Shown here: positions 1-64,000 of the stretch, one piece after another
Position numbering within the stretch: position 1 is the stretch's first letter
Layout of the letters: each line of letters begins with the position of its first letter
NCBI GenBank assembly: GCA_008704415.1
Contig: VXIS01000076.1
Location: forward strand, 92,729-156,728
Direction of reading: 5' to 3'
Source: Sphaerosporella brunnea
Lineage: Eukaryota; Ascomycota; Pezizomycetes; Pezizales; Pyronemataceae
Length of the DNA stretch: 64,000 nucleotides
Made by a program: the position numbers and the translations under genes
The notes under the pieces: generated by a model
Databases searched by the model: none
What the model saw: only the letters and a program-made list of their open reading frames with translations
Told to the model about the DNA's origin: nothing

Positions 1-743
1 ATAGTCTAGATGGTTTATACAGGGGCGTGTACCACAGGGGTAGGCTGAGGTTCAGACCGTACAAGGACTAAAACATACGGTCCAGGTGGACGAGCAGATG
101 AACACTTATTGTAGCAGATATCCCGGGTGCGTGATTGGCCATTAAAACACCGTTATTGCGGATCCTCGAGTGAACGCACGAAGGGGCTGAGTCGATTGCC
201 TCGATGGGATCACCCCGGGGGAATGCATCAGCGTCCGCGCTTTTCAATGCCATCCAATCCGTACTCCTGAGAAGCACGCATTGTTACATTCCCAGCCGGG
301 CAGGGCACGAAATGAGAGTACAGCAGCACAATGGATTTCTCAAGTCTTTGGTTTCGTTAGCTGTTGATCGCTCAAGCACCGTCGCATCATGGCTTCATTG
401 TTCTGTTCCCTAAAGAGGTCATTTCGGCTTTTCCTGGAGACAAGGCATGTTCGGTAGGAAATATCCCTGAGAAACGCCGGTTGTGGCTTCCATCAGTCAT
501 AACGCGCGTGGTAGAAAGGTATTTTATATAAGAAGACAAAAAGGCTTCATCGACAGCAGGAGAGAGCGGAAGCCGTCATGAAACCTCCACCAAAACCACA
601 TCCACGATATCTTCCAAGTCCTTCAAAAGCTCGTGTTTCATCGAAATCTTGTTGTGTGGAAGTCAATCCATTCTATCACCCGATATCGAAAACGCGGCAC
701 CCCAGCGAATGACACTTCGGTTTATAGCCCCTCGAGGTCCCAG
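1..743. other. no recognisable gene
   Basis: Only short overlapping frames on both strands (70 codons or fewer), with no motif, repeat or inverted end that I can support. Confidence 0.5.
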
Positions 744-1837
744 TCATTGAGGCTGACTGGTAATGAGAACCGCATGATGGCCGGTCTTCTCATCGTGGCC
801 TAGGTATCTATTCACGTTTGTTCCGCAGCTGACCGCTTTACTGGACTCACTCTTGACAACAATACCGGACCCTGGTTCCAGCTTTAAGCTGTAGCAAGAG
901 GACTGCTCTGGCCTTAAATAATGTTGACGATCCCGGGAGGCACGCAGCAGTTCCCTACTAGTGCATTTTTGCAAAATATTCACCGTCCGCTGTGCGGTAT
1001 TGTCTTCCATCTGCTGCCGTCGCCGGCGTCCCCAGGCTCATGGAGCGGTCAATCATAATGCAGCGACAGAGTACCTCCACGTGATTGCACTGACTGGGAA
1101 GGTATGAAGCAACACAATAATGTTTTAGCCATGGGTCTGTGCAAATGAATTGGACGTAGAGGCGTGAGCGTAGGGGTACTGTTCACGCGGTAAGTAAATC
1201 GACTGTGATTAGGCCTAATGGTAAAGGTAGAACGCAACATGCCACCCAGAATGCCTAGCCCTGTTTCCAGATATCTCACCTCCTTCTCCAACTGTTTACC
1301 GCCTCCATGTTCCCAATCTGGCTGGTTACGCTACAACATACTCACTGCCTTATGACGCAGTACGCAATCCCCAAACACCAAACTCCAAACTTCATCTTCT
1401 CTGGCTGTTCGACCCAACTTCACTGCATGTAACCCTTTGCCAGCAAATAACCACATCAGATCCCGGTGCGGGATGTAGTCGTCCTTGAAAGCAAAAAATA
1501 CGGAGGAGGCGCAGTCAGGCATGATGGCTTGTATTGTGGACTGGAGCAGGACTTGCTGCGCAGCGTCCGTCCACAACCCATCATCAACGAGTGGCCTTTG
1601 CCTGTGCAAATACGAAGCACAAAAACCGTTTCCGCAACCCAGCCGGGCAGGCCTCCATGGAGCCGGATGAATACCCGGCAGTGCTCGGCGAATCCATGAG
1701 ACGCCTACAGACGCTGATAGGTCCCACAGTACACAGGAGACGGTAGCAGGGAGTACTGGTGTCGCACACCAGGCAAGCCGACTCGAGCCAAACGCTCTAG
1801 CCTCGATATTGAGCTGGATTGAAACTGAATTTTTCAA
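744..1837 (-). pseudogene. decayed reading frame, family unknown
   Basis: On the minus strand one frame stays open from 1837 to 1049 (about 263 codons) with a single in-frame stop near 1331. A second frame (1010-744) continues behind a frameshift. A dozen stops would be expected by chance over this length, so this looks like eroded coding sequence. The translated text is protein-like (segments such as DDYIPHRDLMWLFAGKGLHA and YLETGLGILGGML), but I do not recognise a domain. No terminal repeats were found that would tie it to a transposon. It could also be the shadow of a decayed gene on the other strand. Confidence 0.3.
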
Positions 1838-1967
1838 AGCTCAAGCTTGCTCGAACAAAATCAGTTTGGCCGCGAGCAGAGCTGGAGTTCGGTCATAGAA
1901 TTTTGTCACTCCGCTCGCAGACCGCTGCTGGGTCCAGCAATGGACACCTTCCTATTACCCGGTCTCA

Positions 1968-2066
1968 GTCATTGGTTGTGCACGGTATTAATTGCGAGTG
2001 ATTAGTTGTGTAGAGAATCTCGGTGAGATGACAGGCGAGTCTTTGGTTGTGCACGGTATTACATGT
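1968..2066. repeat. ATTGGTTGTG dispersed minisatellite, block 1
   Basis: Direct repeats of about 31-40 bp built from GCGAGTGATTGGTTGTG followed by a variable GTAGGGAATCTCGGTGAGAT or CACGGTATTACAT spacer. The same unit recurs at 3186-3355, 20884-21065, 33415-33530, 34405-34700 and 48590-48712. An hAT element has inserted into this block, splitting it from the next one. Confidence 0.75.
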
Positions 2067-3185
2067 AGGGATGGACAAAATACCACCGGATGCGAACGAG
2101 ACTGTAGCAAACCTATCTCTACGTATCGATCGGTTTCCGATACTCTGCCGGTGATGCAGTGCGGCTCCATAATGCCTCGTAAACCAAACAAAGACCTGAT
2201 CAGCTGCGTTTCACCATTGATGCGATGCAGAACACGCTCAGTGTTCCAATGTAATTCAAGTTAATACTGTCAGTGTGCGCTCAGGCTAACGAGTAAGACG
2301 TAGCGGTATGAGTGCACTTACTGCGCTCAAAACGGTGAGAAAAGTACCGCCCGGCAACTTCAGCAATTGAAAGAGTGTACAATACTTGCGGCAGCTGCAA
2401 GATATTGAATGCGAGGTGGAGCGGGTCGCCAGCGGGACCAAGACTTGAGCAGCGTCATTCTCGGCAACTGCCTGGGGTTGCTGCCGAGTCGTTGATCCGC
2501 CTCCCCACAGAAGCAATTTCCAAAGGGAATCACGATGCAGCGATGTCTGTGATGATGATTTTCGAGACATGCAGGGACCTTTTGTTCCTGAGAATCACAT
2601 TTGGAAATTGAAGAACTCGTGTATCCAGTTCTGGAAATAGATGATGGACATAATTCCAAAGCTGAGCCGGCTGGCTTTGCGTATCTTCCACACTCCGGGT
2701 ATGCTTCACCCTCTCTCTATCACCCACTAGCACTGATGTCCCGGAGTTTCCAGGAAATTCAGTTCCCTCTGAGCGTTCCTTCTCCATCAGGAACCTCATC
2801 CATGATACTAAACGCAATCGCCTTTCCCCTCAAGCTTTCTTCATACACATCAACCGCTGGACCGCCAGGCTGTAGGCGATGCTAACTTCATAAACTGGCA
2901 TAAATGCGATGACGATACAATGTTGGAGGAGGAGTTATTGTGGCTTGAAAGGTTTGAGAACGGTGTTGTCTTTTCAACGGACTGGGTTCAGCGGGTCCCG
3001 CCGCGGTAATCTCGAGTATTTTATGCGTTCGTGAGGTGTCTAATTATTGTACCGGGCCTGCGCTGTAGAATTCCGATCATGACTTCAGTCCGCGGCTTGC
3101 CCAGAAGTATATGATACGTATCAAACAATCGCCTGTTGTAGGCTACCCTACGCTACCGTAGCGGTTCGAAACTTGTCCATCCCTA
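2067..3185. mobile_element. non-autonomous hAT element, perfect 8-bp TSD
   Basis: The element begins TAGGGATGGACAA and ends TTGTCCATCCCTA, a 13-bp terminal inverted repeat. It is flanked on both sides by the 8-bp direct repeat ATTACATG (2059-2066 and 3186-3193). An 8-bp duplication and a TAGGGRTGG terminus are hallmarks of the hAT superfamily. It sits inside the ATTGGTTGTG minisatellite, so the empty site can be reconstructed. The 1119-bp interior has only broken frames on either strand (e.g. 2286-2817 minus) and no recognisable BED finger or dimerisation domain, so it probably moved with a transposase supplied in trans. A fragment of a related left end lies at 56705-56815. Confidence 0.85.
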
Positions 3186-3355
3186 ATTACATGCGAGTGA
3201 TTGGTTGTGTCTGCAGCCTCGGTGAGATACCAAGAGAGTCATTGGTTGTGCACGGTATTACATGAGAGTGATTGGTTGTGTAGGGAATCTCGGTGAGATG
3301 ACATGCGAGTCATTGGTTCTGCACGGTATTACATGTGCGTCATTTGTTGTGTAAA
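3186..3355. repeat. ATTGGTTGTG dispersed minisatellite, block 2
   Basis: Continuation of the array interrupted by the hAT element: four further units alternating ACATGCGAGTGATTGGTTG and CAGTCATTGGTTGTGCACGG-type halves. Confidence 0.75.
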
Positions 3356-6199
3356 CCTACCGCGCTCCGACACCGGAACTCCAACTCCCATCCTAGTGCG
3401 ACCTTTCTCCGTCCCGGACTGGCGGCGATATTGGGTAATATAGTGTGGAGACCACAGACCGAGGACGGTCAGATGATGAGATGGGTGCGGATTAGGCTGT
3501 GAAAGATACTCTGGACTGAGGTTTCGGTCTGACAGCTCTATTTCACTGACATAACCAGCGGGAGATAGTATATGTCAGTGAGCTCGTTTCATAACTGCGC
3601 CGCTACTGAAATGGATTACCTCCAGGTGATTGTATGCAGTGGGATCGAGCTAGACTTGAGCTTGTTGAGTTTAGGTGAGATAACTCCGCTTAATGTCGCA
3701 GCTGTCTGCATTCAACTGTCGGGATCGTGTGCATCACCAGGCCATGCCCGCATCCCGGAACGCCAGCCTGACAAGGCAGCATGCTCATGCCGTTGTTTGG
3801 CACCGCGGGTCCTACCACACTCAATGTGGGATGCGGCAACTGTGCTTACACCGCAGGCGATCGTGGTCTACGATGATCATTGCGAGCAGCAGAGACTGGC
3901 CACTGGATACTGAGCTGCCTGAAACTGTGTGGCGACATTTTCCACTTGGGGTATCGGATGCTGTGGATCCTGATCAACGGCCGTTGATTGCGAGAGACTG
4001 GGATGCAGACGGGAGCCGAAGCGAGGCGGCCGACGTTGGAATGACGAAACTCGGGATTCGATGGGGATGCAATCCCCCCCAACCTTGTCCATGGTCTCGT
4101 GATACATGTGTTGATGCAGACAACACAGCGGTAAGGATTTCAAACCATTCCACGACAGCGGTGGTTAGAGTTCCCGCTATGGGCATGTTACACCGGGGAC
4201 TCAGATTTGGTTACCGAACTGGAATCCGGGATCTCCTGTGCAACCGCCTATGCGGACGCGTGCACGTCGCCAATCCACCGGTTGTCTTCACGAAACGGTG
4301 ATCATGGCGATCACAAGCGTGGAGGTTACGGACAATCGCAGTGTTCTACTGACAACCGGAATCGAACCACCACACGTGGTCCGATAAACTACTTTAATGC
4401 GAAAGGGGGCGCCCCCTACCGTCACTGCCTACCGGTCCGGCCAAGGGAAATCCCGGCTGAGATTGCTGAACCATTAACGGTGGTGTGCAGCAATCCGAAC
4501 AGGCGTCTGGGCGTCTGCGGGGCCTCTCACACCGCTTCAGCATGTTGGTTTCCTGATATACTGTCGTGTACTGCTTCTGGCACCCAGCAGCCCTGTGCTT
4601 GTGTACCGGCGGCACCGGGGAATACCTAGGCTGAACAGGGATAGGCAGCTTCTCGTTTGCGGTGATGGCAACGGATTCCCGTGACCGCACACTCTAGAAT
4701 TGGCACAAGCCCGCAGAACAATAACTGAAGCTCCAGAATCTACTGCCGGTGCGGTACGATTGTACATCACAAGCAATGAGAAGGCGGAAACCCACGATGT
4801 TGATTCTGATGTTGTCAATGATGTTAGACACACCGAAAACCGCCTAAAGTCGATGCAATTTGTATACCCGATGGTGGTATTTAGTGTAGAGCTATAACCC
4901 GACAAACTCAGTGGCGACAATGATTTTGAGTGCGGTCAGGCTTGTTACATCCCGTTCGGCATGCGGGCAGGATTGCCTGCAACCGCAGCCAAACAAGACT
5001 TCAATCTTCAGGGTTACTTGAGGCTGAATATTGTGCAGTGTGAACGCTGCGTTTTCAGGGGTAGCATCGCCGGACATGAGAGCGATACTGCTGTTGGTTT
5101 TCAAATCAGGAGGGGCCTGGTCTATCCGTGGAGTTTTGAGTTTGGGTTTTGGTTTACCTCGGTTTTCTATAATTCCACCAGTAGACATAGGACTCACGGA
5201 AGAGCCGAAATTGGGCACATGCTGGCTGCTGTGGACAAGCAATGTTGCCTTCAATTATTGCGCGTGCAACGCCGAGGACGCCCAACGTGTCACAGCAAGC
5301 AAGCAAAACGTCTCGAACGCAGCATCAGAGCAAGCATTGAATCTGCGATGCCCAAGGCGCTGGAATGGAAGGTGCCAGCAGCAGGCCGCGGTACACACAA
5401 AACTTGCCGTGGCTTGGTGAGACCAACCACTCAGTCACAGTTCGACAATGGGTGTGACTCATTGGAACTCCGAACAAATTGGCGTCGCCGTAGCATGCAC
5501 GCTCCAGTATATTGTCCACCAACGCCCGCCAGCTGGTGGTTGCAGGAGAAATTCGACATCTCCGTGATCGAAATATCAATATTACGACCAGAACGCGGTC
5601 TGTTGTTGATTATTCTGTATGATTGTCCTCACGGAACCGCACCCCATCGCCTGTACAATAGGCCAACGTTCAACGGGACCAATTCCACCCACAAGTACAG
5701 GATGTCCATCGCGTACCTGCGGCCCTGGAAGAAATGATACCCACTGCCTCCCGGACACACTCAGCACCGCAGCACTTTACATGTCCCGAGGGATCGCTGT
5801 GGCAGGAGACACAGCATGCGGATGTGTGGATATTATGCCTGGTGACTGCGTGGCGGTGGGTGGCACCGCAAGACGTGATGGTATTCAACCCATGATCTCA
5901 AACGGCGAGTCTTCTTCCGGAACCCCCAATGTTGTGTGTCATGGTGCGGGTAGATATAGACATAGTTTTCGCACGGATATATAAGTCAGAAACTAAGCAG
6001 CGGACAGCTAGCGGTCACAGGGTACGATGTGGTGGGGACCAAAGTTCACAGCGAATGCTGGGGCCAGGTGGAGTTTGACCCCAATAATCAATTTATTGCC
6101 CATCTGCGCCTGGCTGTCGCTGTGAGAACCACCGGTGACTGGTATAGATCTGCGCTCTGTACTCCTCGTTTCCAAAGGTCGCGCCTTCCCTATATGCAT
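3356..6199. other. region of long overlapping frames, no identifiable gene
   Basis: Several long open frames overlap on both strands (3693-4301 +, 4207-4629 +, 4961-5737 +, 4892-5254 -), more than expected for random DNA of this composition. The most protein-like is 4892-5254 on the minus strand (evenly mixed composition, beta-strand-like stretch VTLKIEV). No domain, start context or splice pattern is convincing and no terminal repeats are seen. I read it as eroded coding sequence of unknown origin, not a live gene. Confidence 0.3.
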
Positions 6200-6299
6200 T
6201 GATAATACGCTACGTTCGTCGCCAGTACTTGAAAATAAGCGATGGCTTCGCAGACTCCAGAGTTTCAGGGACCGCCTCCATGAGACCTGTTAGCTACGG

Positions 6300-6589
6300 T
6301 TGCATTACTGATGAAGGGTTCAATACTGGGCATAGTGCTGGCATGCGCCCCAGTAATATTCTATCCAGTTATGTGCACAGTGGAACTTAGGATAGAGCAT
6401 TGCTAGGTGTCCCGCATTCTCGACACTCTCCTCAATCCGACTGCGCTGACCTTTAAGTTCAGGCCGCGCCCAGAGATTCACTGCCACCGATAGACTTGGC
6501 ATCGCCGAGACAACTGCGTTTCCGAGTCCAAGATGCGCTGATGGCGCCCGCTTGTCGTGATTGTACCTTTCTTTTGTTCGGCCTACCAA
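6300..6589 (-). pseudogene. DDE superfamily endonuclease C-terminal fragment
   Basis: The minus-strand frame contains RIEESVENAGHLAMLYPKFH followed by NWIEYYWGACQHYA. This is the block around the third catalytic acidic residue of the fungal Tc1/mariner-like DDE_3 endonucleases (usual form: FYPKFHCELNxIExxWGxxKxxxR). The Glu of NWIEYYW is kept, while CELN has become CAHN and the frame ends soon after. Upstream catalytic Asp residues were not found. It is a truncated transposase remnant, probably related to the family represented at 49481-51146. Confidence 0.6.
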
Positions 6590-6604
6590 TCGTTTTCAAG
6601 TAGT

Positions 6605-7420
6605 TTTTTGCTTGCACATACATCAAGGAAAGAAACATGAACGCGAGATACAGATTCAACAACCTGAAGAACCCTCAGCCACCCCTTCATCTCCGCCGTC
6701 CGCTGTTCCACGTCACTCAGCATACACTCAACCTGATGCATTTAAGAACCCGCGCCATATACCAGATTTTCCCTCGCCCAGGACCTGAGTCATTCTATGG
6801 TTTCGATAACATCGTCTTCCACATAACCCCGCTGATCCGTAATCGTGTATCGATCCCTGGGAGTTGTTACTGATGCTTTCATCCACATCAACTTCAAAGG
6901 AGACTCTCACCCGCTGAACACACGTTCTGCTTTAGCAGATATCGCTGAAATTGCATTAAGCGTTTTGTGTGAGCCAAACGTCAGCAGTTCCGCTCCGTTT
7001 TATTGCAACTCTCGTCCTGATTGCTGTTTTTGGGGTGGATCGACCAGTCTTTTGATTGCAATCGACACTGTAGCTGCGGCGGAACGAGCACCGAACAAAT
7101 ACCGCTTTTAGTGTCCCCGCGCTCGGCACAATGACCGAGCCGACCATCATTCAGGATACTGGTCACTAACCGGCACCTCTCCGATATCCAGGTTTTTCCT
7201 ATGCCGCCCCGAACCTGTCAGGCTTGCCACATCACTGGCCCAACGTGACCTATTCCGTGGGCCCCATTTGACCTGGCGGCCGGCCGGACTGATGACTGCT
7301 CTGGTGGAAATATGAGTTTTGATTCGCCAAAACTGGATGTCAAGGTTAGGAAAAGAATGCCGCCCAAAGCGTAGACGGCGGATTGAGCGGGTTCCCAACA
7401 TGGGAGCATGCCGGCAAGGA
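6605..7420 (+). mobile_element. degenerate hAT-type 5' segment, copy a
   Basis: This stretch is clearly paralogous to 24280-24900. Both contain ACATCAAGGAAAG near the start, then an S/P-rich frame with matching VPxHxAY segments, then the same 3' blocks around GGCACCT..CCGATATCCAG and CGAACCTGTCAGGCTT. In the other copy it lies behind a CAGGG inverted-repeat end at 24104. The left end is missing here. No catalytic domain is left. Confidence 0.5.
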
Positions 7421-9141
7421 GTGTTTTGTTCGCTTTTATTGGATATCTGGGATACTCATATCATTTTTTCAGTTACATGTGCGCTATATTGAGCAGTTCT
7501 TTACCAACCACTGTAACTTCTCTTTGCTCTTTCGATTCAAGGTAACGATACATTTTTTTTTGATTTGATCGACAAATTATTTTATTTTGCAGATTAATTT
7601 TAACGGCATATGTCCAGCATACCACCTCGAAACCTGCGAAAAGAGCAGGATACCACCGAATTTTTGAGTTGTCCAGGATACCACAACATGAGCGAGCGAT
7701 CACCCATTCCGTCCGTAAACGTCAAACCCGCGTTGAATGTAGAACCTCTCCAACCAACCGCCGGACGTACTACCCTCATTGCCTTGCAACGACACCCCTC
7801 CCCCCCCCAGCACCTTCGCTACTTCTGCTACTTCCATCACCCACGCGTCGGCAATTTACCCGTTAAGATGGCAACAGTGGTATCAGGGATTGCACTGTCA
7901 TGCTCAGATGTGCAGCGGGTTTGAACCCTTCTGAGCCATGACAGTGCAACGCAAAGTGCTGCTGGAGGAAGAAGTGGAGTTATTCAGCACACCTTTCAGG
8001 AACTTGAAGGCGAGAATCCACGCTTGGGGGCTGCAGTCGCAGGATTTGGAGTGCGCGAACCCCCCCTCCCATTCTCAATATTCTTGACGCTTTATCGAGG
8101 GGGGGGGGGGGGGTGGCGGGGCCAAGGAAATGAACCCTCCCTTTTCACGCGGTTGGAATCAGCTCAGCTCAGAAAACGTTGGGCATATCTTCTTCGAAGG
8201 CCCACTGGGAACGGGCTACTTACTCCGCAAACCTTGTGACTGTGCGAGGCGCGCAGGTCTCCCACCAGATCCACCACAAAGCGCCAGTTTTCTTGTACAT
8301 AGAGTGGAGAAACGTAACTTGTACTTGCTACATACAGGTTTCAAGAACGTCAAGTGCCTTTTGTGGACGTGCGGTCTCAACCATGCACCGCTTGAGTTTA
8401 GCTCCCCCGGGGATTTTATTTTCTGCCTTCATATCTGCGCTACGTCTTTTAGCTGTTGTCGCGGTGTTTCCCGTAGCACGGACTCCATTGCCGGCCCAGA
8501 TAATTGGTCAGACGCAGATACAGAGTCAGATTCTTTTTCCGGCTTGAGTGATGACCCCTGCGAACCACCACCACCACTCGGAAAAATACTTCGTGGACGT
8601 CCAAAGAGGAAGCCCATGCGCAAGTATGAAGCGCATAGACAAGGGAAACAAGCGGGTGAGAGAGAGGGGGTCGAGATGAAGTTCTTGGCCGCGCTGCGGG
8701 GTTTGTGGCGGCACGGACGGCCATAATGCGCGTACATGTGTCCGCCCACATATGTAGAGTACGTAGCTAACAATAGAAATCACCGTGATCAGAGCGTTAC
8801 CGTACTTTACGCTCTCGTTATGTAGTGGTATTGTGGACAACTCAAACATTCGGTGGTATGCTGCTCTTTTTCAAAGGTTTCGGGGTCGTATGCTGGACAT
8901 ATGTCGTAATTTCAAATTATAGATCTTGATTAATTCCTTTTAGGATTCTTTTGAGTGATACACACATATATTGCTGTCAAAGCCCTATAATTTTAAATCA
9001 CCATTATTACGTTTTAATGTCTCGTGAGGTTTGTGTAGTGTCTGGTGAGTTGTGGACGTTTGTAATAAAGGGTGAGCGTATAGGTGCGGATCCAGCAAGA
9101 CGTTGAAAGGTTGACGATTGTGATTTAGAACACTCCTCAGT
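7421..9141 (+). other. no clear gene; possible AT-hook ORF 8130-8726
   Basis: The frame 8130-8726 (198 codons) ends in an acidic run (DTESDSFSGLSDD) followed by ILRGRPKRKPMRK, which resembles an AT-hook (RGRPK). Such acidic/AT-hook arrangements occur near the N-terminus of some transposases and chromatin proteins, but the rest of the frame is not protein-like. The real part may be only about 8460-8726. A poly-G run lies at 8100-8113. No other gene is evident. Confidence 0.25.
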
Positions 9142-9388
9142 TATGATGGGCACGAGCCCGCTCGAATCAATCCTCCAAGGCCAGCTCAAGCTGTCTCGGC
9201 TCGTTGAGGTGGAGGCACGGGCTCGCGTCCGAGCCTTGGGTGTCGGCTCGAATCAATTCTCCAAGGCCAGCTCGAGCCTTGGATTTCAGCTCGAGCCAGC
9301 TCGGCTCGTAGAGGACGAAGGCTCGGCTCTGCTCGGCTCAGCAGCTCGAGCTTCTGGCTCGAGCTGGCTCGGCTCGTGTCCATCACTA
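9142..9388. mobile_element. 247-bp foldback MITE (hAT-like)
   Basis: Left end TATGATGGGCACGAGC pairs imperfectly with right end GCTCGTGTCCATCACTA. The flanks TCCTCAGT and TCCTTAGT agree in 7 of 8 positions, fitting an old hAT duplication. Almost the whole interior is made of GAGCTCG/GGCTCGAG-type short words in both orientations, so it can fold back on itself. Related ends occur at 23609, 51353 and 52436. Confidence 0.6.
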
Positions 9389-11612
9389 TCCTTAGTCAAT
9401 AATGAATGTTTCATTCTTGTTGTCAACCACCACAGGGATATAGTTCACAAGCACAACATTAGGGCTGGTACTGCCGTGGACAACGATGGCAATTTTAACA
9501 GCCTCAGGCAGTGTTAAAGGTACATTCCCTGTTTGGCAACGACAAGCAGCACCTCCACCTCGACATGAAGATCATTCGTGACCGAATATGATAGGCAGAA
9601 GTTGCTAGTGCCAGTAGTCAGGTATAGATTTGGGTAAGAATGTCTGGACAGGTCAAAGACAGGGAAGCCAGAATCGACAGGAATACTTAAGCTAAACAGG
9701 GGGCGCTTTCTGATCAAAAAGTCAATCTTCAAAGCTTGCTGCAGAGCATCCGCAATTGAACCATGTTGTTACCAAGGAGGATGCTGCCTGACAGTTGTAT
9801 AAGCGTCCTCGTCATCCTGACAAGCAGGATGCTGGTCAGCTTGCAAATCGCCTTCTTGCACGAAAACAACAAAAATCGCATTGTTCAACATAAGATCCAA
9901 CAAAATAGCAACAATATCAGTAAGGGTAACAGAAAACCAAGCTCCAAACCTCTCGTTACCTGATTCAACTTTAGGGCTGGATTCTAGTTTCGAACTATGT
10001 ATAATAATACCCGCTGCATGCTATGTTGGTAAAGAGTGTCAACGATATGGCTGTAGAAGCCAACAAAGCATAGCGTGGGCCAGTAAACACTCAACAAGCA
10101 CATTTCTTTCGAGTACAGAAGGAAGTCCAAAACAAAACATAAAAAATACCATCCGCAAACTCCGATGAAATGACATCAGATAAAACCTTTCATATAGAGT
10201 GAAACAACAATTGAAAGCAGAAGTATTGAATTGGATGAAAAAAACCTAACATTTAAGCAGTGTTCACAACAGAAAGTGTAAAGAAGAAATCACATTTTCA
10301 CTTCAACAGCCAATGAAAATGATTAAATTTATGGATTGCACCTCAATCCAAATAACAGCGTTGGAATAAGTCAAATCCGGATTTCACCTGACCTTCAGAA
10401 TGCTTTCATACCCGTGTTCCGCATCGGTATACCCGTGTTGTTTGTGGGGTAACACAATACCTCAAGTTACAGCCTTATGTCTCCAACCCTAAGATATAAA
10501 ACAAGCATAAATGGTGTAGTGACTGTTGTGTGATTGTATCGCACAGTGAGTAGCTGCAACGTGCTGCTGACTCCACGTGTGTACCAAGTCAGGAGTCTGA
10601 TAGCAGGACGAAACGGAAATGTTGCTGACCCGGGAATCACATTTAGTTATTCGGAAAGGCTGCGAGGAATAGCCAAGTGTCTTTTTAGTGCGGATGGGGG
10701 GAATCATCTGCCTTCGGCACGCAGGAAGGCCTTGAATGTTGCCATGGGACCCTGCTTGCAAGATCAACGTCTGAAAAGCCTGTAGCTGCAAATGTGAAAC
10801 AGGAGAAACCAATTCTACCCGGTTATGCCTCCATTCTCTCCTCGGCAAGAGCAACACCGGCATACACCAACCGCAGTTTCGATTAAGCTGTTGACTACAG
10901 TCCAAAATTGACCAGAAAATGCAAAACAGGGCATCTTTGGTTTCGGGCTATTCGAGTGTTGAAGCGTGGCTTAAGCATGGTTGGGTTTTGCCTGTTGTGG
11001 TCCAGGGTCCACTCGCATGCCGCACACACGCAGCTGCTCGCACAAGGTGAACAAGAGCGACGTTGTAGAGACCTAAATCAACGAAGCTGTCACTCTTCCA
11101 CCGCTACCCGCGCCGGATGTGAAGTCGCGACTGTAGGCAACAGCGGATTTTGCAACACTTGTTGAACGAACGGGAAGGGGGCGAGGCTAAAATGCGTTGG
11201 GTACACAGGGATTGCATACTGGATTGTACCTGTCAGGCTTCACTGTTCGCGACCTATCCGGAAGGTACTGAAAGGAGGCACATTCAACCTAGACGCCAGA
11301 CACTTCTTCATTGATAAATCTGCAAAGATATTCTGCTCTTCTCGATTATAGTCCGCGTGTCAACCCTTTTTTTGAAATATTCTCAGGCCTAGACTGCACA
11401 GCCAGGTTTGCTGGGAGTGGGGGCCGTGATGTCGGTCCAATCTTCGCCACACAGGTCGATAGCTAACTTTCCGTTACAGTCACAGCGCTTTTATATAGGC
11501 AGAAGTGCAAGCCCAAAGCAGGCCCGCCGCAGCTAGCTACAATCGAGAAGTCACGAATATCCACACTCTTAGGATAATCAAGCTGAACACCGTTGCTCGC
11601 TAGGGCACCAGC
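9389..11612. other. AT-richer region, nothing recognised
   Basis: No frame has recognisable domains. 9720-10400 is A-rich. 10489-10905 minus (138 codons) is open, but its composition is not persuasive. Confidence 0.4.
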
Positions 11613-13039
11613 TCACTGCACGCAGATCCAGTAGTTTCTGTAAACACTCACTATACAACCTTTGTGCTCACCAGTGAGATATAGTCTTTCAGGATGAGCC
11701 ACGTTGTATTGAATGTGACATTCCCGCGATTGCCAGGCTACAGATGCAGTTCTTGCCACACCTCGTCTGACATGGTATCGCGCGATTCCGCAAGGTAGCG
11801 GTGACTTCAGAGTTACCACGTATAAAAGCTTCTGCATCACCGCCGAACCGCCTATCACCACGGAGAGCCGGGCCTCCACGTGAGGGTTAACGGATTTCAG
11901 CATCGCAGCGCATGCTGCAGCACAACCTTGGAGGCGAACACCGCGGTTTTGGAGACCGCCACCAGGCGCCCCTTCGACTGCTGCGTGCCTGTTTTGCAAG
12001 CGAACAGAGCAGGCATCGATGCTCTCCGTGGACAGCAACTAGGTACCTGGCATGTGTCAGGGCAGGAAGCTTCTGAATTTACCACGTTTGGGCAACTACC
12101 TCGCCGCATGAATTCCTTCAGCATTGTGCTATACTGTTGGAGAATGTGAGCTCCGTATACATGAATTGTGTTTGTACTCCTCCGTCCTTTTCCGTTTCCA
12201 TTTCGCAGATCTCAATCCTCAGACTCGTGGTTTGAATTGGCCACATCGATGAACCTGCGGGTGCCTCAGGCTGGATTTTGCAATGCTTCTGCGATTCTAC
12301 GTATGGATACTGCGATCCGCAGCCCATTTTGAGGGAGGTTGGTCGGGAATACCACTGCGGCGATGGCTCCCCAACTGCATTACCGCCGAGGTTACTATAT
12401 ACTCTACGTAGCCGCGCCGTCACGTGGCGGATATCCATGCCCGCGAACACCTGGGCACGGCATAACCGACTCAGCTAGCCCACGGCGCGCGTGAGAATAT
12501 CTTTTCAATCTCACCAATAAACAAGGTACATTATTCCCATCATTCCTGCACTCTCGATTCCGTATTTCGCAACACGAACACCAAGTCTTGCAGCGGTCTT
12601 GCCACCTCTCAGTGTGAACTCTCTTTAGTACACCACTCCGCAGAGTATCTCCTGGAGAGCCTGGGCATAGAAACCCAACAATTCGCGCCACAGCGCCGCG
12701 GTCAGTAGCTGGCCCTGCTGGCAACACCCAGCGAAGCGCTCAAACATCAACCCAGGCGCTGCTTCACCGCTGATGAGGGACGCCACACTAACAACCCACT
12801 TCAACGTTGTCGGGTTCTTGGACTGTGGGTGGCGTGGACCGTGACGAGTGGACAACGTATAGTTCGTAGCCAACGCTCAAGCAGAATGTGTCAAGCAAGG
12901 AATTTCCCGTCATGACTGAATAGTTGCCAGAACATGATAGCCTACAATCCATTGTCAATACCCGCAGCGGCTGACAGGTTGTTTTGACTGGAAAAATAGC
13001 AAGCGATCCGAACCGTGAAATACCCTCTAAGTGAATCAA
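11613..13039 (-). pseudogene. decayed minus-strand reading frames, family unknown
   Basis: Minus-strand frames succeed one another with small shifts: 13039-12788, 12873-12625, 12727-12404, 12450-12118, 12124-11897 and 12038-11613. Several read as plausible protein (ERFAGCCQQGQLLTAALWRE; SVVIGGSAVMQKLLYVVTL). The near-continuous tiling on one strand suggests a 1.4-kb coding sequence broken by frameshifts. I do not recognise the protein and no inverted or long terminal repeats bracket it. Confidence 0.3.
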
Positions 13040-14068
13040 TTAAGACGCGTTTAGCCAGGCAGCCGGTCCCCATCGCTGGTCGAAACCTGACGTTAGCTTG
13101 ACGACGCCAGTAGCATGGGACACAGGAATATGCTCCCGACCCTGCGATGCGCGATCGACGAATGCTGGAACCTTGCGATGCCCGCCAGCAAACGATGCGA
13201 ATGCCTCGGCGCCACGCAGTTGAGGTTGGGTTTGGGGATGATGATGTTTCTCCATCGGAAATGGAATGCCTGCACCGAGTCCAGGGTGGTATATACCAGC
13301 TCAACAACACCGCACAATTTTCTGCGCGTCCGCAGCGGGGCGGGTGTTGTGGTTAACCCCGTGTCCGTCGCAAACCCACATTCCTCTCGCGCTCAAGAAT
13401 CCAGTTAGCTTGCCGGGGAACATGTATGGCAGCATTCACCAGGCACATCTTTTGGCGCGGTGCTTTGGTGTGCACACTCGCTCTTGCTAGTGAAAAGATT
13501 GAGGATGAACCAGGCCTTGCGTACAGAGAAGGTACATGTGCATCTTCTGCTTGATATCCGCAGTGGACGCGGTGCTCACGGCTTCCAGTATCCCGGTGTG
13601 GTTGCCGTATATAAGCCGGCTGTCGGAGCTAAACCAGAACCGCTGCTGCCAATCATGTCAGAAGGTCACGGGTTAGACAGAAAATTCATAATTCCACAGC
13701 AGAGCGGATGTGAACCATCAAGGGGTTTGAGATTTGCCGGTGGGGCCGCCGTGGGCGATGCGTCCCAATAAACACGGATGCCTTGCTTATGTTGATGTGC
13801 TGCTGTGAGACGGCATGTGGGGTCGAAACGGTGACACTGAAGGGTCCCGACAGTGGTGTTCGGAGGCACAAGCCGTAGTTTCTGGCTGACCCGAGCCGTA
13901 GCGCGACAGGTGGCAAAGTGCGGACATGAGCGCGCCATGTAAGAGACTGAGACACAAGGCGAGCGGATTGGAGAGGCCTCAGGAACCGTGGAGTGTTGTG
14001 ATGGGAGCGCCGATATATATGTGATGCGACGCGTAGCCTCTGTCTTGGTGAAGTTTTTGAAGAGTCCA
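13040..14068. other. nothing recognised
   Basis: Overlapping short frames on both strands without motifs. May contain more of the eroded sequence to its left. Confidence 0.35.
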
Positions 14069-14706
14069 TACGGGTGCTCCTACAGGGCCAGGGCGGTCTG
14101 CCATACACCAGTCGAAATTGCGCTCGACAGAGCACTGAAGCGATCCAGTCGGGGGTAGAAAGCCTGCAGTCCTTACTGATGTGATATCTATATGCGGTGC
14201 GCATCATTCTGGGGGCCAACCTTCGCGGAAGCAAAAACAAATCTCTATTTTTCCCACCCTGACTGCCACTGATAATTTAGGTCTTTCTATTCACTTTTGA
14301 TGCCACCGCATCGGCAATTCTAAGATCGTGAGCCTTGCGCTGTTGCTACCCAAAAAACCACCTTCGAATGTCATCAACCACGTCCAACCATGATCAACGG
14401 GCGTCTCATCCGCGACTGGGCCCTGGGGCCGTGAATAAAAACCCCAATTGCCATCAGCAAGTCACGCACTACGTGCGAGAATTGACCCTGAGTACCCTGA
14501 TGTTCTCATCGGCGCGAGCCATGCTGAGATTGCCGAGCTTGGGGAGATGCTAAATGCGCTCTGTATCCTGCAACAGGAGTTGTGGAGCGCGCGGAGGATA
14601 CATTGACGCGGGCGGTTTGCATATAAAGTACATTACTCCGCTGGAAGCTCTCGGAATGTGGTCTAGGTCTGGTCCGCGCTCTGGACTGGACTGTGAGGAA
14701 CACTGA
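14069..14706 (+). mobile_element. degenerate non-autonomous hAT (CAGTGTTC family)
   Basis: The right end reads GAGGAACACTG, the inverse of the CAGTGTTCCTC/G terminus used by the elements at 21341 and 28437. The left part, GGGCCAGGGCGGTCTGCC, matches the subterminal sequence after 28437. Inside, 14510-14570 carries the C-terminal transposase remnant sharing ASHAEIxELxxMLNAL with the frame at 30114-30338. The left terminal bases have decayed. Confidence 0.55.
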
Positions 14707-17700
14707 TGGCAACGGGTTGAAATCACGCCGGACCACCAGACATGCCAAGTGTATCGACGCATGGTTGACCTGTCGCGACGGGTGTATGCATATCGCCACA
14801 ACCACGCTCGCGCGGCAACACGCGTGACCGCCTCGGCGCGGTGGCTTACGTCATGTCTCCGCCGTATACACCCCAGCCTGTGACCGTTCTTGCAACCTGG
14901 TTTGCAGTCCGCATGCTGTGCCGCTGTTGCAGTCTTTGATGCGTTCCCCTCGTAGACGCCATCTTGGGTGTGTCCAAATCGTTGACTAAAAACACGACCA
15001 GCTTGGAAAAGACATGCCAGAGCACATTCCGCCCATCAGGCGCTGCGCCGGGATGCTGTGCCCGCCGTGCCCCCCAGGGTGGAAGCAGGCGGCGTCGACG
15101 CGGTCGTCGAGATTGGACATGCACGAAGGGACCAAGGCCGGATTGCTCAGGAACATCCGCAAGCACGAGAGCAGCTGCTGATGCGCTGCCTGAGCACACG
15201 ATCGATGCAGGCAGGCATCGCGGAGCGCCGGCGGCTGCGGGTAGCGGGCGCTGAATTCGGCTTCGGCGGCGGGCAAACGCGTCAAGTCGGCAGGTCGGGC
15301 GCACTTTCAGCGGGGTTGAGTCAGGCGCGATTTCTGGGGGCTGGTGCGAGCGCGCCTCACGCGCCTATCCTTGCAGTCAATCAAGCGCGGTGGCATGGTA
15401 AGGGCGGCGCTGTAAATGTTTCCTTGCCCTGTATTCGCCGAGGTCACCACCCTTTGCTCATCCTGGTGTTTCACAAACTCGATGCTCTTATCTGGGTGCC
15501 GGGCGCCGGGGATCGCCTCGGCCAAGGCACGGCGATTGACACCTTTTCTTGTGCGCGGAACTCTTGTACGGGCGGGGGCTTGCTCAATTTCACTTCGCGA
15601 ACGATCGCAACAAGCATCGCGTCGCAATCAGCACCGCAGTGTAATTGCGCATGTATCAGACGTCGCCGCCAAGCAAGCTGACAGTGCCCGCTCATAGACA
15701 TTCCGTGTGAACCAAATACCACATCCCGACCGTAACTACAACATCTGGGCCATGCACAGTGTGTTCCACCCTCAAAACACGTCGATACCATCTGCCATTG
15801 CGCGTCGGCAAGCCGCAAGTTGATAACACCCCGCCGTCACCTGCGTAAATGTTGCCCCTCTCCACCGCCGCCATCCCACTCACTGTAACTTTCGCTTTTT
15901 ACCGCCAGGGCTGGCTGGGTAGCGTCCTCGACCGACGATGTCGTCCCCAACTAGGGCGTCTGTGGGCAGAGTGCTATCGCGGGCGACATGTACACCTTCC
16001 GAGGAATGCGCAGTGGAAGGAAGCGTGCGCCGCCAGGTCTGGAACAGTGTGTGCTGGGCGAAGAGGTCACGGGTCCAGGACGATGCCGAGACCGCCGGCG
16101 ATGCAAGAAGTGGAGTGACAACCGTGACGCTGCCGTGGGGAAGCGGGGGCTCGATGGGCTGCAGCGGACATCCGCAGCGTTAGGGTTGCAACGTCGGTTG
16201 CACACGATGAAAGGCTGCACACTGTAATAGTCCGTCTGTGAGGTGTGAACGGTCGTGGCGATATCATTCGACAGTGGACAAGGGGGCGACGCGGTCATGG
16301 CGGCTTTGGAAGTTGCAATGTGCAGAGAGACAGATGTCCGGGTTGTTGTTGGTTGGCGCCGGGTTTGTTTGCGTGGACCCGGGTCACGCGTTGGCACAGC
16401 AACCGGCTGACGAACCGGATCCGGACCAGTGGCACACGGGCCGGGTAACCGCACCCCACCGAAAGCCGCGGCGACAACCATCGCGCTGCCCAGAAAAATC
16501 AACAACTGCTGCAATGGAAAGAGACGATGCTGGAGATTACTATCGATGTGTAAACTGATCGCAGGGAGCGTTCCCCACCCAAAAATCTGTTCTTCGGTTT
16601 CGCCGGGGTGCCCGTGGGTTAGGGCTACCCGTTCTAGTGCGCTGTTGCCATGGCGACAGGCTGACTAACCATCATTCACCGTTGACACAGCAACGGGCTG
16701 ACTAACCGTCATCACAAGTCGTATCGCGCTGCGTTATCACTCGCTGCCTCAGTCGCCGTCTAATCATCGCGAGGCGGCGTCCGTTTGGGAGGTTGCGCGT
16801 TGCACGGTCCTCGCCGCTGCGGCCGCGTCGAAATCTCCCGGACGGAAACCCCCCAGGGTGCTGAGAGATGCGCGCTGCGCGCGAAAGCCAAGCCAGCGGC
16901 CGGGACAACCAGAAGCGTCACGTGGCATGTTGGCCGCGTGGACTGATGGACATCTGAGCAGCGCGGCCCTCGGGCTCATCCGCGAGCACTCACTGGTCTA
17001 GTTCTTGCAACGTCTAGTCCACCCGTCGGCGATCGATTTCTTGCTCTCCAAGCCCCGTCGAGCTCTGTCCGTGTGGCAGCGTCCGCGTGAACCTTTCGCG
17101 GCAACGTTTCCTAGCGGCCGGCCATCCCGACGAACGGTTGCTACGCGTGGTGTGGCATCCAACAAACGGTGCGCCGGCAGATCGGGGCGAGAGAAATAAC
17201 AACTGCGATCGCTTCGCTGCCTGCTTGTTCGCGGCCAAATGCCGGCCTCACAACACCGCAAAGCCTCGGGTGCCCGGCGGGAGGCGTTTCGCGTTGAGTG
17301 TCCATACAAGGCGGAGACACCGGGCCAGGGCAACGGAATGGTAACCGGCGGCGGTCCCGGAGTGCCGTGAGGTCCCTAGGCAGGCGGGACGCGGACGCAA
17401 TCGGCTCAACGACCGCTCTGGCCAGTTGCGACTGGCGGCGAAGAGTGGCCTGCTTCGAGAGATTGCACGAGCGCGTAAGAGGGACACCCGACCGCGGAGT
17501 TATCAACCCGATATCGCCGTGGTCGCGCCGACCTACATGACCGCGATGTCGCGATGGCAGCGCAACTGCAGACCCTCCAGGCGCGCCTTCCAAACCATTC
17601 TAGCGCGCATTTGCGGTCAGAGCTGTGCGCGCGCAGCGGCAATTCACAGCTCAACCTGATTCCAGTGATCTCCCGAGTTTGAGTGGATACTTCGCAGCAT

Positions 17701-18596
17701 CCCCAAGTAGCGTCACCGCCACATGGTCTGCCCGGGACGAAGCCTGATCCTCCTGCTGGGCCCCCGCTGCATCCACCGGGTGCCCGCCCCTGCCATGGTC
17801 TCTCCTGGTGCGGCTGGTGCGCTGACGCCTGCCGTCCGGCAAGGCGCCGAACTCGTTCCGTCGTCCGTTGGCGCCGCGGCTGGGGTCTGTCGCAGTACTG
17901 TATTCGCCAGGCACCTGGAAGCGACAGTGGTTCTTTCGTGGCGAGCATGTAGATTACCCAAGCGTGCTGCTTCCAGGTGGCCCATGACGCACGTCTCCTG
18001 CCGCTTCGTAGACCTGCCTCAAGCCATGGCGCAACGTTGCAGCCGCCACCTGTTCGCCCCGGCAAGGCAATAGAGCGCCAACTGCGCCGTCCCCGTTTTC
18101 ATCATTATCGCACTCAACAACCGCCACGCTTTAGTTCGAAGACAAACAGAACCGTTGCTGGCTTTGCGTAGCAAACCCACAAAGCTTGTGGTATGATATA
18201 CGTTCCAACTTCCAAGCGTGTGCACAACGCCCGCCGTTTCTTCGAAAGACCTACTCAATGCCGACGGTGAGTTCCGCTCTTCCTGATATCGGCAGGCTAT
18301 ACCTCTGTCAACGCTGAAGCCCTGGATGAATTGATCGATTGCGCAGACACGCAGCGATGCATTGCGTTCATCCTGTTATGGTTGCGGAAGCCACAGCGTG
18401 GACTACCGTCACGCTGTGGTCTGATACGCTGTTTACCGTCAATTCCGGCGACGTTTTTCGCCACGTCGGCGGGGTTGTAGACACACGAAGGAAAGCAGAT
18501 ACGTCAAAAACAACGCATGAAACATTATTATCCTATTCAAACGGGGATTCCTTTACATTGCAACGCGTGAAACATTATCCTATTTGGACTAGATTG
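14707..18596. other. GC-rich region with long antisense-overlapping frames, no assignable gene
   Basis: High GC lengthens open frames on both strands here (15058-15681 +, 15951-16514 -, 17406-18065 -). On the minus strand 15883-14846 shows a chain of protein-like pieces in shifting frames (NIYAGDGGVL; VKHQDEQRVVTSANTGQGN; SCLRMFLSNPALVPSCMSNL) that may be a decayed gene. No domain, conserved splice pattern or terminal repeat could be found. 16560-18560 holds nothing I can support. Confidence 0.3.
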
Positions 18597-20486
18597 CTAG
18601 ACAACCGTTGCCTCGATGACGACCTTCACGGTGTCCGGCACATACTGATGGTGTGTGATGCCATCCAAATAGCTGACTGGGTGTCCTCCTCCGGTCAAGA
18701 AACACTGGCCACGGGTGAAGCGCAGTCCGTCCGTCGGCAACCCACAGAGCTTGACCACGTGCTCGCACAAGCTCTGGGCCGACCCGCGTAGGAGCACCCC
18801 ACGCTGCAAAGACGCTGTGTGCGTTTCCTCGTCGCCGGTCGCTTTGTGGAGCAACACCAGTTCGCACGGTATGTGGTCGGCGAGGGTAAGTTCGTTGATA
18901 CGCTGGGCGATGTGGAGCCTATTGGCGTCGACAAACGAGGCGGGACGGCTGCCACCGGGCGCGGTTCCTTGCTGGAGAGCGGCACCTGCTGTGGCCTGGG
19001 TGGGCAAACGCGGTTCTCGTGGGTCCTGGACCGCGCTGAACCATTGCTCCAGTGGCCCCGGTGGCTGCTGCGATGCTCCGGTTGGCTGCTGCAATCCACC
19101 AATTGGCTGCTGTAATCCCCCAGTTAGCTGCGGTAACCCTCCGACTAGCTGCAGTAATCCTGCGATCGACTGATCATTGGCATTTGGCGGGTGGTGGTTC
19201 GCAACAAGACGTAGCTGGCTGGCAGGTCCCTCGTCGTTCGACTGCTGGGTTAGGCCTGCGAGTGGTGAATCAGGTTGCGCATCCGCGAACGGTGTTTTGA
19301 CGTAGAACAACAGTTCCACCCCTCGGCCACAGCAAAAACCGGCAACCGTGTCACTCAGTGGCTCAATTATTCCAAACGGGACGCGGGGCGGCGCCACGTA
19401 GACGTAGTATTCGTCGTCCTTTCGATAAATGGCCGATCCGTCATCCATGATGCCGGCACAAAGTTCCCAGTGCGCACAAGACTCGTCGCCATCGGTGAAG
19501 GGGTGATCATTCGAGGGCTGCACCAACAGAACTCCGGTCTCGTTGGTCTTGCGTTGGGTCCTGACGAGGAAGGTAGCAGAGGTATTGCAGTCCGCGCAGT
19601 GACGATTCACGAGCTCTCTCTGTTCCGAGTCGCATGCAGCGAGGCTCGCCGGAATACTGCCTTTGCACTGCAGGATTGGATAGTGCGTGTAGGTGTTTAC
19701 AAACCCGCTGTGGAGCAGGCAAGACACCGTCTCTTCCCGAGTAACCGTAGGGGCACACCGCATAGCGGCCAACACATCTGGGATGCTGTCCCGGCAATCT
19801 GGGAATAGATTCAAGATCTTGCGCTGGCGGGCTTGAAGGGTCGCCGTGTCTCGTGCGCTATCGAGTTCCAACAACCCGCGTGCGACAGCCTGCGCTCGCT
19901 CTTCATCGACCTGTAGCAACCGCCGCAGTTCGGGCACGCAAAGGATGACCTGTATGAGTGCGTTTGACAATCTCTTGTGGTCGTGTGCCAATCCGATCTT
20001 GCACTGCACGATCTGCAGTGCTGGCTGCTGCAATTGCTCAAGTCCGGAAGAAAGCGCTATTTCCCCGCCTTCGTCGAAGGGCACGTTGACGTTACTGCGC
20101 GTCTGCACGGCGATGGCAGCATGTTGAAACAACTGGCAGCGTCTCAGGGTGTCGATGGTGCGCCGAAGCAGGAGCTTATCGGGGTCTTGCGGCAGAGTGC
20201 GCCGCTGTTTCGCGCAGGACATTGGGCCGTCGAGGGTATAGTCCGGATCGTCGATCAGTCCAGTGGAAACGAACGCCGAGCGAACGCAGACGTAGTAGTA
20301 GATGAACATGCTGAGGTTGGATAGTCAGCTAGCGGGGCGCGCAATCTCGGGGCTTGTGGCTTACTGTTGACTGTGGCGCGCCGCACTCACCCGTTCTCCC
20401 AGAAGAGCGACTTGCTTCTCCGTCGCCTTTGAGACATCATCTCGTTCAAGCAACTGCTGTGTTTGCTGATCTGCCGTAGTCGCCAT
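18597..20486 (-). CDS. USP-like pseudo-deubiquitinase family, copy 1
   Basis: Two exons: 20486-20365 (40 codons plus 2 nt) and 20310-18597, joined across a 54-nt intron (20364-20311, GTAAGC...CTGAC...CAG), giving 611 residues. The intron position and phase match the paralogs. Residues 1-41 form a Q/E-rich helix. From about residue 147 GLAHDHKRLSNALIQ..LCVPELRRLL follows the USP Cys box, but the catalytic Cys position is Arg154. CLLH (about 238) and CADC (279) resemble the USP zinc ribbon. VLLVQPS, the His-box equivalent DDGSA (His replaced by Asp) and LLFYV (about 374) follow. Family USPs hydrolyse ubiquitin conjugates; this one should bind without cleaving, if it binds at all. The tail has Q/G-rich repeats (LLQLVGG/LQQPTG) and a folded-looking C-terminal 110 residues ending KVVIEATVV, possibly ubiquitin-like. 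Gene call firm; USP relation inferred. Confidence 0.8.
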
Positions 20487-20615
20487 CGTGCGGAGTCGAG
20501 CGCTGTCTTGAGGTGTGTCGTGTGTGCCGTGGAGGGCGCGCAGATCGGGGAGTTAATGGGAGAAGTCACGTCGGCCGGGGCTTTTATGGGGAAGCCACGC
20601 GACCTTTAGGGTTAT
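20487..20615 (-). promoter_or_regulatory. candidate promoter of copy 1 with telobox
   Basis: Upstream of the copy-1 start the sense strand carries TAACCCTAA (about 20604-20612) and an ATAAAAG element near 20590. The AACCCTA core also appears upstream of the three paralogs. Function is inferred from position and sharing only. Confidence 0.35.
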
Positions 20616-20639
20616 GCTGCTTACAGGGCTCACCGTGTT

Positions 20640-20800
20640 GATCACTGCATGGGCTCTCACGCGAGCCATCGGGGGTGGCATATCGGATCACTCGCCGTCT
20701 TACGCGCCGCATAGGCTGTCACGCGAGCCATCGCCGGTGGCATATCGGATCACTCCGTGTCTTCCCCGCCGCATAGGCCGTCACGCGACTGATTGCGGGT
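20640..20800. repeat. 62-bp minisatellite fragment
   Basis: Two to three degenerate copies of the unit with CCGCATAGGCTGTCACGCGA and GGTGGCATATCGGATCACTC, the same as the large array at 27832-28436 and 31448-31830. Confidence 0.75.
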
Positions 20801-20829
20801 GGCAGAAGCTTGCGACGCGGCGGGGACCT

Positions 20830-21080
20830 TCGATGATGATATTTCCACAACAGAATTGCCCTCAACCAAGGTACGCCTGATGCTGCCTCTGGTTGTGCAC
20901 AGTATCGCATGTGAGTGATTGGTTATGTAGGGAATCTCGATGAGATAACAGGCGAGTCACGAGTTATGCACGGTATTACACGTCAGTGATTGTTTGTGCA
21001 CGGGATTACGGTCAGATTACATGCGAGTGAGTGGTTGTGTAGGCAATTACAGGCGAGTTACGTGCACCTGGCGCCTCGGA
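20830..21080. repeat. ATTGGTTGTG minisatellite, block 3, duplicated segment
   Basis: Shares long blocks with 33345-33530 (GATGATATTTC.ACAACAGAATTG; AACCAAGGTACGCCTGATG) and with 34560-34712 (GCACCTGGCGCCTCGGATA), so this is one copy of a larger duplicated segment. Confidence 0.75.
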
Positions 21081-21340
21081 TAGGTTCCGGGCGACCCTCT
21101 CAAGGTCTGGATGTCTGATAGGTATCTGGGTGCCGGCTATTCGGCGATTTTCTTGGTGCTGATAATGGGGTAACCTCCGAGCGCATCAAGTGACCAAAAC
21201 CCGGGCATTTGAGGATGGATATCAAAGCAGAGCTTGTTGGCGAGAGCAATTGTAAATTGTTCACGCCAATGCTGACCGCTTCTTGGGGTCGTTGTCTTCT
21301 TTAAACAGGGTAGATAGATACTTCAGGTGCCTGGCGGGCT
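21081..21340 (+). mobile_element. 3' fragment of the second hAT family
   Basis: Sequence from GTTCCGGGCGACCCTCTCAA onward is repeated at 37755-38010 and, more divergently, at 44165-44570. In those copies it leads to a CAGGGC..GGCAGCC inverted end. Here it is cut off by the CAGTGTTC hAT end at 21341. Confidence 0.55.
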
Positions 21341-21990
21341 CAGTGTTCCTCACAGTCTTGTCCGACCAGTCCTGAGCGCGGACCGAACCTGGACCACATC
21401 ATGCAGTCCAGTCCGAGAGGCTGCCCTGGACCAATCAGTCCTTGGACGGGTAAGCACTGGACGGCCTGCAGGCGATCCAGTTGACTGGATACTTCTAGCG
21501 GAGTAATGTATTACATCAGGATTTTCTATACAAAGTGCGTCCTCAAAACCCATAAACCAAACTGTGTCCTCCGCACGCTCCAAAAGTTCTTTTAAGACTG
21601 CGGAGGCATACATCTCTTGCATTTCCACCGGCTCTCTCCTTTAATCACAACTTCTTGGCCGTTTTCAGGCAGCCAAACATGACTTGAGCGGGCTCTTTTC
21701 TTGGCTTGGAACACTGCGGGTATTCTTTCTTGGGATGCGCCGGCTTCCGCTGGGTTGCTTTCAAGAGTAGGCGTAAACATGCTACTTGGAAGCGAGGATA
21801 ACTGGGAGGAAACCTCGCCTTGGATGTCGGGATAACCATGCAAGCTCTGGCATATGTCGTCGCTGTGGGACTGCTGCAAGCCGGAGGACATTACCATGAC
21901 GGAAGCGGCTGTCATGACAAGAGAATGAGAGTTTGTACTCAGGGTCCAATCTGGCACGTTGTGAGTGACTTACGGTTAGCTCGAATGAGT
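21341..21990 (-). mobile_element. internally deleted hAT with transposase N-terminus
   Basis: The terminus CAGTGTTCCTCAC lies at 21341. The minus-strand frame 21957-21592 encodes a transposase N-terminus ending ENGQEVVIKGESRWKCKRC, the start of a BED-type zinc finger (W..C..C), and then runs directly into 3' sequence. The catalytic centre is therefore deleted. The same S/Q-rich N-terminus occurs in the frame 30114-30338. The opposite inverted end was not found, so the 5' side is truncated near 21990. Confidence 0.65.
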
Positions 21991-23608
21991 TCTGTCAAGT
22001 GCTGATGCTGTTCGCAAGAACAGTCTTCTCGAGGTTTGGCCCAGTTTGATTGGCTGGATAGTCTCACGGTTCGCGCGGTTGAGGTGTCCACACACAGGGT
22101 TGTAGTCGATTGAGCGATCAAGGCGGCATCCTGCATAGACGGCGTTTCCACGCCTAGCCAACAGAGGACACAGTGCATCAAGCGCGATAACATTCCAAGA
22201 AGACTCTTCGCTGAAACCCGATACTCCCAATGACATCGGAGCGAATGAACTCCCACCGACAAGAATCGCATCTACAGCAACCGTTTTATATGTACAGTGG
22301 TAATCTTCAGGGTGAGGTAGCTTTTCCATCGGTTAGGATAGTGTAAATCAGAGGAGCTCGGGCCCTTGCAACCCTCGTAATCGCTCTGGGTTCATATAGT
22401 GTGGTCACCTGCTGCCGATGAAGCGCTCCAGTCAAGTGGTCATTAATATTCGCCATACAGCCACGGTAAAGGTCTTCTTTTTTTATTGTCGTGCTCATAA
22501 CCGATGACAAGCGCAACAAAACTTCAATGTGTTGGAATAGCAAAAGATCAACCAGCGCCCGAGGACCATCCGGGTAAGTAACGGAGTCTCTACGCTGTGG
22601 GATTGATCCCCAAGCTTGCTAGGCTTGTAACCCCGCGAAAGTCGGGTAACTACCGATGAACCTACCGATTTCACCGGGAATTGAACCGTCATCCTTCCGC
22701 GCTCATGGTTTCATATGGCGTGCGTCCATCCAACTACACCACGAGCATCTGGGCTGAAATTGTGTCGGTTAAGAAGATGATCTACCACAGCACTACCAAA
22801 TGCACGTGCAGCTATCACTCTATATATGGTTCTGCAGCAGCAGTGCCTGAGTAACCGCGCCAATCTTTGGACTTGGTGGTCACAACCTAGGTTTTCGGCG
22901 TCGCAGGAACAATGTTCAACTAATCTCACCGCCACCCAGGATCAATGCGACCGGTGCGGATAGGAGCGTGCGGCATGTTAGCGCTCGGCATCGGAGGAGC
23001 GCCAGCAAGGTCTACTCGCTGACGGAATGCACAGTTACATCATGCAGTTCCAGATGGGGAGCTTGTCAATCAAAGCGCGTTCAAGGGTCAGAGAATCTGC
23101 AGGCCCATGCCCCCCGCATGGCTGGCGAGCGGACGGCTAGTTTTGAGGGTGCGTGGCAACGCGATACACTTTGACACACAGTCCCACTCGAACGCCAAAA
23201 AGGATCATCTGATTCTTCCGACCGGACAGGTAGAAGTGCTGGTTAATATCAAAATCAAGCGAACCGTCCGTTTTGTTGATATCCACTCCTGTATAGCCAA
23301 ATCATGAGCGAAACCAGCGTTGTTGCCGCCAAGCGTTGCCAATCAACCAAACGGCCTGCGATTTGTAGATTGGGCAGGGTGCTCGCGCGCTGCTGCGGTG
23401 GAATACCTCCAGGTCCGCCGAAATTGTGTTTCAAGGTTCCGATGAAATAGTGGTGATTCCAGCGGTCCCTCGAGTGCGCGTCGAGTCCATACCTGCGGCT
23501 TTGGCCTGCATCTTGAGTTTGAGTCTGTGACGCTCGATATGTGAGGCCGGCTGGTATTCTATCAGTAGTGAGACGTTGAGCGCCAGCCGGGAGTGCATTG
23601 TCTCCAGA
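21991..23608. other. nothing recognised
   Basis: Short frames only. 23638-23255 minus (127 codons) is the longest and has no domain. A tRNA-like box at 22680-22770 fails pairing checks. Confidence 0.35.
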
Positions 23609-23725
23609 TAGTGATGGACACAAGCCAGCTTGAATCAATCCTTCAACGTCGGCTGGAGCTGGCTCGTCTCGTAGAGGGATCGCGTCCGAGCTTTGGGTGA
23701 GCTCGAGCTGCCGCTCGAGTTTCTC
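23609..23725. mobile_element. hAT end fragment, GAGCTCG-rich
   Basis: Begins TAGTGATGGACACAAGCC and runs into GAGCTCGAGCTGCCGCTCGA, like the MITE at 9142-9388. No partner end was seen. Confidence 0.5.
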
Positions 23726-24103
23726 TGCTTTACTACACTTTATGCTGGCGGACTCCGTTAACTCAAGATAATAGTTTTCAACGTATCTAAGAATGGCAAC
23801 CGTATGATGACTGGCTACAATTACGCAGCATGCCCATCGTTCTCACTGTCTGGGAGTAATTCGTGATTCGCATCTGGGGCCGGAACTTCAACTACACTGT
23901 CAATCGCGCCTATATCTTGCTTAACCGTTCACGTTTTCACTGCTCCAACTCACCCTGCCGCAAGCAGCTTTTGAGCAACAAGTAAGAGCTATCTGAGATC
24001 TCCAAGAGCCTGTTCGCTTTTTGATAGCACAATTCCCAGCTTGGGAGTGCTGCCCCGGCCGCCCCGTCGGAAAGTCGGTCCTCCCGAACGCCGCGGTTAC
24101 GCC

Positions 24104-24900
24104 CAGGGTTGTCAAAAGTCAGGGCAGTCCGGGTTCCAGCCAGGCCTGGACCGGACTGATTGAAACGGGCTTTTCAAATTTCGGCCCGTTTGGACCAGGC
24201 TTTTTCGATCGACACCCAGGCACCTGCGGGCATACGCCAGGTCCAAAAAGACCCGGCGCCCGGCAGGCCCCCCAGGCATGCTTTTGCTTTCACTTACATC
24301 AAGGAAAGGAAAATGAACATGAGATACAGATCCAACGTGAAGGCGCTCAATATACCCATCAATCTTCGCCGCCTGCAGTTCCGAGTCACCCGGCATACGA
24401 TGAATTTGGAACTCGCCCGATACACAAGACCTTCCCTCCTATCACTGAGGTACAACACTGAGTCGGAGTACTGCAGCGCTACAGTCATAGTGGTCATGGC
24501 CGCGCTTCTGCTACGCTCCTTCAGTTTCGGAATCTTTTGGGTTCTGAGCAAAACGTCCGCCGTATTCTTCCGCCCCAACTGCGACCAGTATATTCTAGGG
24601 ATTTATGAGCAAACCGCCTGGAGTTCTCCTCCGCATTCTTCCCACTCGTCTCCGAACTGTTAGTTTTGGGCTGGATCGACAAGTCAATGGATTGCGATCG
24701 ACGCTTTAGCTGCTGCTGAACGACCGACCGCCTTTAGTGGCCTTGACTTCGGCTCCTTGACCGAACCGATCTTGAGGATACCTGGCGCCCGCGGCACCTA
24801 TCAAATATCCAGACTTTTATTCCACCGGCCCGAACCTATCAGGCTTTCCGCATCATCGGCCCAACCTGACCCGCTTCGCGGGACCCGATTTGCCCGAGCG
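24104..24900 (+). mobile_element. second hAT family, 5' half
   Basis: Starts CAGGGTTGTCAAAAGTCAGG, which corresponds to the inverse of the right ends CAAGAGACCGGCCAGTC..GGCAGCCCTG of the elements ending at 38164 and 44769. The downstream part (24280-24900) is paralogous to 6605-7420 and contains a frame with SSPPAVPSHPAY. The 3' half is missing. A 5' and a 3' half in different places suggests recombination between copies. Confidence 0.5.
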
Positions 24901-25267
24901 GCTGGCCGGACTCCCTGGACTAGGCGAGAATGACCACGTTCTCGCGAGACTCGGCGAGACCTGGCGAAACTCGCATGATAAGAATCCTTCGTGCAAACCC
25001 AACTTATTCCAACACGTGGTGCTTGACGTCAGCCACTCTGGTGAAAGAAAACGGAGTTTTGGCGGAGCGTCAGCCCCTCGCGCCGTGACGACCCGTTTCA
25101 ACAATCCAATCGCAGACACTATCCCCGTACAAAAGCGATTTGTGTACACCCCGCGCCACAAAGAACACAAAAAACACTTCACCGCTCGTCCTCAACCTCC
25201 ACTGCATCGCTATGCACTGGCAACGACTGAATCAAACCCCAGAACCCCATCATTCCACCATGCGCGC

Positions 25268-25437
25268 TGTTGACGATAGGGTTTGCGCAGTGGGCACTAA
25301 GAACATAGGTGAAGAGATATATTGCAAGGTACGGAGCTAAGTGCGAGTTGCTGCTCCCTTAGGAGGCAGAAACGAGCACTAGTATATCCCTAGTTCATAC
25401 TCGGATCTACCAGAGAGTCATACTCTATGTCTCAACA
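25268..25437 (-). repeat. copia 3' LTR
   Basis: 170 bp, TG...CA ends within TGTTGA/TCAACA. Preceded on the minus strand by a polypurine tract and followed by the duplication CGCGC. Reads ATACTCTATG near one edge, as in the solo LTR at 31286. Confidence 0.9.
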
Positions 25438-25808
25438 CTCCCCCTATCCGAGCATCAACTATATCCCTAATCGCGATGTGGCGCCATCACATGATCCATG
25501 TCCTCCCGATTTCCAACGGCTTCGTCAATCCATCACAGTAGATGCTCATTCTCTAGCTGCCCAACGCCCTACCGAGTTGCCGGAGTCCTTGCCAGATAGC
25601 TCCATTCGGTTGCCGTATCATTTGATTCAGCGTCGCGTCCATAGACACGGATAGTCGCAGGTATCATGACTCCCCCTGTCTGAGAATAAACGGTGTTCAT
25701 CTTCTGCATCTGCATCGTCGTGTTGCTGCTCATTCTCATCGTCGATTACTATTTCAGGTAGTTGGCTGTCTTCGAGCAACGGCACTAGTTGCATCGCCAT
25801 CTTGTCTT

Positions 25809-26300
25809 CTAGTGTCCCGAAGCCGTCAATACCATCGCTTTGACAAACGCCGCGTGTTTGACAGATGCTAGCGACTTCGTCAAGCCGTCGGCCAACTGCT
25901 CTTGACTGATGACGTGTTCCAACGTGAGATGTCCGGATTCCATCCGCTCGCGCAAAGCATGGTAGCGAATCGTCAAATGTCTCGTCGTATTCTTCACGGT
26001 ATATGCGATGTCGAGTCTGCTTCCAATGGCCGCATATAAGAGACTGCCAATTGCCTGCTGATATAAGTCTTGGTTGCATGTTTCTTTGTCGTCACGTCGC
26101 TCGTGGGGTCGCCAGTTGCTTTGCATCGGTAACATGTTCCTCGAACTATCCTCCATTCCGAATCTGTTCAGGATATCCAGATACGACGGTTTCCGCGGTC
26201 GCGAAGAATCACCAATCCGACGTCGGTAAACGTCGGCTCGCCAATCACTCCCCCTTTTTGCCTGGAATCGTCTGCTGATTTCCTGGAAAAACAGCTTCAA
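25809..26300 (-). pseudogene. copia pol remnant (reverse transcriptase end/RNase H)
   Basis: The 163-codon minus frame starts LFFQEISRRFQAKRG and contains LYQQAIGSLLYAAIGSRLDI followed by AYTVKNTTRHL. This is the conserved junction between copia reverse transcriptase and RNase H (usual form: Y...GSLLYL...RPDIAYAV). It then joins LTLEHVISQEQLADGLTKSL, the copia C-terminal end (usual form: ..QLADILTKPL). The sequence between these blocks is deleted and the catalytic YVDD part is absent. It is a fossil carried between intact LTRs. Confidence 0.8.
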
Positions 26301-26464
26301 TTCGTCGGGCTAAAGTCGTTTCTTACCGGTCTGTAATCGATCCTTCAAGCTTCCGCGCTGAGCTAAAAGCGCCCCTCTTCCGATCCGTCAAAACCGATCC
26401 CTTTGCTGAGCTCAACCCGGTTCTCTTCCGATCCGTCGGACAAGCCTTCAAGATCCAGCTGTCT

Positions 26465-26900
26465 TATGCCCACAACTCAGGCTTTCGATGAGTTATGATC
26501 GCTTCCTTTCGGTCCGCAAACGATCGTCCAGGCTCCAGTTGCCTTAAGCCCACAACTCAGGCTTCCGGTGAGCTAAGATCGCTTCGTTCTTGTCCGCAAG
26601 CGATCCTCCAAGCTCCAGTTGTCTTAAGCGCACAACGTCGGGCTTCCGGCGAGCTACGATCGTTTCTCTTGCGATCCCTCAAACGGTTCTCCAAGCTCCT
26701 TCGGTGAGCTAATTTCACTTGCGTTTGCGCCGTCCGCAAGAAAGCACCAGTTGTCTTAACCCCCACAACTTCAGGGTGTCGGCGAGCTAAGATCGCGCTC
26801 TGGTATCCACAGGCGATCCTCCAAGCTCCAGTTGTCTTAAGCCCACAACTTCAGGCTTTCGGCTGCTCAAACTTGTCCGTAGCAGCTGCAGCTGTATATA
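26465..26900. repeat. 80-bp tandem repeats in the copia leader
   Basis: CCACAACT(T)CAGGCTTYCGG recurs at about 26470, 26550, 26630, 26763 and 26843 with linked GAGCTAAGATCGCTT and AAGCTCCAGTTGTCTTAAG words. In element orientation this lies between the 5' LTR and pol, where the leader and gag should be. Confidence 0.75.
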
Positions 26901-27068
26901 CCGACAGCTCACGGTCCGCGCTGTTCAAACTTGTCCAATAGCAGCTCGGTTTCCGGCCTTGTCGCGACTTGTCTTTTCGGGTTTGAGCTTCTGCAAGGGC
27001 GCCTCGTCGTCGCGTATCTTCCTGGGGTTGTCTGTTCTTATCGAAGTCGTAGCGCCGGGCTCATGACC

Positions 27069-27238
27069 TGTTGACGATAGCATTTGCGCATTGGACACTA
27101 AGAACGTAGGTGAAGAGATATATTGCAAGGTACGGAGCGAAGTGCGAGTTGATGCTCCCTTAAGAGGCAGAAACGAGCACTAGTATATCACGAGTTGATA
27201 CTCGGATCTACCAGAGAGTCATACTCTATACCTCAACA
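27069..27238 (-). repeat. copia 5' LTR
   Basis: 170-bp partner of the LTR at 25268-25437. The primer-binding site lies at 27050-27068 on its inner side. Confidence 0.9.
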
Positions 27239-27359
27239 CGCGCAACGTGATGATGGCCTGCAGAGTGTCGGGGACCATGCGAGCTTGATGGCGGTGTTGA
27301 GAGTTTCTTGCAGCGGAGAAGAGCTGTTCCGCCGGCGTTGGCGAAGCTCAATCGCGAGG

Positions 27360-27842
27360 TCAGCGTCCACACAACCAGAGTACAGAGATGGCGTACGCTG
27401 GAAGGTCTTTATACCTGCTCCACGTTGCCTGGAGCCTTTGCTCACCCTCTCGAACCCAACTCGCTTCGCAGTTACTCCCAACGTAAGACATCTTGATCTG
27501 GGGGTCCAAAAACAGACAAACATAGTATACCGACTGGGTTTTGGCTCGATAGTAGCGGGCCAGCCCTTCCCAGGCGAGATGCGATGCTTGTTTGAGCGCG
27601 GCATCGCACTTCGGTCCCAGGCAACAGGTCCGAGCACTACTCTCTGCCGCCCACTGCCAAGCTGGTTGCCGCCGGTGTTGGAGACTTAGAGATTGGTAAA
27701 TCTGATATCTTGGGTCGACCAATCGAGAATTGTCGAGACTGTCACGAGACCTGCGAGACATTTCGAGACCACACGATTCTCGCGAGACGGAGGCCCTCGG
27801 CGCGAATTCTCGTCTCGTGTGCAACATTGCAGATCGGGTCAC
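27360..27842 (-). pseudogene. hAT transposase RNase-H-fold fragment
   Basis: The 160-codon minus frame holds ASHLAWEGLARYYRAKTQSV, then YYVCLFLDPQIKMSYV and a W...W..RYKDLPA stretch. This is the GLxKYYxKT..YxxAxxLDPxxKxxY region that hAT transposases carry before the dimerisation domain. The frame is cut at a stop near 27360. The copia element inserted just downstream, at 27238. The N-terminal half gives no recognisable BED finger. Confidence 0.65.
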
Positions 27843-28436
27843 TCACCATGTTCCCCGACGCATAGGCCGTCACGCCGGTGCCACATCGATCACTCACGGG
27901 TATTCCCCGCCGCATAGGCTGTCACGCGACTCATCGCCGGTGGCATATCCGATCACTCACCGTGTTGCGCGGCACATAGTCTGTCACTCGGGTCATCGCC
28001 GGTGGCATATCGCATCACTCACCGTATTCCCCGCCGCATAGGCTGTCACGCGACTCATAGCCGGTGGCATTTCAGATCACTCACCGTCTTCCCCGCCGCA
28101 TAGGTTGTCACGCGAGTCAGCGCGGGTGGCATGTCGTATCACTCAGCGTCTTCCCCGCCGCATAGGTCGTCACGCGAACCATCGCCTGTGGCATGTCGGA
28201 TCACTCACCGTCTTCCCCGCCGCATAGGTTGTCACGCGAGTCAGCGCGGGTGGCATGTCGTATCACTCAGCGTCTTCCCCGCCGCATAGGCCGTCACGCG
28301 AACCATCGCCGGTGGCATGTCGGATCACTCACCGTCTTCCCCGCCGCATAGGTTGTCACGCGAGTCAGCGCGGGTGGCATGTCGTATCACTCAGCGTCTT
28401 CCCCGCCGCTTAGGCCGTCACGCGAACCATCGCCGG
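27832..28436. repeat. 62-bp minisatellite array, main block
   Basis: About ten units of roughly 60-62 bp, each with CCGCCGCATAGG, GTCACGCGA and GCCGGTGGCATRTCG followed by ATCACTCACCGTCTTCCC. Adjacent units at 28085-28430 alternate in pairs (GAGTCAGCGCGGGTGG against GAACCATCGCCGGTGG), indicating higher-order duplication of a dimer. The array resumes at 31246 after nested insertions. Confidence 0.85.
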
Positions 28437-28823
28437 CAGTGTTCCTGACGGGCCGGGGCGGCCTGCCGGTCGGCCTAGACGGTCTGCCAAAGTCCAGTCC
28501 AGTCCACTCTTTTTGGTGTACTGCGATGACCCAGTCCGAGATTTCCAGCGGACTGGACGGCCTCGTCCAAATTTCCGTGGACTGGGTGCGGTCTGCACTC
28601 CAGACTCATGTAATATGCCGTGAGCCGGAATGTGCGAGCGGTGCGCGTCAAGCGGGGCGAACATGCCCCGGAGAAAAAAATCTCTATCTTTGCCATCTTC
28701 CGCTGTTCCAAAACAACGGGCGTCGAAAATCCTCAACTCACCACTAAACAGCCACCTCCGAACGTCGTCAACACACGTCTCTTTCGGGACTGTGCCCTGA
28801 GACCCTGAATATAAACTCTAACG

Positions 28824-30089
28824 CAGTGTTCGGCACGGTCCGTCTATGACTGCAGTCCGAACCGAACCGACTGCTGTGAACGAGTCCAGTCTGCGCTGGA
28901 GGCAGCCGGCATCGATCCAGTCCATTGAGAATGGGAACTGGTTTGGCCCGCGGACAACGGCGGCCGACTGCGAACAGTCTTGTGTAAGATATGTAGTCGT
29001 ACATATGGTCTCCCCCGAGCCATTGCTGGACCCTGCGCCACTGCGGACCCTGAACCTCTGCGGACCCTTTGCCACCGAAACGATTTTGCGCGGACCCTGA
29101 GCCACAGAAAAAGGCCTTAGCCCAGCGGACTCTTCAGGTAGAGTCTTTCACCACCGAAAATATTTTTCAGTACTGGTCATCACCGTGGCATTTTTTCCTT
29201 CCACCGAACCCTTAACAACCAACCCCGAAGACAATTAGCCACCGCACGACAGCGAACACGGCCTACCGCCGGCAATTAAGATGCACGATGTCCCAGGAAA
29301 ACTACGCTGCGAGTCAGAGCTCGATCACCTCTCAGCTTTCATTCACTATGTCCTGTTCCGAAGAAACCAGCGACAGCCAAACGACCACCCTCTGAATGGG
29401 AGCGGCAGAAACGTCGGGAACTTAAAGAAAACCCCGATGAGACAGACGCCATGGAGGTTTTCCAGCGTGATACGCCCATACGGGGCACTATGACGGACGT
29501 TGTGGGATGATGCGTCACCTGGCGGCAGGAGCCCAAACTGCGAGACCTCGCCCGAATGGCTTTGGATTATTTGACAATGCCCGCTATGTCAGCCGAGCCA
29601 GAGCGTGTATTCAGTGCGGCAAAGATCACACTCTCCCAGCGCCGTGGTGCCCCAGCTAGGCGACGACGTAATCAACGCCCTGGAGTGCCTCAAAAGTTGG
29701 CAATGTGATGGTTTGATTGCGGCCAGCTCCGATGATATCAGGGATCTAGAGTCAATGCTAGATACGTTGTGTGAGGATGGGTTAGAAAAGGTACGCCAGG
29801 CAAGGGAGCGGACGCAGCGGAGCGGTAATGGGGAGTAGAATGTTATGTATGTATATCTTTAGAATAGATCTGTTTGAATCTTTGAACCCGGCCATGTCCC
29901 GTAGTCTGCCGTCAACTTCAATCGACCGCTGTCAACCACGGACATGGTTGACCGCGTTTGTCTGCAGTCGGTCCAGTTCATCCCGCCTCAAAGATTGCCG
30001 GTTCTGGTTCTCGCTGTGGACCGGACCGCGAAATGTATTACAGTTCGGTTCTGAGGACGACTGGACAGAACGGACCGTGTAGAACACTG
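28824..30089 (+). mobile_element. hAT element with perfect TSD CTCTAACG
   Basis: Ends CAGTGTTCGGCACGGTCCGT and ACGGACCGTGTAGAACACTG are inverted copies. CTCTAACG is present at 28816-28823 and 30090-30097, an exact 8-bp duplication. Inside, 29520-29838 encodes the hAT C-terminal dimerisation region in two frames: DLARMALDYLTMPAMSAEPE with RVFSAAKITL, then, after a frameshift, LGDDVINALECLKSW and DLESMLDTL. The catalytic region is missing. Non-autonomous, nested in the older hAT at 28437-31245. Confidence 0.9.
29530..29838 (+). pseudogene. hAT dimerisation domain remnant
   Basis: MPAMSAEPERVFSAAK is the diagnostic (I/M)PA.SA..ER.FS motif of the hAT C-terminal dimerisation region. The INALECLKSW helix follows in another frame starting near 29605. 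About 100 residues in total. The frameshift makes it non-functional. Confidence 0.8.
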
Positions 30090-30413
30090 CTCTAACGGTA
30101 AGTCACTCACAACGTGTCAGATTGGACGCGCAATACAAACTCTAATTCTCTTGCCATGACAGCCGCTTCCGTCATAGTGATGTCCTCCGCCTCGCAGCAG
30201 TCCCAAAGCGACGAGATATGCCAGAGCTCGCAGAATTACCGGGATGGGCTTATTAGCGCGAGCCATGCTGAGATTACAGAGCTTAAGGACATGCTAAATG
30301 CGCTCTATATCCAGCAACTTGATGGGGGCGAGGCATAAAGGACTTTTGGAGCGTGCGGAGGACACAGTTTGGTATATGGGTTTTGAGGACGCGCTTTGTA
30401 TATAAAATCCTTA

Positions 30414-31199
30414 GGCCCCGTTTGGCTGCCGGACAGGAAAAAAACCGTAGTGATTTTCGCGCTTTGATTCTATCCACTTTTGCGAATTTCTACGGGTTTC
30501 CACAATCGACGGCTGTCGTTAGCGCTGCCGTTTGGCAGCTGCCAGTGAATCGGAGTGACATCACGTCGTGCGACACCCCAACACCACCAGAACCCATACT
30601 CTCTCCACATAGTTTGACGGCGCACGTTTTCACGACAAGTGCAGAGATGTTCAAATATATTGAGTGCTATGCGAAACTCGCCTTTGATGGCCATTCCGTA
30701 GTTCTTTAATATACTCCGCTCCCGTCAGCTTGGAGGTGCGACATGGCTCTTTATTGTACATCCAGGCCACTTCTTGTGCGGCTGCTACAGCCATCTGACG
30801 GGAAAAGCGCGTGTTCAAAAGCGACGACATTTTTTTCTTGGAGGCGGATCGAGCGCAGGGTAGGGTTGACAGTGCGGGTGAAAGGGCGTTGAATTTGTAC
30901 GCAATTTGGTATCATGGCAGGCGGTGTTGTGGTGGTGGACGGGCGGGTGGTGGTGGACGGACGGGCGCGGGTGGTGGTGGATGGTGGACGGGGCAGGTTA
31001 GGCTGGGAATCGCGCAAAAACTCACAAAAAAGTAGCTCCGAGCTACTTTTGTTTTTTCGAGTTTTTGGACAATAATCCACGTCCAATCGTTGATTCTTGA
31101 GATGGCCAAGAGGGTCGCCAAACGGGGTGGCGAGCGGCGATTTTTCAAATCGGCGATTGACGAAAAATCGCGACTAATTGCTATCGGCCAAACGGGGCC
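30414..31199. mobile_element. PIF/Harbinger-type MITE, TSD TTA
   Basis: GGCCCCGTTTGGC at the left and its inverse GCCAAACGGGGCC at the right form the terminal repeats, and TTA flanks both sides (30411-30413 and 31200-31202). Three-base TWA duplications are diagnostic for PIF/Harbinger. The hAT at 21341-21990 contains the matching empty site (AAAATCCTGATGTAATAC, read on its minus strand), confirming the boundaries. The interior includes GGTGGACGG-type simple repeats and no transposase. Its first 200 bp resemble the Harbinger remnant ending at 60188. Confidence 0.9.
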
Positions 31200-31245
31200 T
31201 TATGTAATACATTCATTACTGCGCTAGAAGTATCCAGTCGACTGG

Positions 31246-31285
31246 ATCGCCGGTGTCATGTCGGATCACTCACCGTCTTCCCCGC
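31246..31285. repeat. 62-bp minisatellite, partial unit
   Basis: Unit fragment between the end of the composite hAT and the solo LTR. Confidence 0.8.
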
Positions 31286-31447
31286 TGTTGACGATGGGTT
31301 TCACGCAGTGGACACCAAGAACGTAGGTGAAGAGATATATTGCAAGGTGTAGAGCTAAGTGCGAGTTGCTGCTCCCTTATGACGCACAAACGAGCACCAA
31401 TATCACTAGTTCATACTCGGATCCACCTGAGAGTCATACTCTATGTC
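31286..31447 (-). repeat. solo copia LTR inside the minisatellite
   Basis: TGTTGACGATGG...ATACTCTATGTC matches the two LTRs of the copia element at 25268-27238 but lacks the last TCAACA bases, where it meets CGCCGCATAGG of the array. The remainder of a second insertion of the same family after LTR-LTR recombination or truncation. Confidence 0.85.
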
Positions 31448-31830
31448 CGCCGCATAGGCCATCACCCGAGTCATCGCCGGTGGTATATCGGATCACTCAG
31501 TGTCTTCCCCGCCGCATAGGCTGTCACGCGAGTCATTCCCGGCATGTCGGATAACTCACCAAGGCATAGGCCGTCACGCGAGTCATCCCCGGTGGAATGT
31601 CGGATCACTCACCGCCTTCCCCGCCGCTTAGGCTGTCACGCGAGCCATCGCCGGTGGCATATCGGATCACTCAGTGTCTTCCCCGCCGCATAGGCCGTCA
31701 CGCGAGCCATCGCCGGTGGCATATCGTATCACTCACCATGATCCCCGGCGCATGAGCTGTCACGCGACTGATCGCGGGTGGCATATCGTATCACTCACCG
31801 AGTGAAGCTGTCACGCGAGTCGAGCGCGCA
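31448..31830. repeat. 62-bp minisatellite array, distal block
   Basis: Six degenerate units continuing the array of 27832-28436, with shortened units near 31540-31570 and 31790-31820. Confidence 0.8.
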
Positions 31831-32240
31831 ATCCCCCGTGGAACGGAAAAACGTAACCCGACGATGCCCGCAGTTCAACACCTGTACTGGCAGATGTACG
31901 AAAGTTGGGGTGGCCAGTCGTCACGGTGGCTGGGAGGGCGATATCACGACCAGCAGCGAAGGCGCTTGCGATAAGAATCCAATCCTGCAGCGCCGTTTTG
32001 CAGCTTAAAGGCCGGATTGAGGCGGAGAGCGTGCACAATCGGGATCTCTACGGACTCAGTCACTCCCTGGAGCCGCAGCAGGATGCGATGGAGGTGAGCA
32101 GCAAGCGGTCTGCCCAGCCGCTGGAAGAGGGTTTTAGGGATGACAGAATGGACGGCAGCAAGGAGCAACCGAACGAACGATGCATCATCAAACAGCACCG
32201 GGGTCAACGACGAGGGTTCGATGGTTGACAAACTGGAACG
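31811..32240 (-). pseudogene. unidentified decayed reading frame
   Basis: Two overlapping minus frames read as protein: 32231-31944 (VLFDDASFVRLLLAAVHSVI, then LGRPLAAHLHRILLRLQGV) and, shifted, 32038-31811 (DWILIASAFAAGRDIALPA). A frameshift joins them. No family recognised. It lies between the minisatellite and an hAT remnant. Confidence 0.3.
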
Positions 32241-32449
32241 TTTTTCGACACTGCAACGGCAGAATCAGCGCGACCTCCCTGCACCGGCGCATGGACGGGG
32301 GAGCTATGATCGTGGTTGGACATCCCGTCTGTCGCTTGGCATGGAACCGTTTCAACCGTCACGATCGAGAGGTTCACCAGCGATGAAAACGCTTTCTAAA
32401 TCGAATTCCTAGGGTCCAAGGCGGGTGTCCGGTGCAGGTGGTTATTGAC

Positions 32450-33265
32450 CAGTGTTCCGTACGGTCAGTTCGGTCCCGTCCTGACTCTCGACCGGACTGA
32501 ATCGCAAGTGACGATCCAGTCTTCAGGAAAGACCAGGACCGGCAGTCTTTGTGGTACTGCGTCCTGGACCGACTGCAGTCGACCGCGGTCGACGGCAGTC
32601 GACGGCAGTCAACCCGTATGTGGGGCAATATCAGTTGCCGATTTTCTACAAATACATGACCGCCATCCCGCCGTCCTATCATTCCATTATTCCGCTCTCC
32701 CGGTCCCCTGCAATTCGACCCTCCCACGCTTCTGTTTTCTCTTCTCAAGCTCCGCTTTGGACAGTGCCTCGAGCATTTCATCAAGCTCCTGTAGTTGGGA
32801 ATACTTGGCGGAGATCAAGCCATCGCGCGACCAGCTTGTGAAACACTCCAGAGCGCTGATAGCGTCGTCGGTCAGGATGCACGGGCGATCTGTAATGGTC
32901 AATTTGACGCTGCTGAAGGCGCGCTCTGGCTCGGCTGACATAGCTGGTATAGTCAGATATTCAAGTGCCATGCGCGCCAGATCCTTCCAGCGGGACTCGG
33001 TGTGCTTTGCCGCCCAATATTTGATCACATCCTGCACAGCATGCTCATCAACCGGTGCTTCATGTTGAGATGAGAGACTTTGCGGTGGCGAAGGGATTCA
33101 AATTTTTTCACCGTAGCTAAGAAAGGGTCCACCGGGTCCACCGATTCAAAGGGTCCGCCAATTGTCAGGGTCAACCGCGGCAAACGGACTTCTGGCGCGC
33201 GGGTACTATCATACATATTACAACCTTACGAATAATCCAGTCGACTGCAGTCGACTACGGTCTTT
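32450..33265 (-). mobile_element. hAT element (CAGTGTTCCGTACGG family), truncated
   Basis: Begins CAGTGTTCCGTACGGTCAGT, as in the complete element at 41878-42898, and is collinear with it to CAGTCGACTGCAGTCGACTA near 33250. The other inverted end is missing. The simple word GTCGACTGCAGTCGAC is repeated near both ends. It holds the dimerisation-domain frame 32687-33037. Confidence 0.75.
32687..33037 (-). pseudogene. hAT transposase C-terminal dimerisation domain
   Basis: The 116-codon minus frame contains RWKDLARMALEYLTIPAMSA followed by EPERAFSSVKLTITDR, then a DDAISALECFTSWSRDGLI helix and a charged EKRKQKRGR tail. This matches the hAT family dimerisation domain across its full length with a natural stop. 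The catalytic part upstream is deleted or truncated at 33265. In an intact transposase this domain mediates multimerisation. Confidence 0.85.
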
Positions 33266-33344
33266 GCCCGACACCAAACCCGTGCGGATGGCGGGGAATG
33301 TGGTCGAAGCGGTGGTAGAAGCGGGCGGCGTGGGGGGGACCTTG

Positions 33345-33530
33345 AATGATGATATTTCGACAACAGAATTGCCCGGCGGCAGCCTCAACCAAGGTACGCC
33401 TGATGCTGCCTCTGTGGTTGAGCACAGTATCACATGTGAGTGATTGGTTGTGTACGGAATCTCGATGACATAACAGGCGAGTCATTAGTTGTGCACGGTA
33501 TTACATGTCAGTGATTGATTTGGCTTGGTT
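33345..33530. repeat. duplicated segment with ATTGGTTGTG units, block 4
   Basis: Paralog of 20830-21000 including the non-satellite lead-in sequence. Interrupted at about 33530 by unrelated sequence and resumed at 34405. Confidence 0.7.
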
Positions 33531-34404
33531 TAAATCATACAGCGTACAGGAGGGCGTTAGCCCGAGTGCCTCCTATCTTGCGAATCGGAGTGAGGCCAAG
33601 AGCCTATGACGGACATAAAAAATCTGATATTCTGTCCCCACGGTTTTACCCGTCTGTTGCGGGTCGCCTTACAAAAGAAATACATAAAAGCAAATTCAGT
33701 GAAAAGAGTGAATCGAAAACCCAAAAACCTCCCCCAACCCTTCAGTGAAAGTGATCCCTATATCGACTTGACGTGCTCCCTCCCCGCGACCCACTACCAT
33801 GTGCATTCCTCCGCCCATATGCTCGCCCGCTTCTAACGCCCGAAAGATCTCAAACATCGCTGTGCCCTCGATGTCGGGGATATTTCACCCTCTGCAACGT
33901 TGTCTCTTTGCTGCCTAAAACCATGATCCCCACACTACAATCGGCCCCGGTCGGGGCACCGGAAGAGTCCATGTTACCGGCGACTGCGATTTGTGGGGGT
34001 TAGATGCCTCTGCCTACCCACAGAGGAGGCCCCACTTTGCCGGGTTGCGGACTTAGGTCGATCGGTATACGCGCACACGCTCAGGAGTTATCGCTCGCTC
34101 GCTTCGCACGATATAGTTCCGTTCCGTCTCGATGGGGGGCTCACTGCAAGCGCTATCGCCTCGCTAACTGGCGTTAAACGTTCATTCCGACGAGTTGCCA
34201 TGCGGACTATCGGCTGAGGCTAATACTGAGTGGTCACAAGCGAATCGCGGGGGCAAATGGATTGTTGAATCGAAACCGTACACTCTACCTCGCCTGGCAG
34301 AGCGGGCACACACACCACAAAAACATCGTGAAGCCAAAGTGTGCGGGGTTTTCGGTGTGCCAATGCACAGGCTTGGCATTTTCGGGCGGTTAGTGTGGTT
34401 GTCG
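33531..34404. other. insertion of unknown type within the duplicated segment
   Basis: Bounded on both sides by ATTACATGTCAGTGATTG-like units. The edges (TTTGGCTTGG at the left, CGAAGGTGTGT at the right) are not clear inverted repeats. No domain in the short frames. Confidence 0.35.
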
Positions 34405-34712
34405 AAGGTGTGTATTACATGTCAGTGATTGTTTGTGCACGGGATTACAGTGAGATTACATGCGAGTGAGTCGGAATCACAAGCGATCCATTGGCTGTGC
34501 AGGTAATTACAAGCGAGTGATTAGTTGTGCATGATATTACATGCGAGTGATTGGTTGTGTAGGGAATCTCGATGAGATCACAGGCGAGTCATTAGTTGTG
34601 CACGATATTACATGTCAGTGATTGTTTGTGAACGGGATTACAGTGATATTACTTGCGAGTAATTAGTTGTGCAGGGCATGACAAGCGAGTTACGTGCACC
34701 TGGCGCCTCGGA
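34405..34712. repeat. ATTGGTTGTG minisatellite, block 5
   Basis: Eight or more units with ATTACATGCGAGTGATTGG and GTCAGTGATTGTTTGTGCAC halves, ending GCACCTGGCGCCTCGGATA exactly as at 21066-21088. Confidence 0.75.
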
Positions 34713-35586
34713 TACCGACTCTACTCAACAATAATAATGCAGTATTTTAAAAGTTTAAATTTTGGGTTTCTGCGCGTGATCGCGACGGGCCGAAAGTTTT
34801 TTTTGACGTGCGAGGCGAATGACATCGCCATGACAGGGCGCCTATTCATGGTGTGCGGGAGCGCCCATTCACCACAGCTGTTGCGATTGTCATCAATTCT
34901 GATCCCATACATACGTTTATGTTGACAAATGCAGACTCGTCTCCCCACGCATGTCCTTTAGGTCAAATTCTGTGCTCTCTACCGCCGTTACATCACGCAG
35001 CCGTACCATGATCGCCTGCACCAAGCACAGTACCAGGCCCAAATGCCTGTCCGTTGAGCCGGATCCTCTGCTCTGACCTTCGTTCGCCGAGCCCACGTTC
35101 GCCGAGACAGCTGGTGCTACTCTTCCCCACACCGATGAACAAGACGAAATCGACGGTGGGGATGAAGGAACTGTGTATAGAGCACAGGTAAGAACTTATT
35201 TGACTGGCAGCCGCGCACCTTTTCAAGCTATTCAAGTAGCTAATACACTACAGGTTGAAGAATGGAACCACGCTTTGGCAGGCACCCGATTGTTGGGCAT
35301 CTCCAGTACAGTCAAGAGGAGGAAGAGGAGGACGACGAAGAAGCAGGCAATGAGCAGCCTGAGTCTGACGAAGGGACGGAGGCAGAAGACGAGGATGTGC
35401 AGACTAGCGGCTTTTCCTCACCTCCTTCCAGCGACGCGGATGATCCACCACCATCGTCGAATCTGATGGAACCGCGTCGAATGTTTCACAAAAATAAACT
35501 TTTTGATATTCGCTTAAGCGGTCCGTCCCGAGAACGCGCAGAAAGTCAAAAATTAAACTTTTAAAATGCTGCACTATTGTCGAGTA
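34713..35586 (+). other. gene fragment with acidic tail, possible intron 35190-35252
   Basis: 35100-35189 reads FAETAGATLPHTDEQDEIDG up to AGAGCACAG, followed by GTAAGAACTT...CTAAT...CTACAG (a good short intron), then VEEWNHALAGTRLLGI. Another frame of the same DNA is very acidic (YSQEEEEEDDEEAG). Upstream limits are not visible and the family is unknown. A transposon-encoded protein is likely given the surroundings. Confidence 0.3.
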
Positions 35587-37748
35587 CTCACGCCGCCGAG
35601 CGCCAAGATCGCCACGTGACGAAGTTTTTCCGATTGGCTGAGGTAATACCCAGGCTGTGAAGTTGCGGTTTGCCGGTGGCGAACCTCAATCCAAACAACG
35701 AACCTCAACATTATGTCGCAATCGCAAAGACCGCTGCTTTCGCAAAGACCGCTGCTTCCAAAATGGTCGGTCACCCATGGGGACCTATTTTCACAAGCGG
35801 ACGCCGTCATGGGTGCGGCGCCAGCGGGTGTAACAATTATGCCTGACGTCCGTCCTCACCTGCCGCCGAGACAAAAAGAAGTTGAACCACCAACAGAGTT
35901 GGACGCAATGATAGAGCCGTACGGTCTGATAGAGCCGGTAACACGGACAATGGTGGACGGTGCTACAAGTGATGAAATGGTGGAACTGGGACAGCAAGGA
36001 AAACACGGACCATGGATTCCTCTTGCCCGCCGAGCCGCTATACTGACCTTGCATTGGTATGCCGGAAAGACCTGGTCAGAAATAGCGAGTTTTTTGAGTG
36101 TTTCTCCAGACACCGCACGTTGTATGGTCTCCAGAGCAAAAGTACAAGTCCCGGGTGGCAAATCCATTCAAATGCTGAAACAAACAGGAGCGAGCCACAA
36201 ATAAAAACGATTTCGAAGCGGTATTTGCTACGCTAGCGGATCAAAGCGAAAAAAACTGCGGTTCTGGACAAAGCATGATTTTTCCTGAGTGTTCAGAGGC
36301 CGGTGAACGTTTGATGAATCTCGCCAAGAGCGATATCGCCCACAGAGATATGCCTTGGCCGGAGGTAGCCAAAGAAGCTCATATTGAGGCTGCACGTTTG
36401 ACAATTGAACGGCTGTTCCACCAACACAATATCTTCCGCTATAAGTCTCGCTCCAAACCGCCATGCAGTGAAAAGACCCGGCACGCTCGTGTGCAGCTGG
36501 CAGAGCTAGGACTCACTATCGATCAACGGCGTATTGTGTTCACTGACGAAACGTGGCATGAATTCAACTCCTCCCGTCGCCAAACCCATCAAACGCGGTC
36601 AAAAGGCGAAAATGCCTACGATGTAGCAAGAACTAAAGAAGACAACAAGACCACCATTCGAGTCATGTTTGCAGGTGCCATTAACCTCTTACTGGGTACC
36701 GGCTGTGGTTATATTTATCCAAAATCCACCGCAGCCGATAAAAAGCACCAGCAAGAGGTGCAACAGGAGGTACAGAAAGAACGACAGGAAAAGTCCCGAA
36801 AACGCATCCGCCTTGCTGAGATACCGGGCACAGATGAGGACAAAGAGGTGGCACGCTTTAACAGAGATATAGACCGCCAAAATGCGGAAGAAGGACGGAC
36901 CGGTCGCCACAAGAAGAGGCACCGTAAACCAGCACAGGTATTCAAAGTGGAGGAGATCAAAGTGACGACCAAGGGTGGAATAAATTGGGTCCAATACCGC
37001 GAGCAGTTCCTCCAACCTTTCCTGTACCAGTGGATTACACAAAAGCTGCAGCCGTTGTTGTTGGCGGAAACTGGCGATGATACAGTTTGGTTGGTACTCT
37101 TACTGGTTTTTTGCCACCCAACAAAATCTTAACAAGATCATCAGGTTAATTGAAGACAATGCACCGTGTCATACAGCAGCCCAAAAGGTCGATGAGGAGG
37201 AGAGGGAGCGGCTTCATATCCGCACATTTTCCTTCCCAGCAAGCTCTCCTGACCTTAACAAAATTGAGCGGTGCTGGGATTATGAAAAGGCCGGTGACTC
37301 TGCACCCTTTCTATTCTATTTTCACTGACGGACACATGACTCCATTGCGGAGTATCAATTTGTTGGTGCCAGCCAGGAATCTATTGAAAGTGCGAAGGTA
37401 CCCAACCCTCACCCTTGCTCATCCTCGCCCCCCGACGACCCTCCCACTACATTGGAATACCACTGACGAGCCAGACCACGTTGCTACGGACATGGGACGA
37501 GTTCCCTAAAGAATTGGTGGAGCGGGAATGCCGAGACTTTCACTTAAAGTGTCAGTCTGTGTTAGATCATGATGGACGCAACAATTTCAACGGTTGACCA
37601 CTACAAATCTCATCCCCGCTCTGGTGCTTCACCTTTGACCGCGTCTGTGCCCTTTTCGCTCGCGTTTGTGCTCTTTTTGCTTGCGTTCTTCTACCAGCCA
37701 ATCGGAAAAACTTCGTCACGTGGCGATCTTGGCGCTCGGCGGCGTGAG
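35587..37748 (+). mobile_element. Tc1/mariner element, perfect 54-bp TIRs, TA target
   Basis: The 54 bp at 35587-35640 (CTCACGCCGCCGAGCGCCAA...CGATTGGCTG) are exactly inverted at 37695-37748, and TA flanks both ends (35585-35586 and 37749-37750). TA target sites and a DDE transposase place it in Tc1/mariner. The perfect TIRs suggest fairly recent activity or TIR homogenisation, yet the transposase has frameshifts. It interrupts the 3' piece of the second hAT family that resumes at 37755. Confidence 0.92.
35713..37328 (+). pseudogene. Tc1/mariner transposase with two frameshifts
   Basis: Three consecutive frames build one transposase. 35713-36204 has a helix-turn-helix-like segment (RRAAILTLHWYAGKTWSEIA..LSVSPDTARCMVSRAK). 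36275-37132 carries the first catalytic Asp in VFTDETWHEF and a long lysine/arginine-rich insertion. 37077-37328 carries the second Asp in LIEDNAPCH and the Glu in SPDLNKIERCW. Single-base shifts near 36180-36205 and 37090-37130 would reconcile the frames. 36 residues separate the second Asp and the Glu, unlike the usual 34 or 35. A normal transposase cuts and rejoins at the TIRs; this copy cannot be translated whole. Confidence 0.85.
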
Positions 37749-37754
37749 TAGATT

Positions 37755-38164
37755 CGGTAGGTTTCGGGCGACCCTCTCAAGGACTGGATGTCTGATAGGT
37801 GGCTGGGTGCCGGTTATTCGGCGATTTGCTTGGTGCTGATAATGGGGTAACCTCCGCGCGCACCAAGTGATCAAAACCCGGGCATTTGGGGATGGATATC
37901 AAAGCGGGGCTTGTTGGGTAGAGCTATTGTAAATTGTTCGCGCCAATGCTGACCGCTTCTTGGGGTCGTTGTTTTCTTTAAACATGGTAGATACTTCAGG
38001 TTGCGGGTTACATGTCGAGCTCTATCCGGGGCTCGTGGGTACCTGGATCTCGGTCCAAGATGTCTGGTCCAAACGCGCCTCGATTGGAAAAGCCAGTTTG
38101 ATTCAAACTGGTCCAGACCGCGCCGAAAGCCGCACTGGCCGGTCTATTGGCAGCCATGGCCCTG
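37755..38164 (+). mobile_element. second hAT family, 3' end
   Basis: Paralog of 21081-21340 continuing to the inverted end GGCAGCCATGGCCCTG at 38164. CACTGGCCGGTCTATTGG just before the end matches GACTGGCCGGTCTCTTGG at 44769. Confidence 0.6.
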
Positions 38165-38400
38165 TTTGAGAACGAGAGGCAGGATCTCCATCTGCTCGTC
38201 CGATACCGTCGCCACCGTTAGCACCCCACCGTTGCAGACTCGATCGGTACTTGCTGTTGCACATCCGGTTCTGCAGAATTTGCTGCTTTGCCGCATCTGC
38301 CAACACATCGTACGCTCCTGGCGTCACCCCCCAATAGTGGTGGAAGCTCCACCTCATCATGTCTTCTTCGATCATGTGCCGGGCGTATTTGACTAAGCCT
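38103..38400 (-). pseudogene. possible DDE transposase N-terminal fragment
   Basis: The minus frame starts MIEEDMMRWSFHHYWGVTPG and continues AYDVLADAAKQQILQNRM. The pattern of a short helix before F...GVTP.AY..L resembles the N-terminus of Harbinger-like transposases, but no catalytic motif is nearby and the frame overlaps the hAT end. Tentative. Confidence 0.25.
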
Positions 38401-39230
38401 GATCACCAGCGCCCAGGACGATTCCTTCGCCGTCCCCGCCCCAGCCGCCCCGTCAACAACCCGGCCACCCCGTCGCTGACCCAGCCACCTCGTCGGAAAC
38501 CCGGCCACCCCGTATCTTACATAATCCCGGTCGTCTACCGCAGACGCCGCGTTCTTGAATTCCACTGTCAGACCAACATCTTGTGTGCCAATTGGACGGG
38601 GAAGTGTACCGGCCCTCATTGCCCCACATACATCAGTCTCACCTCGCCGCCGCCCCGAGATTCCCCGTCGTGCCTCGGTGGACGCAATAGTCTTGACACC
38701 TGGATGCGCCCGCCGGCGGTCGAGGCAGCTTGTTGCCGCCGCCGACTGTGGTAAGAACTCTTCGGCGGAGCACGCCGCGGCTGTTGATAGTACTGAGGTG
38801 CAGAAACATGTGATGCAGTTGGGGTTGCGGTGACACTAGGACTGGTGTGTGGGCGAGCTGGGGTTGAAGTGAAGTTGTTTGCAGTTGGTTGAATAGTCAG
38901 GGTTGTGGACCGACTCTTACTCGCTCGGCGAAGGAAGAGGGTGTTGAAGTTCTCGCTCGACTGTCGTTCAATGTGTGGAGTTGCAATAGCTGTTTCTGAC
39001 GTCGCAGGGCCTGTGATTGACTACGCCCTTCCCCCCCAGGCAGCACCGTAACCCCGGCCATCCAGTTAATGTATTCAAAACTCCTATGCCTCACGCTCAG
39101 CCGCTTTGCACGGGCTGAAAACCCGTAGATCACTTATGACCACTCTGGTGCCAATCAAACCCACAACCGGTGAGAGTGACAGCATGTGATCCATATAGGG
39201 GTGAGTATATCGAGTGACGGTGCCTTGCAG
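38401..39230. other. nothing recognised
   Basis: P-rich simple sequence (CCCCGTCG and CCAGCCACC words near 38430-38510) and short frames without motifs. Confidence 0.35.
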
Positions 39231-39289
39231 ACAAAAGAAGTAGCCCTAAGACTTGTAAAGCAAGCCCAACAACGACCAGCTCCTTTTGT

Positions 39290-39730
39290 TCCATCCCCCG
39301 AACACCTCCCTCCTTCATCAGCACTCGCCAGCGACCAACTCCTGTCGATCATCTTCCAACCCTACCCCCCCCTCACTCCCAGCGCGAAGAGCCATTCTCT
39401 CCTATCCTCCCATCCCCCGACCACCCCCATCCCCCGTCGGCACTTGCAAGAGACCATCACCTTCTAACCCTACCCCTCTCTCCTATCCTACCATCCCTCG
39501 ACAACCTCCATCCCCATCAGCACTTACCATCGACCAACTCGCGTCGACCTTCTTCCAACCTACAACCCCCACCACCAAGAGCCGATCTTCCCCAACTCAA
39601 AATCCCTCGACATACTGCATCCCGGACCGAAACTTACCAGCGACAAAGCCTTTTCGACCTTCTCCCAACCCTACCACCCCCGATCCATCTCTCCTATCCT
39701 ATCTCCCACCACCTCCTTCGCCGGCCATGA
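39290..39730 (+). promoter_or_regulatory. iterated upstream element of copy 4
   Basis: A pyrimidine-rich tract holding four roughly 100-bp-spaced versions of CAGCACTTRCCAGCGACCAA linked to CGACCTTCTTCCAACCCTAC (about 39317, 39424, 39515 and 39625). The same block, in sense orientation, lies upstream of copy 2 (about 47830-47960). AACCCTAC is a telobox-like word. A shared promoter element of the USP-like family is the simplest reading. Confidence 0.5.
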
Positions 39731-41654
39731 ATGGAAAGTAAAGTCGCCGACGCACCAGGATCGTGACGCCGCATCGACAGCTGGCAGTAAGCCCCCCCTC
39801 CACCTAACCTAACCCCGGCTAAAAACCACCGCAGCATGGTCCTCTTCTTCCACGTGAGCCTGCGTTCAGCTTTAATCTACGTCGGCGAAATGAACTATCC
39901 GGCTTACACACTCGACCTCGTTGGCAACGCGCCGAAGTTGCAGCAGTGCCTCGCCCCCCAGCCCAACACGCAGGTCCTCGCGGCGACATTCACCACCCTT
40001 CGGGGATGCGCAGTCTTCAAGGCAGCGTATGCGAGTCTTTCTACTCGTCGCATCAAGATTCAGTTCGATGACACCCGCACAATCGAAGTGTCCTGCGCCC
40101 TCGTCGAGGCTACCCGCCCTGCTGCTGCCCCTGCGGCTCCCCTTCGCCTGCTTCGTTGCCAGATCGGGTAATAACATAGGCCTCCACCTGGTGCTTGGTT
40201 GCTGAGAGTCATTGCCTGATGGTTGGTTGAAGACAGTCATTGCCTGGTGATTGGTTGCCGAGAGGTATTGTCTAGGAGGCCTCCCACCACGCTATGGAGT
40301 ATCTCTCATCGCCTTGCTCCCTAAAATGCCATATTCAATCGAGTCGCATAACGGGCCGCCATGTCCTATCCACAACCCCGATGAAGAAGCAGTGCACCGG
40401 CGACGATTCCGAAATAGCGCCCTCCCGCAACGCTGCCCCCGCAACTACCCCGTCCGAGACGCTCTCTTGATTATGGCCATGGCAACCAAGATCAAGAAAG
40501 CGACACAGACGACGGACGAGGAGATAGACTCCATTCAACAACATCTCAACCAACACCAAGAAATCGTACTCGGACGACTGGCGCACGCCGATATGATACA
40601 AAGAACATTAAGCTGAATCAGAGAGCGGCCAAGCTGGGATCAGGGGGTGGCCGAACTCGCGGAGATCAAACAGGCCGTGCTTTGGCTGACCGATCCTGAG
40701 CGCCTTCGCCAGGAGGCGGAGAAGCTTGAGGAGGAAGACAGTGCTGGCGGGTCCACCCGTCCCTTCAATCATGCCATGTTCTTTCGCAACAAGGCACTAG
40801 GTGTCAGGACTGGCATTGAACCTTCCATTCTCGAGGAACAGCACGCAGCCGAGCTGCAGAAGATCCGCCAGTCTCGCCGCCCGACCCAAGAGGCAGCCTC
40901 TCAAGCTGTCCGTCCTCGGGAGTCAGCCACAGTGGACGTTAAAAAAATCATGGAAGGAATCATGATGGACTTGGAGAAGCTTCAGGCTCGGCTGCTGCAG
41001 GCTGGGGGTGAGAGAGTTGATCTCGGCGCTTAACGACCTGAATGATCTCGATGCGGTGCGTGACACTGCAGGTCAAGCAAAAGCTTCTGTTGTCTCTATT
41101 CGCCGACTGCGAGGACAATGCCGTGAACGTCTTGCTCAGCCTGAGTTGCAAGAACTTAATGAACACCTCGACGAAGACGTGGTGCGAAGGCAGGATCCGA
41201 ATTGACAGCTCGCAGACGGTGCTGATCTGCTCTGACTCGGTCCACAAAGCCATCGAGAACGCCAGCAACCAGTTTGAGACCTCTGCTAACAGTCCTTGTG
41301 CGACGTGTGGAACGGTCACCACGCAGACGGTGACCACGACGAACGAGTTCAACAGCCACGGAATTCTTCTTGTTCAGCCTTCCGCCGCGCATCGCATCGT
41401 TGCCGATGTTGATGAGGAATTTGGTGATTGGCCTGGTCTTCTTCCTGGCGGGAGAGCTTTTTTCCGTGACGATGACGCATTCCAGCACGATGAAAACCTC
41501 TGCAGAAGCGCTGTGCCAGAACCAGACTCCGATTCTGTTCTACGTACGGGCCGTGCCGGACGCCGTGGAGGATGGAGGACAAGACAACGCTGGTCCGGCT
41601 GGTGACTTAATCACTTCATACAAGCGGTTTGAGAAGTTCATACACGCGCTTTGA
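39731..41654 (+). pseudogene. USP-like pseudo-deubiquitinase family, copy 4 (broken)
   Basis: Exon 1 (39731-39786) starts MESKVADAPGS and hits an in-frame TGA at 39764-39766; it is also shorter than in the paralogs. The intron 39787-39834 (GTAAGC...CAG, 48 nt) and its phase 2 are preserved. Exon 2 opens MVLFFHVSLRSALIYVG and is intact to LRLLRCQIG (about 40168). The Cys-box segment is then missing, replaced by about 0.85 kb holding a coiled-coil ORF. The family sequence resumes at about 41000 (NDLNDLDAVRDT) and, after a frameshift, keeps CATC, GILLVQPS and PGGRAFFRDDDAF (41042-41500). A further frameshift leads to PILFYVRAVPD (about 41540). A dead gene, most similar to copy 2. Confidence 0.85.
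40473..41033 (+). pseudogene. coiled-coil ORF inside copy 4, one in-frame stop
   Basis: One frame runs from ATG 40473 (second ATG at 40479, MATKIKKATQTTDEEIDSIQ) to 41033, interrupted only by TGA at 40614-40616; about 185 codons. The first part is a charged heptad-like helix (IQQHLNQHQEIVLGRLAHAD). The second has VAELAEIKQAVLWLTDPERL, then EAEKLEEEDS and IMMDLEKLQARLLQ. It ends where the USP-like frame resumes, and ARLLQAGGER partly mimics the lost RRLLQ segment. I do not recognise the family. It may be an inserted retrocopy or gene fragment. Confidence 0.45.
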
Positions 41655-41877
41655 GCAGTTCGTAAAAGCGCCCTAGGTTGAAAGTGCCGGTGGTACGGGC
41701 AAGGAAATGTTCTATTTTGGTTGAGATAGAAGTGGGAGGCAAAGCTCGAGGGAGGTAGTGGACCGGAATTTGTGTTTAAAAATAGGTAGAATAAATGTAC
41801 ATGATATCCTCTATCGCAGCGTCGGGCGTGGTGGGAGAGTGACCACTACCCACAAAGCTTTTCCCATGAGTTTCACC

Positions 41878-42898
41878 CAGTGTTCCGTACGGTCCGTTCG
41901 GTCCCGTCCTGCCTCTCGACCGGACTGGATGGCAAGTGACGATCCAGTCTTCAGGAAAGACCAGGACCGGCAGTCTTTTTGGTACTGCGGCCTGGATCGA
42001 CTGCAGTCGACGGCAGTCAACCCATATGTTGGGCAATATCAGTTATCGATTTTCTACAAATACATGACTGCCATCCCGCCGTCCTATCATTCCATTATTC
42101 CGCTCTCCCAGTGCCCTGCTCTTGCCCCCTCCCACCCTTCTGTTTTGTTTTCTCAAGCTCCGCTTTGGCTGGAACTTGAAGTACGGGGACTCACATCTAT
42201 TACACCGCCATCTCCTGTGACCGGCAATCTCTACATCGCGCCCATTCTCCGGATTCCAGATAATGCTGGTGCGGGCCTTCCTTTTCCCCAAAAATATATC
42301 CGGGACACGTGGATCTTGCGATTCTTGTTGCTCCGGCTCAGCGGGATTGCTACCAAGAGTTGGTGTGAAGAGATCGCTTTGGACCGAAGAAAGACCGGAT
42401 GAAACTGTGCTGTGACTATCGGAGATACCTTTCTCACACTGCGAGGAAGGCGCGCTGGACGAAATCTGGGTCATGATGATTGAACGCGGGGTGCGGGCGT
42501 TGCTGTTTGATTTCCGGAGGTGGTTGTTAAGGGTTATGAACACACCATGACGACGACGACCAATTGATGAGATGAGAGAATTTGCGGTGGCGAAGGGATT
42601 CAAATTTTGTCACCGTGGCTAAGAAAGGATCCACCGTGTCTCACAAAGGCTCCACCGATTCAAAGGGTCCGCCAATTGTCAGGGTCCACAGCGGCAAACA
42701 GACGTCTGGCGCGCGGGTACTATCATACATATTACAATCTTACTAATAATCCAGTCGACTGCAGTCGACTATGGTCTTCCCCTATCCCTGGCACACGCTG
42801 GCTGGATCGTGGTGTTCCTCCGCCATGGCGGACTGGATCGGATCGTGCCAGCCGGTCCGATCCGGTCTGCAGTCCTGGACGGACCGTATGGAACACTG
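41878..42898 (-). mobile_element. complete non-autonomous hAT, TSD GTTTCACC
   Basis: CAGTGTTCCGTACGGTCCGT at the left and ACGGACCGTATGGAACACTG at the right are inverted ends. GTTTCACC is duplicated exactly at 41870-41877 and 42899-42906. The minus frame 42603-42043 gives a transposase N-terminus (MTQISSSAPSSQCEKGIS) with a BED-finger start (ENGRDVEIAGHRRWRCNRC), then jumps to 3' sequence also found at 32600-32760. The catalytic and dimerisation regions are deleted. Same family as 28824 and 32450. Confidence 0.9.
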
Positions 42899-42906
42899 GT
42901 TTCACC

Positions 42907-44160
42907 AACCCCCGGCAAGCCTTGATCTCAAAATACGCCGACAGGTGGACAGCGAGTCCTCTGGGTCAAATTAGGAGTGATAATGGTATTTTTGATGGGT
43001 TGCAGGAATGGCACCGACTGGGTCACGTTCAATGACCGGTCAGTAATGGGTCACTGAGGTTGCAGTTGAAAATTTGCGGTGACGCCCGCGCACCCTCCTA
43101 ATTCACAGTGCCACAACCGGATCAGCCTAGGAAGCTTCACGCTTATGAGGAGCAGCAAGTGGTGGCTGGCTCAATCAATGGACAGGATGACCATAATCCG
43201 TTGTTCCTGGACATCGCTGGTGCCCTGGGAGACTCCCCCCCCCCACGCCAAGTTCCCGCCGCGTTGTCTCTTTCCGGGCCCGCCAGATAGAAGTTTGTTC
43301 TTTCCCTTCGCCTTTCGGTTCTTCTCGGACCCGGCCATGGAGAGACGGAATTTTTCCTTTTTTTCCCTATGTTATTTTATTCTTTATATTGTTCAAATTC
43401 AAAGACTGGGAAGCTCTATCTCCTCTGTCGGTCCGTCGCACGCTGCGGCTGTGGTGGGTAGTTCGCTGAAGTCAACTCCATGGGCGGACAGCGTCGCGGC
43501 TGCGGCATCATGAGCCATCATACACATATCATGTGACTTTTGACCCCTCAATGACCCGGTAATTGACCCTATCACTACTCGGTGGCGCTGACCCGGTCAG
43601 CTCATTTTGTCGACTGACCCCCGGTCCGTGCCATCTCTGATGGAGTGTGCGCGCTCAACATTCAGAGTAATTTTAAAGCATGCTCTTCACTATGCTCTCG
43701 TGCGATAGATGAGCGCTCAATTCATTTGGATGGTGATAACTTTTGTTGTGGTTGTCTGAATGGCGTGCGCCGGGTGCGTTTTAGGCATGCATCCCTCAAG
43801 ACAACGTTACACGTCTTCCGGCACGCCGACGGCGGGCAACGCACCCGGAACAATCCAGTTCGCATCCATCCCCATCGCAAACGACTATGTCTTACCCAGC
43901 GCTGCAGCTTGAACTCCAACACAAGCATCCGTTGTGCGCGCCCAATTCGAAAGGAAGGGCATGATAATGCGCGCCATCGTCCCGACCAAAAATGAAGACG
44001 TACAGGCCAAATTGATAGAGCTGGGTCAAGCGGCGGCCTTGCCTGGTGAAGAAATTCCGGAAAGAAGAGATGAGGGGTGCCAATAGACGGGCCGGCCCAC
44101 GGGGCAAACGGGGCCCCACAAAGTAGCCCGGGCTGGGGCGCGTGTCGTGCTTGTCGTATA
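42907..44160. other. no gene recognised; loosely inverted GGGTCA-rich blocks
   Basis: GGCACCGACTGGGTCA (about 43010) and, inverted, TGACCCCCGGTCCGTGCC (about 43612-43633) bracket 0.6 kb with further TGACC/GGTCA words. This could be a decayed inverted-repeat element; no duplication is visible. The frames at 43079-43513 and 43645-43995 have no known domain. Confidence 0.3.
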
Positions 44161-44164
44161 TTCT

Positions 44165-44769
44165 CCGTGCGAAGTTGTCAATGTCTGGATGCCTGACAGG
44201 GGCCCGGCGGTGCCGCTTGTGCAGATATTTCGATCGTGCCGATCACGGGGCAATTTCCGAACGCACTAAGTGGTCGAAACCACGGCATCCCTCGCCGGTC
44301 ATCGGTATTCCGGGACACCGGCTGCGGGAATTGCTGTGCCGTGCCCTTTCCCTGGTCGCCGAGGACGTTCGAAGCAATCGAATGCCTCAATTCCTGGGCG
44401 CGCGAGGCTCTTGTGTATGGTCCGGGCTCGCAGATCGAGAAGGTTGAACGGATGTCGAGCGAATTGGGAACTCGGACAGCGGAGATGGAATGACTGGTAG
44501 TTTATGGGTGGACTGATTGCAGGTTGTGGGGGACTCAGTCTGACGTCGTCTCAGGGTTCTTGTGCTATTTAAAACAATGGTAGATAGTTCGGGTGCCTGG
44601 CGGTCCCGGTGGCGCCTGCAGGGTGCGCAGCCTATCCGGCGCCCGTGGGCGCCTGGATCTCGGTCCAAAATGCCTGGTCCAAACGGGCCTCGATTTGAAA
44701 ACCCCGTTTACTTCAAACGGGTTGAGACCTCTCCGAAAGCCGGACTGGCCGGTCTCTTGGCAGCCCTGG
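44165..44769 (+). mobile_element. second hAT family, 3' end with dimerisation remnant
   Basis: The frame 44236-44493 ends FEAIECLNSWAREALVYGPG, the last helix of the hAT dimerisation domain. The element closes with CGGCCAGTC-type subterminal sequence (inverse orientation) and CAGCCCTG at 44769. Paralogous to 37755-38164. The 5' half is absent. Confidence 0.65.
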
Positions 44770-44819
44770 AAGAGATCGTTTGAAAGAGGCGGTCGTGGAC
44801 CGGGAGTTGGCTGCACGCG

Positions 44820-44958
44820 ATCAAGTGGATATTGTCGGAGAAGATGGCGGCGCAGCAGCGGGGTGTGATATGGATTTTGAATAAGAGGACGACGAGGAAG
44901 ACGACGATGAAGATGACGATGATGATGCAAATGAAGAATTTTATACGCACGAGTAAAC
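44820..44958 (+). pseudogene. acidic C-terminal tail remnant
   Basis: After a TAA the plus frame reads EDDEEDDDEDDDDDANEEF and ends at TAA 44955-44957. Acidic tails of this kind close several transposon-encoded proteins. Nothing upstream is in frame. Confidence 0.3.
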
Positions 44959-44959
44959 A

Positions 44960-45410
44960 CCCGTGTGGTGACCACACGGTGAGCCATTATTTTTAGTGTC
45001 ACCCAATTTTTTAAATGCATAGTATAAGGGTGAAGTGTGTGAATATTTTAATCAAGAATCTCAGAATATCCTTCATTGCGACACAGCCCGTCCCGCCCTC
45101 CGTTTGTCTCGGGGAACAGCACACTGACGCGGTCCCCACTTGTTGCCCTGGAGAGCGCTACGTAAAGTTGGCCGTGACTGAACACCTCCTCACGTAGGTC
45201 TACACCTACATACCGAAGCGATTGTCCCTGCGACCTATTCATAGTCATTGAAAATGCCAAACGAACAGGATATTGCAGCCTGATCAATTTGAATGACATA
45301 TCTCCGTCTGCGGCACTTATGATTTTGATCTTGGGAAGCATCACACTGCGACCCATCCGCACACCTGTTAAAATTACACCTATTAATAAATTTGTCAGTA
45401 CCGGTGGAGG
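44960..45410 (-). mobile_element. Helitron-type helicase 3' fragment with downstream hairpin
   Basis: The minus frame 45362-45048 encodes LIRLQYPVRLAFSMTMNRSQ followed by GQSLRYVGVDLREEVFSHGQ and LYVALSRATSGDRVSVLF. This is the C-terminal motif block of PIF1-like helicases of Helitrons (usual form: QFPVRLAFAMTINKSQGQT..VGLDL..PVFSHGQLYVALSR). About 65 bp beyond the stop lies CCGTGTGGTGACCACACGG, an 8-bp-stem hairpin (44964-44982) as expected near a Helitron 3' end. A CTRR terminus directly after it is not present (CTCG instead). Rep and the remainder of the helicase are missing. Confidence 0.75.
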
Positions 45411-46110
45411 GTCTGACCGGCAGGCAAGCCCGCGCCGGGGAGACTAAAGAAAAACCGCTCGCAAGGAAGCTTGTTTAACCGCCTCAGGTGTTTTCAAGGA
45501 GCAGTTTTCAACCAAAGCAACCCAAGTAACTGTAGATACGGCAGTGGTTACGCAGACGGGGTATGGATGCGGCGTCGCGCAGAAGGTGTTCGCGTAACGG
45601 TGGATGGTGCTGGACGGCGGGGTGGTTGCAGCAGTGCGGATGATAGTCGCGCAGTGTCGCGCTCTTCCCTGGAGATGCGCCACGGCAAGGTAGGGTTAAT
45701 TTTCTGTGTTTTTCCGCCTCACGTCGCTAAAGCTCCTCAATGGCGCCGTTCCACAATGCGCCCCGCATCACATCTCATCACTCAGCCACATTTTTCCGTG
45801 TTTTAGCCACCATCTTTTTTTCATTCACGTGACTCTGAGGCTCTGTTTGCTCTATATAGTTGTTGATGGCTCAGACGCTCTTCCCACGGCTCGTCGTCGC
45901 ATAGCCATATTCTGACCACGTCGCGCTGCTCTTCGCCTTGAATGGCAAAAGAGACAAGCACGTATCCCACAGAAGCCTCTAACTCGATGGCCGAAGGCCG
46001 ATGAGGCTATCCCGCACGTTGGAGTGCAGCGTGATGGAATGGGCAATCGCCGTGGCCACACTGATCCCGGACGTGAGAGTGAGCACCGTCCCATCACAAC
46101 GCGTGGCAAT
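45411..46110. other. no assignable gene
   Basis: Frames on both strands read smoothly for 70-110 codons (45683-45444 -, 46181-45852 -) but carry no domain. Possibly eroded coding sequence. Confidence 0.3.
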
Positions 46111-46340
46111 AAGCCGTGTAGCACGTTTTGACCCGGAAGAGCCACAGGACCCCTTGCGGGGCCATCCCACATAACGACCATCCATGGGGGGATAGATTTG
46201 ACTGAAGCGAGAGAGTGAGCGTTGTTTAATGCCCTATATACGAAAGGTTTGAGCTTATTCTAGAGAGAGTAAAGGCGTGTAGCACATTTTCACCCGGAAC
46301 AGCCACAGGACCCCTTGTGGGGCGTCGCCTTCGTTGACCC
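46111..46340. repeat. tandem duplication around GTGTAGCAC..CCCGGAA
   Basis: CGTGTAGCACRTTTT, CCCGGAASAGCCACAGGACC and CCTTGYGGGGC occur at about 46114-46165 and again at 46276-46325, a 160-bp spaced duplication. Confidence 0.7.
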
Positions 46341-46553
46341 CGCGTAAGTTTTGTTTGCGTCCCCGTCATCTCTGTTTGTTTGTTTGGTAATCACGAATAC
46401 TTCGCGAGCTATGCGCATTAAAACAACATTCGACATCACGATAGTACCTCTGTGAACAAGCCCATGAAACTACACGCAATGCCGGTTACATAAAAGCAGC
46501 CACACCGCCTAACCCGAACCCTAAGGCGCTGGATGTTCAACGACCGCCGGACC

Positions 46554-47819
46554 CTAAGGAGCCTGGTCACGATCCAGCACGGTAAGCACATAAAATAAAA
46601 GCAGGGGTGTATCGTTGTCGCATAATCTTTCGATGGAGTAGTTGAAGGACTGTGAAATCAGAGCACACGGCAGACCCGCACGTGGGCGGTAGAGGTGGAA
46701 CCCTTCTCCGTCGCTGAAAAAGGCTCTTCCCCCCGGGAGAAGGCCAGCGCAAAGCTTCCATTCGCCATATTTGCCACATTCTTCGTCGACTTCGGTAAGA
46801 GGATGACCAGCGGAAGGCTCAACAAGCAGAATTCCAGATTCCGAGTTGAACATGTTTGCGATATTAACCGTCTGCGTCGTCACGCTTCTGCAGGTGTCGC
46901 ACTGACGGTTGGCAGTCTGATCGGATTCCGCACTGGCATTGGCGATGACCCGATTGACCGTGTCCGTGCAGGTCAGCGTCATCTTGGCGCTGACGTCCCT
47001 GACACAGCCTTTGTGCAGCACGCAATGTGTGGTCGTCATGGTGGACACCGAGATCTTGCAGAACAGATTCATAAGGACGTCAAGCGCATTGTCAATGGTA
47101 TCGTCGAACAGCGCCAACAGCATCGTCTGTATCTTGTGTATCTCCATGGTATTGCGAGCGGCATCCAAATCCTCCAGGTATCGGAGAGTCGCGATATTCC
47201 GTTTGCGGTTGGCGTGAAGCAGGCGTCGTAACACGGGAACGCAGAACAGCACCTGCATCAGTGCGTTCGTGTTCGCTTTGGCCGCGTGGCCGAGCCCAAT
47301 TTGACACGACATCAGGCGTAAACGACGAGGGACAGCGGCAGCCCGACAATCATGAACGAGGGAGCATGACACATCGACAGTGCGTGTGTCGTCGAAGACA
47401 ATCGGCACCGACATGCGACGCTCGACACTGGTGGCTGCGGCTCGGAACACGGCGCATGCACGCAACTGGGTGAAGGTTGCCGCGAGTAGGTGCCGGTCCG
47501 GGAAAGGCGGCAGGCATGGGTTCAACTCCGGTGCGTGTCCATTAACGTCGAGAGAGTATGCAGGGTCGTTTATCAAGCCAACATACAGCAGCGCCGAGCG
47601 CACACTGACGTAGTATAAAAGGACCATACTGCGGTGGTTTTTAGCGGTCAGGATTCAATGGTCGGGGGAGGGAGGGGGGTTATACTGTTCGTCTGTTCGC
47701 ATGGCTCCGATCCGGTTGCTCAGGGTTTCAATCTGCTCTCCCAACGCGGTGTTGATATTGCCTTGCTGCATGAGAAGTTGCACCTCGTGATCTTGTTCGG
47801 TCGCCGTCTTAGCGTCCAT
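46554..47819 (-). CDS. USP-like pseudo-deubiquitinase family, copy 2
   Basis: Exon 1 47819-47686 (44 codons plus 2 nt, MDAKTATEQDHEVQLLMQQG...), intron 47685-47629 (57 nt, GTATAA...CTGAC...CAG), exon 2 47628-46554; 402 residues. This is the minimal member: it stops 12 residues after the LLLFYV strand and has no tail. The Cys box GLGHAAKANTNALMQVLFCV has Ala163 at the catalytic Cys position. CVLH and CDTC form the zinc-ribbon pairs. GILLVEPS follows, and the His-box equivalent is PGGRAFF with no His. Overall length equals a bare USP core (about 350 residues). It shares upstream repeats with copy 4. Expected to be soluble, with no signal peptide or membrane segment. Gene call strong; ubiquitin-related function inferred. 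Confidence 0.82.
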
Positions 47820-47824
47820 TTTCG

Positions 47825-48000
47825 CCTTGGGTGGCAAGTGCTGACGGAGAAGGGTGGTGGTGGGGGGATGGTTAGATGGGAAAGATCGGCTCGGCGGTGG
47901 TAGGGTTTCAAGGAGGTTGAAAGTAGTTGGTCGCTGGCAAGTGCAGACGGGGGATGGGGGTGGTCGTTGTTGGGTACTCCTACTCATATATGCATCGAAG
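47825..48000 (-). promoter_or_regulatory. candidate promoter of copy 2
   Basis: In sense orientation it contains CCGTCTGCACTTGCCAGCGA then CCAACTACTTTC, AAACCCTACC and a second CGTCAGCACTTGCC close to the ATG. These match the iterated units before copy 4. A TATATGAG element lies near 47990. Confidence 0.45.
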
Positions 48001-48589
48001 GGGCTATCACTCTCGCCACTGCGCTGACTACATGCAGACTGGAAGCTCTCCCGCGCCGCAGCGATTGTCGCCATTCTCGAGCGGTCTCGACAGTTCTCGA
48101 CGTTTCTCGATCATTCTTAGTCTCGTCTCGCGGTCTCGTGTGCATCACAGCCTCTCAGCCAAGACTACATCTTGCGCTTGGAACTTTGTATCTGGATTCC
48201 AACTGCGGGAACCACTTCACTGTCCCTATCCTATCCGTATGTCCTCTCCTCGTACCAACTTCCGACCAACTACCAACATCTAGAATCTTCATGCTGCCAT
48301 CCTAGTGTCCACATGCCAGTCAGTGATCTCCCGGAGCGAACCTGCCGGCACTGATGGATCGTCCGGCTGCGACTTGCGTCCCTAGAAGTTGGTAACCCTT
48401 CATGTGTCGTCTGATTGTTTGTCGGTGTCGGATGTGCGGCTGGAGTGGGGTACGTGCTTGTCTCTATTGCCATTCAAGGCGAAGAGCAGCGCGACGTAGT
48501 CAGAATCTGGCTATGCGATGACGATCCGTGGGAAGAGCTTCTGAGCCATGCGTATAAAGAAAATTCTTCATCTGCATCAACATCGTCAT
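48001..48589. other. nothing recognised
   Basis: Short frames only. TCTCGA-rich words occur at 48075-48130. Confidence 0.35.
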
Positions 48590-48712
48590 CATTGGTTGTG
48601 TAGGGGATTACGGTGAGATTACATGCGAGGATTGGTTGTGCAGGTTATTACATGCGAGTCATTGGTTGTGCAGGTTATTACATGCGAGTGACTGGTTGTG
48701 TAGGTGAATACT
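48590..48712. repeat. ATTGGTTGTG minisatellite, block 6
   Basis: Four units with the 31-bp form CATGCGAGTSATTGGTTGTG plus CAGGTTATTA. Confidence 0.75.
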
Positions 48713-48739
48713 GTCGGTTGTTTCCTTTTCTGGTCGGGG

Positions 48740-49480
48740 GCGGTCTTGCTCAGGCTTCGCCGCCGGTCTTACTGAGGCTCGGCTCATCACGACTTCGGGT
48801 CACCGAGCTGAGCCGAGCCTGGAAACCTCGAGCCTCGGCTCGAGCCGCCATACAATTTGCCATGCGCGAGCCGGTATAAAAGGAGGAGGTCGAAGGACGT
48901 GAGATGCTGCGCGCTTCTATATGCAAATCAAACCTCACGGGCGTCCGAGTCTTCCACCCACCATTCGGTGTCTGACAACTCCGACCCGGAATCAAGCCCT
49001 TCAAGTTCGAGCGCCGCTTCTTGCTGTGCGTCTATTCCCTCGGCCTACCCCCATCCAGGTCTCCCTCAACCACTGCGTCCTGGTGAGCCTCGCCGCCACC
49101 GTAGATGTGCGATGGCCTAGTCGCTCTCACGCTTCTGCTTGAGCCAGCTTTTGAGTAGCAAAACTGCGCTGCTGGATTCCTCCGGCAAGCGGTTGTGGGT
49201 TTAGTTATAATATCTCCCGTCGTATCAAAACGACGATCAGTCATCGGCACCCGCAGGAAAGATGAGCGTCCTACTGAGAAAATAAGTGCTTACTGGGCAC
49301 GCTGGCGGAGGGAATGGTCAGATAATCGCGGACCATTTTTGCGACAATGGGATATCGGTGGTCATTTGCTTTCCACTCCCCAAGAGGGTGTGCGGCGATG
49401 GTGGTTTGGTGGTTGAGAGTGGTGGTTGACGGGGCGTCGGTGGCGACGGTGAGTCGGCTGGCGTGCAAGAGGTCGGGATA
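48740..49480. mobile_element. hAT remnants: promoter side and dimerisation fragment
   Basis: 48760-48860 is GAGCTCG/GGCTCGAG-rich like the hAT ends elsewhere and leads to GGTATAAAAGG (about 48883), a TATA box, and a short S/P-rich frame. On the opposite strand 49468-49271 reads GEWKANDHRYPIVAKMVRDY followed by LTIPSASVPSKHLFSQ, the hAT dimerisation motif with ER changed to KH. The pieces are in opposite orientation, so they come from at least two insertions or a rearranged one. Confidence 0.6.
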
Positions 49481-51146
49481 CAGTAGAATCTCTATATAAG
49501 AATAGGGTCGGGGCCGCAGGGACGTATTCTTATAAAGTGAATATTCTGAAATACAGTGTGGCTTGACACGGGTGATCGTTCATGATTGCGATCCACGGGG
49601 TGCCGGAAGTCTACAAATAACACCAACCAAAGGCCGGGTAACTGGCGGGACAAACGTTTGCAATCATTTGAAACACACCTGTCGTCTGTACCATCAATCC
49701 GCCCGCCCAACATGGGACGCCTCATATCACAGAACGGCCCGTCTAAAACGACGATGTGGAGGAGAAGGCAAGCGCAGGCGGACTCCGATGCAATTTCCAA
49801 CCACCCCTGGACGCCCCCAAGCTCCAAGCGGGCCGTCAAGAGCAACCATCTGGAGACGAAAAAAAGGCGCAAGAAGCCGCCATGGCCAGTGCGCAAACAA
49901 ATGCAGACCCCACGCCACCTGTACACATCCCCACCCCATCAACCCCCGCGCCACCCAGCACCCAAACTGGACGAGCTCAAGCCTCAAGCCCCAACAAGTC
50001 CACGGGGTGATATCCCAGGAGCAGGATTTTAAGGAGCAGAAGACCGAGCTGGAAGAAGCTATCATTACTCGTGGACATCTTTGCCTATTTCTCCCTAAAT
50101 TTCACCCGGAAACCAATCCTATCGAGAGTTATTGGGGGACTACAAAGGTGTTCACACGGAAAAATTGTCGCTATAGTCTTTCAGCGTTACGCGACACGAT
50201 CCCTAAAGCTCGAGCATCCGTCCCCCGCACTCAGATTCTGAAATATTTTCAAAAGGGGGAGAGAATGTGTAATCTTTATGCCTCTGGGGAGCGCTATGGC
50301 ACTGAATCCTTTCAAAACAAAGCCTATAAGAGCCACCGCCGTGTTTTTGTAGGCGCTGCATCCGGGTAAGCCATTGGGGCGACGTGGGGACGGGGGACGG
50401 GGCGCTTGTTTGAACTTTGAACGCAGGCTGAAGCACTGGCACTGGCACTGGCACTTGGCGCTTTTTTTTTTTTTTTTTATTCCGATACCCAATACCGCCT
50501 CTATGTAGTTTCGCTTCTATATATCTTGTCGACTCGCGCGACGGCGGCGTATCTGAATCTCCGGTCGTCACTCCTAGGCGGGTAGTGTTTCAAATGTCCC
50601 ACCAGTTACCCGGCGTTTGGTTGGTGTTATTCGTACACTCCCGGCACCGTATAAGGAAACCAAAATCTGGTGTGTTTTGACGGCTCGTGCCGGACAAGAA
50701 ACGTTATGGGAGAGTATTCATACTGTTCACTAACTTTACTGCCAGCCGTTTGAAATCGCGATAAAAAAAAAACAAACCGTGAGTCTGCTCCAACCGACCC
50801 GTAACCCCCAATTCCAGAGAAACGTATCCCTAAAGCTGATCATTCTCGCCATCATATGCATCCTCCATATACATAAAACCGTGATTAGAAAGAGGCAGCG
50901 AGGGGGTTTGAGGTGCGCATACCAAAATGTCAGAACTTGGAGAGCCGGAGCGGTCTGCTCCCATCCCCTCCCGGAGGTCCTCCATTTTTATAAGCATACC
51001 GATCAAGATTTTCTCGCCATTTCTAAGAATATTCTGATAAAATTTTTATTCTTTTTTCCCATACAAAATCGGTCGGGACCGGCCACCCATATTCTTATAG
51101 AGTGCATATTCTTATATGATCGTATTCTTATATAGCGACTCTACTG
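49481..51146 (+). mobile_element. Tc1/mariner-like element, TA target
   Basis: CAGTAGAATCTCTATATAAG at the left and the inverse of CAGTAGAGTCGCTATATAAG at the right form the imperfect terminal repeats, each flanked by TA (49479-49480 and 51147-51148). Further ATTCTTATA words lie inside both ends. Carries a truncated DDE gene (49990-50369). 50461-50480 is a poly-T run. Confidence 0.8.
49990..50369 (+). pseudogene. DDE endonuclease C-terminus in the Tc1-like element
   Basis: QKTELEEAIITRGHLCLFLP runs into KFHPETNPIESYWG, holding the final catalytic Glu. It then has the fungal DDE tail RYSLSALRDTIPKARASVPR, FQKGERMCNLYASG and a KSHRRVF end. This tail is typical of the fungal IS630/Tc1-like transposases. 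The open frame extends upstream to 49563, but that part is not transposase-like and both catalytic Asp residues are absent, so the gene lost its 5' two-thirds. Confidence 0.75.
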
Positions 51147-51189
51147 TATTTGGTTCCGCGGACCATTTAATTCGGTCAGCCCACCGGGA

Positions 51190-51353
51190 ATTTGTATGTC
51201 CCGACATCTCGCAGCTCAAGTCCAAAGCTCGAGCCGGAGCTCGGCTCACGTCGCAACCGGCTCGAGCAAGCTCGGCTCACGTGGCAACCGGCTCGAGCCA
51301 GCTCGGCTCATCCGCGATTCGGCTGAGACCGGCTCGGCTTATGTCCACCACTA
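51190..51353. mobile_element. hAT end fragment, GAGCTCG-rich
   Basis: Ends GGCTTATGTCCACCACTA at 51353, the inverse of a TAGTGGTGGACATAAGCC hAT terminus. The interior repeats GGCTCGAGC and GCAACCGGCTCGAGC. No left end recognised. Confidence 0.5.
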
Positions 51354-51681
51354 AAGCCCGGCAGCCAGCCCGACGCGGGCTCCAGCCCAACCAGGCCGCC
51401 CGGTTTTTCGATCAGCCCCACGGGCGGGCTGGCTGCTAGGAACACGGACTACACGTCTCATTTTCGACCCGCTGTCAACAAATCTCCGCTTTCCACCCTC
51501 CGCCGTTCCTATACCTCCAAGTCTCTACCAACAAGATGTCGGAATACGTGAACCGTGCCGAAGAATATCGCTCCAAGCTTAGGGTTGTAGAACGATTTTG
51601 GCGTCGTATTGTAGACAGCCGGCATTGCTATAAGCGGTCCCATGCGTTCACGGCCGCGGAAACCTAAACCTCACCGCACGC

Positions 51682-52025
51682 GCCTTCGTGGCGCAATGGT
51701 TAGCTGACCTGTCTCCGCAGTCCGGACCTTAAGCTCAATGCGGCAGACGCCGCGTTCGAGCCCGGCTGGAATCCCCTGCGGAGACAGTATTGAGGGGCCC
51801 CGTCACGTGTGTGCCGGGGTGAGCAGGGTTGTCCGACAGCGGGATCTGCGCTGATTAGTCAGTCAGAGACGCTGGTTTGTAATGCCCCGGTTACCATTCA
51901 CTGCAATTACGGTCTGAGACAGGAGGCTGCGAGGCCGCAGTGGAGCTGGTAACCCCGGTAACGGGTATACATAGATGTGCAACCTTTTTTTATTATTACC
52001 ATTATTATCATCATTATTGGTATTA
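51682..52025 (+). mobile_element. tRNA-derived SINE candidate
   Basis: TGGCGCAATGGTTAGC (51689) matches a pol III A box and GTTCGAGCC (51754) a B box, 64 bp apart. The tRNA-like head does not pair well as a cloverleaf (T-stem and acceptor fail), so it is not a live tRNA gene. A unique body of about 200 bp follows, then a T-run (about 51984) and an ATT/ATC trinucleotide tail (51991-52025). Head, body and simple-repeat tail is the standard SINE layout. No flanking duplication was identified. Confidence 0.5.
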
Positions 52026-52600
52026 TTTCCCGATATGAGTGACAAATCGGTGCCTTGGGTATGCATATTGCACCGTATTGGGCGGGGTGAAAATTTGGTA
52101 CTCGTTGAAACGAAAATCGAATTTCGACAGATAATCTCGTGTCGAATTTCGTCTTCAAATCTCGTTCCCAAATCTAGTCTCACGGCAACGCATCATTGAC
52201 CCTCTCGGTTGCAAAGGTGACAGCTCAAGACGGGCCAGGTATCTGAAACAGTTGTGGGTGTCAATCACCTCCGTTTTCACTTCCCGAGGCCCGTTCGTTG
52301 CTGAACTGTTGCCACTATGTTTTACCGAAGCTTATTGACAACCTTACGATGCGGTCATCTGGAATTGAGTAGAAGGTCCGCGGTGTAGAGAGCTTGCGAT
52401 GTGACGTCGACCATCAAAACAATCGACGCCGGCCTTGTGATGGACACAGGCTGAGCCGGCTCGATCCGCCTAAATTTTGAGCTCGAGCTGGCTCGAGCAA
52501 CGGTGAGTCTTGCTCGAGCTGTGCTGCAGCTTTTACTTAGAATTTTGTTGGCGCCAAGCGCCGCATCAACCCCCATCACAACCCATCTCAACCCACCCTA
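52026..52600. other. intergenic, with hAT end fragment 52430-52520
   Basis: TTGTGATGGACACAGGCTGA and GAGCTCGAGCTGGCTCGAGC mark another fragment of the GAGCTCG-rich hAT group. The remainder is unassigned. 52555-52660 is pyrimidine-rich and leads into the start of the split gene. Confidence 0.4.
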
Positions 52601-52663
52601 CCCGTCATACTGTATCTTCCACAACACCCACCCAGCGCGCGGCAGGACAACGAAAATCTCACC

Positions 52664-54108
52664 ATGTCGACGGTCCCTATCAGTGGCTCCGGCTACGATG
52701 ATCGAATCAATGCTCCTCCTGATGAAGAAGATCAAGTTATGCCGGCGTTCTACAAGAAAATAAGTGTACAATGCCCTATCATACAAAAATACGGTGATTC
52801 ACGTTTTAAAAAACGTGAGCCCAAGCCGGAAACGCAGTTCACGTTTCTCGGAGATGTGAATTACGTTATGGTTCTGGTGAGCGTCGGAGAAACGTGAATC
52901 ACGCCAAATAGAAAGACGTGGCTCGCGTCAACAGCCGTTGAGCTTGAACGGGGGGTGGCGGTTAATGAGATGGAGTGATATGCAGTGAATCACAACCACC
53001 ACCCCAAAAATACCATCCCCATAACCAGCACCCCAACCGTGCTATCACTATCAAGTTAAAGGTATCTCAAGCTCTCATAAAACAATCAAGCTAATGTTGC
53101 TGCAGCGAAGTGAAAGCAATACTGGTATGTGCACTAAGCTGAAGGTCCATGGTACCCTCCCACGAACAGGGCTACTTGCTGCAAGCTGGTGTGGAGAGAA
53201 ATGCACCCGACAGCGTACCAGCACTGATGACCCGCAGAGTAAAAGGTTCATGGTACTCCTTCGAATGGTGCTACTTGCTGTAAGCGGTGGTTCGGTTTGT
53301 GTGGAGGACACGTACACTCTTCCGCATAGTACTGCATTCGCCAGACTCTCTTGGTCGCAAATCTCCGATTGCTACCTGAGGCATGGATGGCTGGGTCTCG
53401 GATGGATAAGGGTAGGCTCTGGGACGATGGGATAGTGTCCGTAGGTGTTTCAGCGAGGTAGACTACACAACGCAGTTACACCGGCAAATAAAATAGTGCA
53501 CTGGAAAGCTAATGCTTCATTTGAGAAACTCACGTCATTTGCAGAGACGCAACTCACGTCTGATCAGACGTGACTGACATTGTACCCATCACGTTTCCGG
53601 TCACGTTTCAATCACGTTCTCGATCACATTTTTATCACGTTTTCTGTCAAGCTTTGATATCACTTGAGTGACGTTTGAATTCACGCCAATTTCGACTCAC
53701 GTCATTCTCTGAAATAACGTGAGTCAAGATATTTTTGTATGATAGGGATGGGGTAAAACCAATAATAATCCTCAGCTCACAGTGTCCATCGACTCGCAGA
53801 AATACCGGAAACACTTTTTTGTCCAGAGACTGCAATCCAAGTATCGGCAGCATTATGAGCTTCGTGCTCAGCATCATGTGTCCTGCCCCAAACGTTACCG
53901 AATCGTGCACACTTATTTGTGGCTTAAGCACTGGCTAAAGCAAACCGAAGTCAAACCGTGGGAAAAGTGGGGTTATGACGACCCTGATGATGTAAAGGCG
54001 GCAGCTGGAGAACTATGGACATTGCGGGTATATCTGGTGAGGGTGCGGCGGGTGATAGCGATCACGACGCCCCGGTGGGTGCAGATTCCGCCATTGAGGC
54101 TGCTCTGA
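52664..54108 (+). pseudogene. unknown gene split by a 974-bp transposon
   Basis: ATG at 52664 in good context (CTCACCATGT) opens MSTVPISGSGYDDRINAPPD and an acidic stretch, then VMPAFYKKISVQ. The element 52774-53747 interrupts here. Ignoring it and one copy of the ATG duplication, the same frame continues without a stop through SIDSQKYRKHFFVQRLQSKY and HTYLWLKHWLKQTEVKPWEK to 54108, about 155 codons in all. The part after GELWTLRVYL may be past a donor site (GTGAGG, 54038), with EGAAGDSDHDAPVGADSAIE in the next frame. I do not recognise the family. The restored frame shows it was coding when hit. Confidence 0.65.
52774..53747. mobile_element. novel-looking DNA transposon, 3-bp TSD ATG, CACGT-rich ends
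   Basis: Terminal repeats CCCTATCATACAAAAATA and its inverse TATTTTTGTATGATAGGG, flanked by ATG on both sides (52771-52773 and 53748-53750). Removing it restores a reading frame, which fixes the boundaries. Both subterminal regions carry many CACGTY/RACGTG words in both orientations (about twelve in 53520-53725), likely transposase binding sites. The interior shows repeats (GGTTCATGGTACTCC against GGTCCATGGTACCCTCC) and no transposase. The 3-bp duplication is not TWA, so Harbinger is not an obvious home. Confidence 0.85.
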
Positions 54109-54745
54109 CCTCGTCAGGGCTGTTGGTCCTTTCATATTGATCTGCACAATCCAGGCATCGCAAATATTCTCGGACAGCGTTGTAAGCTATGTTTCCACCT
54201 GCGCCAGCGTCTGCGCACGCGCTGATCAGCTCGGCATGCATGCCAGTGCAGTTGATTAGTGAGCTAACAACCAGGATATTCACACCGCGTGCCCAAGAGC
54301 CTGTTACCTGTAGATTGTCGTGCAACCAAGCGATTGAGAATGGGGTTGTTAAGAGAGCGTTGTGGGTGGGCGTGCGAGCGTTGTAGTTGCGGGGGTGGGC
54401 GCGGGCTGCGAGCACCAGATTTGCGTTCTCACAGAGCACAATCGGGGCCAATCAGAAGTTTATCCGCACTCCGGTTCGTTTTGACTTTCTGGCAAACGGA
54501 CGTCACTTCGGGGGCTATTGACACCCACTAGTAGTTGACAAGGAAAGGATACAATCAAAACGGACTCGTGGTATATTCTCAGCCCTTTAGTGCACGGATA
54601 CTATGCCCCCGGTTTCATCTATTCCGCACAAAAAATAGAGAGGCTCTGCAACAACAGTTGCGCTGTATGATTGCTTGTCCCACCTTTCGAATCCCTATTC
54701 AGCCCCAAAACGTTCTGCTTTTGACTTGTACCATCGCGTGTGATC
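54109..54745. other. intergenic or downstream exon region
   Basis: The minus frame 54451-54062 (129 codons; ISACADAGAGGNIAYNAVRE) is protein-like and overlaps the split gene antisense. No domain known. Confidence 0.3.
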
Positions 54746-56396
54746 TTAGACGCCGGGGTCGGCATCATCGGCTGCACGACCTGATTGTTTAAATAGTCGC
54801 GCTCGGAATTTGCGTAAGTAGTCTTTAAAGACCGCCCGTCGCCGTTGTAGACGCAGCATAGGTTTTGTTTGCGCCCCTATCATCTCTTCTCGTAACTCCG
54901 ACTCGAGCATGCGCCCCTGTCTGAGCGGCTCGATCTCGTGGGCCTGTTGCTGCTCGTGCTGTCTGAGCGGCTCGATCTCGTGGACCGGTTGCTGCTGCTG
55001 CTGTCTGAGCGGCTCGATCTCGTGGACCGGTTGCTGCTCAAGCTGTCTGAGCGGTTCGATGTCCCTCGCTGGTCCCGGCTCCGGGATTGCTAAACCCAGG
55101 TGTCCGAACGGCAGCTGCTGGGCCTGGTTTTCGACGCAATCATGCAAGCCGTCTGCAACTCCAGTGCAGATGTAGAACAAAATGTGGACGGTTTGGTTCG
55201 CACAATAGTCTTCCACCGAGTAGCCTGTAAGCGGCGTGATGAAAGCGCACGGCAGGCGCTGCTGCGGGTGATATTGGTAAAAGTGGTCCCCGTCGCGGAA
55301 GAAGGCCCTGCCGTCGGCGAGAATGCCGCCGCAGAGATCCCACTCGCCATATTCCTCGTCCAGCTCCGTGACCGGATAGGCGGGCGACGGCTGAACCAGC
55401 AAAATTCCATCTTGAAGGTTGAAGATGTGTTTTATCGTGACGGTACGTGTCGTCGTGTCGTTGCATCGCGCACAATGGCCGTTTGAAGAAGTCTCCGATT
55501 CTTCCTGCGCATCTGCGATCGCCTGGTGCACGGGAACGTCGCACTTCAGGACCATCTGGGCTTCGGATGCGATTTCGTATCCCTTGTGAAGCGCACACCA
55601 AGTCGTTGTTTTCCTTCGCACAGTGTCCGCGCACTGCATGCCGACCAAAACGTCCGGCACAGCGTCGCAACAATCTGCGAACAAGTGCAACAAGTTGCGC
55701 TGGAGCTGTGCCAATGCCACCGTGTCCCGTGCGGCATCGAGTGCGGCCAATTGGCTCCGCACTTCTATCGGTCGTGGTTGGTCCACGGGCAGCAACCTTC
55801 TCAGGGTCGGAACGCAAAACAGAAGCTGGAGCAGGGCGTTGGTGTATTTCTTTTCGTCGTAGCCCAGCCCGATCGTGCACCACCTCAGCTGCAGAGGCTG
55901 AGGTTGAAGAGGCGCAACCCGGGGCCATGCCACCAGCGCGCAAGAAACCTCAACCATCCTTCGGTGATCGAAGACAATCCTCGGCGGGCGACGGCTGTTG
56001 ATGGAGACCACCGCAGCTTTAAACACCGCGCATTTCCGCAAGGTCGCGATCGTATCCGACAACAACTGCATGTCTGGCTGGGCAACCAAAGTTACAGGTT
56101 GCATGTCGCAGGTCATCGGACCGTCGAAAGTGTAAGTCGCGTCGTCTATCAGGCCGACGTGGACAAAGGCGGACCGCACGCACACGTAGTAGTATAGAGT
56201 CATGCTGTGTTCCCTGTGTCAGCGGTGGTAGGCAGAATCGGGGCCGGGGGGGGGGGGGGGGCGCGTACTGTGCGGTCGTGCGGGCTGCCGCAACGCGATC
56301 GCGGAGGTAGTAGATCTGCTCTGGTGGGGCGGCTGCGACGTCGTCCTGCTCCAGCAGTTTTTGGGCTTGGAGATCCTTCTGGGTCCACGAGGCCAT
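54746..56396 (-). CDS. USP-like pseudo-deubiquitinase family, copy 3
   Basis: Exon 1 56396-56269 (42 codons plus 2 nt, MASWTQKDLQAQKLLEQDDV...), intron 56268-56205 (64 nt, GTACGC, an internal run of about 16 C, CTGAC, CAG), exon 2 56204-54746; 528 residues. The Cys box GLGYDEKKYTNALLQLLFCV has Lys162 in place of Cys. CALH and CARC supply the zinc pairs. GILLVQPS follows; the His-box equivalent is ADGRAFFRDGDHFYQY, where the USP pattern GHY.AYVR.GD.WYKF is recognisable but the catalytic His is Asp. HILFYI closes the core. The tail contains four 14-residue repeats (EIEPLRQ..QQPVH) and ends basic and helical (RRRAVFKDYLRKFRARLF). Exon 1 and its intron would be missed by ORF-only annotation. Gene call strong; activity inferred absent. 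Confidence 0.82.
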
Positions 56397-56544
56397 TGTT
56401 GATACAGCGCTTGAGTGGTGATGGGGAGGGGGTATGAAAGAACCTATGGGAAAGCTGAGCTTTGTTGCGTGTGCTTCCCGAGGTGGGGTGGGGTAGCGAT
56501 GGGGCAAAGCAGAGATGGTCGTTCATATATCACTTGGCGCTCGC

Positions 56545-56570
56545 CTTCAACCCTAACCCTAATGCGCCCT
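56545..56570. promoter_or_regulatory. double telobox upstream of copy 3
   Basis: AACCCTAACCCTAA lies about 155 bp before the copy-3 start, with TATATGA near 56525 on the sense strand. Two telomere-type repeats only, so a promoter telobox is likelier than an interstitial telomere. Confidence 0.4.
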
Positions 56571-56704
56571 TCACGCTCGTCCGTGACGCCCATCACTCGG
56601 CAAACCCACCACGGCTTAGGGTGTCAAAAACTATATCGAGCAAACAAAGTCTCAAACACGGTAGCGCCCGGTGGCTTTCACGGTAGCGCAACGTGGAAAA
56701 ATAG

Positions 56705-56815
56705 TAGGGACGGACAAAATACCACCGGATACGAACGAGGGTGTAGGAAACCTATCGCTACGTCTCGGTCGGTTTCCGATACTCTGTCGGTGATGCAGTG
56801 CCGCTCGAGCAATGC
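56705..56815. mobile_element. hAT left-end fragment (TAGGGAYGGACAA family)
   Basis: TAGGGACGGACAAAATACCA and the next 90 bp match the left end of the element at 2067-3185. The rest is missing. Confidence 0.7.
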
Positions 56816-57940
56816 GGCCCGAGCATTCCGGAGGCGGACATATACAGACCCTCCCTAGCTCGGATAGGGAGGCCCCATTAGGGTCGGTTGAAGCCTGGCG
56901 GAGGCCCATCGGGGATAGGAGTTAAGGGGCGGGTAGTGTGGAGGAATTTCCTTTGTCCAGCATGGGCCTAGCGGCCAGTATCTGATGTATGATAACAATA
57001 TCAACAACAACAACAGCAGCCGTTTTTGTACCGCAAAGGTGCTGGTTTCAAGTTACGTTGCGTGAGAGTTCGTGAATGATAATCTTTTGGCGATGCGCGT
57101 GACTTCCGTGGGTTGCGTCGCGGTATGTGACAGCACACGCGTTAGCTCGCGGGTCCTTCGCAGCATAGAAAATGCCGCCGCGCTAAAGTGAGTCGGCTTC
57201 GAACGACCGAATGCAAGATGTCTCGGCCGCTAACATCAATTGGACGTCAGGCAACGACGGCTATATTGTCCTCAGCACAGTGTTCAGGGCCATCTCCAGC
57301 GTAGCCGTGTCAAAGCACCTTACGGGTGGAACTCCACTACTTAGCCACTGTTCACGGCCACAACCCAACTATGTAGTCGCATATTGGGGTGTCGCCCCCC
57401 CAGGGGCCAATGCCTTCAGTGGCCTCAGCAGTCGTTTTCTCCACGCCGATTGGCTTCTCGAAAATCTCCATCCGCGCAGGTTCGCCGGTCAGGTTGTGTT
57501 TTAGTGATAGTGCAACCAGCTTCTACCGCATCCACCCTAGAACTCCACGGGTGACTCGAGCATGTCTATTACGCCCACGGTGAGCTTCCCACGTAGTTTT
57601 CGGTTGCCGGGAGTGGATGCCTCCAGCGCTTGAATGCGTGCGTTTGTGAACTGAGGTCCAGCGTTGTCGGTGTTACAGTGTGGTGGGCCATGGCTTGCGA
57701 CAGTAAACACAAGCGTAGATACGGAGCAGCTCCTTCTCACACTGCGCTAAATCTCTCAGACAGCAAAACCATCGGCGAAAGGGTACTGCCGAAGCCGCCG
57801 CAAGGCCCTCTCAGGATCCGACGACTCCTTTTTTGAAAGAGTTCTACGTTTTGCCCTGTACACGCCAAACTATCACCGCCTAGATGAGAGCTGAGATCAT
57901 GGGACAATGATTCGAGCAATACGCACCACAAGCTATTCCT
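56816..57940. other. nothing recognised
   Basis: Short frames without motifs. CAA/CAG microsatellite at 57000-57022. Confidence 0.4.
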
Positions 57941-57944
57941 CGCG

Positions 57945-58240
57945 TGTAATCTTGGCGTAATGTGTGGCACATCGCATCACTGGTATGTAATCTTGGCGTA
58001 AAAACCTGCACAAACTATCACTCGTATGTAATCTTGGCGTTAACACCTGCACAGACGATCACTCGTATGTATTCTTGGCGTAATTACCTGCACAACTATC
58101 ACTCGTATGTAATCTTGGGGTCAACACCTGCACAGACGATCACTCGTATGTAATCTTGGCGTAATTACCTGCACAACTATCACTCGTATGTAATCTTGGG
58201 GTCAACACCTGCACAGACGATCACTCGTATGTAATCTTCG
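57945..58240. repeat. TGTAATCTTGGCGTAA tandem repeats, dimeric unit
   Basis: Seven to eight units of about 40-43 bp: ATCACTCGTATGTAATCTTG, then GCGTAATTACCTGCACAACT or GGGTCAACACCTGCACAGAC. The two variants alternate, giving an 84-bp higher-order repeat. Related units occur at 58830-58925 beyond a MITE. Confidence 0.85.
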
Positions 58241-58251
58241 CCTGCTATTAT

Positions 58252-58826
58252 GTACCCCATCTACTCGACTATAACACATACCGCTATCTGGTGCAACATA
58301 GAGTTCCCGAGATCTCGCTTCTAAGCGAAAACCTCCACATATAAAATCGCCACCCACAGCGAATGGAAGTCGCGCAACCGGTCGTCGAGAACACACTGGC
58401 ACGCTCTAGCTCTGCGGAGAACTCTCCTCGGCGGTGGTCCCAGACGGTTTGGGGTTTGGTCCTCACGCGGCCCACTTTGCTGGCCCGGAGTTTGGTTCTG
58501 ATTGCCGGTGCGGCCGCGCCCATCATGATATCCACTCGGCATTTTATCCAGCGTTCAGCGGTCGGGTGTTTGCAGCCCGGGGTTTGCGAAGCGATGTGAT
58601 GCTGTGGAGGACTGTACGCTGTGAAGGATTACTCGCTGTTGAGGATTGCACGTCGCGCCATTTGATGGTGAGCTCACAGCCGGCACTCGCGCGTCATCAC
58701 CACCATCGTGGCGATTGATTTTGTGCGCCCGACGTCTGAATTCACACTCTCGGTTACAACCAAGATCTCGGGAACTCTATATTTCCCCAGATAGCGGTAT
58801 CTGTTATAGTCGAGTGGATGGGGTAC
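58252..58826. mobile_element. 575-bp MITE with about 70-bp terminal inverted repeats
   Basis: GTACCCCATCTACTCGACTA (58252) and its inverse TAGTCGAGTGGATGGGGTAC (58826) start inverted repeats that extend through ACCGCTATCTGG and TAGAGTTCCCGAGATCT. It lies within the tandem array of TGTAATCTTGG units. A clear target duplication was not found. The interior has no transposase. Confidence 0.75.
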
Positions 58827-59159
58827 TCCAATGTAATCTTGGCGGAATCTTGGCGTAATGTCTGGCACATGGTATCATCACCCGTATATGAGCTGGGCGT
58901 AATAACATGCACATACAGTCACCCGCACGCAACCTTCGCTTACTGTTACGCACTCTAAGCCGGACTGTCCTATTGCGTATCCTGCCAAGAAGTTTACCGC
59001 ACCGCAATACCGCGCACGCGCTGCGTCTACGACGCCGCTTGGGTGATGAAGGCTGGAATTTGACGTTTTTTTTTTCGGTAATTATGCTGCATACCTCCGT
59101 CCGAGGTTCAAATTTGCAGGATACCCCCGCCCCAAAAACGTATGTAGGATACCCCCCAA
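58827..59159. other. array remnant and unassigned sequence
   Basis: 58830-58925 repeats AATCTTGGCG/GGGCGTAATAACATGCAC units. The rest is unassigned. Confidence 0.5.
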
Positions 59160-59890
59160 CTATTTTGCAGTCTTGCCCTTGCCACTACGCTCTGCACGTG
59201 TTTTGATGCTCTTCGACGACGAGGATTGCTTTGTAGCGGTGGTGCGAGTCTTTAAGCTAGTTCGGATACCGGTGCGAGACTTATTCTCCTGCAGAGGCTT
59301 CGTTTTGCCTGGACGCGCTCTGTTTGCACCATCAGTGGAGCTGTCGGCTTCTTGTCGCATGTGCTTGCCAGTGGCTCAGCCTGCCACTGGACGTATTTGT
59401 TGTGATTCGGCCAGCTCTGACTCAACAGGAGATGACTTCTTTGGTGCGGAGCTACCAGGTTTGGGACAGGCTGATAGTTATAGCGATGGTGATGCGGATG
59501 GTAATGCGGATGGCGATGCGGATGGCGTCCTGTTCACTTTCTTGGTCGGGGAATAGACCATGCTCGCAGCCTTCCGTGCGTGTGCCCCAGTGGCAGTAGC
59601 TGCGCAGTACAGCTCGTCCAGCTCATCAGAATTTGCCAGTCTATGCTTTCTGAATTTTGTCCCACCGGGGTGCTTCTGCGCATAGCTCGTCCACACGTCA
59701 TCCGGGCATGTCGGGATTGGACCTCCTCCTCCTCCCCCTCCTCCACCTCCCCCTACATTCCCACCTCCTCCTCCTCCTCCTCCTCCTCCTCCTCTTCCTG
59801 CTCCTCGGCCTCCTCATCCTGATCGCTCATGCGGTGCTTAGGCTCTGACTCAGAGCTAGGTGCGCTTGCATCTCGCTTCTTTTGGGCCAT
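59160..59890 (-). pseudogene. Harbinger Myb/SANT-like DNA-binding protein, frameshifted
   Basis: Starts MAQKKRDASAPSSESEPKHR and enters a glutamate run encoded by (GAG)n. The protein-like continuation is one base out of frame, where the purine microsatellite reads as a glycine run and then PTCPDDVWTSYAQKHPGGTK, FRKHRLANSDELDELY and CAATATGAHA. This resembles the W..Y...HP..K.FR...L...D.L..L..G..ATG end of the Myb/SANT-like domain of the second Harbinger protein. Further shifts lead to KPGSSAPKKSSPVESELAES and a basic tail with KTRTTATKQSSSSKSIKTRA. Normally it binds the TIRs and imports the transposase. Here it is broken, apparently by slippage in the microsatellite. Confidence 0.6.
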
Positions 59891-60188
59891 TGTGACGTAC
59901 GGCAAGCCGACTGGGACTAATTAGTTCTATGACACGGGCGCTGGACGGGAGAGCTTACTTTCTCTGTATATTAAGGTAGTCAGTGATGGGTGTTTGAAGC
60001 GGGCGTGCGGTGGTGGTGGTGTTGGGGTGTGGCGCACGACTTGATGTCACCCGATGTTGCCAAACGCCGTTCACCTGCTATTGACGTCGCTTGTGGAATC
60101 AAGGGAAATGGGAAATTCTCACATGTGGGAATTCACTGCAGGCGAAAATAACCGAGTTTTCTTTCCTGTCGGGCAGCCAAACGGGGCC
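59160..60188 (-). mobile_element. PIF/Harbinger remnant with Myb/SANT-like gene
   Basis: GGCCCCGTTTGGCTGCC begins at 60188 on the minus strand next to TTA (60189-60191), the same terminus as the MITE at 30414-31199, and the following 200 bp are related. The gene starts at ATG 59890. The other inverted end is not visible, so the 3' side is truncated. Confidence 0.65.
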
Positions 60189-60611
60189 TTAAGCGATAAT
60201 ACGGCCTGAAACTCCGATATACCGAGATTACGCGGCATATAGACGTCCGTGTCATAGCGACTTGAAGCCCAGCGGACGTGGGCCCGGAGTTCTAGGATTC
60301 TTATATCTACGGGTTTAGAAAGCCAGATGCCTACCCGCTACGAGACCAGGAAGCCACGCGATCCCTAGAAATGGACGCCTACGTGCCGAGAACCCGGGGA
60401 GGCCGGTATACCCTCCACCACGGAGACTGGTTCCCAGCATGACCGCCAACCGGGCATCATGCGTATACCTGGCGCTCAGATAAACTCAATGAGTGATACA
60501 GCTTCTGTGCTGTAGGCTAGCGGCTTTTACGATGCCTGGTGAGGTATATGGCGACCGGCGACAGGAGACTCAGCGCCGGCCGGAAACTGTGCGAAATCCA
60601 ATGGCTCAAAC

Positions 60612-61622
60612 TAGTGTTGCGCACGAGCGGAGTCGAGTCGAGCTCGGGGTAGCCTCGAGTCCGCTCGAATCGTGAGCCCGAAGCCGGGGCAGCATGAGCG
60701 CGAGCTAAAGCTCGAGTTCGCCATATAAAATCACATTTTGACGCCTGCGGGAGGACAATGTAGATTATCTATGAGCGTATAAAGATCGCAGATCAATCGG
60801 ATAATTCCGAGAGACTCACGAGGAGTTCAGCGCAGCTTCGACGTCCGATTGAACACTCTCCGCTGCATCATGGTTATTCTGAGCGGTGTCTATAGTTCCA
60901 CCAGTCCGCGCTGGTTCTTTCTCCGCCTCTTCATATGTAATCTCGTCCCATTCTTGCAAGAGTCAGGAATCGGTGCTCATTGAGCTTCCACCAGTGAAGG
61001 GGGTCGGTCTTTAAGTCCACGGGGGTTCGCATAAATAACGTGTAGTCTCTGATGCCTCCATTGTGCCTGAAGCGTTGTTTGTAGCCTGCACTCGTCGTCT
61101 AATGTTGCCAAACATTGCAGCAGGATCTTCATCAACTTGAACGCTTCGAAGGTGAGTGTTTTTAATTGTTTCCACCGAGCCGCGCCTAAAGTTGTCCTCC
61201 AGAATAGACTCCAAACGTGCACGGGTCACCCCTACTGATGCGGATGACTACCAGGCAGCTCCTTACCCCAAGGTCCACTGAGCTCTTTGTTGAATGCTCG
61301 CATCGCATCTTCTTCCACACGTGTGCTGAGCGCTGGCTGTTGGTTGGCTGACATCCGTCAGGTTGTCCGAGGGAAGTTGGGGTTTTGGCGTTGGGACGGG
61401 GAGCGAGGGGTGGCGGGGAGCGGGGTGGTTGTAGGACGGGGAGTCAAGGTACCGGCGGCGAAACCTCGTGCTATCTAGAAAGCTCGAATGACTCGAGTGC
61501 GACCCGAGCTCAAACATTTTTCGATCGAGCGCACTCGAGCACAAAAATACATAGACTCGAGCGGGCTCGTGCGCGCCGCCCGGGCGTTGGGCTCGAGCCG
61601 GCTCCGCTCGTGCGCAACACTA
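60612..61622. mobile_element. hAT-type element with 20-bp TIRs
   Basis: TAGTGTTGCGCACGAGCGGA and its exact inverse at 61622 bracket 1011 bp. Flanking octamers GCTCAAAC and CCTCAAAG agree in 6 of 8, an aged duplication. The ends continue into GAGTCGAGCTCG-type words. The interior frames (61222-60977 -, 61544-61263 -) have no recognised transposase domain. Confidence 0.75.
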
Positions 61623-62236
61623 CCTCAAAGTGCGGAGCCACAATTCCGACTGACGTATGTGAGTGCATGATGATGGTGCACCGGCGCCATTAATTGGTGG
61701 TGCGCGCACCGTGTGCGGTCTGTGTCCAAGGGGAGTCGAGGACACCCCACCGCGGAATGACGAAACTAGGATCCGGGAAGCAGTGATAAACTCCATGACG
61801 GCAATCTCGCGATATCAAATGACGATTCAGACCCAACGGAGGCCATGCTTTCAAGCCGCAGCAGCCACCGAACACCTCGGTTCATGCGGGGCAAGGCCCA
61901 AACTTTGCTGCGTGCAACGTTAGAAAAAATTGGCTTGGAGAATAGAGTGACGGTTAGGTGGTCGGGTGATGATTCGCACGTAAGAGTTACCATTCAACCT
62001 GATAAGCTAGGAACCGTGGTTGAAGACATCTCTGTTGGCCATCTAATACTCCGCCAGGGCTGATCGTCGGTTTACTTTTGAAAGGAATGAGCTCCTCAGT
62101 GTCAGTCATGTGCATATACTGGGCGCAGCCGTGGTGGCTTTGCCTTAGGTTTCCCGTGTGGCCATTGTGAACGCCGATTCAATCAAAACAAAGAGATATG
62201 TATCCCATCTACGCGTTCATAATACCCTCTGTTCTC
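61623..62236. other. nothing recognised
   Basis: Frames under 90 codons, no motifs. Confidence 0.4.
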
Positions 62237-62516
62237 AGATTTATCCCCCCATAGATGGATGGTTGTGGCTCCGCAGATGTCTTATGGCTTGTCCGGTTCA
62301 AACATAGCTGGAAGCTGTTTCTCTCAATGGAATGAGCTGAAACTCGCAAGTATACGGCATTGGAGGACGCTCTTTGTCCCTGTGTTGTCGGATTTATCCC
62401 CCATTGATGGATGTTGTGTGGGCTGGCCACGCAGATGTCCTATGGCTGTCCGGATCAAAAATAGCTGGAAGCTGGTACTCTCAATGGAATGCGTTCAAAC
62501 TCGCAACTATAGGGCA
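62237..62516. repeat. 155-bp tandem duplication next to the gypsy LTR
   Basis: GATTTATCCCCC..GATGGATG, CGCAGATGTCYTATGGCT, AAATAGCTGGAAGCTG and TCTCAATGGAATG occur twice, offset by about 155 bp. The gypsy LTR begins directly after the second copy. Confidence 0.8.
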
Positions 62517-62518
62517 TT

Positions 62519-63030
62519 TGTAACCTTTTCGTGAGCTTATAAGATCCGCTATTTCACAGATGCAAATAAACTCAGAACCGTTTGTGTATCTGACTTGATA
62601 AATACCAAGAGAATACTCGCACTCAGGTCACTGATCAACTCAGTATTTATTGATGATAGTCGATACAATCTGGGCTGCTCGAAAGGCCGTATCGAAAGAA
62701 GAGAAAAGAATGAATGTAGGAAAAGCTCGTAGCTTTTATAGCCAACGATGCTGAGTACATCATGTGATAACAATCTGGTGGCAAATTCGAAACTAAGGAA
62801 AGAATGGTCTAGAAGACCTGCAAGTCTGCCTTGTGGAAACTAGAAGATTCCAAAGTGACGTAGCATCGAAGGGGCTAGAAAGTGCTAGAAACATGGTGAT
62901 AAAACATAGTAAAGAAAGTAATGGAAACTCGTAGAATGCTGTTATCATACCATCGTTACTGCCTTATAGTTTTATATCTTAGTAAGGAAATACGTAAGAA
63001 AGAAACCATAGTAAGTGTAATAATCTTACA
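62519..63030 (-). repeat. gypsy 3' LTR
   Basis: In element orientation it begins TGTAAGATTATTACACTTAC after a purine tract (AAGGGGAAG) and ends GGTTACA, so TGTAA...TTACA are the inverted tips; 512 bp. It contains TATAAAAGC (about 62735) and AATAAA (62645-62650) in sense order, the expected promoter and polyadenylation signals. Confidence 0.8.
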
Positions 63031-63057
63031 CTTCCCCTTAAAAAACAGTTGAAACAG

Positions 63058-64000
63058 TTACTCACGTAAATCAAAAACGGAAGAAGCAATAGATGACATA
63101 GGAGAAGAACAGAAAGAATCATCAGAAGGAAAGAAAAAATCGGGAGGAAGAGTGACTGCGGTGGAGGTGTAGTCCTGGGTCCTCTTCGAAAGGAATTCCT
63201 GGATGGAATCTGCGCCAGTGTTGCGTACATTCTCATCAGGTTCCCAAGAGTTGTTTTCAGGTCCATAATTCTCCCAAGAGATATACCAGTAATCGATACC
63301 GTTAATCTTCTTGTGGTCGAGAATCTCCTTGATGTTGTAGAGAGTGTGGTCGTCTTCTTCTTCGTCATCGTAGCTGGAGGGAGGAGGCGGAATTGTCTTG
63401 TCTGAAATTCGCTGGAAGAGCTTGAGTTTGTCCTGGGCGAAGATGGGATAAACACGCTTGTTCTTGGGGAGTTCAAGTGTGCAGTTGCCTGTATCCTCAT
63501 CGACTTTTGTGATCCTGTAGGGCCCTTCCCAAACTTCCATAAGCTTCCTAACCTTGCCCTTCCCTCGAGAACGTCTCTTGTAAAACACCCATTGTCCAAC
63601 CTGAAGTTGAACCTTAGGATTCCTACGCTTGGCAGCAATGCTTGCCTGGCGGTGACGTGCTGCCAGCAATGCATCTCGAGCCACAGCATTGTTGATCTTT
63701 TGCTGCTCGAGGTACTCATTGACTGCAGGGACATTCGAATCGAATTCAACTGGTAAAATGCGAGGGATATGACCAAATTGAACTTCGTGAGGGGTACGCT
63801 TGATGGTGGTGGAAGGAGAGTGGTTGAAGGCGTGCTCAACACGCCAGAGATGACGAGACCAGTCTGCCTGTTTGTTGTTGGTGAAAATCCGAAGCATTTG
63901 AGCGATGGTACGGTTGGCCCGCTCCACTTGTCCATTGGTGTTTTGATGGAAAGCGGTGGCCATGAGGAGGTCAGTACCAATCTGCTTGTGGAGTCCTTGC
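63058..64000 (-). CDS. Ty3/gypsy pol, integrase C-terminus with chromodomain (partial)
   Basis: The frame is open to the window edge; the first visible residues are QGLHKQIGTDLLMATAFHQN, then TNGQVERANRTIAQMLRIF with the final catalytic Glu of the integrase core. A GPY/F-like module follows (KLMEVWEGPYRITKVDEDTG). Then comes a proline/acidic linker and a chromodomain (LYNIKEILDHKKINGIDYWY, ISWENYGPENNSWEPDENV) with the aromatic cage positions Y, W and Y/W. The last 60 residues are Ser/Pro-rich to the stop at 63058. Chromodomain integrases (chromoviruses) target heterochromatin through histone H3 methyl-lysine. No frameshift is visible in this part, so this may be a young copy. The 3' LTR follows 27 bp downstream. 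Confidence 0.92.
   Translation of the reverse strand, partial: QGLHKQIGTDLLMATAFHQNTNGQVERANRTIAQMLRIFTNNKQADWSRHLWRVEHAFNHSPSTTIKRTPHEVQFGHIPRILPVEFDSNVPAVNEYLEQQKINNAVARDALLAARHRQASIAAKRRNPKVQLQVGQWVFYKRRSRGKGKVRKLMEVWEGPYRITKVDEDTGNCTLELPKNKRVYPIFAQDKLKLFQRISDKTIPPPPSSYDDEEEDDHTLYNIKEILDHKKINGIDYWYISWENYGPENNSWEPDENVRNTGADSIQEFLSKRTQDYTSTAVTLPPDFFFPSDDSFCSSPMSSIASSVFDLRE

Follow-up and report, generated by a model that had tools for sequence, protein, structure and literature searches.

A multicopy family of proteins with a predicted USP fold and without the catalytic triad in Sphaerosporella brunnea

Introduction

USP39/Sad1 has a USP domain from which the catalytic Cys and His are missing, with Asp in place of the Cys, together with an N-terminal ZnF domain, and has a role in splicing (PMC10919355). 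In the same paper USP52/PAN2 is described as a deadenylase subunit with a nuclease domain, lacking the standard triad and reported as an active DUB; USPL1 is given as an active SUMO protease, and scaffold, allosteric and regulatory roles of pseudo-DUBs are documented (PMC10919355). Activity of USP52 without the standard triad is also reported in an excerpt of PMC5876348. USP53 and USP54, long annotated as inactive, still have the Cys and His and show activity on K63 chains (PMC12037411), and an excerpt of PMC2874809 describes mammalian USP17/DUB3 as deubiquitinating enzymes located in tandemly repeated sequence. These precedents point both ways, since pseudo-DUB scaffolds stand beside USP53/54, which were called dead and yet are active. 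USP39/Sad1 is a single conserved gene and, to our knowledge, the pseudo-USPs compared here are all single conserved genes.

Sphaerosporella brunnea is an ectomycorrhizal ascomycete of the Pezizales (PMC6908789, seen in excerpt). The DNA analysed here is a stretch of 64,000 nucleotides (the window; C615:92729-156728) in the 50.6 Mb assembly of this species. A sequence-only reading of the window had proposed a family of four catalytically dead USP-like proteins; here the gene structures, predicted fold, catalytic positions and genomic distribution of this family are described.

Gene structure and surroundings

Four related copies were confirmed at the places given by the sequence-only reading. 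Copies 1, 3 and 4 lie on the minus strand and copy 2 on the plus strand:

18597-20486, minus: copy 1 gene, deposited as P0007 (611 aa); exon 1 20486-20365, GT-AG intron 20364-20311, exon 2 20310-18597
19293-20027, minus: USP-like core of copy 1, from just before the Cys box to the LLFYV strand, with R at the Cys position
18600-18881, minus: C-terminal domain of copy 1, tentatively of ubiquitin-like (beta-grasp) topology; model pLDDT 51, weak matches
39731-41654, plus: copy 2, broken; N-terminal part to ~40168, unrelated sequence ~40169-40995, C-terminal part in shifted frames
46554-47819, minus: copy 3 gene, deposited as P0001 (402 aa); exon 1 47819-47686, intron 47685-47629, exon 2 47628-46554
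46581-47330, minus: USP-like core of copy 3 (residues ~155-395), with Ala in the Cys column, Arg in the His column and the full C, H, C, C set of zinc ligands; model matches USPs
54746-56396, minus: copy 4 gene; exon 1 56396-56269, intron 56268-56205, exon 2 56204-54746, bounds modelled on those of copies 1 and 3
55163-55903, minus: USP-like core of copy 4, with Lys in the Cys column and Arg in the His column

The window copies are 36-56% identical to copy 3 and have their motifs in common. Together with the E-value of the best paralogue against the copy 3 core (9.8e-115), this identity means that the shared core motifs are real and not due to chance.

The whole core is open in copies 1, 3 and 4. 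Each of these genes begins with a first exon of ~40 codons, followed by a GT-AG intron at a common site, and the same arrangement is found in L010, L011, L015 and L016. The spliced frame of copy 1 has 611 residues, which is the length of the deposited P0007, and that of copy 3, which has no C-terminal extension, agrees with the deposited P0001. For copy 4 no deposited protein was found in a search of ~5.8 billion proteins. Copy 2 is not an intact gene, its Cys-box region being replaced by ~830 bases of unrelated sequence (~40169-40995); the 402-residue protein previously attributed to it is that of copy 3. Matches of a copy 2 piece to Allantoicase or Fer4_21 lie below the curated cut-offs and were rejected.

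The linkers of the copies that have a C-terminal domain are Q/P-rich and variable. In the protein of L010, deposited as P0006, the linker between the core and the C-terminal domain contains 6 repeat units with the DIHRQAAQ motif (C615:57526-58557 region, outside the window). Assignments of P0006 to T3SS_HrpK1, TCAD3, Hac8_like_N and O-acetyl-ADP-ribose deacetylase were rejected as they lie in the Q-rich repeats and below the curated cut-offs, and so was that of P0002 to PA1414_fam (below cut-off).

Pfam was also searched with 24 pieces of the window from beyond the family copies, which represent 22 distinct ORFs, and none of these reached the curated cut-off. The informative weak matches among them are transposase-like or helix-turn-helix, all below cut-off:

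35713-36201, plus: weak matches to Sigma70_r4_2 and HTH_23
36275-37129, plus: weak match to HTH_Tnp_Tc3_2 (Tc3-type HTH)
49536-50366, plus (ORF to 50369): weak match to the transposase DDE_3

Counting itself, the ORF at 36275-37129 is matched 22 times in the genome; the best of the other matches is 98% identical and contains an internal stop. The transposase-like/HTH ORF region as a whole occupies window positions 35647-37132 (plus strand). Short tandem or dispersed repeats at 20629-20804, 27829-28436 and 31447-31800 are related (~75-89% alike) and recur within the window. Nothing in the window matched Rfam.

Family size and distribution

The four copies proved to be part of a larger family, so that the proposed total of four does not stand. 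The copy 3 core has 67 exon-wise matches in the genome, which is a lower bound; when matches within 2.5 kb on a single strand are grouped, they form 39 loci on 24 contigs, many of them broken, with 7 loci on contig C615 alone. The core (~350 residues) is uninterrupted in 7 loci (L009, L010, L011, L013, L015, L016 and L020), three of which lie inside the window.

The search of ~5.8 billion proteins returned 7 family proteins, all from S. brunnea. It depends on shared 5-residue words, with ~8,000 candidates scored per aligned search, and distant relatives may escape it. On viral contigs 22 pattern matches were obtained, and none was confirmed as a relative. By these sequence searches, the family has so far been seen only in one species.

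Predicted fold

A template-free model was built for copy 3, the sole paralogue whose core was modelled, from a shallow alignment (mean pLDDT 61.6, pTM 0.54, five models ranging from 43 to 62). The first exon is modelled as helices, the next stretch has no confident model, and a USP-fold domain of ~240 residues follows. USPs account for 50 of the 50 Foldseek matches listed and for 50 of the 50 VIA-align matches listed; the listed Foldseek matches have TM-scores of 0.30-0.40 when normalised to the query and 0.25-0.50 when normalised to the target length, with rmsd of 6.5-11.4 Å. The motif order, the zinc ribbon and the terminal strand of the family also agree with USP topology. The family core is predicted, from a single model of modest confidence, to have the USP fold, as had been proposed from its motifs. 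The C-terminal domain of some copies may be ubiquitin-like (beta-grasp), its model (pLDDT 51) giving only weak matches.

The profile-level match to UCH (PF00443) that the sequence-only reading had looked to for support was not obtained: the profile gives no hit for the family core at E ≤ 10, and its 30 exon-wise matches in the genome all lie outside the window. Pfam, PDB-sequence and NCBIfam searches gave no USP match for the family core, and a PDB-sequence match of the core to aldehyde dehydrogenase was rejected (E 1.3). Comparison of the family by hhalign with the genome's own USPs, in sets that included the Sad1-like L006 and bear on USP39/Sad1 orthology too, yielded P values of 0.048 and 0.075, neither of which was taken as significant. 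L006 (C323:203590-204555), a UCH match, has D where the catalytic Cys is expected when read by eye, and appears to be the local Sad1/USP39.

Catalytic positions and zinc ribbon

The triad columns were placed by motif and predicted strands, that is, by a strand-anchored alignment and not by coordinate superposition. The anchors paired KxxTNAL.Q with the Cys box, G-R-A-F-F with the GHY strand and F.xY.P with WYxFDD, the USP motifs being also present in the genome's own USPs. The reading of these columns covered 24 of the 39 loci (L009-L038, i.e. 30 sequences, 6 of which are second matches to the same locus). L035 was left out of the Cys, His and zinc counts as misaligned, and the Lys of L012 sits in a shifted frame.

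At the Cys position the 15 readable loci have Lys (5), Ala (3), Cys (3), Glu (2) and Arg (1), one (L018) being unclear. The Arg, Ala and Lys noted from sequence at this position are correct and belong to copies 1, 3 and 4, respectively; the copy-by-copy assignment was not, as it is copy 2, and not copy 4, in which the box is missing. The His position is readable in 20 loci and is Arg in 15, Lys in 2, and Ser, Gln and Ile in one each, with His in none. That it is no longer His was rightly seen, whereas in place of the proposed Asp or Gly this alignment has Ser for copy 1 and Arg for the other three copies. The Asp of the WYxFDD type is gone, as claimed, with His, Arg, Glu or Val in its place in the 7 intact copies.

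Taken together, the description of the family as catalytically dead agrees with the loss of His at 20 of 20 readable loci, of Asp in all intact copies and of Cys in most loci. Three loci, L011, L023 and L031, all outside the window, have Cys at the catalytic position. They group together by DNA similarity, not by a tree, and their Cys may be a relic or a coincidence. L011 carries Arg at the His position, where L023 and L031 are not readable. Since no readable locus has the His, no intact copy the Asp and most loci no Cys, cleavage by the USP mechanism is not expected of the family domain, judged from its residues.

The zinc ligands (CxxH and CxxC, giving C, H, C, C), a predicted metal site, are complete in all 7 intact copies and in 13 of 17 readable loci. 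Outside them, every intact copy has Cys 103, 153, 235, 265 and 381 (numbered as in P0001). Two further residues occur in 6 of 7 each: Cys 174, which is replaced by Arg in L011, and His 320, which is replaced by Tyr in copy 4.

Selection, duplication and decay

Nei-Gojobori dN/dS could be estimated for 9 pairs with dS < 1 among 10 loci; the remaining pairs have a dS that exceeds 1 or could not be computed. Where both partners are intact (three pairs, with members in common), dN/dS is 0.39 (95% bootstrap 0.29-0.54), 0.33 (0.24-0.43) and 0.31 (0.19-0.51). For the six pairs involving partial copies the values are 0.21-0.61, and one interval reaches 1.11. The intact copies of the pairs estimated are under purifying selection, while decay has affected many of the other loci.

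The youngest estimated pair, which is intact, has dS of 0.14 and the next one 0.36. Parts of copy 2 match L011 with 93.8% identity across 390 bases, so duplication also went on among copies that are now broken. The young intact pair, these close broken pieces and the many broken loci demonstrate that gain and loss of family members both occur, so that the family may or may not be expanding, as the sequence-only reading proposed. The closest intact pair (L015/L016) has 2.06 kb in common around the gene, and no terminal inverted repeat was found at the ends of this unit. Flanking DNA is partly common between loci, e.g. 84-88% near L009, L027, L032 and L034.

Proposed role and alternatives

The loci probably constitute a multigene pseudo-deubiquitinase family, in which a non-cutting USP-fold domain may hold ubiquitin or a ubiquitin-like modifier (UBL). 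An intact gene would encode a short helical first exon, followed after the conserved intron by the unmodelled stretch and a compact USP-fold domain; in some copies this would be extended by a variable linker rich in Q and P and by a C-terminal domain, maybe ubiquitin-like. The USP domain appears to retain the zinc ribbon and the core strands yet has no triad, and cleavage by the usual route would not take place. It may be speculated that the palm and the zinc-finger surface still hold ubiquitin or a ubiquitin-like modifier uncut. The proteins would then be readers, shields or competitors, and further contacts would come from the C-terminal domain and the linker. The family would turn over by duplication and decay while its intact members stay under purifying selection, and the window copies would sit among ORFs without a clear Pfam match and putative transposase-like pieces.

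By analogy with known pseudo-DUBs, the domain could instead be a pseudoenzyme with a role independent of ubiquitin, its fold serving as a structural scaffold. Such scaffold and allosteric roles are documented (PMC10919355), and the variable Q/P-rich linkers as well as the absence of ubiquitin-binding evidence fit this possibility; conservation of the zinc-ribbon ligands speaks against it at first sight but may serve folding alone and does not discriminate. We consider this reading rather unlikely. Still less probable is an active protease with a rearranged site formed by another Cys and His, or using the Cys at the canonical place in L011, L023 and L031. The invariant non-zinc Cys residues and the nearly invariant His 320 and Cys 174 leave room for such an unusual site, and USP53/54, called dead, are active (PMC12037411, in excerpt), while activity in the absence of the standard triad is reported for USP52 (PMC10919355 and PMC5876348, each in excerpt). 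However, USP53/54 keep their Cys and His, whereas the family has no His at its position in any of 20 loci, and Cys 174 and His 320 are themselves replaced in L011 and copy 4; we regard this reading as very unlikely.

The dispersal of 39 loci over 24 contigs, many broken, the transposase-like ORFs in the window and the flanking DNA common to some loci could also stem from a mobile element, or the decaying remains of one, with the protein as its incidental cargo. Against this, the closest intact pair shares just 2.06 kb with no inverted repeat at its ends, the intact genes retain their intron, and dN/dS is well below 1, which makes this origin highly improbable. We attach equally little probability to the USP match being a modelling artefact that conceals a different true fold, as the shallow alignment, the modest confidence, the uneven models and the lack of a sequence-level match would allow.

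Starting again from the pseudo-deubiquitinase reading, a bolder version of it, which we consider distinctly doubtful, is that a non-catalytic USP domain, partly fused to a ubiquitin-like tail, makes these proteins rapidly turning-over intracellular capture proteins for ubiquitin or UBLs. If true, their dynamics would be comparable to those of immune or self-recognition gene families, and they might be e.g. decoys against parasites' ubiquitin-pathway factors or regulators of symbiosis. A multicopy triad-less family under purifying selection would offer a natural set of USP domains that do not cut, in which one can ask what the USP fold does besides cutting, and would exemplify USP-fold proteins invisible to profile searches.

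Comparison with known USPs and pseudo-DUBs

By predicted fold the family can be classed as a multicopy pseudo-USP of one species; it is not classed as an active USP because the triad is absent. In titles and abstract openings on pseudo-DUBs, fungal USP expansion and Pezizomycetes deubiquitinases, a partial coverage of this literature, no multicopy pseudo-USP family of such kind was found.

Canonical USPs (peptidase family C19, PF00443) resemble the family in predicted fold and in the order of Cys-box helix, zinc ribbon, His-strand and terminal LLFY strand, an order known for USPs and also seen in the genome's own USPs. Unlike them, the family has no triad His at readable loci, no Asp in intact copies and mostly no Cys, no UCH profile match and a compact core of ~240 residues. 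USP39/Sad1 is similar in combining a USP fold, predicted in the case of the family, with a substituted triad, and differs in its Cys to Asp change, N-terminal ZnF and splicing role. USP52/PAN2 likewise lacks the standard triad, but has a nuclease domain and reported DUB activity, and USP53/USP54 keep the Cys and His, whereas the family is without His at its position. USPL1 differs as an active SUMO protease. USP17/DUB3 are, like the family, multicopy USP genes, and in contrast to it are described as deubiquitinating enzymes.
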